From contig JADNRX010000221.1 of assembly GCA_015501595.1 (NCBI GenBank), positions 28,036 through 92,035 of the forward strand: a DNA stretch of 64,000 nucleotides, in the 5' to 3' direction. The DNA is from Hymenopellis radicata. Lineage: Eukaryota > Basidiomycota > Agaricomycetes > Agaricales > Physalacriaceae. Shown here piece after piece: positions 1-64,000 of this stretch. How positions within the stretch are numbered: position 1 is the first letter of the stretch; the number at the start of each line of letters is the position of its first letter. The notes under the pieces were generated by a model. That model was given only the letters and a program-made list of their open reading frames with translations, ran no database searches and was not told the origin of the DNA. A program made the translations under genes and the position numbers.

Positions 1-165
1 CAGATATTCGTACAAATGAAGGTCATGGAAGAGGGCACGTTGGCAGGGAATTGCCCACGTCCGTGATATGAGTGCGCAGATTTGGAGTGTGCGAGAGCCA
101 GAAAGATTTTGGACGATCAACCCCACGAGCTCCGGTGGCAAAACAGGCGCGCTTGTTAGAGGCAT
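1..165 (-). CDS. F-box-like protein, N-terminal part (runs off the window)
   Basis: The minus strand from 165 to 1 reads as 55 uninterrupted codons starting with ATG and showing the N-terminal signature shared by the other copies here: a leucine/proline-rich start with PPELVGLIV, then CALISRTW and CQRALFHD. This is the F-box-like helix region that in SCF-type ubiquitin ligase adaptors docks Skp1; the family role is established, the role of this copy is inferred. The gene continues beyond base 1, so it cannot be judged intact or broken. Upstream (300-2340) lies the divergent partner unit X, the same arrangement as at 6891/7110 and 14630/14890. Confidence 0.7.
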   Translation of the reverse strand, partial: MPLTSAPVLPPELVGLIVQNLSGSRTLQICALISRTWAIPCQRALFHDLHLYEYL

Positions 166-389
166 CGCGGACGATATAGATCTTCAATTAAGAGGCGGGT
201 TAGCTGACACTCACTGAGAAGGTATCTCTGAAATAACTTGACTTACGCAACAGGTTGATTATGTGTCTACTAGAAAGCGGGCAACAGTAGGCCACACCCT
301 TCCACAAAGGGCACGTTCGAAACAGACTGAGGACACGCAGCTCACTGAGATGGATGTCGAAGATTTTAGAAAAAGGTGGATTTACAGCG

Positions 390-2340
390 GTGATTGACGG
401 TCGGAAGACAAAAGCGGCTTGATCGCGATTCGCACTTGATCACTAACCACCATCATTGTTTCTGGACGTCCATTCTACGATTGATTCCTGCCAATGCTGG
501 CTTGTTCTTATTTTTCAAGAGTACAAACGAACTGTGCGTTTTATTACACCAATCTACGGCTATCTTCCTCTGATGTTTCGTTTTCCTCCAGAGTATGAAC
601 TACAAATCAAGCACGGCCGCGCAGGAAAGTAGAAAATTCTGATATGGTCGAGCTGGTGCGTTGGCTACATATGTACATGCCCGCACGCGTAACTTGCTGA
701 TATCTATATTCAAAGGGGGTAACGACCAACACCTTCCGACAATGCCATACGGACAATGCGGCTCGCGTCGCCTGATACACGTAGGACACAACAAGTAGGA
801 CTCTGCGCGACGGCGACGCCCTCCTCCTCCTCCTAGGACCATATATTGCCCGGAGACGCGGTTGAGGAACGCAACGCCCGTACGCCAACGAAAGGTCACC
901 CCACATAGGCCTTGCAATTTTTAAGTCAGGCATCGCTTGCTCCTTGAGTCGAACCGGGTGACGAGGAATTCGAGGACGCGCGTCAGGTACGTCGTATTTA
1001 CCGAATCGCCCATATTCCGAAGCTCAGTGGTATCCACAGGTCCAAAGGCCAACATCATACAAACGATCCCAATCAACTTTCCCAAACATTCGGTGCTCTC
1101 GCAGGCGGATCTCGTGCGGATGACCGCCGCCGCTATCTGTCCGGATTTTCTTGCACCAGGAACACGCGCGAATGATTCGCTGATTTGAAGGCGGTCGGCA
1201 GAAATCACAGTACTTACCCTTCCTGTCGTTATGGGGGAACAGCATATAGCGTCAACGTGGCGCGTCCGGCCTTCATCTAAATACCTCGTCGTGGACATTG
1301 ACGGAACGAAGGCAGATCCTTTCGCGTACAAGTTATGCTATGCTGTGCCCGTCAAGTCAAATTCCACATCTCGTTCTTTTCATGCTGCTGGTCCAGGTCC
1401 AGGTCGCCGCGTCACGAATGATAATCTCGACAAAATTGACGCCCAACCGCGCGCCAAACCGTTCCCTCTTTAGGCAAGGCATTCATCACAGACAGTGGCG
1501 CCATTCGAGCCCGTCGTCGAGGCTTATACGAACTAGAGGCCGAGGATGACGTGGTTGTCGTGAAAGACATCTAGTACGTCTGCGAAAAAGACCGTCTCAG
1601 CTAGCGTCCTTAATGCTAGAAATAGACTAGACGCGAAGACAGCCTGCCTCCTAGGTCCTAGACTCTCGCTCAGCGTGGACGAAACACGACCAGGGCATTG
1701 CCGTGGTGCGTTGTCAGCTACGAACCGGTCGGGATATGGACCCCCGACCAAGCTGCCATTTCCATTCCCTCCATCTGTCAGGGTGAGTACGTCGCCCAGC
1801 CCAGATGAATCCGCGCTGACTTTAGCTGCAGGCGGTCGCTCTCGTGCAGTCCACTACTCTGCTGCCGTACGCAGCAAACTCGAATGTCACGGCGACGACT
1901 TTTACGCAATTCGCTCTTCCATACGTCATATTCAGAACGGTGACAGAATTTCCAGCGGGGGCGTTGCAGTCTGCTGGGCCGGCGTGTTGTGGCAAAGGGG
2001 CATATTATCACCTCGAAGCTCCGGTATGCGAGTGCCATCTTGTCCCTAGGTGTCGTTGCTTGACTCGCGTGTGTTGCCATCGGAGCACAGGCGAACCGGT
2101 CGAGATATTTGTACAATTGAGCGGTGGTACGTATTGTATGTCTTCCTAACCCAAGTTCAATCCGAGTAACACTAGCAGCAGGTGCAGGCGCGCGTCCAGA
2201 CGACCTACTCTTAGTGCGTACTTGCCGCCGTATCTCTCCATGCATTGGAATTCATCTATTTCCCCAACTACAGGCGCAACCAATCCATCCTCTGCCTGAG
2301 CGGTGTGATACGCGTCTGTTCACCCACCAACGTCCTTAAG
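390..2340 (+). pseudogene. Decayed repeat unit X, copy A (unrecognised gene)
   Basis: No long open frame survives, but the DNA is clearly related to 7110-9400, 14890-16320 and, more weakly, 22250-23560. Shared landmarks include AACCACCATCAT near 449, a GTAACTTGCTGATATC stretch near 688, TTTACCGAATCGCCC near 999, and GCGAAGACAGCCTGCC near 1633 followed by CTCTCGCTCAGCGTGGACG. On the plus strand short coding-like pieces such as ELEAEDDVVVVKD appear, each ended by stops or frame changes. It stands divergently to the F-box gene at 1-165. I do not recognise the family. The most likely reading is a dead duplicated gene; a dead transposon fragment is possible. Confidence 0.4.
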
Positions 2341-2689
2341 CCTAGTAACATCCTCAAGCTCTGCGGCAGCACCGTTCACCTGGAATAATAGCCACGCGCT
2401 CCCATCTTCCAACATTTCTTTCGTACGCGCGGAGGGACGCGTATTATACCCTTCGGTTTGTGTTCAATTCGACATACCCTACCGTGTTGAGCTCATCTAC
2501 ACTTTCAGATATTGAATGCCAAGATGACCAACGTTGTCCCTCCAGCTTTGCCTAGGGATTACAGAAAGCCAGCCAGCGCTAAGCAGTTATAGCATCAAAG
2601 AAAATCGTGCGTCTCGGGGAATGTACTGCCTGACATTTGCTGATTATTATTTTAGATTATCCCTTCAATGTCTGTTGCATCCGCAACGC

Positions 2690-3396
2690 GGAAACGCCGG
2701 AGCCATTTCGCGTCCTGGACCATGACTGCGGACGACGCTCGCCGCCCTTGCGATGTTACTGACTATTGCGGTCCATCTTTTCGGCGAACGATGCCCTCCA
2801 TCTAGCGCAAGGTGTCTCTTCCGCCGCTTGCCACTTACTGTGGTCCGCCAATGTCCATTGCGCTCGAGCAGAACATCGGCACGGCTCTCACGTCTGCTTA
2901 TGCCAATGTGCGCATGGATACTGAAACCGCAGGCGATAGACTAGCCTCCTCTCACAACGGGCGTTCCCGTATGCCGACCTTGTGGCGCAGGTGTAGGACA
3001 TGGAGGAGGAAAAGTGTCGACTGTTGGAAGCAGAGAAGGGTGCGCTTCAGGGTCAGAACAACCCCTCTGCTGATGCCGTCTCTGCGCTCACGAAGGAACG
3101 CGGCGCACTCGCTTTGAATGTCGCCTGTGGTGAGGAGGTGAAGCGGGTGATGAATGTCCAGTTGGAGGGACTAGAGAAAAAGGGTCGCTGGTTGCGATGG
3201 TGCGGCAACCGTGTCGGAAGCGCAGATGCAGCTGAGTAGGTGCGGACTCAGGCGGATTCGACAGAGAGCGGAGACATGCCGAGGAGATCAGATGTCTCGA
3301 GAATGGACGGCAGAAGAAGTGCGAAGAACAGTAGCGGAGGAGGATGCGCGTAAACAGTGGAGACGTAGGAGAGACGAAATCCTTCGAGCGAGTTAA
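2690..3396 (+). pseudogene. Coiled-coil protein remnant, copy A
   Basis: Plus-strand frames encode charged heptad-like sequence, for example MEEEKCRLLEAEKGAL from 3000 and EEVRRTVAEEDARKQW near 3316, which suits a coiled coil. Frames change near 2990 and 3240. The same order of sequence recurs at 9880-10516, where it is more decayed: GTGTAGGRCATGRMGGAG, GCTCACGAAGGA and CAGCGGAGACATGCC occur in both. It follows copy A of unit X and may be the 3' part of the same ancestral gene. No catalytic or named domain was seen. Confidence 0.35.
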
Positions 3397-3688
3397 TGAT
3401 GGCGGGCTTCGGAAAGAGAGCAGTCACGGTTTTAAGATTGTTCTCGTCGAGTTTAAAGTGATTCGCATGAGATGAAATGTTATGCCTTATGTACCAAACA
3501 GTATTTTACATTTGGACAAAGCGAGAGCCTCAAAGTTTAGTCGTCTAGTAGTAGTACAGAATGACGAAGTAGTGCAGCTGGGGCATTGATACGGCAGAAG
3601 CGAGGGAGGTCGAATATAGGAAGGTGAAAATTAAAACAGATGCATGCGGAGATACGAGCGGATGTCCTACGTTGGTTCGCCTCTTTGC

Positions 3689-4947
3689 CTATATGAAACA
3701 AAGAACACCTCGACTTGCAAGTCGAGGCAAGGCAAGCCGTACTTTGTCTGCAAGGGCCGGATACACTGTCTGCGTGATCAATACATTTTGATCACTCTTC
3801 TCGAAATGAATGCTCCGCACGGTGCTAAACACCGGATGCGAAAGAATGTCATCAAGCGACTGCCATGCCGCCTTCAGAGCATCGTTCTCTGGATCGGTAA
3901 ATGTGAATGTGAGCTCTGTGAAATGTATGGTCCCCTTGGAGTCAGACATTGCACGAAATGTAGACGACCACCACTTGATGACCTGACATGGATATTCGGA
4001 GCCACAGTCGATACCGAGATGAACGTGCTGGAAGTGCAGACCAGCAAGCGGCAATGGACAAAGTGCATCTTCGGACCCGTGATAATCCATGTACTCTAAG
4101 TGATGGTTAAGATCTAGGTGTCCAACCAAGCAAGCGATAGTCACACACCGTCCGTCATTTCAAATTTGAAGAATTTGAGAGGGGGAATCCACGAAGCAAC
4201 ACGTCCCGCCATGCCGATAACTCGCGTGAATCATTGCCGAGAATTATTTCGCACTGCTTCAGGTTTGGCAGATCAACGCGACGTGTGGCCAATCCTGGAA
4301 ATGAAAGGGTAGACCGCTGCCTGCAAGGCAAATACGTTCGAGCAAGGGAAGGTGCAAGCGCTTGACCGAAGCACCCACACCGACTATAGCAGGCTCATCG
4401 AAGACACCAGACAAGGTAACTCGCTTGATATTAGTTCCTTCCAAAGCCTCGAACGCAGCATGAAAGTCTTCAACATTAGAGATGAACTCAAAGTCAAGTT
4501 CGACGAGTCGAGGGCTCCTCGAGATTTGGATCAAATCGAAGTAAGACTGGATTGCGCCGTTATTCCCCCTCCCCGTGTCCAGAAAGTAGAATTCCATGAA
4601 TACTAGATTCGGAGAAGAGAAACCACAGATGCGAGGCAAGACATGTAGGTGGGAAGGGAAACATCGTCGGAGCCGCTCCACTTCTGCGTCTCGTCTCGTT
4701 TGGCGATCAACACTCTGCATATGAGTGTTTGGAGATGGGGATTGGATGAGAGCTCATGAAGCAGTTTAGTCATCCTTGAGTAGGAGTAAAGATCCAACCA
4801 CACGTTGCGAAACAGAGTGCGTTGACTAAGGCTAGACCATGCCCACAATACCAATGTGCAGCTCCGCAACGCGCGCTTGTCGTCGGAAAGATACTGAACG
4901 ATCATGTTCACGAGTTTGGGTGGGAGAGAAGGGCCATGCGATGACAT
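3689..4947 (-). pseudogene. F-box-like gene, frameshifted and internally deleted
   Basis: Three overlapping minus-strand frames together spell one member of the local F-box family. The N-terminus is intact from ATG at 4947 (LPPKLVNMIVQYL, then SQRTLFRN). Near 4610 the frame shifts: one frame ends at a TAG while the next carries the family continuation. Around 4255 a further shift and loss of about a dozen codons remove the stretch before PNLK. The C-terminal part (4144-3689) is open and ends with the family signature LPRLASRGVLCF. Two frame changes plus a deletion make it a pseudogene; a short intron near 4140-4105 (GTGTGTGAC...CCTAG) is still visible. Confidence 0.75.
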
Positions 4948-5614
4948 CGTGAAGGAAGGATAGAACTAGGAAGATGTAGATTTGTTGACATCAAGTGTTC
5001 GGACGATGAGAAAGAAGGACTTGCCTTGAGAAAGACTCAAAGAGTCTAACAGAGACGCGTCAGTCCGCGACCGGTTGGCGTCTGAACGGGGTCATTGGTG
5101 CGAGCAGGGACTCAAAAAAAGACGCACGCGTTAAATGCCGACGCGAACGGTGTCCGGAGACGGCTCGTACGCAAGGGTTGTCTTGGCCCAGAAAATGTGT
5201 AGCGGCGACGACTTGATGCAAGTCGGAAGGGAAAATGCGTGGACAAATGCGAAGTCTGAATTTCCCTGTTTATCTGTTCCGAGCGTGGCAGTAGTGGCAA
5301 AGTCGGACAGTACAGCAACTTGAAGAGTCGTTACTGCTGCCTCTGTAGAACGATTCCGGGAACGTGTTCGATGATGGCAAGCCACAAGAGGCAGCCCGTT
5401 TTTAACCCGACACGTTGTGTTATCGATCACATGATGTGAGCTCGTTTAACTACTTTCGCGTTTCCGTTCAAATCTTCAGTACGTACGTTATGACAAGGAT
5501 ACAATACATCGCGTGAGGCGTACTACGCGTCCTTTATAATACGAGTTGGCTACCACTTCTGTCCCTCTGGTTCGACTTCCTCAGACGACTTTGCGCTACA
5601 CTTTCCCATCCTCC
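4948..5614. other. Intergenic stretch between two F-box copies
   Basis: No reading frame here resembles any family seen elsewhere in the window. It presumably holds the promoter of the pseudogene ending at 4947 and the 3' flank of the gene at 5615. No repeat or structured RNA was recognised. Confidence 0.4.
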
Positions 5615-6891
5615 CTACTCGAAGCAAAGAACTCCCCGACTCGCAAGGCGCGGAAAAGCGTGCTGTATCTCGGATGCAAGCTCTGGCTCCGCCTGGGCGG
5701 TGATAAGGTCATTTTCATCAGAGTCCTCCTCGAAATGAATGCGCTGCACGCCGGTAAATGCCGCATGGGACAGTACTTCATCAAGTGTCGCCCACTCAGC
5801 TGAAACTGCCTCGACGTCGTCGATCTCCACGAATGTGAAGGTGAGTTCGACGAAATGAACGGTTGTGCGCGAATTGGCCAGGTGGAGCAACGTATAGGAG
5901 AGCCAGTTGATGAGTGTCTGCGCCCCGTAGCGCCCGAGACCGGGTTCCGATATACATAGCTTGAAATGGTTGAAGTGAAGGCCTTCGAAGAGGCCCTCGT
6001 AGAGCGCCAGGTCTTCTAGGACGCCTAACGATTTCATTAGGACTTGCTTTGAGGAGACAAACAAACAATAAACGAACGAGGCATCAATTCCAATCTGAAT
6101 GATTCCAATCGGAGAGATACGGGTTGTAGAACATCCCGAAACAATAGGTCTAGGTCGAAAGACTGATTGATGACAACCTCCAAGTGTTTTAAATTGGGAA
6201 ACATGGTCGGGTAGTGGCGGAGCCACAAGCTAAGGGCAATGTGCAGTTGTAGGACATCTGGCCAATCGACACGAAGCAGTTCAATGGCAGGAAGGTTTAG
6301 GACACTTATTGTCGAGCTGCAAAAATCCACCCGAAACGGATCGTCCGGGGGATAGGGCTCCGTGTACAACACTACGCGCTTAACGTTGGTACCTTCTAAA
6401 TATGAGAACATTTGTTGAAAATCGGCATCGCTACGAAGATTGCGGATGACGAGCTCCGTAAGCGATTCAGATGTGTGCAAGAAAGCGCCGAATGCTTCGA
6501 TGAATTGGTGGTCGTGAGTATCCCAGGATCGGGATTTGTCGAATGTGATACAGAGATAGGTTAAACGAGGGATGAGAGGAAATAAGGCAATGAGGCAGGA
6601 TAGATAGTCGTTCCGTGCCTCGCTGTGGGGTGGTGTCTGCCAGATTTTCATGTATCGGATGAGATTTTGGAGGTGGGGATAGCGGCGGAGGTGAGGAAGG
6701 AAGCGGACTACCCGATTATAGTCATACAAGGAGATGTCGCGAAAGAGGGCGCGCTGACAGGGAACGATCCATGTCCGTGATATGAGCGCGCAGCTTTGCA
6801 GCCGGTCACAGCTATACTCCGGCCATTCACAGACCGTAATCTGTTCAACGATCAACTCCACGAGCTCTGGGAGTAAAAGAGGATTGTTCAT
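5615..6891 (-). CDS. F-box-like protein, two exons, intact
   Basis: Exon 1 runs 6891-6078 and exon 2 6024-5615, joined across a 53-bp intron with donor GTTCGT and acceptor CGTTAG; the lengths sum to 1224 nt (407 aa). The same phase-1 intron occurs at the same place in the copies at 13295, 20691 and 26664, which supports the model. The N-terminus has the F-box-like motif (LLLPELVELIVEQI, CALISRTW, CQRALFRD); the rest is leucine-rich with family blocks such as EGTNVKRV, NWLSYTLLHLA and HAFPRLASRGVLCF. By family it would be a substrate-recognition subunit of an SCF ubiquitin ligase; no substrate can be inferred. It faces away from unit X copy B. Confidence 0.8.
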
Positions 6892-7109
6892 GAGAGATGT
6901 ACGGCGGTTAGTCTAACGCGAATAGAAGCTCTCTTCACCAGAATGGAATCAGGTTTAGATACACTTGAATTGAGAAAGACATACTGGCAAGAATGATCTC
7001 GGAACTCGAATGTGGGAAATGTTATGTACCAGCCGGGCTATAAGAAAATGTTAGAGCCTAGTCGCAGAAGACGCAGCCTTCCGAAATGTATGTCGAATAA
7101 ACGTGGGTA

Positions 7110-9880
7110 CGGATGATGACGGTCAGAAGACAAAAGCGGCTTGATCGCGCTTTGGATCACGAACCACCATCATCGTTTGTGGAAAGGTCTAATCTGTGTT
7201 TGATTCCTGTTAATTTTGCCTGGTTGATACGTCCATGGGCAGTTGGTGCGTTGGCTACACGCTCCGGCGCGCGCAGACGTAACTTGCTGATATCCCTGTT
7301 CAAAGCAGGTAACGACTTGATCTCGACCAACAGGCCAACCCAACCTCCTTCCAGCCCATACGGATCCGGCTCGCGCCTTTTCCTTATTACCAATCGAGGA
7401 CACGCCTCCCAGTACGGCGCAGCGCGACGGCGAGGCCTACTCCATGTCAACGCTTAGGACAATATCTTGACCGGATACGCAATCGAGGAACGTAAAGCCT
7501 CCAGGCCAGGTGTCGCACATGAAAGCCCGACGAATTGGTCACCCGTATTGGCCTTGAAAACTGCAAGTTGGGCACCTCTTGCTGTCTTGGCCCGAACAGG
7601 CCGACGAGAAATCATCCTCAGGTTTCGAGGAGCCCAGTCTTAGTGCGTAGTCGCGTCCATATCACTCAACAAATCCAAATTTATTCATTCCTAGCAATTA
7701 ACCAATCTGTTCTGTGTATCGGTGTCAGGCACGTCCTCTTCACCGAATCGCCCCATATCCTCAAACTCAGTGGTAACCCCATTATATCGCTCAACATTCG
7801 GTTCCTTCGGAGGCGGCGATGGACATATACCAAATTCCGGGGCTCGTTCATGATTAAACTAGTTCGCCTGGGCTCAACCAACGCGCTAGAAAACGGGATC
7901 AACGTTAAAGGAAGACCCGGACTACGCGACTTGTGCGTCTTGGGGAATGCACTACCTTCCATTCGCTAATTGTCATAGGTCTTCCCTCCGCCAACGTCAC
8001 ATTCGTCTGAAGGTCCGCCAACATTCGCAAGGAGGAAATGATGGAGCCCTTTTGTCAAATCTCTTACGGGTGACCGCCGCCGCTACCGTCTGTTATGTCC
8101 CCGGATGTTTTCGCACCAGGAACACGCGAACGATACACATGCAGGACTGACCTTAGGACGGTCGGAGAAAAAGCGACCGCCGGGCTACGTTCAGAATCAT
8201 AGAGAATATACTGTGTTCAAGAGGATTGACCAGCGAGCATCAACCTGTCTCTCGTACGTGAATGTTCTTTCTGATTGACGGCCTACTGATAGGGTAGACG
8301 TGCAGTGCCTGAGCAAGAACCTTACGTCGTCAAGTTCCTGGTCTCCCATCGTCGCGCGGAAAACCTGAGCGCATACACGTCACACGGAGCGGGACGGGAA
8401 TCGTGATATTTTGCTCGGATCTTGCTCGCTCGCAATTCCTTCTTCCAGAAGGCTTTCATGTCCGGTGAGGGCAGGGTCGTTCCACAAGGCATTCGCTACT
8501 ACATATCCAAATTCATCTGTATGTGAGTGCCATCACCAGTGTCATCTAGTCTTTACTCATATTTGTTAGGCAAATACTGCATCACCCCAGGATTTCAGGT
8601 CTCGCCGTGACCGTCGCCATGGTCGTCGCGTCTCGTTGTAGATACCGATTCGATCCACCTCAGCAAACGAGCGAGGACAGGTCACAGGTGAATTGGAACT
8701 CCAGAAAGCTCAGAGCAATTAGGCGGTCCGTTGAAGTGCATAATGCCCTCTCCTTCAATGCGCATTCTAATGAAAGCGTCTTTAGACACGTTACTAGCAA
8801 TCCCATAGTCTTAGTCTCGCCCTGCCGACTTTTCCTTTCCAGACCGAATGTCCGGTAGCCTTGAACCGATTCGTGCAATGACAGTCTTGCCTGGTGATAA
8901 TGAATTCATGCTTTGAATGAACGGTAGTTTGTATGAAGTCGCCCGCCGGATTCTCTTGTTCGGCCCAGCGGTTCCAAAGGCAGATCGCCGTACGTGTTTT
9001 CCTTGCCAGCCTTGGGCGTTCAAGCTAACTCGAGCTTGAGGATAGGGCGCCGGAAAGCCTTATTAGATATGCAGTACCTGCGAACACTTTGCAGAGCCCA
9101 TCTGAATCGCGAATGTGGGCCTTGTGGATTGGTGTATCAGCTTCTCCGCACTCTCATTCGCTCCATTTTTGCCAAGTAAGCAGCGCCATTACGCCTCGCC
9201 GCTAATTGACGCAAACACAAGCTTTCAGGCGTATTCAGGCGTGGTGACGTCTTGCACTACTAGCCTCCGTCGCGATGTCATAACAGTCGGCGTATTCGCC
9301 ACTCCAGCCTTCTATAATGGTCATACGAAGACACTTTACGGGCCCTCACGCGTCTACCGTCGACGATCTATGCACTGTGCTCCCTTCGAACACTTCTAGG
9401 CCGTATTCATGATAAAGATGTTACACCTTACGAGTCTTCGGGACGAGTCGTATTGGATCCTACCTTTCCCAGGCTGCTGCCCAACTGCAAGTGCACGAAC
9501 GACCTAGTTTGTCACTTGATGTTGCCTTCCAGCGAAGGCTTATACCTGTTCAACGATGATATCGACTCCTCCGAACCCTCTACCCGTCCAATATTACCCT
9601 TCCCTCAATGCCCAATTCCCACTGTCCTTCCCTCCCCCTGCCTCTCATACGGTTTTGCTATCGTCCGTTACCCTCCAGCGAAAGCCTGTCCGAGCGATAC
9701 GATTACCCTCTCACGTCTGCTCAAGGGCGTCGAAGAAGCCGAGAATACATGTCTAGTTGCCAAGTCTGAAGGCAGCAGCAAGCTCGTAGTCTCCCACAAG
9801 GAGCTTTCACCTATGCTTATATTGCGCACGCAGGATGCTTTAGCGATGGCTGTGCAGATATTGAATCTGTCGAGCGGTCT
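7110..9880 (+). pseudogene. Decayed repeat unit X, copy B
   Basis: This copy starts like copy A (a GACGGTCRGAAGACAAAAGC stretch, then AACCACCATCATCG) and keeps the shared landmarks GTAACTTGCTGATATC near 7280, CACCGAATCGCCCCAT near 7740 and GACCGCCGCCGCTA near 8071. Frames are closed by scattered stops. A 147-codon frame at 9453-9896 has no recognisable content and may be part of the same decayed gene. The unit sits divergently to the F-box gene at 5615-6891 and ahead of the coiled-coil remnant at 9880-10516, repeating the order seen at 390-3396. Confidence 0.4.
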
Positions 9881-10516
9881 ATCAAGGAATGGTTGACCAG
9901 GACGCCTCCTTGTGGAGCAAGTGTAGGGCATGACGGAGCAGCATCGGCTGTTCCATGTTGGGAAGGATGCGGTTCTGGTTGAGCATGACCCGCTCACGAA
10001 GGATTGAGCGCTCTCGCTACGGATATCGCGTCAAGTGGGGACGTGAGGCGGGCGCGACAATCTTGAAAATGGAGGGCTAGGGGAAACGGTTACCGGAAGG
10101 AGAACAAGTTGTTGAAGATGCAGCTAGCGGAAGCGCGCACAAGGAAACAGCCGTCTGCGACAGATCAGATTGTCGAAATTGTGTCCAGCTGCATTTAAAG
10201 GAGCGAAGTTCCAGGTGTGGACCGACGTTGCTTATATGCTAAGCCGCGTTCAAACCCCGCAGTGTGCAGTTGGAGGAGAAGATTCGGAATAGGTCAGAGA
10301 ATCGTTCCTTGGGACGCGGTCAACTACACTGCGCGATAGAGAACATTGCTCGTCTTAGTCCGAGCTCCTCGAAGCAAATAATACCTCGACAACTATTTGC
10401 CCCAGTTGTAGGACGGAGTCGACTTTCTAGAGGCGAGCGCGGCAGAGCAAGTCCGGATTCAAGGGCTGTCATGAGACAGCGGAGACATGCCCGGCAGACG
10501 TTGGAAGAAGAGTAGT
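9880..10516 (+). pseudogene. Coiled-coil protein remnant, copy B
   Basis: DNA related to 2990-3400, with the same order of landmarks: GTGTAGGGCATGACGGAG, CCGCTCACGAAGGA and CAGCGGAGACATGCC. A short frame at 10264-10515 retains the charged C-terminal part (RQRRHARQTLEEE). It is more decayed than copy A. No function is assigned. Confidence 0.3.
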
Positions 10517-10907
10517 CGTGGTGTATGATACGCGATGTCGACGTTAGCGATGTCCCTCTTGGACTTGGAATCTGGGGTTGGAAGTCTCTTATGGATTAAA
10601 CGGATGTGCTCGAAGAGGCGAGAAAGGCTCGAGAACGGATTGGGGTTGACGGTGTCAACATGAAGCGCATGTGAACATTTCAATATCAAGCATATACTTA
10701 GTTGTTAGACTGGTTACAATATTAACAACTACGCTTACTTGCTCACTGTTTGTCAGTATTCAAATTGACGGTACAAAGGAGCAATCTGATCTCCAATCAT
10801 ATCTTATCGCGTGCTTCTGCCTTTGACCACCACCCGGCCACCAAACGCCGTGAGCACCATTTTCTGACCTACGCTTCTCTATAACTGACTCTGTACAAGG
10901 CTAAAAA

Positions 10908-12542
10908 ATGTCAACTTGCTCGCGCTGCGGATTCAAACCGGAGGCCCCATCCACCACCGACCCCCAATTGCCTTGGAACATTGATGTTCTCAGCATCATA
11001 CGTTCGGGACACGCGCCACCTAGCGCCGCGATTCCCTGTATCCCGGCTCGCGTAGCTGTACTGGAGGCTCGTCACCAAGTCATGCAAGACGATCTGGCAT
11101 GCCTCGAAGAGCTGATAGCGCTAAAGCGCCAGGAGATCGCGTCAACGCGCGCCGAAATCGAGCAGACCAAGTCCCTTGCCGCGCCCATCCGTTCCATTCC
11201 CCGTGAAATCCTCCTTCATATCTTTTCCCTCGTGGACGTTCCGTCTTTTCACGCCCTACATCCTCAACAACCACCGTGTAGCTTCGGCTATGTGTGCAAG
11301 TTCTGGCGCACATTGTCACGCTCTGCCCCGTCACTGTGGTCCCGCGTGTCTGCTTATCGCCCCAACGCAGATGATGCCAAGTTTTTCATCGACGTTCTTG
11401 AACAGCATCTCGTCCTTTCTAATCCACGCCCTCTTGATGTAAAGCTATATTTTTGGCCACGCACGACCTCAAAGGAGACCACAGATGCTGTGATTGACGC
11501 TCTCTCTGGGCATATTATCCGACTGCAAGAGCTGGATATCTACACAGGGAGACTCGAGACAGAATGCTTCTTCGACATGCTCTCCAAGTCTGACCTGAGG
11601 CTTTTGAAATGTCTCAAGGTGCAAACCCACGGCCCGTTCCCGGCCTTGAAGGCATACGATATCGTGTTCCACGCGTCTCTTCGTTCCCTTAAGATGAATC
11701 TGCCGTTCAGCGCTTTCAAATCCGTACAAGGGCAGTGGCAGACTTTGACGTCCTTCATCGGACCGTTTGCAGGTGCGGGGTCGTTTCATCGATTTATTAT
11801 CGCCGCGGAGAACCTCGCACGTCTGAGGATTTCTTGCATAGGGGACGAGGAGGAAAGCCAAACAAGGACCGTATTTGTTCATGAGAACATCACTCACTTG
11901 ACTCTCAGTCCATCATGCAGTATCTCCCTTGCTCTCGACAGTATATCACTGCCGCATCTAGAGAATCTAATCCTCCACGAAGACAACGGGCGTCATAGCA
12001 CCTGTCCAGTTCAGCCGCGCCAAAATTACGACACAGTTCTTAGTCGCCTGCTTGATCGCCCTCAGTGTAATCTGAAAACTTTCGATACCGCCGCCGTCTA
12101 CCTCGAACCACAAACTATGACATCCATTTGGCGCATGTCCAATCTCATTTCCCTCCATCTGAATCTCGGTTATGCGGAATATCCTTTGTTGAGCGACGTC
12201 TCAACACTGCTTGATAGCCTGACAGTCACACCCTCTCAACAACCTCTCCCCGGCTTGCGCGAGCTGGCAATCACATGCGACATGACAGTAGACCATTTAT
12301 TCAACAATTCCAAACTCTATGACATGCTCGCGTCGCGTTGGAACGTTGCGGGAAACGTGTCAAGGCTCTCAAAATTGACGCTGGAGAGCTACGTCCACGA
12401 GCCACACATCACCTACGAGACCTCGACATTAGCGTCGTTCTTATTAAATTTGAAGGATCAGGGGTTAGACGTTGCCTGGAAGATGGATGGGAGGCAAGAT
12501 GTGCTTGCAGATGCGCAAAAGGCGGTGGAACGCTACCGTTGA
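10908..12542 (+). CDS. F-box/leucine-rich protein, 544 aa, single exon
   Basis: One uninterrupted frame of 544 codons from ATG at 10908 to TGA. A cysteine pair near the start (CSRCG) is followed by a coiled coil at about residues 46-88 (RVAVLEARHQVMQDDLACLE), then a classic F-box core at about 95-140 (SIPREILLHIFSL, VCKFWRTLSRSAPSLWSRV), then several hundred residues of leucine-rich repeat-like sequence. This coiled-coil plus F-box layout is common in large Agaricomycete F-box families, whose members act as SCF ubiquitin ligase adaptors; the target is unknown. It belongs to a different subfamily from the two-exon copies. A TATA-like CTATAACTG lies about 29 bp upstream of the start. Confidence 0.85.
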   Translation: MSTCSRCGFKPEAPSTTDPQLPWNIDVLSIIRSGHAPPSAAIPCIPARVAVLEARHQVMQDDLACLEELIALKRQEIASTRAEIEQTKSLAAPIRSIPREILLHIFSLVDVPSFHALHPQQPPCSFGYVCKFWRTLSRSAPSLWSRVSAYRPNADDAKFFIDVLEQHLVLSNPRPLDVKLYFWPRTTSKETTDAVIDALSGHIIRLQELDIYTGRLETECFFDMLSKSDLRLLKCLKVQTHGPFPALKAYDIVFHASLRSLKMNLPFSAFKSVQGQWQTLTSFIGPFAGAGSFHRFIIAAENLARLRISCIGDEEESQTRTVFVHENITHLTLSPSCSISLALDSISLPHLENLILHEDNGRHSTCPVQPRQNYDTVLSRLLDRPQCNLKTFDTAAVYLEPQTMTSIWRMSNLISLHLNLGYAEYPLLSDVSTLLDSLTVTPSQQPLPGLRELAITCDMTVDHLFNNSKLYDMLASRWNVAGNVSRLSKLTLESYVHEPHITYETSTLASFLLNLKDQGLDVAWKMDGRQDVLADAQKAVERYR

Positions 12543-13009
12543 CTTGCTTGTTTTCCGTATACCTACACCGCCTGCAATGATTCTAACTCGATGCTTTGTA
12601 ATATTGATGACCACTTCTCGGGTGGGAAAATAGTATGGTTCATACGTGCCCTTGTCCGGAGTTGTTGACTCGCCCGTCTAGTGCGCAGACCAGGCTCACG
12701 GAGAAGAACACCGAATGTTCAAGTGCACACGTCTCGGGAGTCGGAATGGTCAATCCACTCTCGAGGAATCACAATGTTGATCAAGGTTTTGGAGGTAGCA
12801 CAACCATTAATGACAACCAATCAAGACGACGAAAACGCACTCCATCAGGCGTTCAGGTTGTCCTGTCGATGGCCGGATTCAGCGTCTTGGTCCAGTGCTT
12901 CGTACCACCGGTTAATAATACACGACTGAACGTACACCACCGCCACAGTGTTATGGAGTTGTATACCTGCTGGGCATTAGAATTCGGTTAGTACGACGAG
13001 CCCAGACTT
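12543..13009. other. Intergenic stretch, nothing recognised
   Basis: Short frames at 12635-12991 and 12681-12929 overlap each other and show no family resemblance or codon pattern that would support a gene. It separates the 544-aa F-box gene from a remnant of the same gene family. Confidence 0.4.
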
Positions 13010-13190
13010 TGAGGTAGCACATAGGGCCCGCCGCAAGGTCATGCAAGATGATCTGGCAATGTTCCTACTTCGGCAATTGCACAGAGGTCTGCTCTATACC
13101 TAGACGAAAGAAAGAAGACATTGACTCGCAAGTTGAGATAGAGCAAAGCGTCCAAACAACATTGGCGAAGAGGTTTACAGTTCTTTCGGT
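13010..13190 (+). pseudogene. Fragment of a coiled-coil F-box gene
   Basis: The plus strand here carries GGTCATGCAAGATGATCTGGC, matching the coiled-coil segment of the gene at 10908 (GTCATGCAAGACGATCTGGC at about 11078), and continues with a degraded match to its next codons (RRKVMQDDLAM versus RHQVMQDDLAC). Stops follow within 20 codons and the F-box itself is missing. This is a truncated duplicate about 2 kb downstream of its relative. Confidence 0.55.
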
Positions 13191-13294
13191 GTATTTCGAA
13201 GACACGACATCGGCTACTACTCACGTTTATCCCTCCGGTTCGACATGCCCTCAGTCACCCGATTACAAGATGCCTTGATATCCTTGTACTGTTC

Positions 13295-14630
13295 CTACAA
13301 AAAGCAGAGAACTCCCCGACTGGCAAGGCACGGCCAAGTGCGCCGTATCGCGCGCGCAAGCGCCGGATGCGCCTGGTCGGTAATGAGAGTGCTCTCATAC
13401 GAGTGAGCCTCAAAGTGAATGCGCTGCACGCCCCTAAATGCCGAATGGGATAGTATTTCGTCGAGAGTTCCCCACTCGGCTGAAACAGCCTTGAGGTAGC
13501 CATCAATTGTTGTCCACTCGCCGGATGGAACAGCCTTCAGGTAGCCAAGACTGATGAATGTAAATGTGAGCTCCGTGAAATGTAGGGTTGAGCCCGAATC
13601 GGCGAGGTAGCGGAACATTGAGGAGAGCCAGTTGATGAGTCTCCGCGTCTGGCGGCACCCATTACCGATGCCAGAGATGCGTAACTTGAAATGATCAAAG
13701 TGATGGCCTTCGAAGAGGCTCGCATCACTCGGCAGGTCATGACGAGCGTCATATTCTAAGGGTTTCGTTAGGATTGCATCTGGGTCAGAAAGAGAATCAC
13801 GAACGACGCATTAAGTCCAGCCTGAACGATTCCAAACGGAGAGCTTCAGGTCGCAGAATATCACGAAATAAACGGCCTAGATCGGAAGCATGGCTGACCA
13901 CAACCTCGAGGTGTTTTAAGTTGGGAAACATCTGGGAGCAGTGGCAGAGCCAGAATTCAAGGGCACTGTGCAGTTCTAAGTAGTAGTCCAGCTTCACACA
14001 AAGGTGTTCAATAGCGGGAAGGTGTACGACACTTAGTGTCGAGCTGAAAAAATCTACCCGAAGCGGACCGTCCGGTTGGTAACTGGTCGTGTACAAAGAG
14101 ACGCGTTTAACATTGGTGCCTTCCAAATATAAGAACATTTGTTGAAAGTCGTTCTCGTCTTGAAGGCTGTCAATGACAAGGTCTGTAAGGGATTCAGATG
14201 TGCGCAGGAAAGCGCTGAATGCTTCGATGAATTGGCGGTCGTGAGTATCCCAGGATCGGGATTTGTCGAATGTGATGTGGAGATAGGTTAAACGAGGCAT
14301 GAGAGGGAATAATGCAGTGAGGCAGGACAGATAGTCGTTGAGTGTCTCGTTGTGGTCGTGCATCCGAGTCAGTGGGAGGAAGAGCTCCATCCGTTGGATG
14401 AAATTTTGGAGGTGAGGATAGCGTCGGAGGTGGTGGAGGAGGGGGACTGCGCAATCGGATTCGTACAGGTAATGTTCGCGAAAGAGGGCGCGCTGGCAGG
14501 GCACGACCCATGTTCGTGATATGAGTGCGCAATTTAGCAGCCAGTCATAGCTATACTCCGGCCGTTGACGGTCCGCAATCTGTTCAACGACCAACTCCAC
14601 GAGCTCTGGGAGTAAAAGAGGATTATTCAT
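13295..14630 (-). CDS. F-box-like protein, two exons, intact, with an internal repeat
   Basis: Exon 1 is 14630-13805 and exon 2 13755-13295, joined over a 49-bp intron (donor GTTCGT, acceptor CCTTAG); total 1287 nt, 428 aa. The N-terminus is nearly identical to the copy at 6891 (MNNPLLLPELVEL, SYDW, CQRALFRE), so these two are recent duplicates. Exon 2 holds a family-atypical tandem duplication of about 14-15 codons: GYLKAVPSGEWTTID is followed by GYLKAVSAEWGTLDE, where other copies have the block once. The C-terminus ends with LASRGVLCF. Function by family: SCF-type adaptor, substrate unknown. Unit X copy C lies divergently upstream. Confidence 0.8.
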
Positions 14631-14889
14631 TGGAGGTGTAGTAGCCCTTGAAGATGTGGATTAGTTGGTACTAAGCGTGGGTTTTTTTTTGAAACTTACC
14701 GAAAAGGTTGGCCACGTCGGGACTCGGAATGGACTGCAGTTAGTCGAACGAGAATAGAAGGACTCTTCACCTGAATGCATTCAGGTTTAGATACACGTTA
14801 AATTGAGAAAGATACGAACTCGAAGGATCAAATGTTCTGTACTAAAGGCACGCTCGAGCTTAGTTGCAGAAGACGCAGAAGGTATGGTG

Positions 14890-16320
14890 GTAGTAGAAGG
14901 AAGGTCGGAATCTTAGACAAAGGCGGCATCTCACTTGATCATGAACCACCATCATCGATCGGAAATTTGTTGTGTTCCATGGGCGGCTCTGGTGCGTTTA
15001 TTGCACGCCCTGTAAGCGTGTCCTGCTGATATGAATATTCAAAGCAGGTATAGACTTGATTTCGACCAATACCTTCAGGTCCTGCCATACGGACAATCCG
15101 GCTCGAGCCGCTTGCCGACGCGTCTTTCCGATGTATACTGGCCTTTTTGGAAGAGGACACGCCAAATAGGCCGCTGCGCGACGGCGGCGCCCTGCTCCGC
15201 CTAAGACAATATATTGGCTGGAGACGCGGTCGAGGAGCATCAAACCCAAAGCCAGGTGTCGCGTATCAAGGTTTGACGAATTTGGTCGCCCAAACCAGGC
15301 ATGCTTGCTGCCTTGGCTCGAACAGGCCGACGAGAGATATGTCATCCGGATTTCGACGACACGCGTTCAGACTTGGTGCGTAGTCGCGTCCATGTTGCTC
15401 GACACATTCACATTAATTCGTCCCTAGCGCTCTTCATTACTCTGTCAGTACTCGCCCGATGTTCCAAAGCTCAGTGGTACGCGGGTGCAACAGCGATCTC
15501 CAATATCATACGGACAATCCCAGTCATATCGCCCCAACATTTTGGTTCTGGATAGCGGACGTGCATGAAATGACGCCCTTTTGTCTGTGTTTCATTCAAC
15601 ATTTCTCCCATGTCCGGCTGATTTGAATCTACAGATCTTGTACAGCACGATGGCATATCTTACCATCTCGTCTGCTCGTCTATGTCGTGGCGTCACAAAT
15701 TATAATCTCAACGAACTTGAAGCCCAACCGTGCGTCAAACCGTTCCCTCTTTCGCGAGACATTCATCGCAGACAGTGGCACAATTCGATCTCATCGTCGA
15801 GGCTTATACCGCACTGGAAGGATCAGAACCACCACCGCCATATACTTGATAAGGCCACTTCATCCAAGCATAGGATTTACGGCTATCATACCTACCGTGC
15901 GTCCTCGCCAAATGATTGACTATCATTCTCTCATATTTATGCCCAGATTGTATCTTCATAAGAAGCATTGCTTTCGGGCCTAGGCGGCGAATTCGCGGAG
16001 GACGACGTGAATGCCGTTAAAGACCTCCAGTACGTTTTTGAAACAGACCGTCCCAGATAGCGTCTTGATGCTGGGAATACTTAGACTGGACATCTCTTCT
16101 TCGATGTTGCGCCCCGCGAAGACAGCCTGCCTTCTAGTTCCTGGACTCTCGCTCAGCGTGGACGAAACGCGTGGGTTGTAGATCCTGACTACGCGTACCA
16201 GGATCTTCCGATTCCGAACCGTGAACTGCTGCGCATATGCATGGGCCAATGTTGATCGTCTTTGAACTTTCATCGCTATTCTGCGAGCGTCCTCATGATC
16301 TGTTGACGGCACGTTCGTGG
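14890..16320 (+). pseudogene. Decayed repeat unit X, copy C
   Basis: Shares with copies A and B the AACCACCATCATCG start, a TCCTGCTGATATGAATATTC stretch near 15020 (compare 688 and 7280), and at its end CGCGAAGACAGCCTGCC near 16119 with CTCTCGCTCAGCGTGGACG. A plus-strand piece EFAEDDVNAVKDL near 15990 matches ELEAEDDVVVVKDI of copy A, suggesting plus-strand coding ancestry. Frames are broken throughout. It ends just before the Mutator-like element at 16377. Confidence 0.4.
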
Positions 16321-16366
16321 AGAGGACCGAGTTGATGGGTGCGGTGGAAGAGGATGTCGATGATAG

Positions 16367-19300
16367 GCATCGGTTGGGGCTATCATATTTTACCGTGGCA
16401 CCTACCGTGGTGCCGTGGCCATTACCGTGGCCGTTACCGTGGACAGCACGGTACTGCTACAAGATCACCGTGGGCAGGGACAAGGGCTGACCCTGTACCG
16501 TGGCCGTCACACCGTTATGCAGCGCTGTCACAGCGTTATGCAGCTTCGTAACGCAGTTGTAACGCGCTCCCAGAAAGGTCTCCAACCGCACCTACCTAGA
16601 GAATACAGCAATGGCTTGAAGGCGCGCATGAGTGAGCATGATCTTGATCCACCAAATCGGGTAACCGCGAATAGCCATGTGGCCTATGTTCGGTCCTTGA
16701 TGAACGCGTCTTGATCTTATACGATCATCGTTCAGTGCAGTATGCTCTGTGACGCGATATTCACTCCTTGAATATCAGTTCTGTTTCTCTCAGCCTCCGC
16801 TGTGTCTTGTGTATCTGGAATTCTTTGGTGACTGCCAGCTAATTCGGCCATGTTGATTTTGGCTGCATTGTTGGCCGGTACAGACCCTAATAGTGTCTTG
16901 TACGCGTTCCACTACGCTGACACGATGTTAAAAATCATTGTGGGTCAAATTTCTCTTACTGGAGGCAGTTCCCCCGACATATTTATAGGGCAAATTCGGT
17001 CCGAGTCGCCTTCTCACAAAACAGCTCGAACACTTGGATCCAGACACTGGACGGACTTCGAACTCGAAATTCAGCAGTTCTGCCGACTCATCAGTATCGA
17101 CAGCAATAGGATAATGGTGAACTCTCTTCTTCCTATTCTGGTAAGTGCCATTGACTGGAGCAGACCGGTGGCTAAATCGATCTCAGGCCATGTCATCGGT
17201 TATACCTTGCCTCGTCCTGCGACCAGGACTGCAGATAGTGTACCTGCTTCTTCCGGTTCGTCTAGTAGACCTCGGAAACAGGACGGCTTGGACGAGGGAT
17301 TGGTGAAATCATCGCCTGCGCGATCCCAATCAATGTCTCTGATATTCAAATGTGCAAAAGATGGAACACACGTTCAAATTCAACGTGTTGTGAAGTCTGG
17401 AACACGAGCGTTGAAATGGGTGCTCTGTGACGACGAGTCGGACACCCGTAAATCGGATTCTGAGCATCGTCCTGTCAAGAAGCGACGCCATGACGCTTTG
17501 TCGTCCTCCCGAGTTGGAAGGTCTCTGAAACGTGCACTGTCGAGCTCGGAATCCCTCAGCAGTGACTCAGACACCAACCCACATTGTTCAAAAAAAGCCC
17601 GGTACACTCGTCACATCTCTTTTCGAAAAGACAAGAACAATCCGGCTAGTATGACACGGACAGTACATAGCATGTCCGTCGACGCCACTCGACATGGTAC
17701 TTCGTCGATTTCAAATCCATTTCACGAGACCCCGTCCATCTAAACTTCCACTCTCGTCCTGCCGTTGACCATGATTCCCTATCCAAAGTCTCCAACCCTC
17801 CCCCTTCCACCAAAATTTCAGGCCATGACGACGAGCCCGTAAACTCAGCACTGAGTCTGTACATGAAGAGCGAGAAGCTGGCGGACACGTGGGATGGATA
17901 TCCGGACGGCAACTTCACATTCGACGACACTCACGGTGTGTTCGCAAAGACGAAGCACCTGATGATGCATTGGCCATGTACCGTCGGACATGCCTTGGAT
18001 ACATCAGATTCAAGTGCACGAACAACGAGTACACACGAAGACTTCTTCGCGAGCGCATCACCTGGAGAAAGCATGCATCTGTGGGTGCCTTTGATGATAT
18101 GCAGTGCACTGGAGGTGATGACGGAAAGTGCATCATCGCCGTCACTTACACATGAAGTGGTGGTGTACGATTCATCGACAGCGGATTCCACTGTCATCCT
18201 CGCCCTACTCGCGAGCTTCATTTGGACTCAAAAGTGGAGTTGACATTCAAGAAGGTAGTTTACGAAAATCCTCACGCCAGCGCCTTGAAGTACTGGACTT
18301 CCACGGCTGGAACAATTGCGCCCCTTCTTCCTAATGCTGGACGGGTTAACGAACACTTCTTCTAGCATCGCGTATGCAAAAGGCTGATTCATCGGTCGAC
18401 TTCCCTTCAGCCTGCGATTCGGCATGGGAGCAGCTACTTGCCCTTACTGGAAAGACATTGGCGGCAGAAACTCGCTTCACGCCTGTCGACGTTGACTTAG
18501 AGGCAAGCCAAATGCTATGCTGGAAGACCATATGTTTACTCGCTCGAAGGCTGCAGGGATTGCTGGTAACCGCCAATGGGGACTTGACGCCGGTCATCAT
18601 CAAGATGGATGGTCGCTGTGTCCATCATGGAGTGATGATGCGCGTCACGGCAGAGATCACAAAGTTGAGGTATGTACTCGATGTTTTTGCTTCAATGCCT
18701 CACAAGTCTGACTTGGACTCAAGCCTGGTCCAGGCTACATTGATCTCAAGAAAGCGGATGACACTCCTTCACCACGACAAGTGCAAGTCGTAGAGCAGAA
18801 GCGTCCAAAGCCGCGACGAAGTCGAAAGACAAAGAAAGAACCTTAGCAGATCACAGCTGCAGACCTCATAGCGCGCCGTACATTGGGACAGTGTATTAGA
18901 TATTGGTAGACACCCTAGATATAACCTTTAGGCTGGCTGTTCTAATGAAACCTCACTTACAACTCAGAGCCCCAGAAGTTACGACCGAATCGACAGCTGA
19001 TCCACAGACTGTAACGCCCTTGTCACCTCTTGTCACGCCACTGTCACTTCCCATCACGACCGTGCGTACTACCGTAGGGCTACCGTGAGTACCGTGGAGC
19101 ACTACCGTGGCCGTAGACGTTACCGTTTCAGTACCGTGGCCTACCGTGAGCCGTTACCGTTACCGTAAAAAGGTCTACCGTGGTACCGTGGCCGCTACCG
19201 TGGCTACCGTGGTCACGCCCTTTTCCGTGAAGTCAATATCATGCATATTTGACACAGAATTACATCTTTACAGGTAATCGACTTTGAGAGGTGTAGTCTA

Positions 19301-19470
19301 CAGTATCGTATAGACCTCTTACGGTACTTGTAAGCTGAGTATACTACCAAAATTCACCAGTTAAGACAGCGGGCAGTGGGCTCTGTGGCTGTGCTACCGT
19401 GGTGCCGTGCCACGGTACCGTGGACCCCACGGTAACGGTAACGGTAAAATCTTGCTGCCCGCATCGGTTG
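16367..19470. mobile_element. Mutator-like DNA element, 3084 bp, with 10-bp target duplication
   Basis: The element proper is 16377-19460. It is flanked on both sides by the direct repeat GCATCGGTTG (16367-16376 and 19461-19470), a target-site duplication of the length typical for Mutator-like elements. The ends are inverted and imperfect: GGGCTATCATATTTTACCGT on the left, and GGGCAGCAAGATTTTACCGT read inward from the right. Inside both ends lie arrays of CCGTGG/TACCGT (16390-16560, 19060-19235, 19385-19450), which look like repeated transposase-binding sites. The only coding content is a decayed GCM-type zinc-binding gene with no catalytic domain, so it is probably non-autonomous. Confidence 0.8.
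16850..18846 (+). pseudogene. GCM-like zinc-binding transposon protein, broken
   Basis: A 297-codon frame (16850-17743) rich in Ser/Arg/Lys with basic patches (KKRRHDALSSSR) leads into the sequence TWDGYPDGNFTFDD at about 17890, a block I recognise from Agaricomycete GCM-domain proteins. The frame then shifts near 17965 to continue the family pattern (ALAMYRRTCLGYIRFKC, with cysteines), meets a TGA near 18155 and resumes with CHPRPTRELHLD. A lysine/arginine-rich tail (KRPKPRRSRKTKKEP) ends at TAG 18844-18846. WRKY-GCM-type zinc domains are known as DNA-binding modules of Mutator-like transposases; no DDE catalytic core is seen. At least one frameshift and one stop make it a pseudogene unless spliced differently. 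Confidence 0.55.
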
Positions 19471-19821
19471 GGATTGGCTGACCAGTGGACAAGGAAGTCT
19501 TGCGATGTTGACAAATGAGGAACAGGCTAGTACCGTTACTTTACATTTCTGCGTTGGTCCTGGATTCTTAGTTTGTTTCGCGTTGTGCTACTTCAAATCT
19601 TTAATCCATGTCAAGGTGTTGACAAGCTGTATACAATGATACTTAGCTGGGATGGACCCGTACTAGGGACGCAGGAGGTTAAAAAGCTCAGGGAACGTTA
19701 AACACTAGTAGCTACTGGTATTCACAGCTTTCACTAAGATCCTGGAGTCTATTGCCTTGTTATCAGTGAGTGGCGTCAGCCACACTTCCACGTAAACTCA
19801 ACACTCTAGGACTACTACACT
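19471..19821. other. Intergenic stretch, nothing recognised
   Basis: Sequence to the right of the Mutator-like element. No supported reading frame, repeat or RNA gene was found. Confidence 0.4.
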
Positions 19822-20290
19822 TCATGGATCCATCCTTCTCCATTTGAGCTCGCGACTTGGAGGCATCTCGTCTAGTATATCATACGCCTCCTTCGCCGCA
19901 GCCACCAGCTCAGGCCTCATAATCAAATCCATATACTCTTCGCTCAGATTGACGCCGAAGAGGACAAGGAGGTAGCGACCGACGACCTGCAGCCGGGGAA
20001 GCATCTCGACTCTATACATTTTCAGGTTCTGCGAAAAGCAGCAAGCTTGACACGCACCCAAATTGGTCCGCGTATTTACGCTCCTTCCAGCGCGGAAGCG
20101 TGAATAGACGCCGGAGATCAGAGGCGTCGCAGTCGTGTTTGCAGTGGTTAACCTCGTCGATGACGAGTTTCCAACACAACATGAAGGTGGGGGTCCTGCG
20201 GCCGTTGACGATGGTGTCTACGGGCGGCAGGCGTGTCGGGATAGGTCAATGGGAGCCCGTTTTTGGGAAGGTGAACAATTAGGGCAGGGG
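19822..20290 (-). pseudogene. Orphan gene fragment on the minus strand
   Basis: Two consecutive minus-strand frames look coding. The upstream one (about 20270-20030) reads PTFMLCWKLVIDEVNHCKHD and then LRRLFTLPRWKERKYADQF. The downstream one (20061-19822) reads MYRVEMLPRLQVVGRYLLV and ends ELKWRRMDP before a stop. They are joined by a frame change near 20030, either a short intron or a frameshift. Residue composition is protein-like with no low complexity. No family was recognised and no upstream exon was found. Confidence 0.4.
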
Positions 20291-20690
20291 GAGCAACAAA
20301 GAACGACCTACAAGAGTTCACCCGTTTGCAGCTTTCTCCTGCTGTAATGTAACTCGTTATTACTCGGCGAAGAGATGTTAGAATGGACTTGGTTACAGGT
20401 ACTCTTTGAGCGTGAGCGTCTGTCCTTCAGTCCTGGTTTGTGGCATGGATAGTTGGTTCATGGTCTCGTGATCGATATCAAGTTTACGGTTTGTCGGAGA
20501 GTTGGCTAAAGAGCCTGGACGAAGAAAGTGCGATACATCGAATGAATTACCCAGTCCGACTTGCCTAGGTACATAGTAATACAAGTTGGTAGACTAGTAT
20601 TTTGCCACCTACACGCTTGACCAGTTATTGACACTTCTACCTGCCTGTTTACCTATGTACGTACCAATGGAATTCCTTCCCGTCCATATC
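20291..20690. other. Intergenic stretch, nothing recognised
   Basis: Short frames only, none resembling a known family. It forms the 3' flank of the F-box gene at 20691-22004. Confidence 0.4.
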
Positions 20691-22004
20691 CTAAGAAAAG
20701 CAGAGAACTCCTCGACTGGCAAGACACGGCAAAGTGCGCCGTATTGTAGACGCGAGCTCCGGATGCGCCTGGTCGGTGATAAGAGTCCTCTCCTCAGATT
20801 CCTTCTCGAAGTGAATGCGCTGCACACCGCTGAATGCCGCATGGGACAGTACTTCATCTAGCGTTGCCCACCTGCCTGGGATACCCTCGATATCGGGATT
20901 GGTGTATGCGAACGTGAGTTTGGTGAATGTGAACGTGAGTTCGGTGAAATGAATGGCTGAGCCCGAATCAGCCAGGGAGCGGAAGATCAAGGAGAACCAG
21001 TCGATCATTATCTGCACTTCGTAGCACAGGAGACCGGGTTCATAGATACATAGCATAAAATGCTTGACGTGAAGACCTTCGAGGAGGCCGAAAGTCGGCG
21101 GTCCGCTGTAGTGGGTGTCGAAGAGGTCTAACGGATTCATGTAATTTGCTACTAACGGCAGTAAAACGGGAAATAACGAACATTCGGAACAATGATTTAA
21201 TCCCAGTCGGAGTGATTCCAATTGCAGAGCTGTGGATTGCATAATATCACGGAGCCACATGACGAGATCGGAGGAATCGTTCGCAACAAACTCGCAGTGC
21301 TTTAGATTGGGAAACATTACGCGTTGTTGGCTGAGCCAGAACTTCAACCCACTGGAAAGTTCAAAGGCGTTGCGTGGATTGATTTGGAGCAGTTCCACTG
21401 CAGGAAGGCAGGCAACGCTGAGTGTTGTGTCGAAAAAATCCACTTGAATTGGTCTGTACGGGTTGTAGAACATCGTGCCCAACGAGAGTCGTTGAACCAT
21501 TGTACCATTCAACAACGAGAACATTTTTCGGAAATCCAGTTGGTCCCGAAGACCATGAACAGCAAGCGCCGTAAGGCATTCCGACTGGCGCAGAAAGGCG
21601 CCGAATGCCTCAACGAATAATCGGTCGTGAGCATCCCAGGGTCGGGATCTGTCGAATGTGATGTCCAAGGACGTTACGTGTGGGATGAGAGGGAACGATG
21701 CTGCAAGGGAAGACAGATATTTGTTCCGCTGCCAAATGATTTCAGTGTCCCGGGGAGCGTGTCGAACATGAAGATGCTGAATGAGGCGTTGGAGGTGGGG
21801 ATAAAGGCGGAAGTGAGCGGGAAGCCGGAATACCTCCCGAAAATTGCACCAGCGGGTATCATGGAAGAGGGCGCGTTGACTGGGAGCCGTCCACGCCCGC
21901 GATATGAGTGCACAGTTTCGCAGTGTGAGACAGTCCCCTCGAAGATGTTCGACGATCAACTCTATGAGCTCTGGCGGCAGATTAGGCGCGCTCTTGGGAG
22001 ACAT
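20691..22004 (-). CDS. F-box-like protein, intact; intron is in frame
   Basis: The frame is open from ATG at 22004 to the stop at 20691 (437 aa if unspliced). By comparison with its paralogues a 54-bp intron should be removed (21181-21128, donor GTTCGT, acceptor CGTTAG), giving 419 aa; the retained segment would add 18 residues without shifting the frame. The N-terminus carries the F-box-like motif (LPPELIELIVEHL, CALISRAW, SQRALFHD), the middle SECLTALAVHGL and FPNLKHCEF, and the end LPCLASRGVLCF. By family it is an SCF adaptor candidate with unknown target. Unit X copy D lies divergently upstream. Confidence 0.8.
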   Translation of the reverse strand: MSPKSAPNLPPELIELIVEHLRGDCLTLRNCALISRAWTAPSQRALFHDTRWCNFREVFRLPAHFRLYPHLQRLIQHLHVRHAPRDTEIIWQRNKYLSSLAASFPLIPHVTSLDITFDRSRPWDAHDRLFVEAFGAFLRQSECLTALAVHGLRDQLDFRKMFSLLNGTMVQRLSLGTMFYNPYRPIQVDFFDTTLSVACLPAVELLQINPRNAFELSSGLKFWLSQQRVMFPNLKHCEFVANDSSDLVMWLRDIMQSTALQLESLRLGLNHCSECSLFPVLLPLVANYMNPLDLFDTHYSGPPTFGLLEGLHVKHFMLCIYEPGLLCYEVQIMIDWFSLIFRSLADSGSAIHFTELTFTFTKLTFAYTNPDIEGIPGRWATLDEVLSHAAFSGVQRIHFEKESEERTLITDQAHPELASTIRRTLPCLASRGVLCFS

Positions 22005-22249
22005 CGCAGAGAATGTAGAGCCTGAAGCCGCGATTCAAGGGACGGTATGAAGATGTACGCCTGAAACTTACCGAAAATGCTGGATAGCACTCTATACGCC
22101 TCGTTCGATAGTATCTGAATAGTGAGATATGTAGTGAATCAAAAGAATACAAAATTTGCGACGTGCTGGGGCAAATAACCTGTATATCGCAGACGTGGAT
22201 AACGTCGGACGACGGTTGATGGACAAAACTTGCAAGTAGCGGAAGTGCG

Positions 22250-23782
22250 GCCCGAGCTTCCGGAACTTGATCAACAACCCCCATCATCGTTTGCTCAACA
22301 TCGCGAGTTTGTTCGACTTACAAGCCCTGCGCGCGCAGGATATATACGGCATAAACAACTCCTACGTCTGCGCGAATAATCGTACCGCTTTTGTACATCA
22401 CACATCCCGCATGCCGCCACAAGCACCCGGTCACGGCGAAATTGGTATTGGCTACGCCATTCCAAGACTGGTGCGTCTTTCTGGGATCGCACTCTTGATG
22501 ATCTCGATAGACTGGACATATCTCCTTGACCTTGCGGATACGCCAAAAGGCCGTCTTCCCCCCCCGTACGCAGCTTTTCCGACAGTGGCCTTGTATCAAG
22601 ACAGGACAATCCCATTTCTTGCAATGACGAAAAGCTCCGAGGTCCTTTGCATAGAATCAAGAACAACGCGGTCTGGCTACGCTTTCCCAGACGTCCCAGG
22701 CCCAAGGAATTGGCTTGAATTCGTTCCAAGTTAGTGTTCCCATTACGCACCTCAAGGTACGTATATATGCTCCTGAAACCTTGCCACCGACACTGACGGC
22801 ATCTTTAGTGATGAATACTACGATACCTCATGACGATCACGCCGCAAAATTCCCCCCTGCTTGTCACTGTGCACCGAACAACGACTTTGCTCGCTTCTTG
22901 CCGTTTCGAATATGTTTTCATATATAAATCAATCCTTGGGCCGCTCCCGAAGGCAGCGAAGCATGTGCAGATCATGTACCCCGCGGAGTCTCGGCTGTCT
23001 GAAAGGACAATATTTCGCCTGTCGCATCTTCCAGCCGTATCCCATGCGCACGACGCCTTGTCGCGCCCAGCGCCGCCCACGTCTTTCGGCCCGTTCCACC
23101 CTAAAACACCTCGACCAGCACGTCCGCCGAGATGCCTACATTGTCCAAACCAGTTCCATCCGTCTAACAGGCGCTCCTCCTCATGCATCCATCCAGTTAA
23201 GTATTCGCCTGTGATGCTCGGTCAGCAGCCGGATGCCACGGAGTTGTATGTATCACGATACCATCCTTTTCCCCTTACTTTCTGCGCCGCCTTCACGACA
23301 ATGGGCGCGAGGCCGAGCCAGCCGATACGTCGTGTAACGTGTTCGAGCTGAACGACGCTCATTAGCGCGTACTCAGTAAACTATCTCTTGCTCGGCATGG
23401 TATCAACGACCCTGAACGATTCCAAACATTGAGCAGCGGTGTGAAGCGCGAGCTCCGTATGATGCTGACCGTGGCTTGCGGGTACGCGTACAAATACGAG
23501 GGAAATGAGGCATACTACCGGGATCTTGCTGGATCGCTCTGAGGGGGAATAGGCGGAAACAAAGTATTCAGATTGTGGGCCAGGATGGAAGAAAGGGAAA
23601 CACGGCCCGGGCACTTCTCAGCCTTGATTGGGAACCATCACCATCCAAATCGTTTGCTCCGTACCGCGCTTTCGGCCAGTTTCTCCTTCCTTCAAAAACC
23701 TTTCATCTGCGCGATATGCACATATGCACGAGTATATGCCGCATGGCTGGTACCTGGCTGGTACGTATACTTCGAATAATTT
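22250..23782 (+). pseudogene. Decayed repeat unit X, copy D, cut by an LTR element
   Basis: This copy has the longest open piece (22267-22734, 155 codons). It shares long DNA stretches with 43765-44985 read on the other strand: GGCCTTGTATCAAGACAGGAC versus GGCCTTGTATTCAGACAGGAC, then CAAGAACAACGCGG, and later CACCTCGACCAGCACGTCCG. Translation of the shared part near 23250-23520 gives FPYFLRRLH, KLSLARHGIND and ELRMMLTVACGYAYKYEG, broken by stops. The unit is divergent to the F-box gene at 22004 and is interrupted at 23783 by the LTR element. The family is unrecognised. Confidence 0.4.
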
Positions 23783-24169
23783 TGTACCGTTCGTGCACTC
23801 CCTGTGCACGAAACGGTAACAATCCCTCTGTTCGGGATTGCCCAGTTAGGAGTTCCCCCTTGTTCTCCCAGGAGACTCCCCTCTGATCTTATCCTTCTTG
23901 CACCCTCGTCTCAGCTCGGGTGCCTTGATGACCCTTTCCTCTTCATTCTCCTTCCCATTTGATTCCCTTGATTTAGGAGACTCCTTTTCATTATAGTATT
24001 TAGTCTACATACAAGCCTCCTTTGTACAGTAGTTAGGAACCCCCACAATCGAGGCCTCCTTCTGCCTCTCTCTCTGTGGGATTCTCTCCGAAACTCACTC
24101 CCTCTCCGTGATCAGTGGATCCTGCGCGCAACGATACGTTCTTGCGCACGGCCGGACTCAGGTGCACAA
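23783..24169. repeat. Left long terminal repeat
   Basis: 387-bp LTR starting TG and ending CA. Its first 35 bases form a hairpin: ACCGTTCGTGCAC and its near-complement GTGCACGAAACGGT are separated by five bases. Confidence 0.85.
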
Positions 24170-24239
24170 GTGGAGCCCACCGCGAGGGATCCGCTTTTCA
24201 CGGTGTTCCGCTCATCACTGGCCAATAATGTCGGTCAAG

Positions 24240-24560
24240 TTGATGAGCTCCTCTCTATTGGATGTCTGGATCCATGGAGTTCTTTTCTTCTGAAGACAGG
24301 TGTCTGGACCTGTTCTTCCTCTGCTTTGGGTGTCTGGACCCATTGCAATCTCTTACTCTGAGGACAGGTGTCTGGACCTGCTCCTCCACTTTTTCTCTGG
24401 GATGGGTGTCTGGACCCTCTCTTACTTACTACTCCCCGGCTGGAACACTCTACACTGAGGACAGGGTACTCCACCTGTTCCTCCACTCATCACTCCCCGG
24501 TCGGGGCACTCTACACTGAGGACAGGGCACTCCACCTGTTCCTCCACTTATCACTCTGGG
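24240..24560. repeat. Tandem repeats inside the LTR element
   Basis: Imperfect repeats built around GGTGTCTGGACC and CTGAGGACAGG, merging into a second series with CACTCTACACTGAGGACAGG and CTCCACCTGTTCCTCCACT. They fill the internal region in place of coding sequence. Confidence 0.6.
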
Positions 24561-25122
24561 ATGGTGACTGGACCTTCCCTTACTCATACGTCGAGTCTGA
24601 TCAACTCGACATCACGACACTCTTCGCGTACTCGTATCGAGTACGTTGACGATTATTCATGTCACTTTGGATTCGCATAGCGAATCCAACGAACTTGTCA
24701 TGACCACGGGCTTTTACGCCCATTCAAATTCCCTTCACAAATCCTCCGAGTTCATCGAATCAAAAGACGGAACACCTTGTTCATAGAGGGTGTTCCTCAG
24801 CGTTCATTACCATCTCTGTCTCCATCCCTTGCGGCCTTGCCCATCTCCATCTCCACCTTGCCCACACCCTTCTTGGCTCTTGGAAGTGGAGCAGCACATC
24901 GTCCGCCATGGCGTGCTGTGAGTGTGCATGTTCATTGGAATGGGACATGATGGTTGAGAGGAAGAGAGGACGACAAGAATCGAGTCTATTGGGTGTGGGC
25001 GTCTATGTGGCTTCACAAAGCAAAGCTACCGCTTGGATGCGTGCTTGCTGTTGAACAATCAGCATCTACCATTTTTGCGTATTTCTCCACCTTCGGTTCC
25101 GAAATCTTTGGTCTGGGGGAGA

Positions 25123-25508
25123 TGTACCGTTCGTGCACTCCCTGTGCACGAAACGGTAACAATCCCTCTGTTCGGGATTGCCCAGTTAGGAGTTCCCCCT
25201 TGTTCTCCCAGGAGACTCCCCTCTGATCTTATCCTTCTTGCACCCTCGTCTCAGCTCGGGTGCCTTGATGACCCTTTCCTCTTCATTCTCCTTCCCATTT
25301 GATTCCCTTGATTTAGGAGACTCCTTTTCATTATAGTATTTAGTCTACATACAAGCCTCCTTTGTACAGTAGTTAGGAACCCCCACAATCGAGGCCTCCT
25401 TCTGCCTCTCTCTCTGTGGGATTCTCTCCGAAACTCACTCCCTCTCCGTGATCAGTGGATCCTGCGCGCAACGATACGTTCTTGCGCACGGCCGGACTCA
25501 GGTGCACA
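25123..25508. repeat. Right long terminal repeat
   Basis: 386-bp copy of the left LTR, offset 1340 bp up to about 25460 and 1339 bp after it because one T of the left copy (GGATTCC versus GGATCC) is missing. Confidence 0.85.
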
Positions 25509-26663
25509 ATTTCCCGATTTTTCATTCATTCCAAGTCCATCGTCTAGTACATCCTGGAAAAGGACGGTGATTCGCTGGATGTACGTCGCTGGTGTCGACG
25601 ATAACCTTTGCGAACTGGTGCGTTTCCGCCAGACCGTGCCGCGACTCCTTATTGATCCTTGTAATAGACTTGACGTTGAACGCGCTAAGACCCCTTGCTG
25701 CTCACGGGCACCGGTTTCACGACGGCGTACGAACTTCAAGTCGAAAAAGGACGCGCCGTGATGGCGAGGCGCTGCGCTTCACGCTCACAGAAAAGCGTTT
25801 GATGCATCAAACAGGTCCTCGCTTCTGCCAGCGACTGTCTACGTATCCCGCCATCTCGTCCTCGGGCCAATCTGCCTTAGGCATTGGCGTGGAGCATATG
25901 TCCACAAAATCGGTAAAACATCCCGGCTCTTATGTACGTGCAGGTCGAACGACAACTGCGTGTACGTCAGGATGCGCCGAATTGTCTTGACTGCTGGCGG
26001 GGACAACGGGGAATAGCAGCACGTGCATTGTCCGTTGCCGCGTTGAAGTCGCCCATATCTGTATCTCCAGACACGGTATTTCGCTCCAAGAGCGTGCACC
26101 ATTCCCTCATAATCGAGTCAGGCTCCACATGGACTCCTAGATACTGCCCTCCGCGTTACTGTTCTATGCTTCTCAGTATAGCGATGGTTGTTTTACCGGT
26201 GCTGGCGAATTTAGATGGGACGATGTTAGTTCGCCGAATCGCCATATATTCTATTCCCAAACTCATGCGTGCCTTTAGGACTGATTTGAATGATGCCCGT
26301 GTCTGCGTCTGGTTCGCGAAACAATAGGAAGGGTATAGACACAAATCACGGGTGTCCATTTAGTACGGCGTTGAGCCTTTTTGACATACACCCTGTCAAG
26401 CTGACATCCTTGATCACACGACGTTTGCCACGACCACCATTTCAACTCGGCGCTGACTATAAGATCTGAGAGCTTACGAGCTCAAATGGCGAAGGGCAAC
26501 CTATTCTGTGCTGAGACGATACTTTCAATGCTTGTTCGACTGGGCATGTCGGAGTACGAAATGATCATAGGCTGATCGTTTTGTGTCTTGCTTCCTCCCG
26601 TCAACATAAGACCTTCATACTCTTTTCACACCTCTGCCAAATCTGTGTTGCTTTAGTTCTATA
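25509..26663. other. Stretch between LTR element and F-box gene
   Basis: Probably the downstream part of the unit X copy cut by the LTR element, plus the promoter of the gene at 26664. Overlapping short frames (25592-25990, 25932-26327) show no family features. Nothing else was recognised. Confidence 0.35.
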
Positions 26664-27759
26664 ATGAGCCCTCCTCTTCCCCCCGAACTCGTCGAACTAA
26701 TTCTTAACTACGTCCCCGATTCCGCATCTACCCCAAGCAACCTGCGGTACTATGCGCAAGCATGGTCCATCCCTAGCCAACGCGCCCTCTTCCGACACCT
26801 CAACCTCAATCAGCTGCGCAAAGATTCCGGCATAGTTCATCTCCCCGCGCATCTGCGCCGCTACCCCCACCTCCAAACCTACATTCGCCATGTAACCATG
26901 TCTCAGACAGATAACAACTTTCCAGTGCACAAAGGTTATCTCGCCGCTCTTTCTGCTCTATTCAGCCTGATGCCTCGTTTAATTTCCATGGACATCACAT
27001 TTACCAACTGCAGCGCCTGGGATGACAGCAACCAACGCTTCCTAAAGGCATTCGGCGCATTCCTGCGCACATCATCCCTTGACGCGATTGTTATTCGCAG
27101 TTATGTTTATGAGCTTGACCTTGAGAAGGTGTTCTCATATCTGGAAGACACAAGGATCAAGCGGGTTAGCTTGCAGCAAAATACCCAGCATTATCACGAT
27201 CGCTACATCGCCCCGAAAAAGAGTATGGTGCGACTTCCAGCGGTTGAATTCCTGCGCGCTGATCTGTGTCGGGCTGATATTTTCGAGGAGGGCCTGGATT
27301 ATTGGATTTCCAAGCACAAGACAGTGTTTCCCAGTCTTAAGCACCTGGAGGTTGCTGTGCACCAGGCCGATGACTTGACCGTCTGGTCCAATATTCTGCA
27401 GCATGCACCCACTCTTCGACTTGAATCTTTCCATCTGGACTTGGCATCATGTACGTGACTACGCATGTCCAGTCAATCAGTGCTCATTATCTCTTTAGCC
27501 GCCCTGACAAGCGACCTCATTCATCCGAATACAAATCTCAGTCTGTTCAATGGGTTGCACTTTGAGCATCTCAAAGTGACTCCCTTCGTGTGGTCCACGT
27601 TAGGCGGGCAAGAATTTTACACCTGGTTTTCTGCGAGATTGTGTGGCCTCGCAAACTCGGGCGCGCATGTTCATTTTTCTGAACTCACGTTGTCGATTGA
27701 CGACGACTTTTACCTCGAAACATATATGCCAACCACCTATGGCGCTAGAGATCACCACG

Positions 27760-27945
27760 AGTACTTACTCGGGTTGACTCGGCACTCGCCGGGCGAGTAC
27801 TCGTGACCGTAAATTACTGCTCGTAACTCGCTGTCGACTCGAGTCGGCTACGACTCGAGGCCGAACGAGTCGAGTCAACAAGAGTCTAACGAGTACTCGG
27901 GTAGAAGCGAGTATTCGCGAATCCACTCGCGAAGACTCGTTGATT
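27760..27945. repeat. Left subterminal ACTCG repeat cluster of the hAT element
   Basis: Many direct and inverted copies of ACTCG/CGAGT, such as GAGTACTCG and ACTCGAGTCGGCTACGACTCG. The same motifs occur at the right end (34530-34690). This is typical of hAT subterminal transposase-binding sites; the binding itself is inferred. Confidence 0.65.
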
Positions 27946-28083
27946 TTTTGAATTAATCAATTTAAAACATAAAAAGCATATGTATTTTGTAAATGAATAG
28001 GTAATCAAACATATAAAAGCACATAATCGAATGCAACAAACGTAGATACACATAAACTCGCGATAACCCGATAAAAAAATAGC

Positions 28084-31000
28084 CTACTCATCGGCCTTGG
28101 CCTTGCCCTTGTCTCCGCGGCGGTGCTTGTCATTGAAGAACTTGGTGAGGAATGCTTCGTTGACCAGCCCCTCGTCCCTCCACCAACTCTGCAAGAGTAC
28201 CGCTGCCTGCGTTGAAGCATCCGAAAGGTTGAAGCGATGTTTGGTGACGACGAGGCCCGCATGCGAAAACAGACGCTCAATGTCGATCGACGTGGCTGCA
28301 ATTTCGCGAATGAGGAGTGCACAGCAAACAAAAACCATGACTTACCCGGAACACTGAGATAATCGAGAGCCATTTGGGCAAGAGCCCCAGCCGCAGTGAC
28401 GATAATCTTGCCTTTGCTGTCCGGCAGATCAAGCTGCGACGCCCAATACGAAAGTGGGTTCGTACACGTGGAGACGACGGGTGTGCTGAGGTAATCATCC
28501 AAGGGGTCACCGTCGGTGCCCAAATTGGCCATCGCGCCTACATGAGCGAAAGGATTAGCGACCTGCTGTGAATTGTCAGTAAGGTCCTTAATCAAATAAT
28601 ACACATACTGCAGGAACTGCCGCTGATGGCGCGGTTGACACGACTGGTCGATAACGAGCATACTCTTCTCGAACGTGTTCCAGAGCATTATCGATCCACT
28701 CTCGCTCCCAGCTCTGGGACTCGAAGTAGCGGGTCTTGAGTCCCGGATGCAAGACTAAGCATAATCAGCGAAATACAAAGACAAAGGATACGAACACGTA
28801 CCCATGGCAATACGAACAACTCGATTATTGTCTGTCTTGGCATAATACTTGAGGACGTGAGCACGACCACGAGCTGCACCTGCACGAACAACGGCATGGT
28901 TCGACTTGTTCTTGATGATGGCATCGAGCTCGTCGACAAGCTTGTCGAAGATCGGGATGACTTGATAGATGAGAGGAACCTTGGACTTCGAAAGCTGCTT
29001 TGATGCAAGGACGAAAAGCTGCATTGACTATAAGTACAAACGAATCTTGAATAACCAGCCACTATACTTTGAGGAGTTTCTCAAGCTGCTCGATAATCTC
29101 CCATTCCGCCGGAGTCAACTTGAATTTGGACATCTTCCTCTTCGGCACCTTGTTGAATTGAGGTAGAACGACGAGTCGGTCGATCGCAGGCTTCAAATAC
29201 AAGGCCCGCTCCAAGACCGGGTGCACCGAGTTCCACCGAGTCGCAACGGCGCGAATCATCTTGAGTGGCTGGAGCTTGGCGAGGGTGCATTGGGCGGCGA
29301 GCTCTTCTTGCATGATTTGTGTGTTGAAGACACGACGGCCGATTTTGATAATCTATGATACATTAGACGAGTTTTTACATGATGGCACCGCTCGATACCT
29401 TAGTGACAGCCGACTTTCCAATCTTCTGATCATTGTCGGTCAACAGCTGCACCTCCTCCAACGCCGCCGCAATCGCCTCCGCCGCCGCCTCTTCCTCCTC
29501 CTCGGTCTGCCGATCAACTGCCAAAAGAACGTCTTGCTCCTCCTCGTCGGGCTTGTCGTCGTCGTCATCCAGATAGACATTGCCGACCTCGTCAAAATCA
29601 GCGTTCTCGTCGTAATCGGCGAAGCCTTTGTTGGCCAGCTTCTTGCCAAGGAACTGGGACATTGTAGCCTATAAACACGTTAGCCTTGAATCACTCTAGA
29701 CAACTCAAACACTTACGCGAGTCGACAAGTCAATCTGATGACCGGCACAACCAACATAAGTATCTTCGCCGGAATGAGTGTCCACGGGGAGACGAGGAAT
29801 TGACTCCGCGACCATCTTTGGATTGACGCTTGCGTTATCGCCAATGAACGCGAGGGTGTCGTGCTCGTACTTGAACTCCTGGATGCAATCGACTGTTTTC
29901 TCAGCGAGATACTCAGCGGTATGCGCCTTGTGAAGGCTGTTGAGAAATTAGTACAAGAAAGACATGAATAAACCATCGACTCACGGAATCAAAGCCAGGG
30001 GAAGAACTTGCATTTGCCCTTGGTCGTGAAAGGCAACGCCGACACCTTGCACGGAACGCTTCCCACCGGATGCCCAGGTATCGAATACCGTGTGTTTCTT
30101 GCCGCGAACGTTCTGGGATGGAACAATATAAGTACATATGATGTTCGATCAGAGGGAGTCAATTACCTTAAGCCGTTCAATGACGTTGACCTTTGAAAGT
30201 GCGTGAATCTCCTTGACATCACGCGAGAGAGTCTTGTCGGAGGGAATGACTGCATCTGGGCGGAACATACGGATAATCTCGCCCAGTGGGCCATCCGTGT
30301 AAAGAGAGAATGGACGGTGATTGACGGCGATGTGTTTGGCCATAAGCACGCGCAGCCTTCCTGGGGTGTAGGTAGAACCTTGGGCGAAGGGCGCGAGGGA
30401 CGTCTGAGATGGGTCGACCTCCTTCTGATTGCACAGAGTCTCGTGACGACGCAGGTTAGTGGTCGTGCTGGTCGAGGAGCCGAATCCACGCGTAATTTGT
30501 TGACCAGTTCTGAACAAACAATTAAAAGGTGAACGGGCAGCAATATGGAATACATACCGCTTGCATCTAAAGGATTGCATGAAACCATCGTCGGTTTCGA
30601 TGACCTCCGGAGGGTCGAAATGTTCGTAAACTCCGGAGACCCAGACGCGCTGCTTTTTTCCTAAAAAATGTATTAACTATTCGTGTTGCAGTAGAAAACA
30701 GAGAACCTACCGAGGAGCTTGACAAAGAAAGCTTTGTCCTGCAAGTCGTGTTCAACATCGACTCCGTTGCCAATGCCATCCGTCATCGCAGAAACAACAG
30801 ACAGCGTATCCGAGGCAGCATCGTCGGCCTCATCGTCGCTCTCGTCGCCATCGCTGTCATCGATATCAAGCAATTCGGGCATACCGTCATCGTCCGATAC
30901 AGCAGTGGCCTTGCTCTGGCGAGACTTGGAGCGGGCTTTGCCTTTGCCTTTGGCGTTGGCGATCTGGGCCTTGGTAAGACCGCCGCCGCGGGGCTTGGAA

Positions 31001-31164
31001 GCAGCGGCGGGGCGACCACGCTTGGCAGCGCCGGACGATTCCCCGACCGTTGAGGAACGACGACGCTTCTCAGCGAGGGACCCACTGGAGGACTGGCGGG
31101 AGACCGATTGCTGAGCGGGAGCGAGAGAGGCATTGGAGGCCTGGCGAGAAAGTCTGGGAGCCAT
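28084..31164 (-). CDS. hAT family transposase, 11 exons, about 868 aa
   Basis: Exons: 31164-30711, 30660-30558, 30509-30167, 30112-29985, 29936-29717, 29668-29399, 29352-29068, 29027-28802, 28754-28609, 28565-28346, 28295-28084; total 2607 nt, with consistent phases and no stop. The N-terminus is Ser/Lys-rich with an acidic stretch. A BED-like zinc finger follows at about residues 183-215 (SFRCKR, NLRRHETLC). The RNase-H-like core shows AFIGDNASVN near residue 375 and CAGHQIDL near 410, then an acidic insertion (LDDDDDKPDEEEQ), then AVATRWNSVHPVLERAL. The C-terminal dimerisation region has the family landmark SIDIERLFSHAG near residue 800. It cuts and pastes the surrounding element. All key blocks are present, so it is probably functional. 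Confidence 0.9.
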
Positions 31165-32308
31165 GGGGAATGTTGGGGAGGGTTGGTGCGGTAAAGCGAG
31201 ACGAATGCTGGGAGTGCTGTGGGGCGCAAGAACGAATAAGAATTCGATGAAGTTTGGCGTGTGGCGTGAGGCTATTTAATGTCGTTAGAAAAAGCCACTC
31301 GATTAGGAAAAACAAGCAACAAACCTTTGGCTTGCGCAAAATGGGGTAATGCGAGCTCGGCGATGCGAAGATAGGCTGCTCAAGGAACAATGTTAGTGGA
31401 CGATAGAGAATGCGAACTAGATATAGCATACCCAAGCAGTCCAAGTCCGAGAGCGCGTCCAATTGCGCCAGAGACGACATTATCGACCATCGATTGTCAC
31501 AGATGGTCCTGATTGTGGCGGTCAGTCCACATTGCGCATATCGAGCGGGAAAATGTACATACGATTTTCGAGAATAAAAGTAGAAATTCCTGACCAGAAG
31601 ACCGGACACGCCAACGAGCACGGCGCCACGAAATCCATTGGAAATTAATCCAGGGCGGAGCGTAGTCGATCCGGGTCAGGCGCCACACTACAGACAAATC
31701 AGCATCTCAAGACGGCAAAGAAATTCCTTTACCATACGGATTGCAATCGATAAGGCATCCAAAAATCCAGAAGGACAGCAGGGACATATAGTCCCGGCCG
31801 TTGAGGAGGGCAGAATGAACATAAAGTTCAATCTAAGGCGGAAAAGGGACTAGATCCCTGATCCTCGGTCGTCCGTTGCGTCGGGCAGAGAAATAAAGAG
31901 GAGGAGAGGGGCGGGCGGATGATGGTGGGAGGCAGACCTGAGTCGAGTCTAGACGAGTGTAGCCGAGTCCGGCACGATCAGCTGAGATAATCCTTAGAAT
32001 CGACTCGAAGATTCTGAGGGTGCTTGGACAATAGGACCAAATAGTGGTCCAAATTCGTCCAAGTCCCCTCTTCTGACTCTAGCCCGCCCTTCCTCCCATC
32101 ACGACGCTCTCCCTCTTTGGTCGCCTCTGCTCCCGACTCGTCCCCCTTCCCTAGACGCAGGATTCTATATCCTCCGTCGCCTCTTGAACCGGCGCAGCAC
32201 TTTACGTGCTCCGCTTGGTAGCAGAACAATTTGTTCTCCTACCGCAAGAGATACATTGCCGCCTTCTGGACGACCCCCGACGTGAACCGCCCAACATAGG
32301 CAGCCGAT
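31165..32308. promoter_or_regulatory. Central divergent promoter region of the hAT element
   Basis: The 1.1 kb between the start codons of the transposase (leftward) and the companion gene (rightward). A 183-codon minus-strand frame at 31070-31621 runs into the transposase exon in another frame and shows no domain, so it is not called. ACTCG-type motifs recur at 31936-31975 (GAGTCGAGTCTAGACGAG). A shared bidirectional promoter is inferred from the arrangement only. Confidence 0.45.
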
Positions 32309-34465
32309 ATGTCCTCGACCAAGCGCTTTCAGCCCAAAGACTTGCTTGCCAATCGGCCAAGATCAGACGGTGAGCTCAAATTTCAATATTTCATTTAGCC
32401 GTGCTCTACTGATTTTTTAGTTGAATTAAATGCGAATGACGGGCGCGTAGGCGCTCTCGCCCCCGACAGCTCCTATTTCATCACGTCTTTGATGGACGCC
32501 GCTAGTCTTCCCGCCCCACCTACAGGACACGTCCAAGTCTGCGCCGAGGGACACTTTGGCCTACATGACCCCACTCGTGCGCCACAATTCTATGATGAGC
32601 GCACGCCACACTTCGCCGTCTTCCCCACTCTTCCGACAGACGAATCCGACCCCTACTATCCTTACCGCTATATGTGGCAGATTCCGGGAGAGGACGACAT
32701 CACTTGGAACATTGGGGGGCTTAGCGGGGTGGGCCTGGTGAAACGTCAATTCTTCGTTCGTTGTCGGGCGGCTGTGAGGTGGGCGAATGAACGCGCCAAC
32801 ACGTACTACGACTCCGAACGGGAACGCGACCACCCCAACACAAAATACATCCATTTCCTCGACATGCGTCTCCCCCGTCTCAAACAATTTCTCTCTCGTT
32901 TGGAATTCGTCTCCAATAATCTCACCGCCATCCGCATCATGATGAACGGGCTATTCCGTCTCTGGTTGGATGTTTCGGCGAGTGTGGATTACATGACCAT
33001 GTACCAACCCGTCCTCCGCCACGAACGCGCCCTACACGATCTACCCACTCTCCCTCGCACCCTCGGCGTCTTCACTTCCGAACACCACGTAGTCGAAATG
33101 TTCTCCCTCACTCCCAACGTCCCCGTCTACTACACACGTGAACTCGACGAGTTCAATACTCAACGCATCCTCAAAGTCGTTTCTCTGCAGGACCCTCCAT
33201 CGTACACTGCTCCTCCTACCCCATTTCCCATCATCTTCTCTGGCCCGGGCGATGACCCCGCCAAATTGGGCTCACAAGTGCGTTTTCTGGATCGCTTCCT
33301 GCGCTTTCGATCGAGCGCTGTCGGTTTCACTCCTCTACCACCCACCATCACCGAGAACGCCGTGTCATCTTCTTCTTCTCTTGGTGCGCAACGTTCTACG
33401 AGCTCACTGAAGGCAGCGCGTGAGCAGGCGGCCAAGGTTCACAAGAAGAAGGCGAAGCCCAAAGGTGAGTATTTCCTATTTCTTCTTTTCTTCTATTCAC
33501 ATGTTTTCAGATCCGAATGCGCGCAATCTGTTTGAAGATGACGTGCGCGAACCGTACGCGCCTCCTCTTCACCCCGGCTGGCGTGGTATCAATCTCGAGC
33601 TGGAGACAGAGGCCGTTGAGGAGCGGCGGCGGCTCCAGCATCAACGCAGGGAGCCGCTACTCACCGCCAAATATATGCTCCCTCATCCTGGTCTCTTTCT
33701 TCGCAGTACCCTTGCTGATAACGTCCTCGCCGTCCTTCTCAATCAACTTCACCACATTTTTGACGCCCTCATTTACCGCATCAACTCTCTCCAATCCGAA
33801 GCCCCCCTGCTGGCGAGTAAGGAATGGAGGGATATCTTATTCCTTCCCCGTCAACGAGAGCTTGAAGATGGTCAGCACGCCACTCATCGTGCTGAAGCCC
33901 TCGCGAAGACAGCTGCATCGCTTGGTGAGGCCCTGTCATCTGGTGGTGTCTCCTTCTTGCCCGTGTGTCCCCTCCTCCTGGCGGTTTCGTGCTCCCACCT
34001 GTTGACAGCGGCCGCAAGTGGATCTGGTCTCTCTTCGAAATCAACTTTCGTTATGAGCTGATCATGCTCGATGATGCTGTGAGCGACCCTAAGGTTATGT
34101 TGTCTCGGATTGGTGCAGATTTGGATTCTCCGACTGAGGACGAGGAAGGCGCTGCTTACGAGGCTCGATATGCCGAGATCGTGAGTATTTTTCCTGAGGA
34201 ATCGTTTCTTCGGATCGATCCGTCTCAGTCATGCCAAGGACTTTGTTCGAAGGACTGGGCCCCTCGGGCAGAACGGTTGGAGAGGCTGCGTAGGGTGATG
34301 GGAATGTGGCCGAAGGTGGTGAAGCCGGCAATTCTGAAGGTTCCAATCAGCGCTCAAGAGTCGTCACAAGGTTTGGCACAAGAGCGGGCATTAGCTTTAC
34401 TATATGCACAGACATTTTACAATACGTTCGAGCGCCCCGCAATCCTTCCGCGTGCATGGTTGTAG
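32309..34465 (+). CDS. Transposon companion protein of unknown function (hAT copy)
   Basis: Three exons: 32309-32369, 32421-33464 and 33511-34465, with standard GT-AG introns. One frame change is needed near 33965 in a C-rich run (CCCCTCCTCC), so this copy is frameshifted or holds a base error; about 686 aa otherwise. No named domain was recognised. It is homologous to the gene at 56291-58584 in the Plavaka element. Matching blocks in the same order are GHFGLHDPTRAPQF (versus CYFGQDDPLLHPQF), a central helical region, WSLFEINFRYELIMLD (versus WELAEINFRWEVVSLD), and a C-terminus LYAQTFYNTFERPAILPR (versus LWYVDCFATVFNRAPIMPR). It lies head to head with the transposase, which suggests co-regulation. 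Confidence 0.75.
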
Positions 34466-34529
34466 TAAAAAAATTTGTATTTCTATCTCTTGGACATTTT
34501 GTATAATATTTTTTTTGGCATACTAACTG

Positions 34530-34690
34530 GCGAGTACTCGTGACGAGTCCGAAAGGTCTGAGACCTGAGTTCGAGACTCCTGTAAGACTCGAGTCGGCTA
34601 GGCTCGCGAGTCGAGTCGAATCCGAACTCCGAGATGCCCGAGACGAGCTGACTCACGAGTTACTCGCGGATTCGGCTGACTCGTGGTGGT
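34530..34690. repeat. Right subterminal ACTCG repeat cluster of the hAT element
   Basis: Mirror of the left cluster, with GAGTACTCGTGACGAGT, ACTCGAGTCGGC and GCGAGTCGAGTCG. Confidence 0.6.
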
Positions 34691-34873
34691 CTCTATATGG
34701 CGCTTTCGACGGTGTTACTGTCCGATAATGTGTTCAGCAGCGTACAGCGGATACATTTCGAGAAATGGACGGAGGGGATTGTTATCACAGACCTGAGGCA
34801 TCCGGAACTTGCCTCCAGGATACGGCATGCCTTACCGCGTCTTGACCGGAAGGGTGTTCTTTGCTTTTTGTAG

Positions 34874-35843
34874 GTGGCGTTTCCGGATTACGGCGAATAG
34901 GCGAGGCCTCTTCAGACTACAGAGTTATGTTGTTCTTTACTGTTCCAATTCGATAAACGTCAGTACGACAGGCTGCTTTTGTTAGCCACCGCGCAATAGT
35001 TTCAAAGGGAGGGACCTGGAGCGTGTGTGGGCCCTTCAACGCGTCTATTCAACCACAAGGCGCCTGTCGAAACAGCCATGCATTTTGCATAGCATAGTAG
35101 CACCTCGCGGTCTGTCACCTTCATCCGAATCATCGATGAACACAGGCCGTTAACTAGTTGAACCAATGACTGAGATGCGAGGCCATATGTATGGAGCATC
35201 CCATACTCTACGTATCTCAAAGCAATGGTAAGACTTAGGTACAACTCTTCTGGAAGCCCATATTATATTGCCCGCTATGTCTGTGGCGCAACGGTCGAGC
35301 GACAATGGTTCGGTCACGTGCGGTGACTGATCCGATGTCAGCCGTGAACGTGGTGTCGTCCTTCATTGATGCCACCACATACCGTCTTTCTGGATGACGT
35401 TCACGGGTGTTTCCCTGCCCAGGGATCCCAGTCTGGCGTATCATGATCTGCTGTCAACTCGCGCTGGCTGTTCCACTGCAATTCATTTCAAATAGGATGA
35501 AAACCAGCCTACCACGGGTCTACCCACATCCTCCTGATGTTGTTCTGATTGTGGAAACGTTTTTGCCCATCTTTGGCTAGACCCAAATGCGGAACAACGT
35601 TACTGGGAGGATATCAATACGGTAAGTATCGCGAGTCATCCCACTCACTCAAGCCGTGACCTATCAGCATCTTCACGCCGTGCAGCTCTGCGATACAGCA
35701 AGCAGATCGAATGCGCTTGAGCGCAAAACTTTCCGTGCGCGCTACCGATATCAATAGATTGAACTTGGATGCCATGGAAAATGCACTGATCATCATCATC
35801 AATTACAAAACTCCGACTCTCCCTTCAACGCCGTCACAACAAA
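34874..35843. other. Intergenic region with a segment duplicated at 38060-38530
   Basis: From about 35282 to 35640 the sequence matches 38060-38530, downstream of the helicase: CTGATCCGATGTCA, CATACCGTCTTTCTGGA, AAACGTTTTTGCCCATCTTTGG and AACAACGTTACTGG occur in order in both. A short conserved frame (VETFLPIFG, TQMRNNVTGRIS) lies in both copies. No complete gene is seen. The last about 40 bases before 35844 include the helicase 5' leader. Confidence 0.5.
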
Positions 35844-37446
<1,603 letters not shown>

Positions 37447-37772
37447 ACCCACATCGTGCACATTATTTCATCCTATATTCGATCACAGTGTGGTGTATAC
37501 AGTAGCGTTTCTCTCTCTCTAGCTGATGAATGTTTGTAACTGGTGACTTGTTGACTTCTCTGTCACTTTCCGCAGACAACGTGAGGCTTCTCTCTTTCAC
37601 CACGCACGCAGGTTGAGTTAAATCTAGGCGGAATTTCTCTTATATTATTCTCGGTGGACATACTACTTATGTTTGCGGCGCGGCATTTTCCTTTGACATT
37701 TGTGGCAGCACTAGGTCTTCTGACGCGCTCAAGGACTCGCTGTATGGAAGCTTCCAAGCAGATTTCAAAATG
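37447..37772. other. 3' flank of the helicase gene
   Basis: Contains the presumed helicase 3' UTR. Nothing else was recognised. Confidence 0.4.
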
Positions 37773-38021
37773 TACTGTACGATTTCGACCGACCGTTCAG
37801 TTACGGGTTACGGCACCCCGGTGAACTGAACACTTCTGGGCCGAGTTACGGTTACGAAGCCCTGAACAGTCCAAATTAGGCAATTTTTCCCGCCCTGCGG
37901 GGCTCCCGACACGACCGACTTTCCTTTTATAGGCGGTTGTGCCTGAACTGAACACTTTGATTTGCGAATCAAGCCGTTACGGGTTACACCCCCCTGAACG
38001 GTCGGTCGAAATAGTACAGTA
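37773..38021. mobile_element. MITE, 249 bp, TACTGTA-ended (copy 1)
   Basis: Inverted ends: TACTGTACGATTTCGACCGA on the left, and reading inward from the right TACTGTACTATTTCGACCGA. The outer TA at each side could be a target duplication, which with CTGTA termini fits a Tc1/mariner-type non-autonomous element. No coding potential. The ends match those of 51077-51333 and 42128-42365, while the interiors differ. Confidence 0.75.
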
Positions 38022-38536
38022 CGTGATGGTGGACCCTTACGCCCGGATCCTGTTCTCTGTGTGGCGCAGCGGCACGTCCCACGGCAATCGCCTGATCACG
38101 TGCTGATGACTGATCCGATGTCAACGGTTACCCTGAGCGCGGTATCATTTTCCACCATTGCCGTCACACATACCGTCTATGTGGACGACGTTGCTCTGTC
38201 CAGGGGGGCCCAGTCTCGTATCACATCCTCGTTAGTACGAAAACCTGCCTTGTTCACCCCATGCGGGTATAGGCGGGTATGCGTCCATTGAGGCCATACA
38301 TACCGTCTTTCTGGAGTCTGGCGTATCGTGTTCTGCTGTCAATCAGCGCCCACTGCAATTCATCCCAAATCGGATGAAAACCAGCCTTGTTCACCACCAC
38401 GGGTCTACCCACATCGTCCTGATGTTGTTCTGATCGTGGAAACGTTTTTGCCCATCTTTGGCGAGACCCAAATGCGGAACAACGTTACTGGCAGGATATC
38501 AATACTGTATCGCGATTCATCCCCCTCATTTTCTCC
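38022..38536. repeat. Duplicated segment, second copy, upstream of the DUF6535 gene
   Basis: From about 38060 to 38530 this matches 35282-35640 in order and orientation (see that entry). It ends next to the start codon at 38537, so it would serve as promoter and leader of the DUF6535 gene. Orientation is direct and the helicase lies between the copies. Confidence 0.6.
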
Positions 38537-41500
38537 ATGCCATCTTCTACTAGCCCCCGCCGGAAGACGGGACGTCGCCTTTCTGGTGCACGTAGGCTGC
38601 CGTTGAGCGACGATACTACTTCCGCTGATGGCTCTGACACCAGTCGAAGCAGTACTCCAGCTCAGCCGGAGGCGCATTCCCAGGACGTACGCCTACGACT
38701 TCAGGTCTCGAACAAGCGTAAACATAGAAAGCGCAAAGGCATGGGGTTGACTAGCAAACCCTCCCGCGTCGAGAGAGGTATGTCTTCGAAGATTTAGTCC
38801 GGCCAATAATTAATCTACGCCACGCAGGAAACGACGTGTTTGACTATGAACAGAAGTTTGCGGAAGACGATCCTTTCAAGGAGATGGGACCCATGGCGCG
38901 GGTCTGGAAGACGTTTTTGGAGGAGTACGCCAAGTTCGATAGCGATAGAGTTGAGGACTGGAGAGACGCGTTGGACGTTTTGCTAGTTTTCGTGAGTCGT
39001 CCCTAAACATCTTGAATGCCATGTTGATAGTTGCTTAAAGGCTGGTCTATTCTCTGCGGTTGTTTCGACCTTTGTTACGCAGACTTCCCCCAATCTACAG
39101 GTCGACTACAATCAGGTCACTGCCTATATAGTGTACGACATGCTTCGTCTTCACCAAGCGATGATGGACGGTCTTCCGTCCAGTTCCGTCACCTCCTCAG
39201 GCATCACTCCGACCTCTCCCGTGAATGCCTCACGAACGGACGCTTGGGTCAACGTACTCTGGTTCACGAGTTTGGCGTTGAGTTTGACAACAGCCTTGAT
39301 GGCTGTACTCGTCAAGCAGTGGATCCACCAATATATGGCTGTTCCCTCGGGTACCCCCTGCGACCGTAGTCGCATTCGCCAGTTCAGGTTCGAAAACATT
39401 GATGCATGGCATGTCCCCCTCATCATCGGTATTCTTCCTGTCCTCATGCATGTTGCATTGGGTGTATTCTTCTTCGGTCTAGTCATCCACGTCCGTGCTC
39501 TCAGTACCCCCGGCGCCGTGTTGGTGGGCGTCATCGGTTTTGTTGCTTTTGTTGCCTATTTTGGCACAACTCTTCTACCTCTCTTTAAACCGGACTGTCC
39601 GTACAAGACCTATTTGACTCTTTATTCCTACTCCATCACCGCCTACCTTTGCATGTCCGCGCGTCGCAGTCACCTTCGAGTGTGGATCCACTCCCACTTT
39701 CACACCATTCGCCGGTACTTTGTATCTCAACCGGCGGTTACCCAAGACAAGGCAGCCAGTAATGGCCCCTCTGCTGCCACCTGGCTGAGGTCTCTTAGAG
39801 ACGTCGAAAAGCAGACTGTCGCGAGCATCGCGGAAGCCCTTGACGCGCGTGCTCTAGTCGGGTTATACAACATTTCCTCCAATACATCAGTGCAGAGGAT
39901 CGTTCTGCAAGCCTTGAGCGCTGTACCGCTTGATCTACTTTCCGTCGTGAAACTGGGTATTCCCGACGTCGCCGAGAGAATCCGGTCGTTGGTAGAATCG
40001 ATGGAGTTCACAGCACCAGAGAAGCAGACAGCTTATGAACGTCTCTACCGTGCGCATGTTCGTATCGAGCCTGCAGTGCCAAAGCTTGTGCCTCCAAATG
40101 TCCTGACACCTACCCTCGAGCTCGTCGTTAGACCTCCCAATGCTTTGTCTCTGCTTGTCGATCGCAGACATCCTGAACATGCCATTTGGTTCTTGCGCCA
40201 CCAGATCACTCTTACAGATTCATACCAATCATTTGATGTCCTCGTGTGGGCACGAATTTTGCAGAATGCCTTGTCAGCTGGTATCGAATGGCTCGACGTG
40301 GGTGACAATGATTCGCGCGTTTGGTCAAAGTTCCTGCCTTGGCTCATCCAAACCATGGATGTCTGGCCCCCACGGCCTGTGACACGTCTTGCACGGAGCT
40401 CCTTTCCTTGCCTCTATTCATCGAGGACGGTGACGACGATTTCGGGAGTCTGGATCCAAAGAATTTCAGATTGAAAGTGCGGAAATACCCCAGGTTGGAT
40501 ACCGCACGGCCGATTGAGTTGCGTGGGCAATGACGCTCCTAATGCGTCCATCTATTGCTGCGTACTTCTTCCACGTACTCTTCCCCACACCTGTCGCGGC
40601 GATGACTATACGGGCCTGCCAGCCGATATCCTTCTCAATCTCGCGTTGGTCCAAACTCATCATGTATTACTTACCAGCAAATCCGGTGTTGCGAACGATG
40701 AGGATGAGGACGAGGAACAGCCTGCTTTTAGTCCTGCGGGCATCGTTGTCCCCGTCAAACATAAGACGCCTGTGGCCAAGCTTCTCTACTTCATTAGAAG
40801 ATATGTCGGTGTCATCAAGGACATTTGTAACGTTCCTGGAGGGACGCTGCGGCAACATCCTGCTGTAATCAGAGCGACCTTCCATGCCTTAAGCAGTATC
40901 ATCAGTTCCGACGTCTTCCTGGATGGTACTCTCGCATCAAGCGATAAGCGAAAGATGCTACATGCTCTGGCACGAACATTCATCCTGGACACATCGCCCA
41001 ACCGAGAGCTTTTCTGCGAGTTTTGCAATGTGATATCGACAGACATCCTCCGGCAGATTTCGATAGTCGTGTTTCGTGACTTTCCTCGCCTGAAGGGCTC
41101 TCTCGAGTTGGCGATTGAACTTTTGGATGCACACAACGAAGTTGAGCCCGCCCGTATCCCCTCCAATTCTTTGGGAATTGAGCTCTACAGTCAACTGACT
41201 CAGCGAGACTGGCTGATTGAGTTCCACGAGACGCTTCGTGAATCGCGCGCTCGGACAGGCATAGATATGCAAATCTTCCGGTTATACTTCTTCCTGGCCA
41301 CCTCGTACGTGGAGGGACTAAAAAGCGCTACGTGTATCATCGCCTTCGACATTCAAGCAAACGGTGGCATACTTGAAGAAATCTGACAACCTTGTCATGC
41401 TTTGCAAGATTTTAGTTCTGTCCGATGACAGTCGGCGCGCCGAGCTCGAAGACCTTGCGTTCTTATTTTCCGGAGTGGCATTGGCAGCTCTGTATTCATG

Positions 41501-41933
41501 AGCTCTACCGGTATTTCCGCTCTGACGACGGGCGGAAATGCTATAACACATTCCGAGAACACTTCCATCTAGAGCATGTCCCTTGTTATGACAGAAGACG
41601 GTTCGAGGAACTCGAGTACAGTCCCCTCGATGACATGCTTGTAGACCTCTCCCGCTTGTGCTCACAATCCAGCGTAGCCACGTACAATCCAAGGGACTGC
41701 TTTGTAAGTGTTCCTTCCTCACCTGCCTAATTACCTTCCTGACCACCTTCACAGAAATCATCGACGTGCGAGACCCCTGTCTCTCAATTGAACATTCCCG
41801 AACCGTACAACGATGGCACGTTGGGCTGGGATGGATCGGCAGACTCACTCACGGGTTGTTGACACATCAAGCTTCCAACGGTGAGAGTACTGCTCGTAAG
41901 CACCTGAGTTCAGAGTCGGAAAATATTGTATGA
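38537..41933 (+). pseudogene. DUF6535 membrane protein gene with a disrupted 3' half
   Basis: Exons 38537-38777, 38828-38991 and 39041 onward, GT-AG introns in consistent phase. Residues from about 80 show the DUF6535 pattern of basidiomycetes: ARVWKTFLEEYAKFD, DWRDALDVLLVFAGLFSAVV, LWFTSLALSLTTALMAVLVKQW, then hydrophobic segments LIIGILPVLMHVALGVFF and VGVIGFVAFVAYFG, about four membrane helices in all. The exon meets TGA at 40472-40474. The same frame resumes (40514-41386) with helical sequence, and another frame carries DDDFGSLDPKNFRLKV in between. A further shift near 41345 and another near 41480 lead to a last piece to about 41730 or beyond. Either several frameshifts have killed it, or its 3' introns are unusual. 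Function of the family is unknown. Confidence 0.7.
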
Positions 41934-42127
41934 TTAGCACCGTTGTATACATTTACTGTATAAATATCGAGCCGTTCTTATCATGCTTAATGATGTGCAT
42001 CAACTTCTATGTGCAAACTGTGGCGTCATTCTTCGTGAACGTGATGAGGCTAGACGGAGTTTGTTGCCTCTGAATACATCGTAGGAAAACTGAGAGTGTG
42101 AGTTCATGATACGGAAAGGTAGGTAGG

Positions 42128-42365
42128 TACTGTAGACTTTCATTCAATTCGCCGGCCCATGTGACCTGTGACCGGTCCGACGAAAATATGGTTTCGACGA
42201 ATTACCATATATAGTAATTGCTGCCGTGGCGGAGCTGCGGCGGGAGGCTGGCGGGGGCCCCGCCGGAGACTTTTTCATGATTTTAGCTGTGACAGCTGTG
42301 ACTTTTCGTCGATTTCGGGTCGTTCCGTGACCCGTGACCGACGAATTGAATTAAAGTGTACAGTA
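42128..42365. mobile_element. MITE, 238 bp, TACTGTA-ended (copy 3)
   Basis: Left end TACTGTAGACTTTCATTCAA; right end read inward TACTGTACACTTTAATTCAA, followed by TTCG on both sides. Outer TA may be the target duplication. The interior contains a near-palindromic GTGACC/GGTCAC region and no coding sequence. Confidence 0.7.
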
Positions 42366-42867
42366 CTAGGGTCTTGCCAGTGAGTAACCGTATTGAACCT
42401 CAAGGCCATGTCGTGCAGCGGGCCAGCCGCCGTCCTAACTGCTGAGTCTCTTCTACAACTTTGATCATTCATGTCGCGAGGCCGTTAACAAAAGCGCTTT
42501 GGTTGAAGATCACTGATGTCTCGTCAATCATGCAATCCCATTGCAGTGCACCCTCTTTTCTATTGATATGTGAAAACAACAAGACCTGAACAATACTGGA
42601 AATACTGTCATGGCGATGGGATTCATAGCAAGTTTATAACTAACATTGGGATTTACAGACAACAAACATATCCAGAGAACATTGTGTCCTTTTCCCCGTG
42701 CTACCTCTCCTATGCCATTCTATCCATTCCCTAGTATCCAAGCAACTTTCAGATAGATGAGTTGCGGATACACGAAGGAAGCTCTGTTCCAAGGACTTCA
42801 AACCGAACACGTTATGCATCTAGCCCTGGGCACCGCCATCGAGGATCATCTACGCCAAAGCCAATAG
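42366..42867. other. Intergenic stretch, nothing recognised
   Basis: AT-richer than its surroundings, with no supported frame or repeat. Confidence 0.4.
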
Positions 42868-43690
42868 TTGTGCTTCATGACCATGATGATGGCCAAGCGA
42901 GCAGGCATCGCGACGAACCAAACTATAGTCCGCCATGAGGACGCAATTACTCGCGGCCTCAATCTGTGGGACGACAGAGTCGATCCCATTCTCCTAGAAG
43001 GAATCACCGGGACCATCGTTCATCCTCAGGGAGACGTAGTCGGTCACACTCTCCACCGAAAACACGAGCTTATAACGGCCATACCGCTCCCAGACGGTCA
43101 TATACGTACGCAAGAGATCAGTCGACATCTGGGAAATCTGCGCCTGCCACGTCCTATTCACGAGCGCGACAGACACCGGCAGTCCGAAGCGCAGTTCCCG
43201 CCGTCTAATGGGGAGAGCAGCAGGCCTGCGAAGGGAGGCGGTAGGCGAGTTCGGAAATATTGGTCAGTAACCACACCTGGCTGAGAAAGTACTTACTGAT
43301 AGAATGATATCTTAGCGACAGTCATGAAGTCGCAGAGCCACAGGTCCAGGTTGAAAATTATTGGGGTGGTATCGGAGACGAAGCTGAGGTTGAAATTGAC
43401 CCAACCGTCGGAGCACCTACATTCACCAGACGACCTGCATACAATCTTGATATCCACGAGGCTGGCCCATCTAAACAGAAGAAGTATCGGTTCGGTAAAC
43501 ATTGATGGGCTTCCGTACCAGGCACTTCGTCGACAATGATTGCAGACCCCGAATATTTTGAACGTTGTATCCTCAGTGCATGGTTCAGGAAACGATCTGA
43601 AGGGTTTTGGTAGAGTCCGTCATGAAGATGCTTGATAACGAGACATGTACAATGCTCACATCGCAGCTTGCCTCTTTGCGCATCCAACGT
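42868..43690 (+). pseudogene. Possible remnant of an Arg/Ser-rich coding region
   Basis: In one plus-strand frame (42966-43208) the sequence GRQSRSHSPRRNHRDHRSS and SGRRSRSHSPPKTR is strongly Arg/Ser-rich, preceded in frame by HDHDDGQASRHRDEPNYS and a stop. Further on (about 43315-43505) another frame reads EPQVQVENYWGGIGDEAEVE and SKQKKYRFGK before a stop. Pieces are separated by stops and frame changes. An RS-rich splicing-factor-like or transposon-derived ancestry is possible, but no family was identified. The competing 138-codon frame from 42868 lacks any recognisable feature. Confidence 0.25.
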
Positions 43691-43764
43691 CTAGTCTATT
43701 CTAAGCATCAATATGAGTGAGTCGCAGCACGGTCTGTCGGTAACGCACCAGTTTGGCTAGGTAA

Positions 43765-44985
43765 TCATCGACACCGCTCACGTTTGTCCGTGGTCATCCA
43801 GCGGATTAACGTCCTTTTCCAAGGTGTACTCGTCGATGTAGGACTGCAAAGACGTGATCTCTGAACTCGAGATGAGAGAAAAATCACGGAATTACTTGAA
43901 GAATACGTACCAGTGAGCACACGATTCGGATGGTGGGTTTCCCTTCCTGGCCACGAACCAAATATTTCCTTTCCCCTCAGAGCCATCTAGCAAAATCTCG
44001 CGAGTACATCCCTCGTATCCGTATCCGTATCCGTACCCGCAAGCCACGACCATCATCATACGGAGCTCGCTCTTCACCACCGTCCTTTAGATCCGCAAGA
44101 CCGCTGGTCCATGTCGTTCAAAACGCGCTTGGGGTTGTTGATGCCATGCCAAGCAAGAGAAAGTTTGTTCAGTATGCGCAAATGAGCGGTAATGACGTCG
44201 CACAATGTATCGGCTGGCTCTGGCTTGGTGTGAAGCCGGCGCAGAAAGTAAGGGGAAAAGTAGCCATCTCGGCGGACGTGCTGGTCGAGGTGCTTTAGTA
44301 GGATTGACAGGACTGGGTCCGCCACTTGCGTCGTATGCATGGGGATACGGCTGGAAGATGTGATGGACGGAATATACATATGCGTCATTCCGACGTTCCT
44401 TTTGTGAATTGAATGAGGTTGTCGTTGTGGAAGCGAGGTTTGAACATCCGGTGTGTCGGTTCGCAGAGGCTAAAGGTACGGATTGGCTGAAATCGTTCAC
44501 GCGGGATGGAGAACACATACTAGGTATATTTCGCGTCGCTGGAAGGAAAAGAAGATCGTCGGGCATAGAGCTTTGAAGGGCGATTAAGTGTTTACACAGA
44601 TTGTCAGTGAGCGGCAGGTTAATAGCGCTCAACACTTGGCAGCTGAGAATGGTGCTGAATAGGGCAACTGGAGGTAATATTAGCATAGACCTACCTTGGT
44701 AATGCGAACGCCCACTTGAACCCAAATTCTAGCCAATTCCTTCTTAGCCGGGCCTGGGACGTCTCGGGAAAGGGTAACCATACCGCGTTGTTCTTGATTC
44801 GCATGGGTAAAACTTCTCATCATTTTCAAAAGATGGTATTGTCCTGTCTGAATACAAGGCCACTGTCGACAAAGCGGCGTATGCGAGAGAAAGCGAGCAC
44901 GGGCGTACGCATAGGCGTTCTTTTGCCGGTAAAGTCGTCCACGGTCCTCCTGGACATGGCCACAATCAGCACCACGCGCTTCGGT
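43765..44985 (-). pseudogene. Decayed repeat unit X, distant copy E (minus strand)
   Basis: Read on the minus strand this matches unit X copy D (22580-23560), with the same order of landmarks: GGCCTTGTATTCAGACAGGAC, CAAGAACAACGCGGTATGG, CTTTCCCGAGACGTCCCAGG, ATCTTCCAGCCGTATCCC and CACCTCGACCAGCACGTCCG. The best conserved frame near 44300-43940 reads LLKHLDQHVRRDGYF, ILNKLSLAWHGINNP and ELRMMMVVACGYGYGY, more intact than in copy D, so this copy gives the best view of the ancestral protein. No F-box gene lies beside it. The family is unrecognised. Confidence 0.4.
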
Positions 44986-45467
44986 ATTGCTGAGGCCGGC
45001 AGGCGAGTGAATTGCCGCGCGAGAACGACGAAAATGACGCGCGTAAGTCCATTTTAGCCCAGATTGAACCAAGCTAAGTCATCCACAATGAGTCCAAGAA
45101 GAGAGAGGAAGAAGGAGAGAGCACAAGATGCGAAACATATCTTGTGGGTTTGGGGGAGAGGTCTCCGCTGGCGTTGAGAGAGAGTCGGGACAAAGCAGTC
45201 AGAGAAGGGGAAAGGGAAACCGGACGGTCACGTGCCGGATATCCAGACTGCGATGTCGACCCGATGAAGAAGCCAGCAAGCGGAGAACTCTGGTGCAGGC
45301 TGGAGGAACCACACTGGTCCAACCAACCACCCCGGAGTGTCAGCTCCCAACAGGTGGATGAGTGTGGCATCCAACCCCCAAACCCAAGATGACACGAGGA
45401 ACCTTTCTTAAGCACAAGTTTAAGCGTGCAAAACGATATATGATAGTGGCCGAGCGAGTACAGTAGG
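44986..45467. other. Intergenic stretch, nothing recognised
   Basis: Frames present are short and overlapping. It may include the right terminal region of the DIRS-like element, but split direct repeats were not found by eye. Confidence 0.35.
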
Positions 45468-46778
45468 CTAATTACGAGTAATGCGAATATCTTTGGGAAT
45501 CTTCTGGGAAATACGAAAGTCCTCTAATTTCTGGTTGATTTCTGAAATGCGGTCTGAACTGTAAGAGCGAGTAATCATGGTTGGAATAAGATCCTCTAAC
45601 TTGCGCCAATAAATGAGAAAGGCTAGCGACTTCCAGCGTCCTAGCTTAGCCACCGTCTCCGGGGGAACACCACCCATCAACAATTCAGTTGCTCCTCCGG
45701 GACGAAAGCTGTGTCCGTGGATAAAGTCCAGGTCGTGATGTTTCCATATTTCGCGACAACGCCCCAAGAACCAGTCCTTGGTCATGGGCAGCCAGGATCC
45801 ATCAGCTGACAGGAATGCGAAGAGCGGCGCCTCCTTGGGAACTTCTTCATTGAAGGATAAGTGACGGCGGAGGGCCTCCACCGGACAGAGAGAAGGGCGC
45901 GACATGAACGTGAGATCGGCACCGAGTTGACGTTCCATCTTTGCCCACGGAATATGAACATGCGCCGACTCAGCACCACCTTGATGGGAACGGAAATTGA
46001 TGGAGGCGGATCGGGAGACGTGGAGGCGCGCGCTGAAGGCATTCCGAGAAGGGATTGTAAGTTCTCCTAGTCTGCAGCAACCCCAGAATGCGCATAACGC
46101 GACGGCGAAGACTGCCACATCGAACGTGTTAGTATGGCACAACCCATCTTGAAGTGCGATGAGATGTTCAATGGTCACCGGGCGACGTTGAGGACGAGGA
46201 GAGCGTGGGATCGCCTTCGAAGCAGATTTCTTGATGAGCGAGATGAACTTATCACCGCCGTGCCAGTCCGCCTTGTTAACTGTGTGCCAGGCATGGATGC
46301 CGGTGAGCCAGTCGGCAATACGATCACCGGGAGCAGCACGTTCGGTGTGAGCCCATCCCACGAAGGCCTGGGACAACTTAGCAAGATAGAAGAGTGGTAG
46401 AAGTAAGAAGCTCACCGCGAGAAGAAGAGATGATGCAGGCATGCGCGCGGATTCTGGAATCTCACGCGCATCACAAAATTGATGAAAACGGAGGACACCA
46501 GCCCCATAAGAAATTCGAGTCGATTCTTCTAAAGCGTTGCGAGCAAGATCAAGGACGGCAGCTGCGTCCGTCGGGTAATCAGAGAATAAAGTAGAGTCAA
46601 AAGAGAGCGAATAAGGAGAAGTCCAGCAGAATATGCGGTCTCCTGCGGAGACGGGGGGTCGATGATCAGAAGGAGCGATTTCGCAACCGGCTTTGGGTTT
46701 GCGAACTTTCTTTTTGCTGGTGGGTAGACGCGGAGGAGCGGAGGAAGTTGATGGTTCCTGCTCCCTACCCCCAGACAC
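45468..46778 (-). CDS. Tyrosine recombinase of the DIRS-like element, 436 aa
   Basis: Open from ATG at 46778 to the stop at 45468. The N-terminal SAM-like half contains STRISYGAGVLRFHQFC and LTGIHAWH. The catalytic half shows the first arginine in GCCRLGEL, the HxxR box in GHSFRPGG, and then LGRWKSLAFLIYWR with a downstream tyrosine as nucleophile candidate. This is the enzyme that inserts the circular DNA copy of DIRS elements. A 48-bp in-frame intron (GTGAGC...TCCCAG, about 46420-46373) may be removed, joining SSLLLA to AFVGWAH. It is the only undamaged gene of the element. Confidence 0.82.
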   Translation of the reverse strand: MSGGREQEPSTSSAPPRLPTSKKKVRKPKAGCEIAPSDHRPPVSAGDRIFCWTSPYSLSFDSTLFSDYPTDAAAVLDLARNALEESTRISYGAGVLRFHQFCDAREIPESARMPASSLLLAVSFLLLPLFYLAKLSQAFVGWAHTERAAPGDRIADWLTGIHAWHTVNKADWHGGDKFISLIKKSASKAIPRSPRPQRRPVTIEHLIALQDGLCHTNTFDVAVFAVALCAFWGCCRLGELTIPSRNAFSARLHVSRSASINFRSHQGGAESAHVHIPWAKMERQLGADLTFMSRPSLCPVEALRRHLSFNEEVPKEAPLFAFLSADGSWLPMTKDWFLGRCREIWKHHDLDFIHGHSFRPGGATELLMGGVPPETVAKLGRWKSLAFLIYWRKLEDLIPTMITRSYSSDRISEINQKLEDFRISQKIPKDIRITRN

Positions 46779-48058
46779 GGATGCATGGTGCGACGCTGAT
46801 AAACGGTGGAATCTGTAAGGCTGAGAGTAAGTGTCTGATCACAAGGTAAGAAAGAAGGTCCCACCTAAACATAACGGGCAATGAAAGGTTGAAGCTCCTC
46901 AGGGAGCACAAAAGGAGAGTCCAAGCGGAGCTCCGACCGACCTACATCTCCGCGTGAGATGGGATCTGCCAGGTTCTTGGCTGATTCAATATAGGAAAGG
47001 GAAAGATGAATGTTGCGAGTGTGGAGAAGCGCCTGGCTGCGCTGGATGGAGTTATTGATAGCGAGATTGGGACTGCGACCTTTGCCAAAGGCTCCGATCA
47101 CGCCTTGGTTATCCGAATTGACGAGGATAGAGGCGTTCCCGAAGTCCATGCCCTCTAGAATGTACAGCAGTAGCTCGACTGCAAGAGTCTCGAGCCATCC
47201 AATATGGTGGTCTCTGGGGCGGTTGAACGAAGTAATAATCCACGCGTCCCAACGCCCGTTAATAATGATGCCGATTCCCCACTCTGTTGATGCATCGACG
47301 AAGATGTCGAGATCAACGCGAGGAGGAGCCGGAGAAAGGGAGCGAAAGACGTCGGGCTTGGCCAGTTCTCGTTCCCATCACTTCATGTCACTAATAAGCG
47401 ACGTGGAGGTGTGACGCCTGGCTCCACGCTTCGTGACATCAAAGGCGGAAGAGAATCTAAAAAGACGAGGGAGACGAGAGCGACCTTGAGGGTAAACAAA
47501 GCAGATGTGGACAAGGGTGCCCTGGAGGGTAAGGACTGCGTCGAGTGGCGCGGGAGCATGAGAGTAAGAGTTGACGAAAGATTCCAACCTGCGCAGGTAC
47601 TTTAGTCTCTTCTCCTCGGGGAGGCGGACCGTCGACGACTGCAGGCACCAGAGGAAACCAATGTAGGTAAAAAGGAAGGCAAAGTCCGTCCACTTGTCCT
47701 TGTGCCAAGGAATGCACAAAGAGTCAAGCAACGCCTTCGCCGACTTCATGGTGTAAGGATATAGGAAGTTCCCGTTGGCGTCCAAGCCAAGCGCGCGACG
47801 GAAAATTGCCAGGTCGTCAACCCACTTGACGCCCGGCTCCACCTTCTTCACCGCCCAAATGTCCATAGAGGCGTTCGCGATAGAACCCGCGTTGCTCTCT
47901 GATGAGCGGCATCCGAAGGGGCAACAGTGTTCAATGTAGAAGCCTTTCGATCCCTGCACGACGAAGTAAGGCTTGTGCGCGGGTAAGATAGGACAGGTTC
48001 GGTGAAATTTAGCAATGTCGAGGGTCATGGCTTGCGTTCCCGGAGGTGCAGTCGCAAT

Positions 48059-49710
48059 CTGGTAAGAGGGTAAGTGTCATGCAAGACAGGTAAGAAAAGA
48101 GCAAGTAAGATGAAGGGTAAGAGGAGTAAGAGTAAGAGTAAGGGTAAGAGTAAGAAGTAAGGGTAAGAGGTAAGACCCAGAGGGTAGAAGAAGAGTACAC
48201 CGCCAACGGTCGGTCACCCGGAGTCAACCTGACGATCGCATGCAGTCAGGGTAAAAATATCACACGTCACCAGGATGACCGTCACCCGTCAGAAATGTTA
48301 GGGAGCCAATGGATCCATGCTGAGCACAGGTTACCTGGCTACTACCTGGACAATCGGTCTGGCTCTCAGCTATGTAGACACATGTTGTCAGTATATACCT
48401 CAAATGTTATTGACTCGAATATTATCACACATGAAGAAGATGTCAAAACATATTGATTTGGCTACTACAGCTGTTCCCGAAAACTTTGTCTTATACAGAT
48501 ACAAGAAAATGCAGATGCATTGGTAGACAACACAAATTATAATGGAAAACAGAACGGCGGACTAGCCATCATCAATACATTGCCCCAGCAACATCAACAT
48601 CATACGTCTGAGTGCCGTCGTTGATTTTGTGCTCGTAGGCACATCGTCGTGCTCGGTGTCATGCTCGCCATCGTGCTCAGTGTTGTGCTTGTCATCGTGG
48701 ACATTGCTGTGGGTCGTTGTCGTGGCTGTCGTCGTGGGTCATGGTTGTGGTCATTGTCACTGTTGTGGCTTCTTGCGGCGCTCGTATTCGCGGTGGCTCA
48801 GCGTGCTCGTGTTCGTGGTGGCGCGGCGTACTCGTGTTCGCGGTGGCGCGGCGTACTCGTGTTCGCGGTGGCGCGGTGTACTCGTGTTCGCGGTGTGCTC
48901 GTGTTCGCAGTGCGTGCTCGTGTTCGCGGTGTGCTCGTCATTGTCGTGGCTTCTTGCGGTGCTCGTGTTCACGGTGGCTCGGCGTGCTCGTGTTCGTGGT
49001 GGCGCGGCGTACTCGTGTTCGCAGTGCGTGCTCGTGTTCACCATTGTCGTGGCTTCTTGCGGTGCTCGTGTTCGCGGCGGCTCGGTGTGCTCGTGTTCGT
49101 GGTCGTCGTTGTCTTGCGGTCAGTTAGAGGTTCCTCAGCATTCGTGGTAGGGGCCGGTCCTAGGCCGGTCCTCGTCCTCGGTGGTGCTGGTGCTTGAATG
49201 GGGCATGGTCTTGGTGTCGTCCTGGGTGTAGCGAGGCGCGACAGTGTCGGAGAAGGTGGAAGAAGGTTAAGAGGGGTGATCGCAGAACTTGCCAAATTCG
49301 GAATTTTGGTTGCGCGCGCACGGACCATGTGATCGGAGTGTACCTTGCACGTAACTTGAAGTCCAACTTAGAGCGGGATGCTTTCTACCATTCAGATTAT
49401 CATTTCCTACACTTTTCTCAGATATAATAATAATTAATCACTCTTACAAACAAACAAATCTACAGCAGATTCACGCCAGGAACAAATGAAGCAATAAAAT
49501 GAACTTGCTGGAATTGATGAATTTGAGCCAGGTGGAGCTCACAATCTCTCCACCTCGCCACCAGGTTTGCGTGAACAACCTGGTGATTGCCTGACCGCCA
49601 GCCGTCCATCAGAACCGGCGGCAGGATTCGATCACCTGCCTAATCCGGCTGACTTCCGCCTACCAGCACTTTGGCGGTGTAAGGAGGGTAAGGCGAGGTG
49701 CGAGACTTAC
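48059..49710 (-). other. Intron-like 1652-bp interruption of the reverse transcriptase
   Basis: On the minus strand the coding sequence stops at GACATT, followed by the perfect donor GTAAGTCTC, and resumes after TCTTACCAG with ATTGCGACT. Removing the segment keeps the reading frame and the expected spacing (ADI then IATAPPGTQ). The interior has no coding value: it holds a (GTAAGA)n-like run at 48105-48180 and a GC-rich minisatellite at 48640-49130. A nested insertion with a 3-bp target duplication (ATT) is an alternative that would leave the protein one residue shorter. Confidence 0.6.
48640..49130. repeat. GC-rich minisatellite
   Basis: Head-to-tail imperfect copies built around GTACTCGTGTTCGCGGTGGC and GTGCTCGTGTTCG. 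The unit lacks stop codons in all three plus frames, so three long overlapping frames (173, 182 and 136 codons) arise from repetition alone. Confidence 0.7.
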
Positions 49711-50615
49711 AATGTCCGCCACCTCGGTCGCAGAGCCGAAGCGCGTAGGAAAGTTCTTAGTATCGATGTAGTCGTTCGTGGCCGGGTGGTCCTTATCCCG
49801 TTTCGATAAGTTCCGGACCACCCTAGGCTTCGCCTGGTCCTCGTTCACCGACATCGGAGAACACTGAAAAGGACCCAGGATCGCCTCCACCTCCTCGCGT
49901 GTATACGGGCCCGACATCCGACCCGCCACCACCTCCTCGTCCAAGTAAGAATCAATAAAAGCTGTATGTTCAGGAGTCGTCGCGTAATTCGGGAAGATGA
50001 CAGTTTCAGTAAGAGGAGGGAAATCGCCCATAGGGAAGCCATTGCGTAGTTTGTGAACAAGATCGGGATGCGAAGAGGTGAGATTCGTTTCTGCAAGCAT
50101 GGATTCGAAAGCGTCTGCGTTGTAAGGGGTGACTATGCGATTGAGAATTTCTGGAGCAGCCGAGACGAAAGCAGGGAGAGGTTCAGGTGGGGCGGTTCCT
50201 GCACCTCCAAGCGAAGGCGTGATGATCGGCGCTTCCGCAGAAGGAGCAGACATGAAGGAGGGTGGAGGCGGAGGGGTGGGTACACTTCTTGATGGCTGCC
50301 GCGACGAGGTTCCAACCGATGCAGATGAAGTCGGCTCCTCCGGCTCGGGGACGCATTCCTTTATCGGCGAGGACTGCGAAAGTGGGCTTGCCATCCTCGA
50401 AGGAACTGTAGGTGCAGTTCTGGATCCTGTGTCCCTTTCTCGCGCAGATGAGGCAGGTCGACTCTCTCGCCGTGTTCGAGTTTTCCGCGCGAAATGAAGA
50501 ACTGGACCCCCGAAACCGAGAGCCCGAGGAACCAGAAGCAGCAGAGTCTAGGCGGCGACGCTCGGCAGCCTCCCTCTGGGCCTTCTCGCGAGCAGCCGCC
50601 TCTTTTTCCCGCTCC

Positions 50616-51036
50616 CTCTCCTCCAGTGTTGTCATAAGACCTTACGTCTTAAATGAACTTAAGTCTTAATAAGACTTAACATTAAGACCTTCAAAACAGC
50701 TAGCTTTCCTTGAAGCCCTTAAATAGGTCTTAATTAGATATGTCATCAGCATGAGTCATCAGCTCAACTACTTCTCACACACAAAAGGCTCAGTTCCTTG
50801 CAATACTGGAGACACTAACAAGTAATATCAGATGAAAACTGTTGTATCAAATTAATTCAGGCTAATTTTTCACAGTAAACATGAGGATGATAATGCTAAG
50901 AGGAGTTACATAATGATTACATCATGTCTTAATTAAGACCTTAATTATATAGTCTTAATAAGTCTTAAGTAAACATAAGGTCTTAAGAGCCGGAGGTGGT
51001 CTTATATAAGACCTTATTGACAACACTGCTCTCCTC
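50616..51036. mobile_element. hAT-type MITE, 405 bp, inside gag
   Basis: Element 50624-51028 with inverted ends CAGTGTTGTCA and an 8-bp target duplication CTCTCCTC (50616-50623 and 51029-51036). The CAGTG start and 8-bp duplication are hAT hallmarks. It is AT-rich with many TCTTAAGAC-type repeats and no coding sequence. Its ends differ from those of the 6950-bp hAT element here, so a different transposase must have moved it. Confidence 0.88.
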
Positions 51037-51076
51037 ATCTGCAATTTCGTCCTTGGCAGACCGGACCTCCTCCAAG

Positions 51077-51333
51077 TACTGTACCGTTTCGACCCCAAGT
51101 TCGCATAACGCGTAACGCGGGGTCGAGAACCTAACTTACAATAAAGCATAATGCATCACGGTCCTTATTTTCAGGGTCCGTAAGGCCTAAAAAGGAAATT
51201 TTCGCTCCCGCCTACGGCGGGAGCATCCAAATATGGTAATTTCGGGTGGTGTGCCTGGTTACGAACTTATTTCCTGTAAGTTCGCGGCATAACGCGTAAC
51301 GCCCCGCGAACTTATGGTCGAAACGGTACAGTA
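51077..51333. mobile_element. MITE, 257 bp, TACTGTA-ended (copy 2), inside gag
   Basis: Left end TACTGTACCGTTTCGACC; right end read inward TACTGTACCGTTTCGACC, a perfect 18-bp match, both followed by an AAGTTCGC-like segment. The interior contains a CGCATAACGCGTAACGC repeat on both sides. Possible TA target duplication. It lies 48 bp from the hAT-type MITE. Confidence 0.8.
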
Positions 51334-52264
51334 AAGCGGGCGCGAGAAGGCAAAAGGCTGGGTCCGGTACTGCTTCCGAAGCCTGATATCCGCGCGGAGG
51401 TAAGCCTTGAAATTCCTCTACACGTCCTCTTTCAGGATGAAGAAGTCGAAATGCTTGATCCAGCGCTCTGAAAAGGAAGCGTCACCCGTCTTTGCGATGA
51501 ATTCAAGGAAAAAATGGATCGCATCGCGCCACTCGGCTTCCCCGAGGTCCTCCTCCTTCCCAAACGCGTCCAACGAGACGTCCATCACGTATACGTTCTT
51601 CTCGTTGGCTCTCATGCCCAACTTCCTCTTCGTGATCGCGTCGCCCTCGGACCAGATAAACTTGCGATTCTTCGCCGTGAAGAGGTGGATAGGAACGTAC
51701 TGGCCATGTTTGGCCAGCATGAAGAGTTCCGGATGTACATCAGACGCGGCGCGAACCGCGCCTGGTTCTCTGTCCACTTCTCCCTCGGTAGAACGCAATT
51801 TTCATCTTCTTCGCGGCAGAAAGCGGCGACTCCGGCTCGTCTGGTGTCTGTCTCTTCGAAGAGCCCGTCAGAAAAGAAGTAAAAGACTTTAAAGTGCCAG
51901 GCGAGAAGTCCATAACACGCTTCATGACGGAGCCTGGAGAGAGCTGGCTGTCGGCTTCGCGAGCTTCGGGACTCGGCGGGCGCGACGGATTCCCGTGCAC
52001 GTTCTCCGTGGACAACAGAGATTCGAGAGAGGAAAGAGGATCAGGCTCAGCTTGAGTGTCCTGCGACGTCGACGGCTCCGAACGAGCAGCCCGCCGCGAC
52101 AAGTGCTTATCCCACTTCTCCATGTTCCTGCCCAGAGCGAAAGCGTTCGCAGCCCTCTTCTTGAGCAACGAGAGCGACATCCATCCCGGCGTGTTCGTCC
52201 TCGTCTTACCCGGCCTGAGCTTCGGGTGTGTCGACGTGCGGCCTTGAGGTAAAATTCCGGTCAT

Positions 52265-52962
52265 TTTGATGGTTGATAATGAGAACGATATGCGTGTCGT
52301 AACGCGTGTCTTGACTGATGAGTGCGAAAAGTATGTCGACCGACGAGGCTGGTAGAGCGAGGATGGGAGTTTGGGGAAGAAAGAGAGAAGCTGTCACAAC
52401 GCGATGGGGTAGGACGAATCTGGCATTACTATATACGGACATGTATGCTACCCAAAGAGGGACAAGTTCTTTCCTTAGCTTGGCCCTGCGCTCGTTTTGC
52501 AGGAGCTCGTTCCTCGCTCCTGAACGAGCGGTCCAGGTAGCTTGGGAGATTAAACAGAATCTCCGGAAGCTCGGGCCGCGCTTGCCCATCATCCGTTTGA
52601 TCAACCCGCTTTTGGCTTCCGACCGCCATCAGCCTCCACGCTAAATTCAAAAGTATCTGTCGGCATAGAGAGTAATCCACGGAGCTAGATATTCTGCAAC
52701 TAGTTTCGAACGGGTCCTTACTGAGGCGAGTAAAGAGCGTTCGCGCCCCCGACTCTTCTCGATCGTTCTCAAGTACTCTGTATGTCTTTCCGAATTCACC
52801 TTATATCTGAACTTGAAAGCATCCAGGCGACGAGTCTTGCTATTTCTATTTCCCTCAGATTACCGGCACTCAATACCCCACATAGTTTGGTAAGGTTCAA
52901 AGGTACCCATTTAAATAATGCCAGCTAGTAATCCACACCTTCAAAGGCTACCTTCTGGTCTA
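52265..52962. other. Stretch between the DIRS-like element and an F-box fragment
   Basis: Probably includes the upstream terminal region of the DIRS-like element and the F-box promoter. No gene is supported. Confidence 0.35.
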
Positions 52963-53064
52963 ATGAACGGGCCTGTTTTGCCCCCAGAGCTCGTGGAGTT
53001 GATCGTACAACATCTCTGGGATCATCATACACTCCAAAGCTGCGCGCTCACATCTGGAAAGGCC
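52963..53064 (+). pseudogene. F-box-like gene start, truncated by a Plavaka transposon
   Basis: ATG at 52963 begins the family N-terminus (NGPVLPPELVELIVQHL, then LQSCALTSGK), closest in wording to the copy at 1-165. The match stops at about 53058, exactly where the Plavaka terminal repeat starts; the frame then runs through transposon sequence to TAA at 53089-53091. The rest of the gene, if present, lies beyond the right edge of the window. Confidence 0.75.
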
Positions 53065-53224
53065 TATATGCGTTTAGACGACTTAGGATAACTTAAAGCT
53101 CTTAAAGGCCGCAAAAGCCAGAAGGCTACAAAGTTACTTTCGGAGAAGGTTATCAGAGACACATACTCTAAGTCACTTCAAGACATCTCAACTCACTCTC
53201 AAAGCCATCAAAAAGCTCTCTCAA

Positions 53225-53694
53225 GTTAGCATAAAGCATACGTCTCTGATAACCTTCTCCAAAGTTGATTTACAGATGCTTTTATATCGCCTTCCAACTG
53301 CCTTCTAATCATCTTACAGTTAGCATAAAGCATACGTCTCTGATAACCTTCTCCAAAGTTGATTAACAGGTGCTCTTGTATTGCCTTCCGACTGCCTTCC
53401 AACCGTCTTACAGTTAGCATAAAGCATACGTCTCCGATAACCTTCTCCAAAGTTGATTAACAGGTGCTCTTGTATTGCCTTCCGACTGCCTTCCAACCGT
53501 CTTACAGTTAGCATAAAGCATACGTCTCCGATAACCTTCTCCAAAGTTGATTAACAGGTGCTCTTGTATTGCCTTCCGACTGCTTTACAACTGTCTTACA
53601 GTTAGCATAAAGCATACGTCTCCGATAACCTTCTCCAAAGTTGATTTACAGGTGCTTTTGTATCGCCTTCTAACTGCCTTCCGACCACCTTCTG
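53225..53694. repeat. 94-bp tandem array, five units
   Basis: Units start at 53225, 53319, 53413, 53507 and 53601, each beginning GTTAGCATAAAGCATACGTC and containing GATAACCTTCTCCAAAGTTG. The spacing is exactly 94 bp throughout. An inverted piece of the same unit (GAGAAGGTTATCAGAGAC) lies at about 53144. It is in the left subterminal zone, so it may bind transposase. Confidence 0.85.
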
Positions 53695-53925
53695 ACCGTC
53701 TTCCAACGGCCTTCTCACCGTCTTCCCACTGCCTTCTCAGTGTCTTCCAACCATCTTCTCACCGTCTTCTGATCACCTTCTCACCGTCTTCTGACTGCCT
53801 TCTCTCTGTCTTCCAACCATCTTCTGAGTCTCTGCCGACTGCCTTGCCACTGTCTTCCAACTGCCTTGCTACTGTCTTCTGACCACCTTCTCACCATCTT
53901 CCAATCATCCTCTAACAGCCTTTCA
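53660..53925. repeat. Short degenerate repeats (ACCGTCTTC type)
   Basis: About 265 bp of roughly 11-bp imperfect units, such as ACCGTCTTCC, ACTGCCTTCT and ACCATCTTCT, directly following the 94-bp array and derived from the end of its unit. The plus frame stays open through it without being a gene. Confidence 0.7.
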
Positions 53926-54197
53926 GTCAGCTTTATAGCAGCTTTCGATAGACTTAGAAGGATCTCAAAGACAACTTAAGACAGACCTTAAGCATTACAA
54001 AAAAAATAAATAATAAAATCAAAACCACTTATAATCATCCCAAATGAGAAAGACACAAAAGATTGAATTGCACGGGACTACTTAGAACTATCTAAGATGC
54101 TTGAAAAAGCAATTAATGATGATGATAGTGCTAAAGGTAATGGACTAGTAGTATGCAACATGAAAACAGACAGAGAAGGTGGCACAAGCCAAAGGAA

Positions 54198-55907
54198 CTA
54201 CTTCGAAACAGACTGCTCAAGGGCAGCAAAGTCTAGAGAACCAATGACATCAGAGACCACATTCTCGAGAAGGAAGGTTTTGTTGGTGTGAATGCTAGGA
54301 CACCCCAAAAATGTCAGAAAGCAAACTCAAAGTAAAGAAGAACTCACAGCATATGCTTGAAGAGCTCAGACTGTAAGTTGGCCATGTAAAGGGGTGCCTG
54401 TTGCTGGACATGTTCAACACCTGCGAGATGATGCAGGTACCGAACCGCAGCATCCTCCTTGAAGTCAGCCGTACGGTGTGTCCCATCCCTCCATTCGTTG
54501 ATACAGTGCTCTATCTAATCATTACATCAGAGTCCAGACCTTCATCTCAAAGAGGAAACTCACCGCCGTCATGGTTAAGGCCATAAAGACCAGAGGAACC
54601 TTCTGGACCTCGATCAGGAACCTAAAGGTCTCCGAGTTGGCCTTTCCCTTGCCCTCCATGAACAGGGTCCGGGGAATGGCCTCGAAGAAAGCAGCACCAA
54701 AGGGTTGGGCCCGATCAAAGGTCTGTGTCTGCACGAAGCATCAGTAGGGGAGAAAACAACACCAGAAGAACTCACAAGAATGTTGAAGCCACCGAATTTC
54801 CAAGCCTCATTCTTGACCATCCACGTTACCACATCGACGATCTGGGCGGGCTTCATGGTGCCGGGGAGGCCCAACGAACTGAGCTCCTTGCGGCCCGTGG
54901 CAATGAGCGTGTGGATGAACCCACCCCGAGCATACATGATCTGAACCTACGATCAGCAATAGACAGAGACTTCTGCGAGAAACTCACCCAAGTGGTGAGG
55001 CGCTGCCACTTCTCGGGCATGCGCTTGAGACGATTGTACGTCTCCAGAAAGTCGGTCTCGGCGGCCCGCTCCTCGGCAACGCGCTGCATGATCCCCTCGA
55101 CATGAGGAACACGGTTGAGGGTGCCCGGGTACGGGTTGCTCATGGCCGTCACCAAGACCAGTTCCTTCTTGACTGCCGTGCCGAAACGCACTGACGCAGG
55201 GGAAATCTGCGCCCTGGTAACCTTGGCGCTTTTGGCCGGCGCCAAGCCGTCAGAACCCGCACCGTCGTCAGCAGCACCGCGACCACACTTCCTCGTGCGC
55301 TTGACGGGAGTGGCAAAGGGATCGTCCTCAGCCACGACCTAAGGGATTTGCCATAGTGAGCTCAATGAACAGAAAATCTGCGAGAACTTAACACGTACAA
55401 TGTCGTCGGACGAGGCGTCGTAGTCGATCGGGTCGCTCGACGCGATTGGGAGCTCATCGCCGTCGTCGAAGTCAGAAGGGGGCAGGTCATCATGCTCCCC
55501 TTCCTCGTTGTCATTGTCGTCGTCCTGGACGGACATAATAGGAGCTGCAAACATCAGTAAACGAAGATCTATCCAGACAATGACGAACCAACATGTCCGG
55601 CCTCCAGCGTGGCCTCGTCCGGGTCGTCCGCCTGCTCCGCGCTGCGAATGTCGTCGTTGCGCGCCAAGATGGCACGATGTTCGGCCTCTTTCGCTGAAAC
55701 AGAGCTCATCAGTATACCGCGGCAGTGCATACGCTAAAACTGACCCAATGCGCGCTTGCGATGATCCGAGCGCTGCTTGTTGCGGGCAACGAGGGCGGCG
55801 CGGGCGGTGGCGGTGACGTGCTCACGCGTGGGGCCAGTGGCAGACGAGGCGCGCGACGTGCGCGAGGCAACACCGCTGGTCTTGACTGTGCGCGCGACAA
55901 CAGGCAT
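54198..55907 (-). CDS. DUF6532-like protein, 8 exons, 452 aa
   Basis: Exons: 55907-55745, 55693-55589, 55544-55399, 55338-54988, 54940-54776, 54728-54564, 54514-54348, 54294-54198; 1359 nt with consistent phases. The N-terminus is basic and Ala/Arg-rich (SRTSRASSATGPT), then acidic (DDDNDNEEGEHDD), then a basic KRTRKCGR stretch. The C-terminal half (about residues 225-450) resembles the DUF6532 domain: FGAAFFEAIPRTLFMEGKG, a hydrophobic PLVFMALTMTA helix, then INEWRDGTHRTADFKED and YLHHLAGVE. DUF6532 proteins are numerous in Agaricomycetes and of unknown function. Here the gene lies inside a transposon, downstream of and parallel to the companion gene. Confidence 0.65.
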
Positions 55908-56290
55908 GAGGACTATGACAATAACTAAGGAAAAGAGACAGGATGAGTGCAGAAATGAACGGAAGAGATGGGTGGAGAGAGAACAGAAATAAGCTCATGT
56001 TATATACCATTTTGGGTCAGGGTTGGAGCCAAGTCCCACGCACGGGCCAACGCGCACGGACCACTTGCCTTTCTCGAACCGATCACACACCAATTCGGAT
56101 AGCCAAAATATACATTTTATTTTTTGCGGCGGGGGCGAGCTAGAGAATGCGATATATCACTGCTAAAGTAGTCAGTAAGAGCGAAAAAAATGAATAACTG
56201 AGCACTTACAATCCCAAATGTAAAGTACAACTAAAACTGCTGAAGTTCTTAGCTGAGGGAAGCGAGAACGGTTGCCACATTAACTTACAG

Positions 56291-58584
56291 TCACGTAAAC
56301 CGACGACGAGGCATGATGGGAGCACGGTTGAACACTGTCGCGAAGCAGTCAACATACCAAAGGGCAATGAGATACTCCGTGTGGTCCATATCGAGCCCCG
56401 ATAGGAGCCGACCTTCGTTGAGGACCTTATCCAACCTATTGCCAGCCTCGCGAGTATCCCTCGGCATGGATTTAATCGACAGCGACCAGCCCTTCATGAT
56501 GAAGAAGAGTCCGCGAACAGCTAGATGTCGCTCATGTAGGTCGCTCGATGCAAAGCCGATGTTGTGTTCCTGGACTTCGTTGGGAACAATTGACCCGCCA
56601 CAATACGCTAAGGCCGTCGAAAGAATTGCCGCCTCTCGATCTAAGCGCGTCGTGGCATCAAATTCCTCCCAGTCATCGCGTTCACCGAGTTCCTCCTCGT
56701 CGACGTTCAACGCCCGTTCCATCTTGAGAGTATACAGGATCGAGTCGAGGGACACAACCTCCCAGCGGAAATTGATCTCGGCGAGTTCCCACAAGATTGG
56801 CCGCACAACCACGGGGGCAAGAGGATAGTCGGGCTTGAAGAGTTTGACACGTCGGTTGTGCCACTTGACCGGTTGGGTCTTCCAGTTGAACATGTCCAAA
56901 CCGCCCTATTCCGCAGTCAGCCTTGAAGTAAGCGAGAAAAGAAAGAAAAACATACTTCCTTCATTCCTGCTTGCAGACATTTATTAACGAGCGCCTGCAT
57001 GTCTTCACGATTCTGCGCAGCCTTGGTGCCGGGGGTCGTACTCGTATGGGTATCCAATGTCAGCAGCGATCGCCACTGTTTGGGTATCAAAACATCGAAC
57101 TGATGACTTGTAACGCGATACAGCAGGATGTTCCACAGCTTGCACAATGAACGGAGCTGCCCCGCCACTGTTTCCTCGTCGCGCGGACTGACGATGGCAT
57201 TAGGATCGGGCAGGCAGTATCCAGTATGAGCGCCCCTCCAAGGCTCGCGACTTTGATGAACGATCTGCTTCCTGCCGACCTGCTTCATCGCAGCCGCCCA
57301 GGTTGGAATGGCGGGGGGGAGCAATTGAGAAGCGACATCAACAAACTTATCGCGGTGGGGCTGGGACTGTTTTTGGGGTGAATTTTTACTCGGTTTTGGA
57401 GGTAGCTGTGGAGAGCGTCCGGAAGTCGGGGCGTCTGAAAAACATGAATGAGCAAAGGAAAGAAATACCGTTAAGTAAGAAGAACTGACATGGTGAAGAG
57501 CGGCGCTGCTTATCAGTTCTGTGAACACCGACATTTTGAGATGACGAGGATGAGGAGGCGGTGGCCGGGCTCGATGGAGATGTAGCGGCGTGTGCAGGTA
57601 ATGGGCGTGCCAGGACAGATGACGCATACGAGGACATTTGGGAGTCGATGAAGTCATGCATAGCGCGGTAACGGTCAAGATTACAGGCGTCACCTCGGAA
57701 GATGGTACGATGGGCTGGCTGAGCATCGTCCCACTCAGTGGCCGTAATCCAACGAGGGCGCGGAGGCGGGACAGTTGCATCTAGCCACACAGTGGATGCT
57801 ACGCCCGCCTTGCGATTGAGAGGTCGAATCAGCCAAAAAGGGATCCGACACTGAAACACATGATTAGACAATACAATACAATCCAAAAAGTAGAAAGACT
57901 TACACGGTGCAGATTTTCCGCCACAGTCAGGTCAAGTGTCAAGGCCCCAACAACACATAAGGCCTCAGCACGGTCCTGCGTCGGCGTTGAATCATAGTAG
58001 TTGTGGCGGACGGAAGTCAACCAGGTCATGCGAGCTCGGAGCTCCAAAGCGATGCGACAAGTGTGGCGAAAGGTGGATACAGCTTCAACGAATGAGGCGA
58101 CGAGATCAAGGCGTTTCATAAAATAACGGAGGCGGTTCCCCAACGTTGTCAAGACCCGATCCGTTGCTAACCGCTTGTTTTCCGACTTGGAGAGCTCGTC
58201 GCGGACACTGCGGAGGAGTTTGTGTGCAGCGTCAAATAGGCGCTCGCGCCAGCACTTCCTGATCTGCCCGACGTTCTGCGCGGTGGATTCGCTGTCGGTT
58301 TCAAAGTCATCGGGGAGCTCGGGGGTATACCAGAAGACCCAATATTCATCTGTGGTAGGGTCAAGGACGGGCTGGGTGATGCAACATAGGTGGGGGACAC
58401 GGGGGTTGAAGAATTGGGGATGGAGGAGGGGGTCGTCCTGGCCAAAGTAACAGTTGTTCCGCAGACGAACGTCCCGAGGGCCCAAGAGGAGATCATCGGG
58501 GATGTAGGTGGCGTTCGGGGTGGTTACGAAAACGTCTTCTTGGGCGAATACGCGGGCCAATTCGCCTTCGAACGAGTTTGGCAT
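56291..58584 (-). CDS. Transposon companion protein of unknown function (Plavaka copy)
   Basis: Four exons: 58584-57904, 57850-57490, 57434-56956, 56905-56291; 2136 nt, 711 aa, no stop. The start chosen is the ATG before PNSFEGELARVF; an in-frame ATG at 58677 is possible. No named domain was recognised. Homologous to the hAT-borne gene at 32309-34465 over its whole length, with CYFGQDDPLLHPQFF, NRLRYFMKRLDLVASFVEAV, a low-complexity Ser/Pro centre, LWELAEINFRWEVVSLD and a C-terminal LWYVDCFATVFNR. This copy is undamaged. It is head to head with the Plavaka transposase across 1.6 kb, mirroring the hAT arrangement. Confidence 0.8.
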
Positions 58585-58614
58585 GATTCTAATGCTATCA
58601 GTGGCAAAAGTAGT

Positions 58615-59045
58615 CATTAGTTCGTTAGATAGTAGAATGGGGACGACGTACCGGATAATAAACAAATTGATAAGCACAACGACGGGGAAGGTGCTGCCTG
58701 GAGGTCGTGGTCATTAGTTCATCAGAGAGCAAACAGGGGATAACCTACCGAGCGCAAACGTCAACGAAAATCCTCGGGCTATCTACATGAAGTAATCTTT
58801 AGTTCGTCGGATAAGAAATGCAGGAGAACATACTGAGTGGGTACGCCGATGAGTAAGCCCAACGACGGGGAAGGTGCTGCCTGAAGCTCGTAGTCATTAG
58901 TTCATCGGAGAGCAAAGCGGGAATAACCTACCAAGCGCAAACGTCAACGAGTATCCTCGGGCTATCTACGAAGTAGTCTTTAGTTCGTCGGATAAGAAAT
59001 CCAGGAGAACATACCGAGTGCGTACGCCGATGACCTTCACGAGCG
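58615..59045. repeat. 183-bp tandem duplication upstream of the companion gene
   Basis: GACGGGGAAGGTGCTGCCTG occurs at 58681 and again at 58864, and the sequence between (ATTAGTTCATC, ACCTACC, GCGCAAACGTCAACGA, TTAGTTCGTCGGATAAGAAA) is repeated with few changes; a partial third copy lies at 58615-58680. It covers the likely 5' leader of the companion gene. Confidence 0.75.
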
Positions 59046-60220
59046 CAACGACAACGAAAATACTCTGAAATCCTTGGCAGTGGAGGCGTTTGACACAAAG
59101 TCGAAACACTATGTGTACTAGACGCAAAGTCTTAGCACAGAAGACAGAAACAACAGATGCAAGGTCGTGTTGTTCGGAGGAGCGGGGCGGGGCACAGAGA
59201 GGGAGACAGTGTGGGAATGGGGGTAATAGCAGGTCGTGGGAGATGGTATCTAAATGAGCGATCCGATCGTGTTTGAAGCGGAGCCTGAAGCGGAGTTTGA
59301 ATTGCGCACAGGCCACATTCCAAATCTAGCCCAAGTCCCTCCCACGCCTTGCTCTTGCCATCATGGCCGCCCCCTCGCGCGCATGTTCCGCTCAGACTTG
59401 TTCTAGCGGTTCAGGACCCACTCAGACTTGTTCTAGTGGTGATCAATTGCGATGGTTGGGCGGTCATGCTTGGTAGGCGCCGGGCGTCACACCACTTAGA
59501 TTCGTTCTAGTGGCGCCAACTCGGGTGGGCTGCATTCTGGTGAGTGCTTCGTATTTGGTTCATTCAGTTATTTTCACGGCGGGGCGTCGGCCTCTGGACC
59601 GGATGTTTCCTATTGCTTTTGTCCTCGTGTCTCTACATCTATTAAGTTCGCTGACTTACATTCACAGGCACCGTGTCCGCATGTGTCCGTACCTCGTCCC
59701 GCATTTGCAAACGGTGAGTGGTTGCGGTCGTTCAATCATTGCTCCTTGCGTCGTGTGCCCTCGTGTTCCGCTGTTTATCCGATATGTTTTCCATAAGTAC
59801 CATCTGGATTCGTATTCAGCCCTTTCCATCCTTCCCTTTCCGTCCCTCCCTTTCTTATCGCTGAACCACACCTACAGCAATCGAATCGTCCCCCCAATCG
59901 TCGAGAATCTCCCGGATTCCTTGTTTCTTCTCCTCATCTACGTACGTGCTCACGTCTTTCTCTTCATCGCGCTCTAACAATCGCCCAGATTATCCAGGAG
60001 CCATCATTTCCTCCCAATCGTCGAGGATCTAAATAGAATCGCAGTTCCCCATAATTATCGGTATGTTGATCTCACTGTTTGGAGTTTACCGACGTCAACG
60101 ACTTCTCACAGCATTGTCTTTCATCGTCTGGTTTGCCCAACGAATTCCCTCCATCTCGTTTGGTTAGCCCAACGATACCGTGATAACTACTAGTTCATTC
60201 CCGCTCTTCGCTCGTCCCCG
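59046..60220. promoter_or_regulatory. Central divergent promoter region of the Plavaka element
   Basis: Lies between two genes pointing away from each other. It contains three copies of a motif around CTCAGACTTGTTCTAG[C/T]GG (59391-59409, 59421-59439, and TTAGATTCGTTCTAGTGG near 59495). The frame at 59510-59977 has no recognisable content. A bidirectional promoter is inferred from layout. Confidence 0.45.
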
Positions 60221-63200
60221 ATGGCACCCCTCGTTCCTTGCGAAAACCCGGAATGTTCGCGTTCATTTGGCACTCTTCAGGCGATGCGGAGTCACCTTCG
60301 TCAGGCGAAAAGCTGCAACTGGTGGACCGCCTTCGGCAAGAATCCCGCTCATATAGCTGCTGCGGCTCTCAACATGGAGCCGACGCTCGAAGAAGCCATG
60401 ACGACCATGATCAGTGACGCCTCTGCTTCGGCTACGCCTAGTGACTTCTACGATGTCAACGAGGATCAAGAGGATGAGGAGGACGATGATGCCAGTGACC
60501 AGGATCTGGGACACGGTGAACTTGATGAGAGCGACGAGATGGAGGATCTTGAGGAGGAACATGTTGCAGATGAAGAGGATGTGGATGTTGACGACGACGA
60601 AGATGCGGGAGCTGTCTTTCGGGAATGGCTGGAGCAGGCGCAAGCGAATGAGGTCTTCGAAACCGTTGACAACCCTGATTCTCAGCCATTCGGACAGGCG
60701 GGTCCGGGTCCTTCAACGCAGCGTGTTCGGATGGATACTCTTCTTGGTGGTCGAGCACGATACCTCGATGATGACGACAATGATGCGCAGTCTGACAGAG
60801 TCTCTGTGCCCCATGCGACCGCTGGCGCTGTGATCCGGATGTCCCAAACTGTTCATGAGCAGTGGGCTGAACTATTTGGTACCAAGATCCCTGGCGATGT
60901 CGCGATGGATGGTAGTGGAGCGCCAGACCTCGGCGACAGTGAATGGTTTAAGCCGTTTGCTTCGGAACTAGACTGGAGAGTTGCACAGTGGATGGTGGAG
61001 CAGGGTATAGGGCATAACGCTTTTAATGAGTTCTTGAGGATTCCCGGGGTATGTGTCGTTTTCTCTGGACTCGTCTATGTCTAATCGTTCATCCAGGTCA
61101 GAGAGAAACTCGGGCTGTCCTACACCAACACTGCCGGCCTTCACAAAGTTGTCGACTCAATCCCTCGCCGCGCCGGAAAGTGGAAAGTCAAACATCTCTC
61201 CTTCCCTGATCGCCCCACTGAGAAGTTTACGCTTCGCCACCGTGACATCCTCGAGTCAGTCCGCTCCCTCTGGGGTGATCCTGAACTTGCCGAGCATCTG
61301 GTTTACAAGCCCAGTACACTGTTTACCGACGAACGCCAAGACCACCGCCTTTACAACGAGATGTGGACGGGAAAGTGGTGGAATTTCATTCAGGTAAGCT
61401 TTTGAACCTCGGAATTTTGGATCCACATGGACTTACAATGTTATACAGGACAAGCTTCCCATGGGTCGGACCATTGCTCCCCTGATCGTTTCCACCGATA
61501 AAACCCAACTGACCCAGTTCTCTGGCAGCCGGCAAGCCTACCCCGTCTACCTAACTCTCGGCAACATCCCCAGCCACCTTCGTCGTAAACCCTCTCAACT
61601 AGCTTGTATCCTGGTTGCGTATCTTCCTATCGACAAGATGAACCGAGGCAAATTCTCCAAGGCAACGATGGGGTCTCGGTATCAACGTCTCTTCCATGCA
61701 GCGATGACGGAGATCTTCCGCCCCCTGGTGGCAGCCGGTACGGATGGCGTCGAAATGACCAGCGGAGACGGCGCTGTTCGTCGTGTTCATCCCATTCTCG
61801 CCAGCTATGTCGCCGACTACCCCGAGCAATGTTTGGTGACCTGCGCCAAGAACGGCTCATGTCCGAAGTGTCGTTGTAGGACGGATGAGATGGGCGCTGA
61901 CGGGATATCAGCGATGCGCACACCTCGCTGGACTTTGGATGTGATGGCCAATGCGAAGTCATCCACTTCATCAACGTCAGCGTATTTCGAAGCCTGCATG
62001 GCTGAGAACGTGTCAGGCCATGCTCCGAAGCCTTTCTGGGCCAATCTCCCCCATACCAACATACACCTCAGTACCACACCCGATGTCCTCCATCAACTGT
62101 ATCAAGGAGTTCTTAAACACATAATTTCTTGGTGTCAGATCCTGATGACCGAGGAGGAGATGGATCGTCGAATTCGCTGTCTTCCTCCTAGCCTTGGTCT
62201 GCGACACTTCAAGAACGGCATCAGTGCTCTCTCCCAGATCAGCGGGACGGAGCGCAAGAACATGGGCAAGATTCTGCTTGCTTGTCTTGTCGGCTCATCC
62301 CTTCCCGAACGTGGCGTAACTGCATGCCGCGCCATTCTCGATTTCATTTATCTTGCGCAATACTCCACTCACGACGAAGAAACCCTGGGGTACATGGACG
62401 CTGCGCTGGACACGTGGCACAAAAACAAGGACTATTTCATTCAAGTCGGTCTGCGTAAGGACTTCAATTTCCCGAAACTCCATTCCCTTCAGCACTACGT
62501 GCAATCAATTCGCTATTTTGGGGTGACCAACAACTTCAACACGGAAATGTTCGAGCGCCTTCACATCGACTTCTCCAAGAAGGGTTGGCGGGCATCGAAC
62601 AAACGCGACGAATACCCACAGATGACCACTTGGGTGCTTCGCAAGGAGAACGTTCATGCATTCAAGCGGTACATAAATTGGGTGCAGAAGCAAGTTCGTA
62701 AGTTATTCATATCTTTCTTTTCTATCTTATTCCCTAATTTGGCTTCATAGAACCACAATCATCGGCGCCATTAGCTCCTCCATCAGTGCCGCCTGCTGTG
62801 CGCAGTGGTAGTCGGCAGCAGATTTCGCTGCCTAAAAATCCTAGCATCGTCAACAAGCCAATCCGCCGCATCGCCACGCAGCACAATATTCGTCTCTTCG
62901 CTACACATCTCCTTGCCTATCTGCTTGCTGTCGGGCGAGAGGCACTTGGGAATGCAGCCCAGGCTTACCCGGCATTGCCATTCAAGGGGTTAGATGTGTA
63001 TTACTCTTTTAAATTTTCGCATGAGGGCTTAGGTGACGATTTTGAGGTGCGGGATGTGGTCAAGGCGTCACCGCAGGATGGTGGGCGTTTTGATACTGTT
63101 ATCGTCATCACTGGCGACGATGCAGAGAGTACCGGGCTACTAGGTTTGTTCACTTCTACAGCTGAATCTCATGCTGACGTGTATTATAGATACTCGTGTA

Positions 63201-63584
63201 GGTCGTGTCCGCGTCATTTTCCGTCTTCCTGCCTCAATCGAGATGCACGGAACTTCGGTGAAGACCCCGAGTCATTGGCCTCGGCATCCTCTAGCTTACG
63301 TCGAATGGTACACGAAGCCGGTGCTGTCGGCCAAGGCGAGTCGTACTCATCGCATTCCTTCGATTTCGAAGGCCTATCTTCCCGATCGTATTACCCCTTC
63401 GTGGTCGATTGTTCCCTTAACCAATGTTCGACAGAGTGCACATCTATCTCCTGACTTTTCTAAATGTAACGAGGCTGAGTGGGATATTCCCGTTAGCGAA
63501 TCATCTGTGTTAGACACTTGCCAACATTTTTTACTCAATAATTGGCTTAGTTTATATACTTATCAGACTGTTTACTTAGTTTAG
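60221..63584 (+). CDS. Plavaka family transposase, 5 exons, 1053 aa
   Basis: Exons: 60221-61048, 61097-61393, 61449-62697, 62751-63143, 63190-63584; 3162 nt, all GT-AG, no stop. The N-terminus has a zinc finger (C7, C12, H25, C32) with the family phrase RSHLRQAKSCNWW, followed by an acidic region (about residues 85-130). The catalytic part begins STDKTQLTQFSG (Asp near residue 392) with PVYLTLGN, then TSGDG (Asp near 482), DYPEQCLVT and a CPKCRCR cluster. Beyond it come HQLYQGVLKH, LPPSLGLRHFKNG and MFERLHIDFSKKGWRASN. Plavaka is a CACTA-related superfamily of Agaricomycetes. All blocks are intact, so the element may be active. Confidence 0.92.
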
Positions 63585-64000
63585 TTTGTATGCAACGATG
63601 ATTTGAGACATTTTCGAGATTGATTTGAAAGGATTTGTTCTTGATAAAAGTGTTATGGTTCAATTCGGATGAGCTCCTTAGTGCGAATCAACGGCTTGTT
63701 CAACCGCCGGACGCCTTTTCAAGTCTTGAGTTGCTTTAGAATGGATATATGTGATGTACATGCATGAAGTTAGGTTGAGATGTCTTATGTTGATTTGTGG
63801 TAATGCATTGAGCTTAAGTTGTCTGAGGATAGCAGTGCTGAAGGCACATGTATGAAGTTATCTTTGGATGTCTTTTGCTGTCTTCAGTTTGTGTGCCACA
63901 GTGTAGCAGCTTTAAGATGTCTTAGAAGCTTTGAAGTGCTTTTGCAGACTTAAGTTGTATGTTCCAACAACACAAATCTTAGGATGTCTAAACGCATATA
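63585..64000. repeat. Right subterminal region and terminal inverted repeat of the Plavaka element
   Basis: Rich in TGTCTT/AAGACA and GCTTT motifs (GATGTCTTTTGCTGTCTTCAG, TTAGAAGCTTTGAAGTGC) mirroring the left end around 53090-53220. The last 15 bases are the inverse of 53065-53079. Confidence 0.75.

Follow-up and report, generated by a model that had tools for sequence, protein, structure and literature searches.

Related companion genes lie head to head with the transposase in a hAT and a Plavaka element of Hymenopellis radicata

Results

Two transposons in one window carry related companion genes

The window, a stretch of 64,000 nucleotides from Hymenopellis radicata, contains related companion genes in one hAT element and one Plavaka element. 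The features of the two elements are as follows.

27738..27745: left 8-bp target-site duplication, TATGGCGC
27746..34695: hAT element, 6,950 bp, with the terminal inverted repeat (TIR) TAGAGA(T/C)CACCACGAGT and a flanking duplication
28084..31164, minus strand: hAT transposase gene with several introns and a C-terminal dimerisation domain, spliced by eye
31165..32308: upstream region of about 1.1 kb shared by the two divergent genes of the hAT element, from start codon to start codon
32309..34465, plus strand: hAT-element companion gene, 671 aa (exons 32309-32369, 32421-33464, 33511-33964 and 34009-34465)
34696..34703: right 8-bp target-site duplication, TATGGCGC
53065..53079: left TIR (probable) of the Plavaka element, TATATGCGTTTAGAC; 14 bp found by script and one base by eye
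54198..55907, minus strand: DUF6532 (PF20149) gene, a further accessory gene in the Plavaka element; ends set by eye
56291..58584, minus strand: Plavaka-element companion gene, 711 aa (exons 58584-57904, 57850-57490, 57434-56956 and 56905-56291)
60221..63454, plus strand: Plavaka transposase gene with a PF18759 core and a weak zinc-finger match at its start; exon borders approximate
63986..64000: right TIR (probable) of the Plavaka element; position 64000 is the last base of contig C543 (92,035 bases)

The hAT element has the TIR TAGAGAYCACCACGAGT and the perfect 8-bp duplication TATGGCGC at both flanks, a hAT feature, and the companion gene sits within the 6,950-bp unit that these sequences delimit. 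The transposase, after splicing by eye, matched Pfam PF05699 (E = 1.1e-9; 38.4 bits against a cut-off of 21.4). In two independent insertions the companion gene is part of the hAT element: a second copy (C752:85520-92745) has its own perfect target duplication and the same two genes. The Plavaka element (53065-64000) is probably bordered by a 15-bp inverted repeat, TATATGCGTTTAGAC, whose right copy lies where the contig stops. This repeat is neither TGT..ACA nor CATCA..TGATG, the termini that PMC12730594 gives as Plavaka hallmarks together with a 2-3 bp target duplication. Its transposase matched PF18759 with E = 5.5e-84.

The two Pfam matches agree with the superfamilies that an earlier reading of this DNA, made from the sequence only, had assigned to the elements. 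The coordinates and strands that it gave for the companion genes were also borne out, as was the head-to-head layout: the hAT transposase runs from 31164 to 28084 on the minus strand and its companion starts at 32309 on the plus strand, while the Plavaka companion starts at 58584 on the minus strand and its transposase at 60221 on the plus strand. Of the lengths that it had estimated, about 690 and 711 aa, the second was correct and the first became 671 aa. The hAT companion of the window probably contains a small frameshift near 33,960-34,010, a region across which two relatives, P0002 and P0003, read uninterruptedly. The 44-nt third ‘intron’ of our gene model, present likewise in the model of the NCBI protein, may merely bridge the frameshift.

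The companion proteins form a family with a mostly helical predicted structure

BLASTP (80 bits, E = 1e-19, 23% identity over 697 columns) and profile-profile alignment showed that the homology of the 671- and 711-aa proteins spans nearly their entire length. The phmmer score of the pair was 51 bits, against a top score of 5.2 bits among 2,000 shuffles. The profile-profile alignment, which the sequence-only reading had proposed as a check, was significant (hhalign E = 1.4e-38 over 623 columns), and the three colinear blocks described there were found in the pairwise protein alignment. In nr, both companions are entered as hypothetical proteins that are 100% identical to our respective models in the shared part and differ from them in the start codon (627 and 759 aa).

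Neither companion matched a Pfam family at E ≤ 0.1, and the sole Pfam family found at E ≤ 0.01 among 59 members and fragments was DUF7435, in one member (E = 0.0063). The suggestion that the family may be undescribed accords with our searches, which yielded no relevant sequence match in Pfam, NCBIfam, PADLOC or PDB and no description in the open literature searched. Helices make up most of the predicted structures, beside a small alpha/beta part, and a disordered linker, lysine/arginine-rich by eye, is predicted between the two halves. Foldseek gave no significant match of any kind for these models, and we saw no catalytic motif or known fold that would indicate anti-silencing. Protein searches returned ten related proteins, every one from Hymenopellis, Mucidula or Lentinula; as no more than about 8,000 candidates were scored per search, this host range is a lower bound. 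The companion gene is under purifying selection, with dN/dS values of 0.11-0.41 (17 of 18 exon comparisons yielding a value).

Companions face hAT and Plavaka transposases across the genome

A whole-genome census of the H. radicata assembly, a draft with clustered repeats, gave 44 companion loci. Nine of them had a Pfam-called hAT within 8 kb, and all nine were head to head with it, an outcome reached in 0 of 5,000 permutations; with Plavaka the arrangement was seen at five of seven such loci (1 of 5,000), although these permutations count same-family copies as independent and the underlying element families number only about five or six. Regardless of orientation, hAT proximity within 5 kb was 7 against 4.1 expected, and 237 of 5,000 within-contig permutations were as high. 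At the five hAT-B loci (C574, C683, C556, C175 and C797), most companion segments shared 91-100% identity with the C574 query, and the distance from companion to hAT domain was 3,947-3,963 bp in four and 3,360 bp in the fifth.

The sequence-only reading had held that hits lying mostly far from transposases would speak against it. In this respect the census was divided: a head-to-head hAT or Plavaka was established at 16 of the 44 loci (up to 12 kb, counting the census and two manual cases), and none at the other 28. No companion was detected close to many of the Plavaka and hAT matches of this genome. In the companion tree, a single clade of the hAT-A and hAT-B companions was rejected by an AU test (p = 0.0048), to which this grouping was put after inspection of the first tree; the pairings have therefore changed at least once.

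Companions near other transposases and in short units

A group of about 11 companion loci consists of units of about 2.9 kb in which no transposase was seen. Contig C1019 holds two companion copies that match over 2,916 bp at 99.4% and have different flanks, and similar unit borders repeat at further companion loci. No convincing TIR or target-site duplication (TSD) was found at the unit ends. The appearance of these ends is that of subterminal repeats belonging to a larger element.

A close tnp2 (CACTA-like) transposase occurs on eight contigs, and four of these hold this transposase-less group, an overlap with p = 3e-8 over 1,405 contigs or 1.4e-5 over an assumed 300, for contigs chosen post hoc. 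Within 8 kb of companions tnp2 was not enriched (4 against 3.2 expected) and its orientation was inconsistent, with none of the four loci head to head. A link with KDZ was rejected, there being two companions within 8 kb against 2.1 expected and neither head to head, for at least 109 KDZ places (109 typed from 150 of 166 matches, one per place). At C653, a Crypton-like gene (GCR1_C, E = 7.4e-15; NDC10_II, E = 3.2e-6) lies head to head with a companion. Only one of 12 GCR1_C matches lies near a companion, so that a Crypton link was not upheld and the C653 pairing may be due to chance.

Discussion

The companion gene is likely to be a mobile accessory module. It encodes an unnamed family of two-part, mostly helical proteins, lies head to head with the transposase in unrelated transposons, at least hAT and Plavaka, and has changed partner at least once. 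One protein family was found inside elements of different superfamilies, in a TSD-bounded hAT element, in a Plavaka element with probable TIRs and in the census. The proposal of the sequence-only reading, that one accessory family was recruited by or moves between unrelated transposons, is thus supported by the profile-profile alignment, the census with its orientation permutations, the TSDs of two hAT insertions and the AU rejection of a single hAT clade. The back-to-back placement in unrelated transposons suggests a trait useful enough to pass between mobile elements.

The closest precedent is the TET/JBP gene of fungal transposons, although the protein differs. According to Kojima 2025 (PMC12730594), TET/JBP dioxygenase genes are carried by fungal DNA transposons of unrelated lineages, including hAT and Plavaka, and have moved between superfamilies without termini of their own; they are a clear fungal case of an accessory gene common to unrelated DNA transposons, a distribution that the companion family resembles. 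Gene order and orientation differ among the TET/JBP families described there, whereas the companion is head to head with hAT wherever one lies within 8 kb. The anti-silencing role proposed for TET/JBP in the same text (PMC12730594) would be one model for that of the companion. The Tet_JBP domain was absent from the Pfam scans of the companions, whose models are mostly helical, and the H. radicata genome has three Tet_JBP matches, each below the Pfam cut-off.

We tentatively propose, as the most likely of its possible functions, that the companion helps against host silencing. It would work in the nucleus, on the host's side and not on the ends of the element, and would keep the shared promoter region and the element open. 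A protein dependent on one set of terminal repeats would be hard to exchange between elements that differ in repeats and transposase. Plant VANC would be another model. VANC, of VANDAL/Mutator elements, is a transposon-encoded helper thought to counter host silencing; to our knowledge, it is limited to one superfamily and acts on the motifs of its own family. The companion, also transposon-encoded, would likewise have an anti-silencing role. A second, unrelated protein shared in this way, in a genome with barely any Tet_JBP signal, would point to one pressure on unrelated elements, probably silencing by the host, which they meet by exchanging genes. The family is uncharacterised, yet has a defined genetic context and offers testable predictions.

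Spm (TnpA/TnpD), MuDR (MURA/MURB) and Harbinger (Myb-like ORF1) are examples of DNA transposons with two genes, in which a transposase is likewise combined with a second, non-transposase protein. The companion could be a direct transposition cofactor of the kind of TnpA, MURB or Myb-like ORF1, binding the transposase or element DNA and needed for excision or integration, and its divergent arrangement, its location within the element and the purifying selection on it would all fit. We regard this as somewhat unlikely, because one family serves elements that differ in TIRs and transposase, companions were not detected beside many of the Plavaka and hAT matches and some companions occupy units where no transposase is seen. 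We know of no second protein of Spm, MuDR or Harbinger that is not specific to one superfamily, whereas the companion family spans superfamilies. That transposons repeatedly captured a host gene family by transduplication, as cargo that does nothing for them, is quite improbable: the many loci without an established partner and the multi-exon gene structure would suit it, but the nearest hAT is head to head in nine of nine loci having one within 8 kb, and dN/dS is low. Chance neighbourhood in transposon-rich regions is very improbable indeed. A draft assembly with clustered repeats and the only mild excess of orientation-blind hAT proximity could produce such an impression, but not the head-to-head hAT orientation that the permutations never reached, the near-constant hAT-B spacing or the two TSD-bounded hAT copies.

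The short units raise the alternative of a selfish gene that moves by itself and that hAT, Plavaka and perhaps CACTA-like or Crypton elements acquired only secondarily. The C1019 copies with their differing flanks and the similar unit borders at other loci speak for it; we nevertheless consider it unlikely, given ends that carry no convincing TIR or TSD and that seem to be repeats from the subterminal parts of a larger element, and given that, of the eight contigs where a tnp2 transposase is close, four contain this group. To return to the accessory module, in its widest form the companion, a new protein family without a recognised fold, would be traded in Agaricales among hAT, Plavaka, CACTA-like (tnp2) and perhaps tyrosine-recombinase (Crypton) elements, would spread in transposase-less units as well and would counter host silencing generally, whatever the chemistry of the transposase; this appears rather doubtful.

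The Plavaka element of the window carries two accessory genes with differing proteins, the companion and the DUF6532 gene (PF20149, E = 4.6e-18); DUF6532 is mentioned in a domain list in PMC8955403. Among ten DUF6532 loci in the census, none lay within 20 kb of PF05699 among the matches listed, and eight were on contigs with a PF18759 match. Four Plavaka-DUF6532 loci (C645, C829, C563 and C488) had no detected companion, and the companion gene therefore looks optional.

The companions of the hAT and Plavaka elements are homologous

The Hymenopellis radicata genome comprises 75.5 Mb in 1,405 contigs, and the window is contig C543, positions 28036-92035. The elements and genes compared are the following.

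27746-34695: hAT element; its termini match and its 8-bp duplication (TATGGCGC) is perfect
32309-34465 (+): companion gene of the hAT element
54198-55907: DUF6532 gene, within the Plavaka element
56291-58584 (-): companion gene of the Plavaka element
C752:85520-92745: diverged hAT copy on contig C752, with its own, different perfect duplication (AACAAGAT) and a transposase and companion as in the window element

The sequence-only reading had placed one companion gene in each element, and splicing from the sequence bore out its coordinates, giving proteins of 671 aa (hAT) and 711 aa (Plavaka). H. radicata records annotated as 'hypothetical protein' are 100% identical to both over the shared part. 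Because two close relatives, P0002 and P0003, are continuous where our model of the hAT companion requires a third intron of 44 nt, this stretch may contain a small frameshift.

BLASTP aligned the two companions over 697 columns (E=1e-19, 80 bits, 23% identity), and phmmer scored the pair at 51 bits, the best of 2,000 shuffled sequences reaching 5.2 bits. The proposed membership in a single family held up in a profile-profile alignment of six proteins of the hAT-A type with five other companions (E=1.4e-38, probability 99.95%, 623 columns). In predicted structures, judged from secondary structure lists compared by eye rather than from coordinates, the order of elements was broadly alike, running from a strand-containing start through long helices, a small alpha/beta part and a disordered linker to a helical C-terminal half. 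The AlphaFold models represent one companion of each kind; mean pLDDT was 74.7 (pTM 0.67) for the first and 72.3 (pTM 0.50) for the second, whose five models spanned 52.7-72.3.

Some companions lie head to head with hAT and Plavaka transposases

Exon-level searches with three companion queries located, after merging by hand, at least 44 companion loci on 36 contigs. The count is a lower bound, as one search scored 63 of its 127 candidates and another 69 of 136. The transposase sets consisted of 70 rows for hAT (PF05699), 73 for Plavaka (PF18759), the best 150 of 166 for KDZ (PF18758) and 43 for tnp2. Plavaka rows overlapping a tnp2 gene were excluded, and typing and merging, with one place counted once, gave 59 hAT, 34 Plavaka, at least 109 KDZ and 29 tnp2 places.

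The arrangement was head to head at all nine companion loci whose nearest hAT transposase lay within 8 kb, at five of seven for Plavaka, and at none of four for tnp2 or two for KDZ (among the KDZ matches listed). When companions were randomly re-placed on the same contigs and strands in 5,000 trials (length known for 26 of the 36 contigs, the highest coordinate seen being used otherwise), the hAT head-to-head count was never reached and the Plavaka count was reached once. Proximity to hAT in any orientation gave a weaker signal: 7 loci had one within 5 kb where 4.1 were expected, a count matched or exceeded in 237 of 5,000 trials. Two hAT genes, in the window and on C752, are absent from the PF05699 matches because exons split the domain; with these two added to 14 different loci head to head with hAT (within 8 kb) or Plavaka (within 12 kb), the total is 16 of 44. 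No head-to-head partner was established for the rest, which include fragments and loci near contig ends. Further hAT-paired companions are possible at C643:14388 and on C631.

Both transposase and companion lie within the window's hAT element. A second hAT family, hAT-B, is represented at five loci (C574, C683, C556, C175 and C797), where most companion segments share 91-100% identity with the query from C574; there are also rows of lower identity, some from crossing introns or frames. The companion-to-hAT-domain distance is 3,947-3,963 bp at four of these loci and 3,360 at the other, and the five probably arose by recent copying of a single element. At C643:16899-18691 and 19282-20420 lie two short elements, each with hAT-like termini and a perfect 8-bp duplication (GTCGAGAA and AGCGAGAC); both are probably non-autonomous hAT copies. 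To the right of the window's hAT element, a reading frame at 36051-36809 resembles, by eye, an eIF4A-type DEAD-box helicase.

The companion appears optional in Plavaka elements

The window's Plavaka element, in which three genes were found (DUF6532, companion and transposase), probably has its left end at 53065, at a 15-bp repeat that pairs with the contig's last 15 bases, 63986-64000. The contig end at this probable right terminal repeat is perhaps an assembly break at the repeat. The probable termini differ from both Plavaka types described in PMC12730594. Inside the left end lies a tandem array (53224-53686; 94-bp unit, 4.9 copies, 94% matches).

An exon-level census of DUF6532 yielded ten loci from 12 rows, the window's own copy being missed; eight of the ten have a PF18759 match on the same contig. 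DUF6532 occurs with a companion at five loci (C515, C715, C485, C501 and C464), and the companion searches detected none at four Plavaka-DUF6532 loci (C645, C829, C563 and C488). Because the DUF6532-to-transposase gap is 1.8-5.4 kb at those four, against 4.7-15.5 kb at five measured loci with a companion (C543, C715, C464, C501 and C485), the companion looks like an optional addition between the two genes. The 5.4-kb gap of C829 could hide an undetected companion.

Companions have changed transposon partners

In trees, the hAT-B companion grouped not with hAT-A companions but with a Lentinula protein (support 99/99); its grouping with companions in units without a transposase was less firm (92/96 and 88/93). 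Forcing hAT-A and hAT-B companions together, a grouping tested after the first tree, was rejected (AU p=0.0048), also when the possible third hAT companion at C643:14388 was included (p=0.018); the hAT-A branch and the C643:14388 row were long in these trees. Since this clade is rejected, the pairings of companion and transposon type have changed at least once.

The transposase-less companions, about 11 loci, form one group by DNA similarity. In the loci read, homology borders recur about 2.9 kb apart and no transposase was seen between them; two copies on C1019 match at 99.4% over 2,916 bp. Because a CGACTACAAGTCG-like motif is repeated, by eye, at the ends of these units, and because the group occurs on four of the eight contigs having a close tnp2 transposase (in inconsistent orientation), the units may belong to larger elements of the CACTA-like kind.

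In 17 of 18 companion exon comparisons dN/dS was 0.11 to 0.41, the other pair having no synonymous change. Values were 0.20 and 0.17 in two C-terminal Plavaka comparisons, 0.14-0.41 in the transposase-less units, and 0.15-0.17 for the window hAT companion against C752, where dS (1.4-1.6) is near saturation. Such ratios indicate that the protein has been maintained, also in transposase-less units.

Possible function and relation to TET/JBP genes

Sequence searches of NCBIfam, PADLOC and PDB with the companion gave no match, and fold searches with its models gave nothing significant. Pfam gave nothing beyond chance level (one of 59 members and fragments matched DUF7435, E=0.006). The region shared by the divergent companion and transposase suggests that they would be co-expressed, and the linker, basic by eye, that the protein may be nuclear. 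A role specific to particular termini is argued against by its use in elements with different ends and enzymes, and a strict need for it in transposition by its optional presence in Plavaka. The role that fits this anatomy best is one on the host side, with silencing as its likeliest target, and we put it at somewhat short of an even chance.

Gene sharing between transposon superfamilies is already known: Kojima (PMC12730594) describes TET/JBP genes in eleven fungal DNA transposon lineages, hAT and Plavaka among them, as genes without termini of their own that were transferred between superfamilies. The companion resembles these in being shared between superfamilies, but shows no Tet_JBP domain, and is therefore a different protein in a known pattern. 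An exon-by-exon search of the same genome, which may miss genes, gave three sub-threshold Tet_JBP matches only, none on a companion-bearing contig. This scarcity is compatible with, and not evidence of, the companion being another solution to the same problem.

Other neighbours

At a single locus (C653:21500-27600), the companion is head to head with a Crypton-like gene having GCR1_C and NDC10_II domains. On C716 and C669 its head-to-head neighbour is a WD-repeat-like gene, with a match to the DCAF12 propeller below the cut-off, and these two loci have a common 3.9-kb block (81.5%). Within the window, 44000-50600 (-) is apparently a DIRS-like element, with a tyrosine recombinase at 45468-46838 (PF00589 E=3e-5, under the cut-off) and, by eye, RNase H-like (46865-47377) and reverse transcriptase-like (47378-48076) frames.
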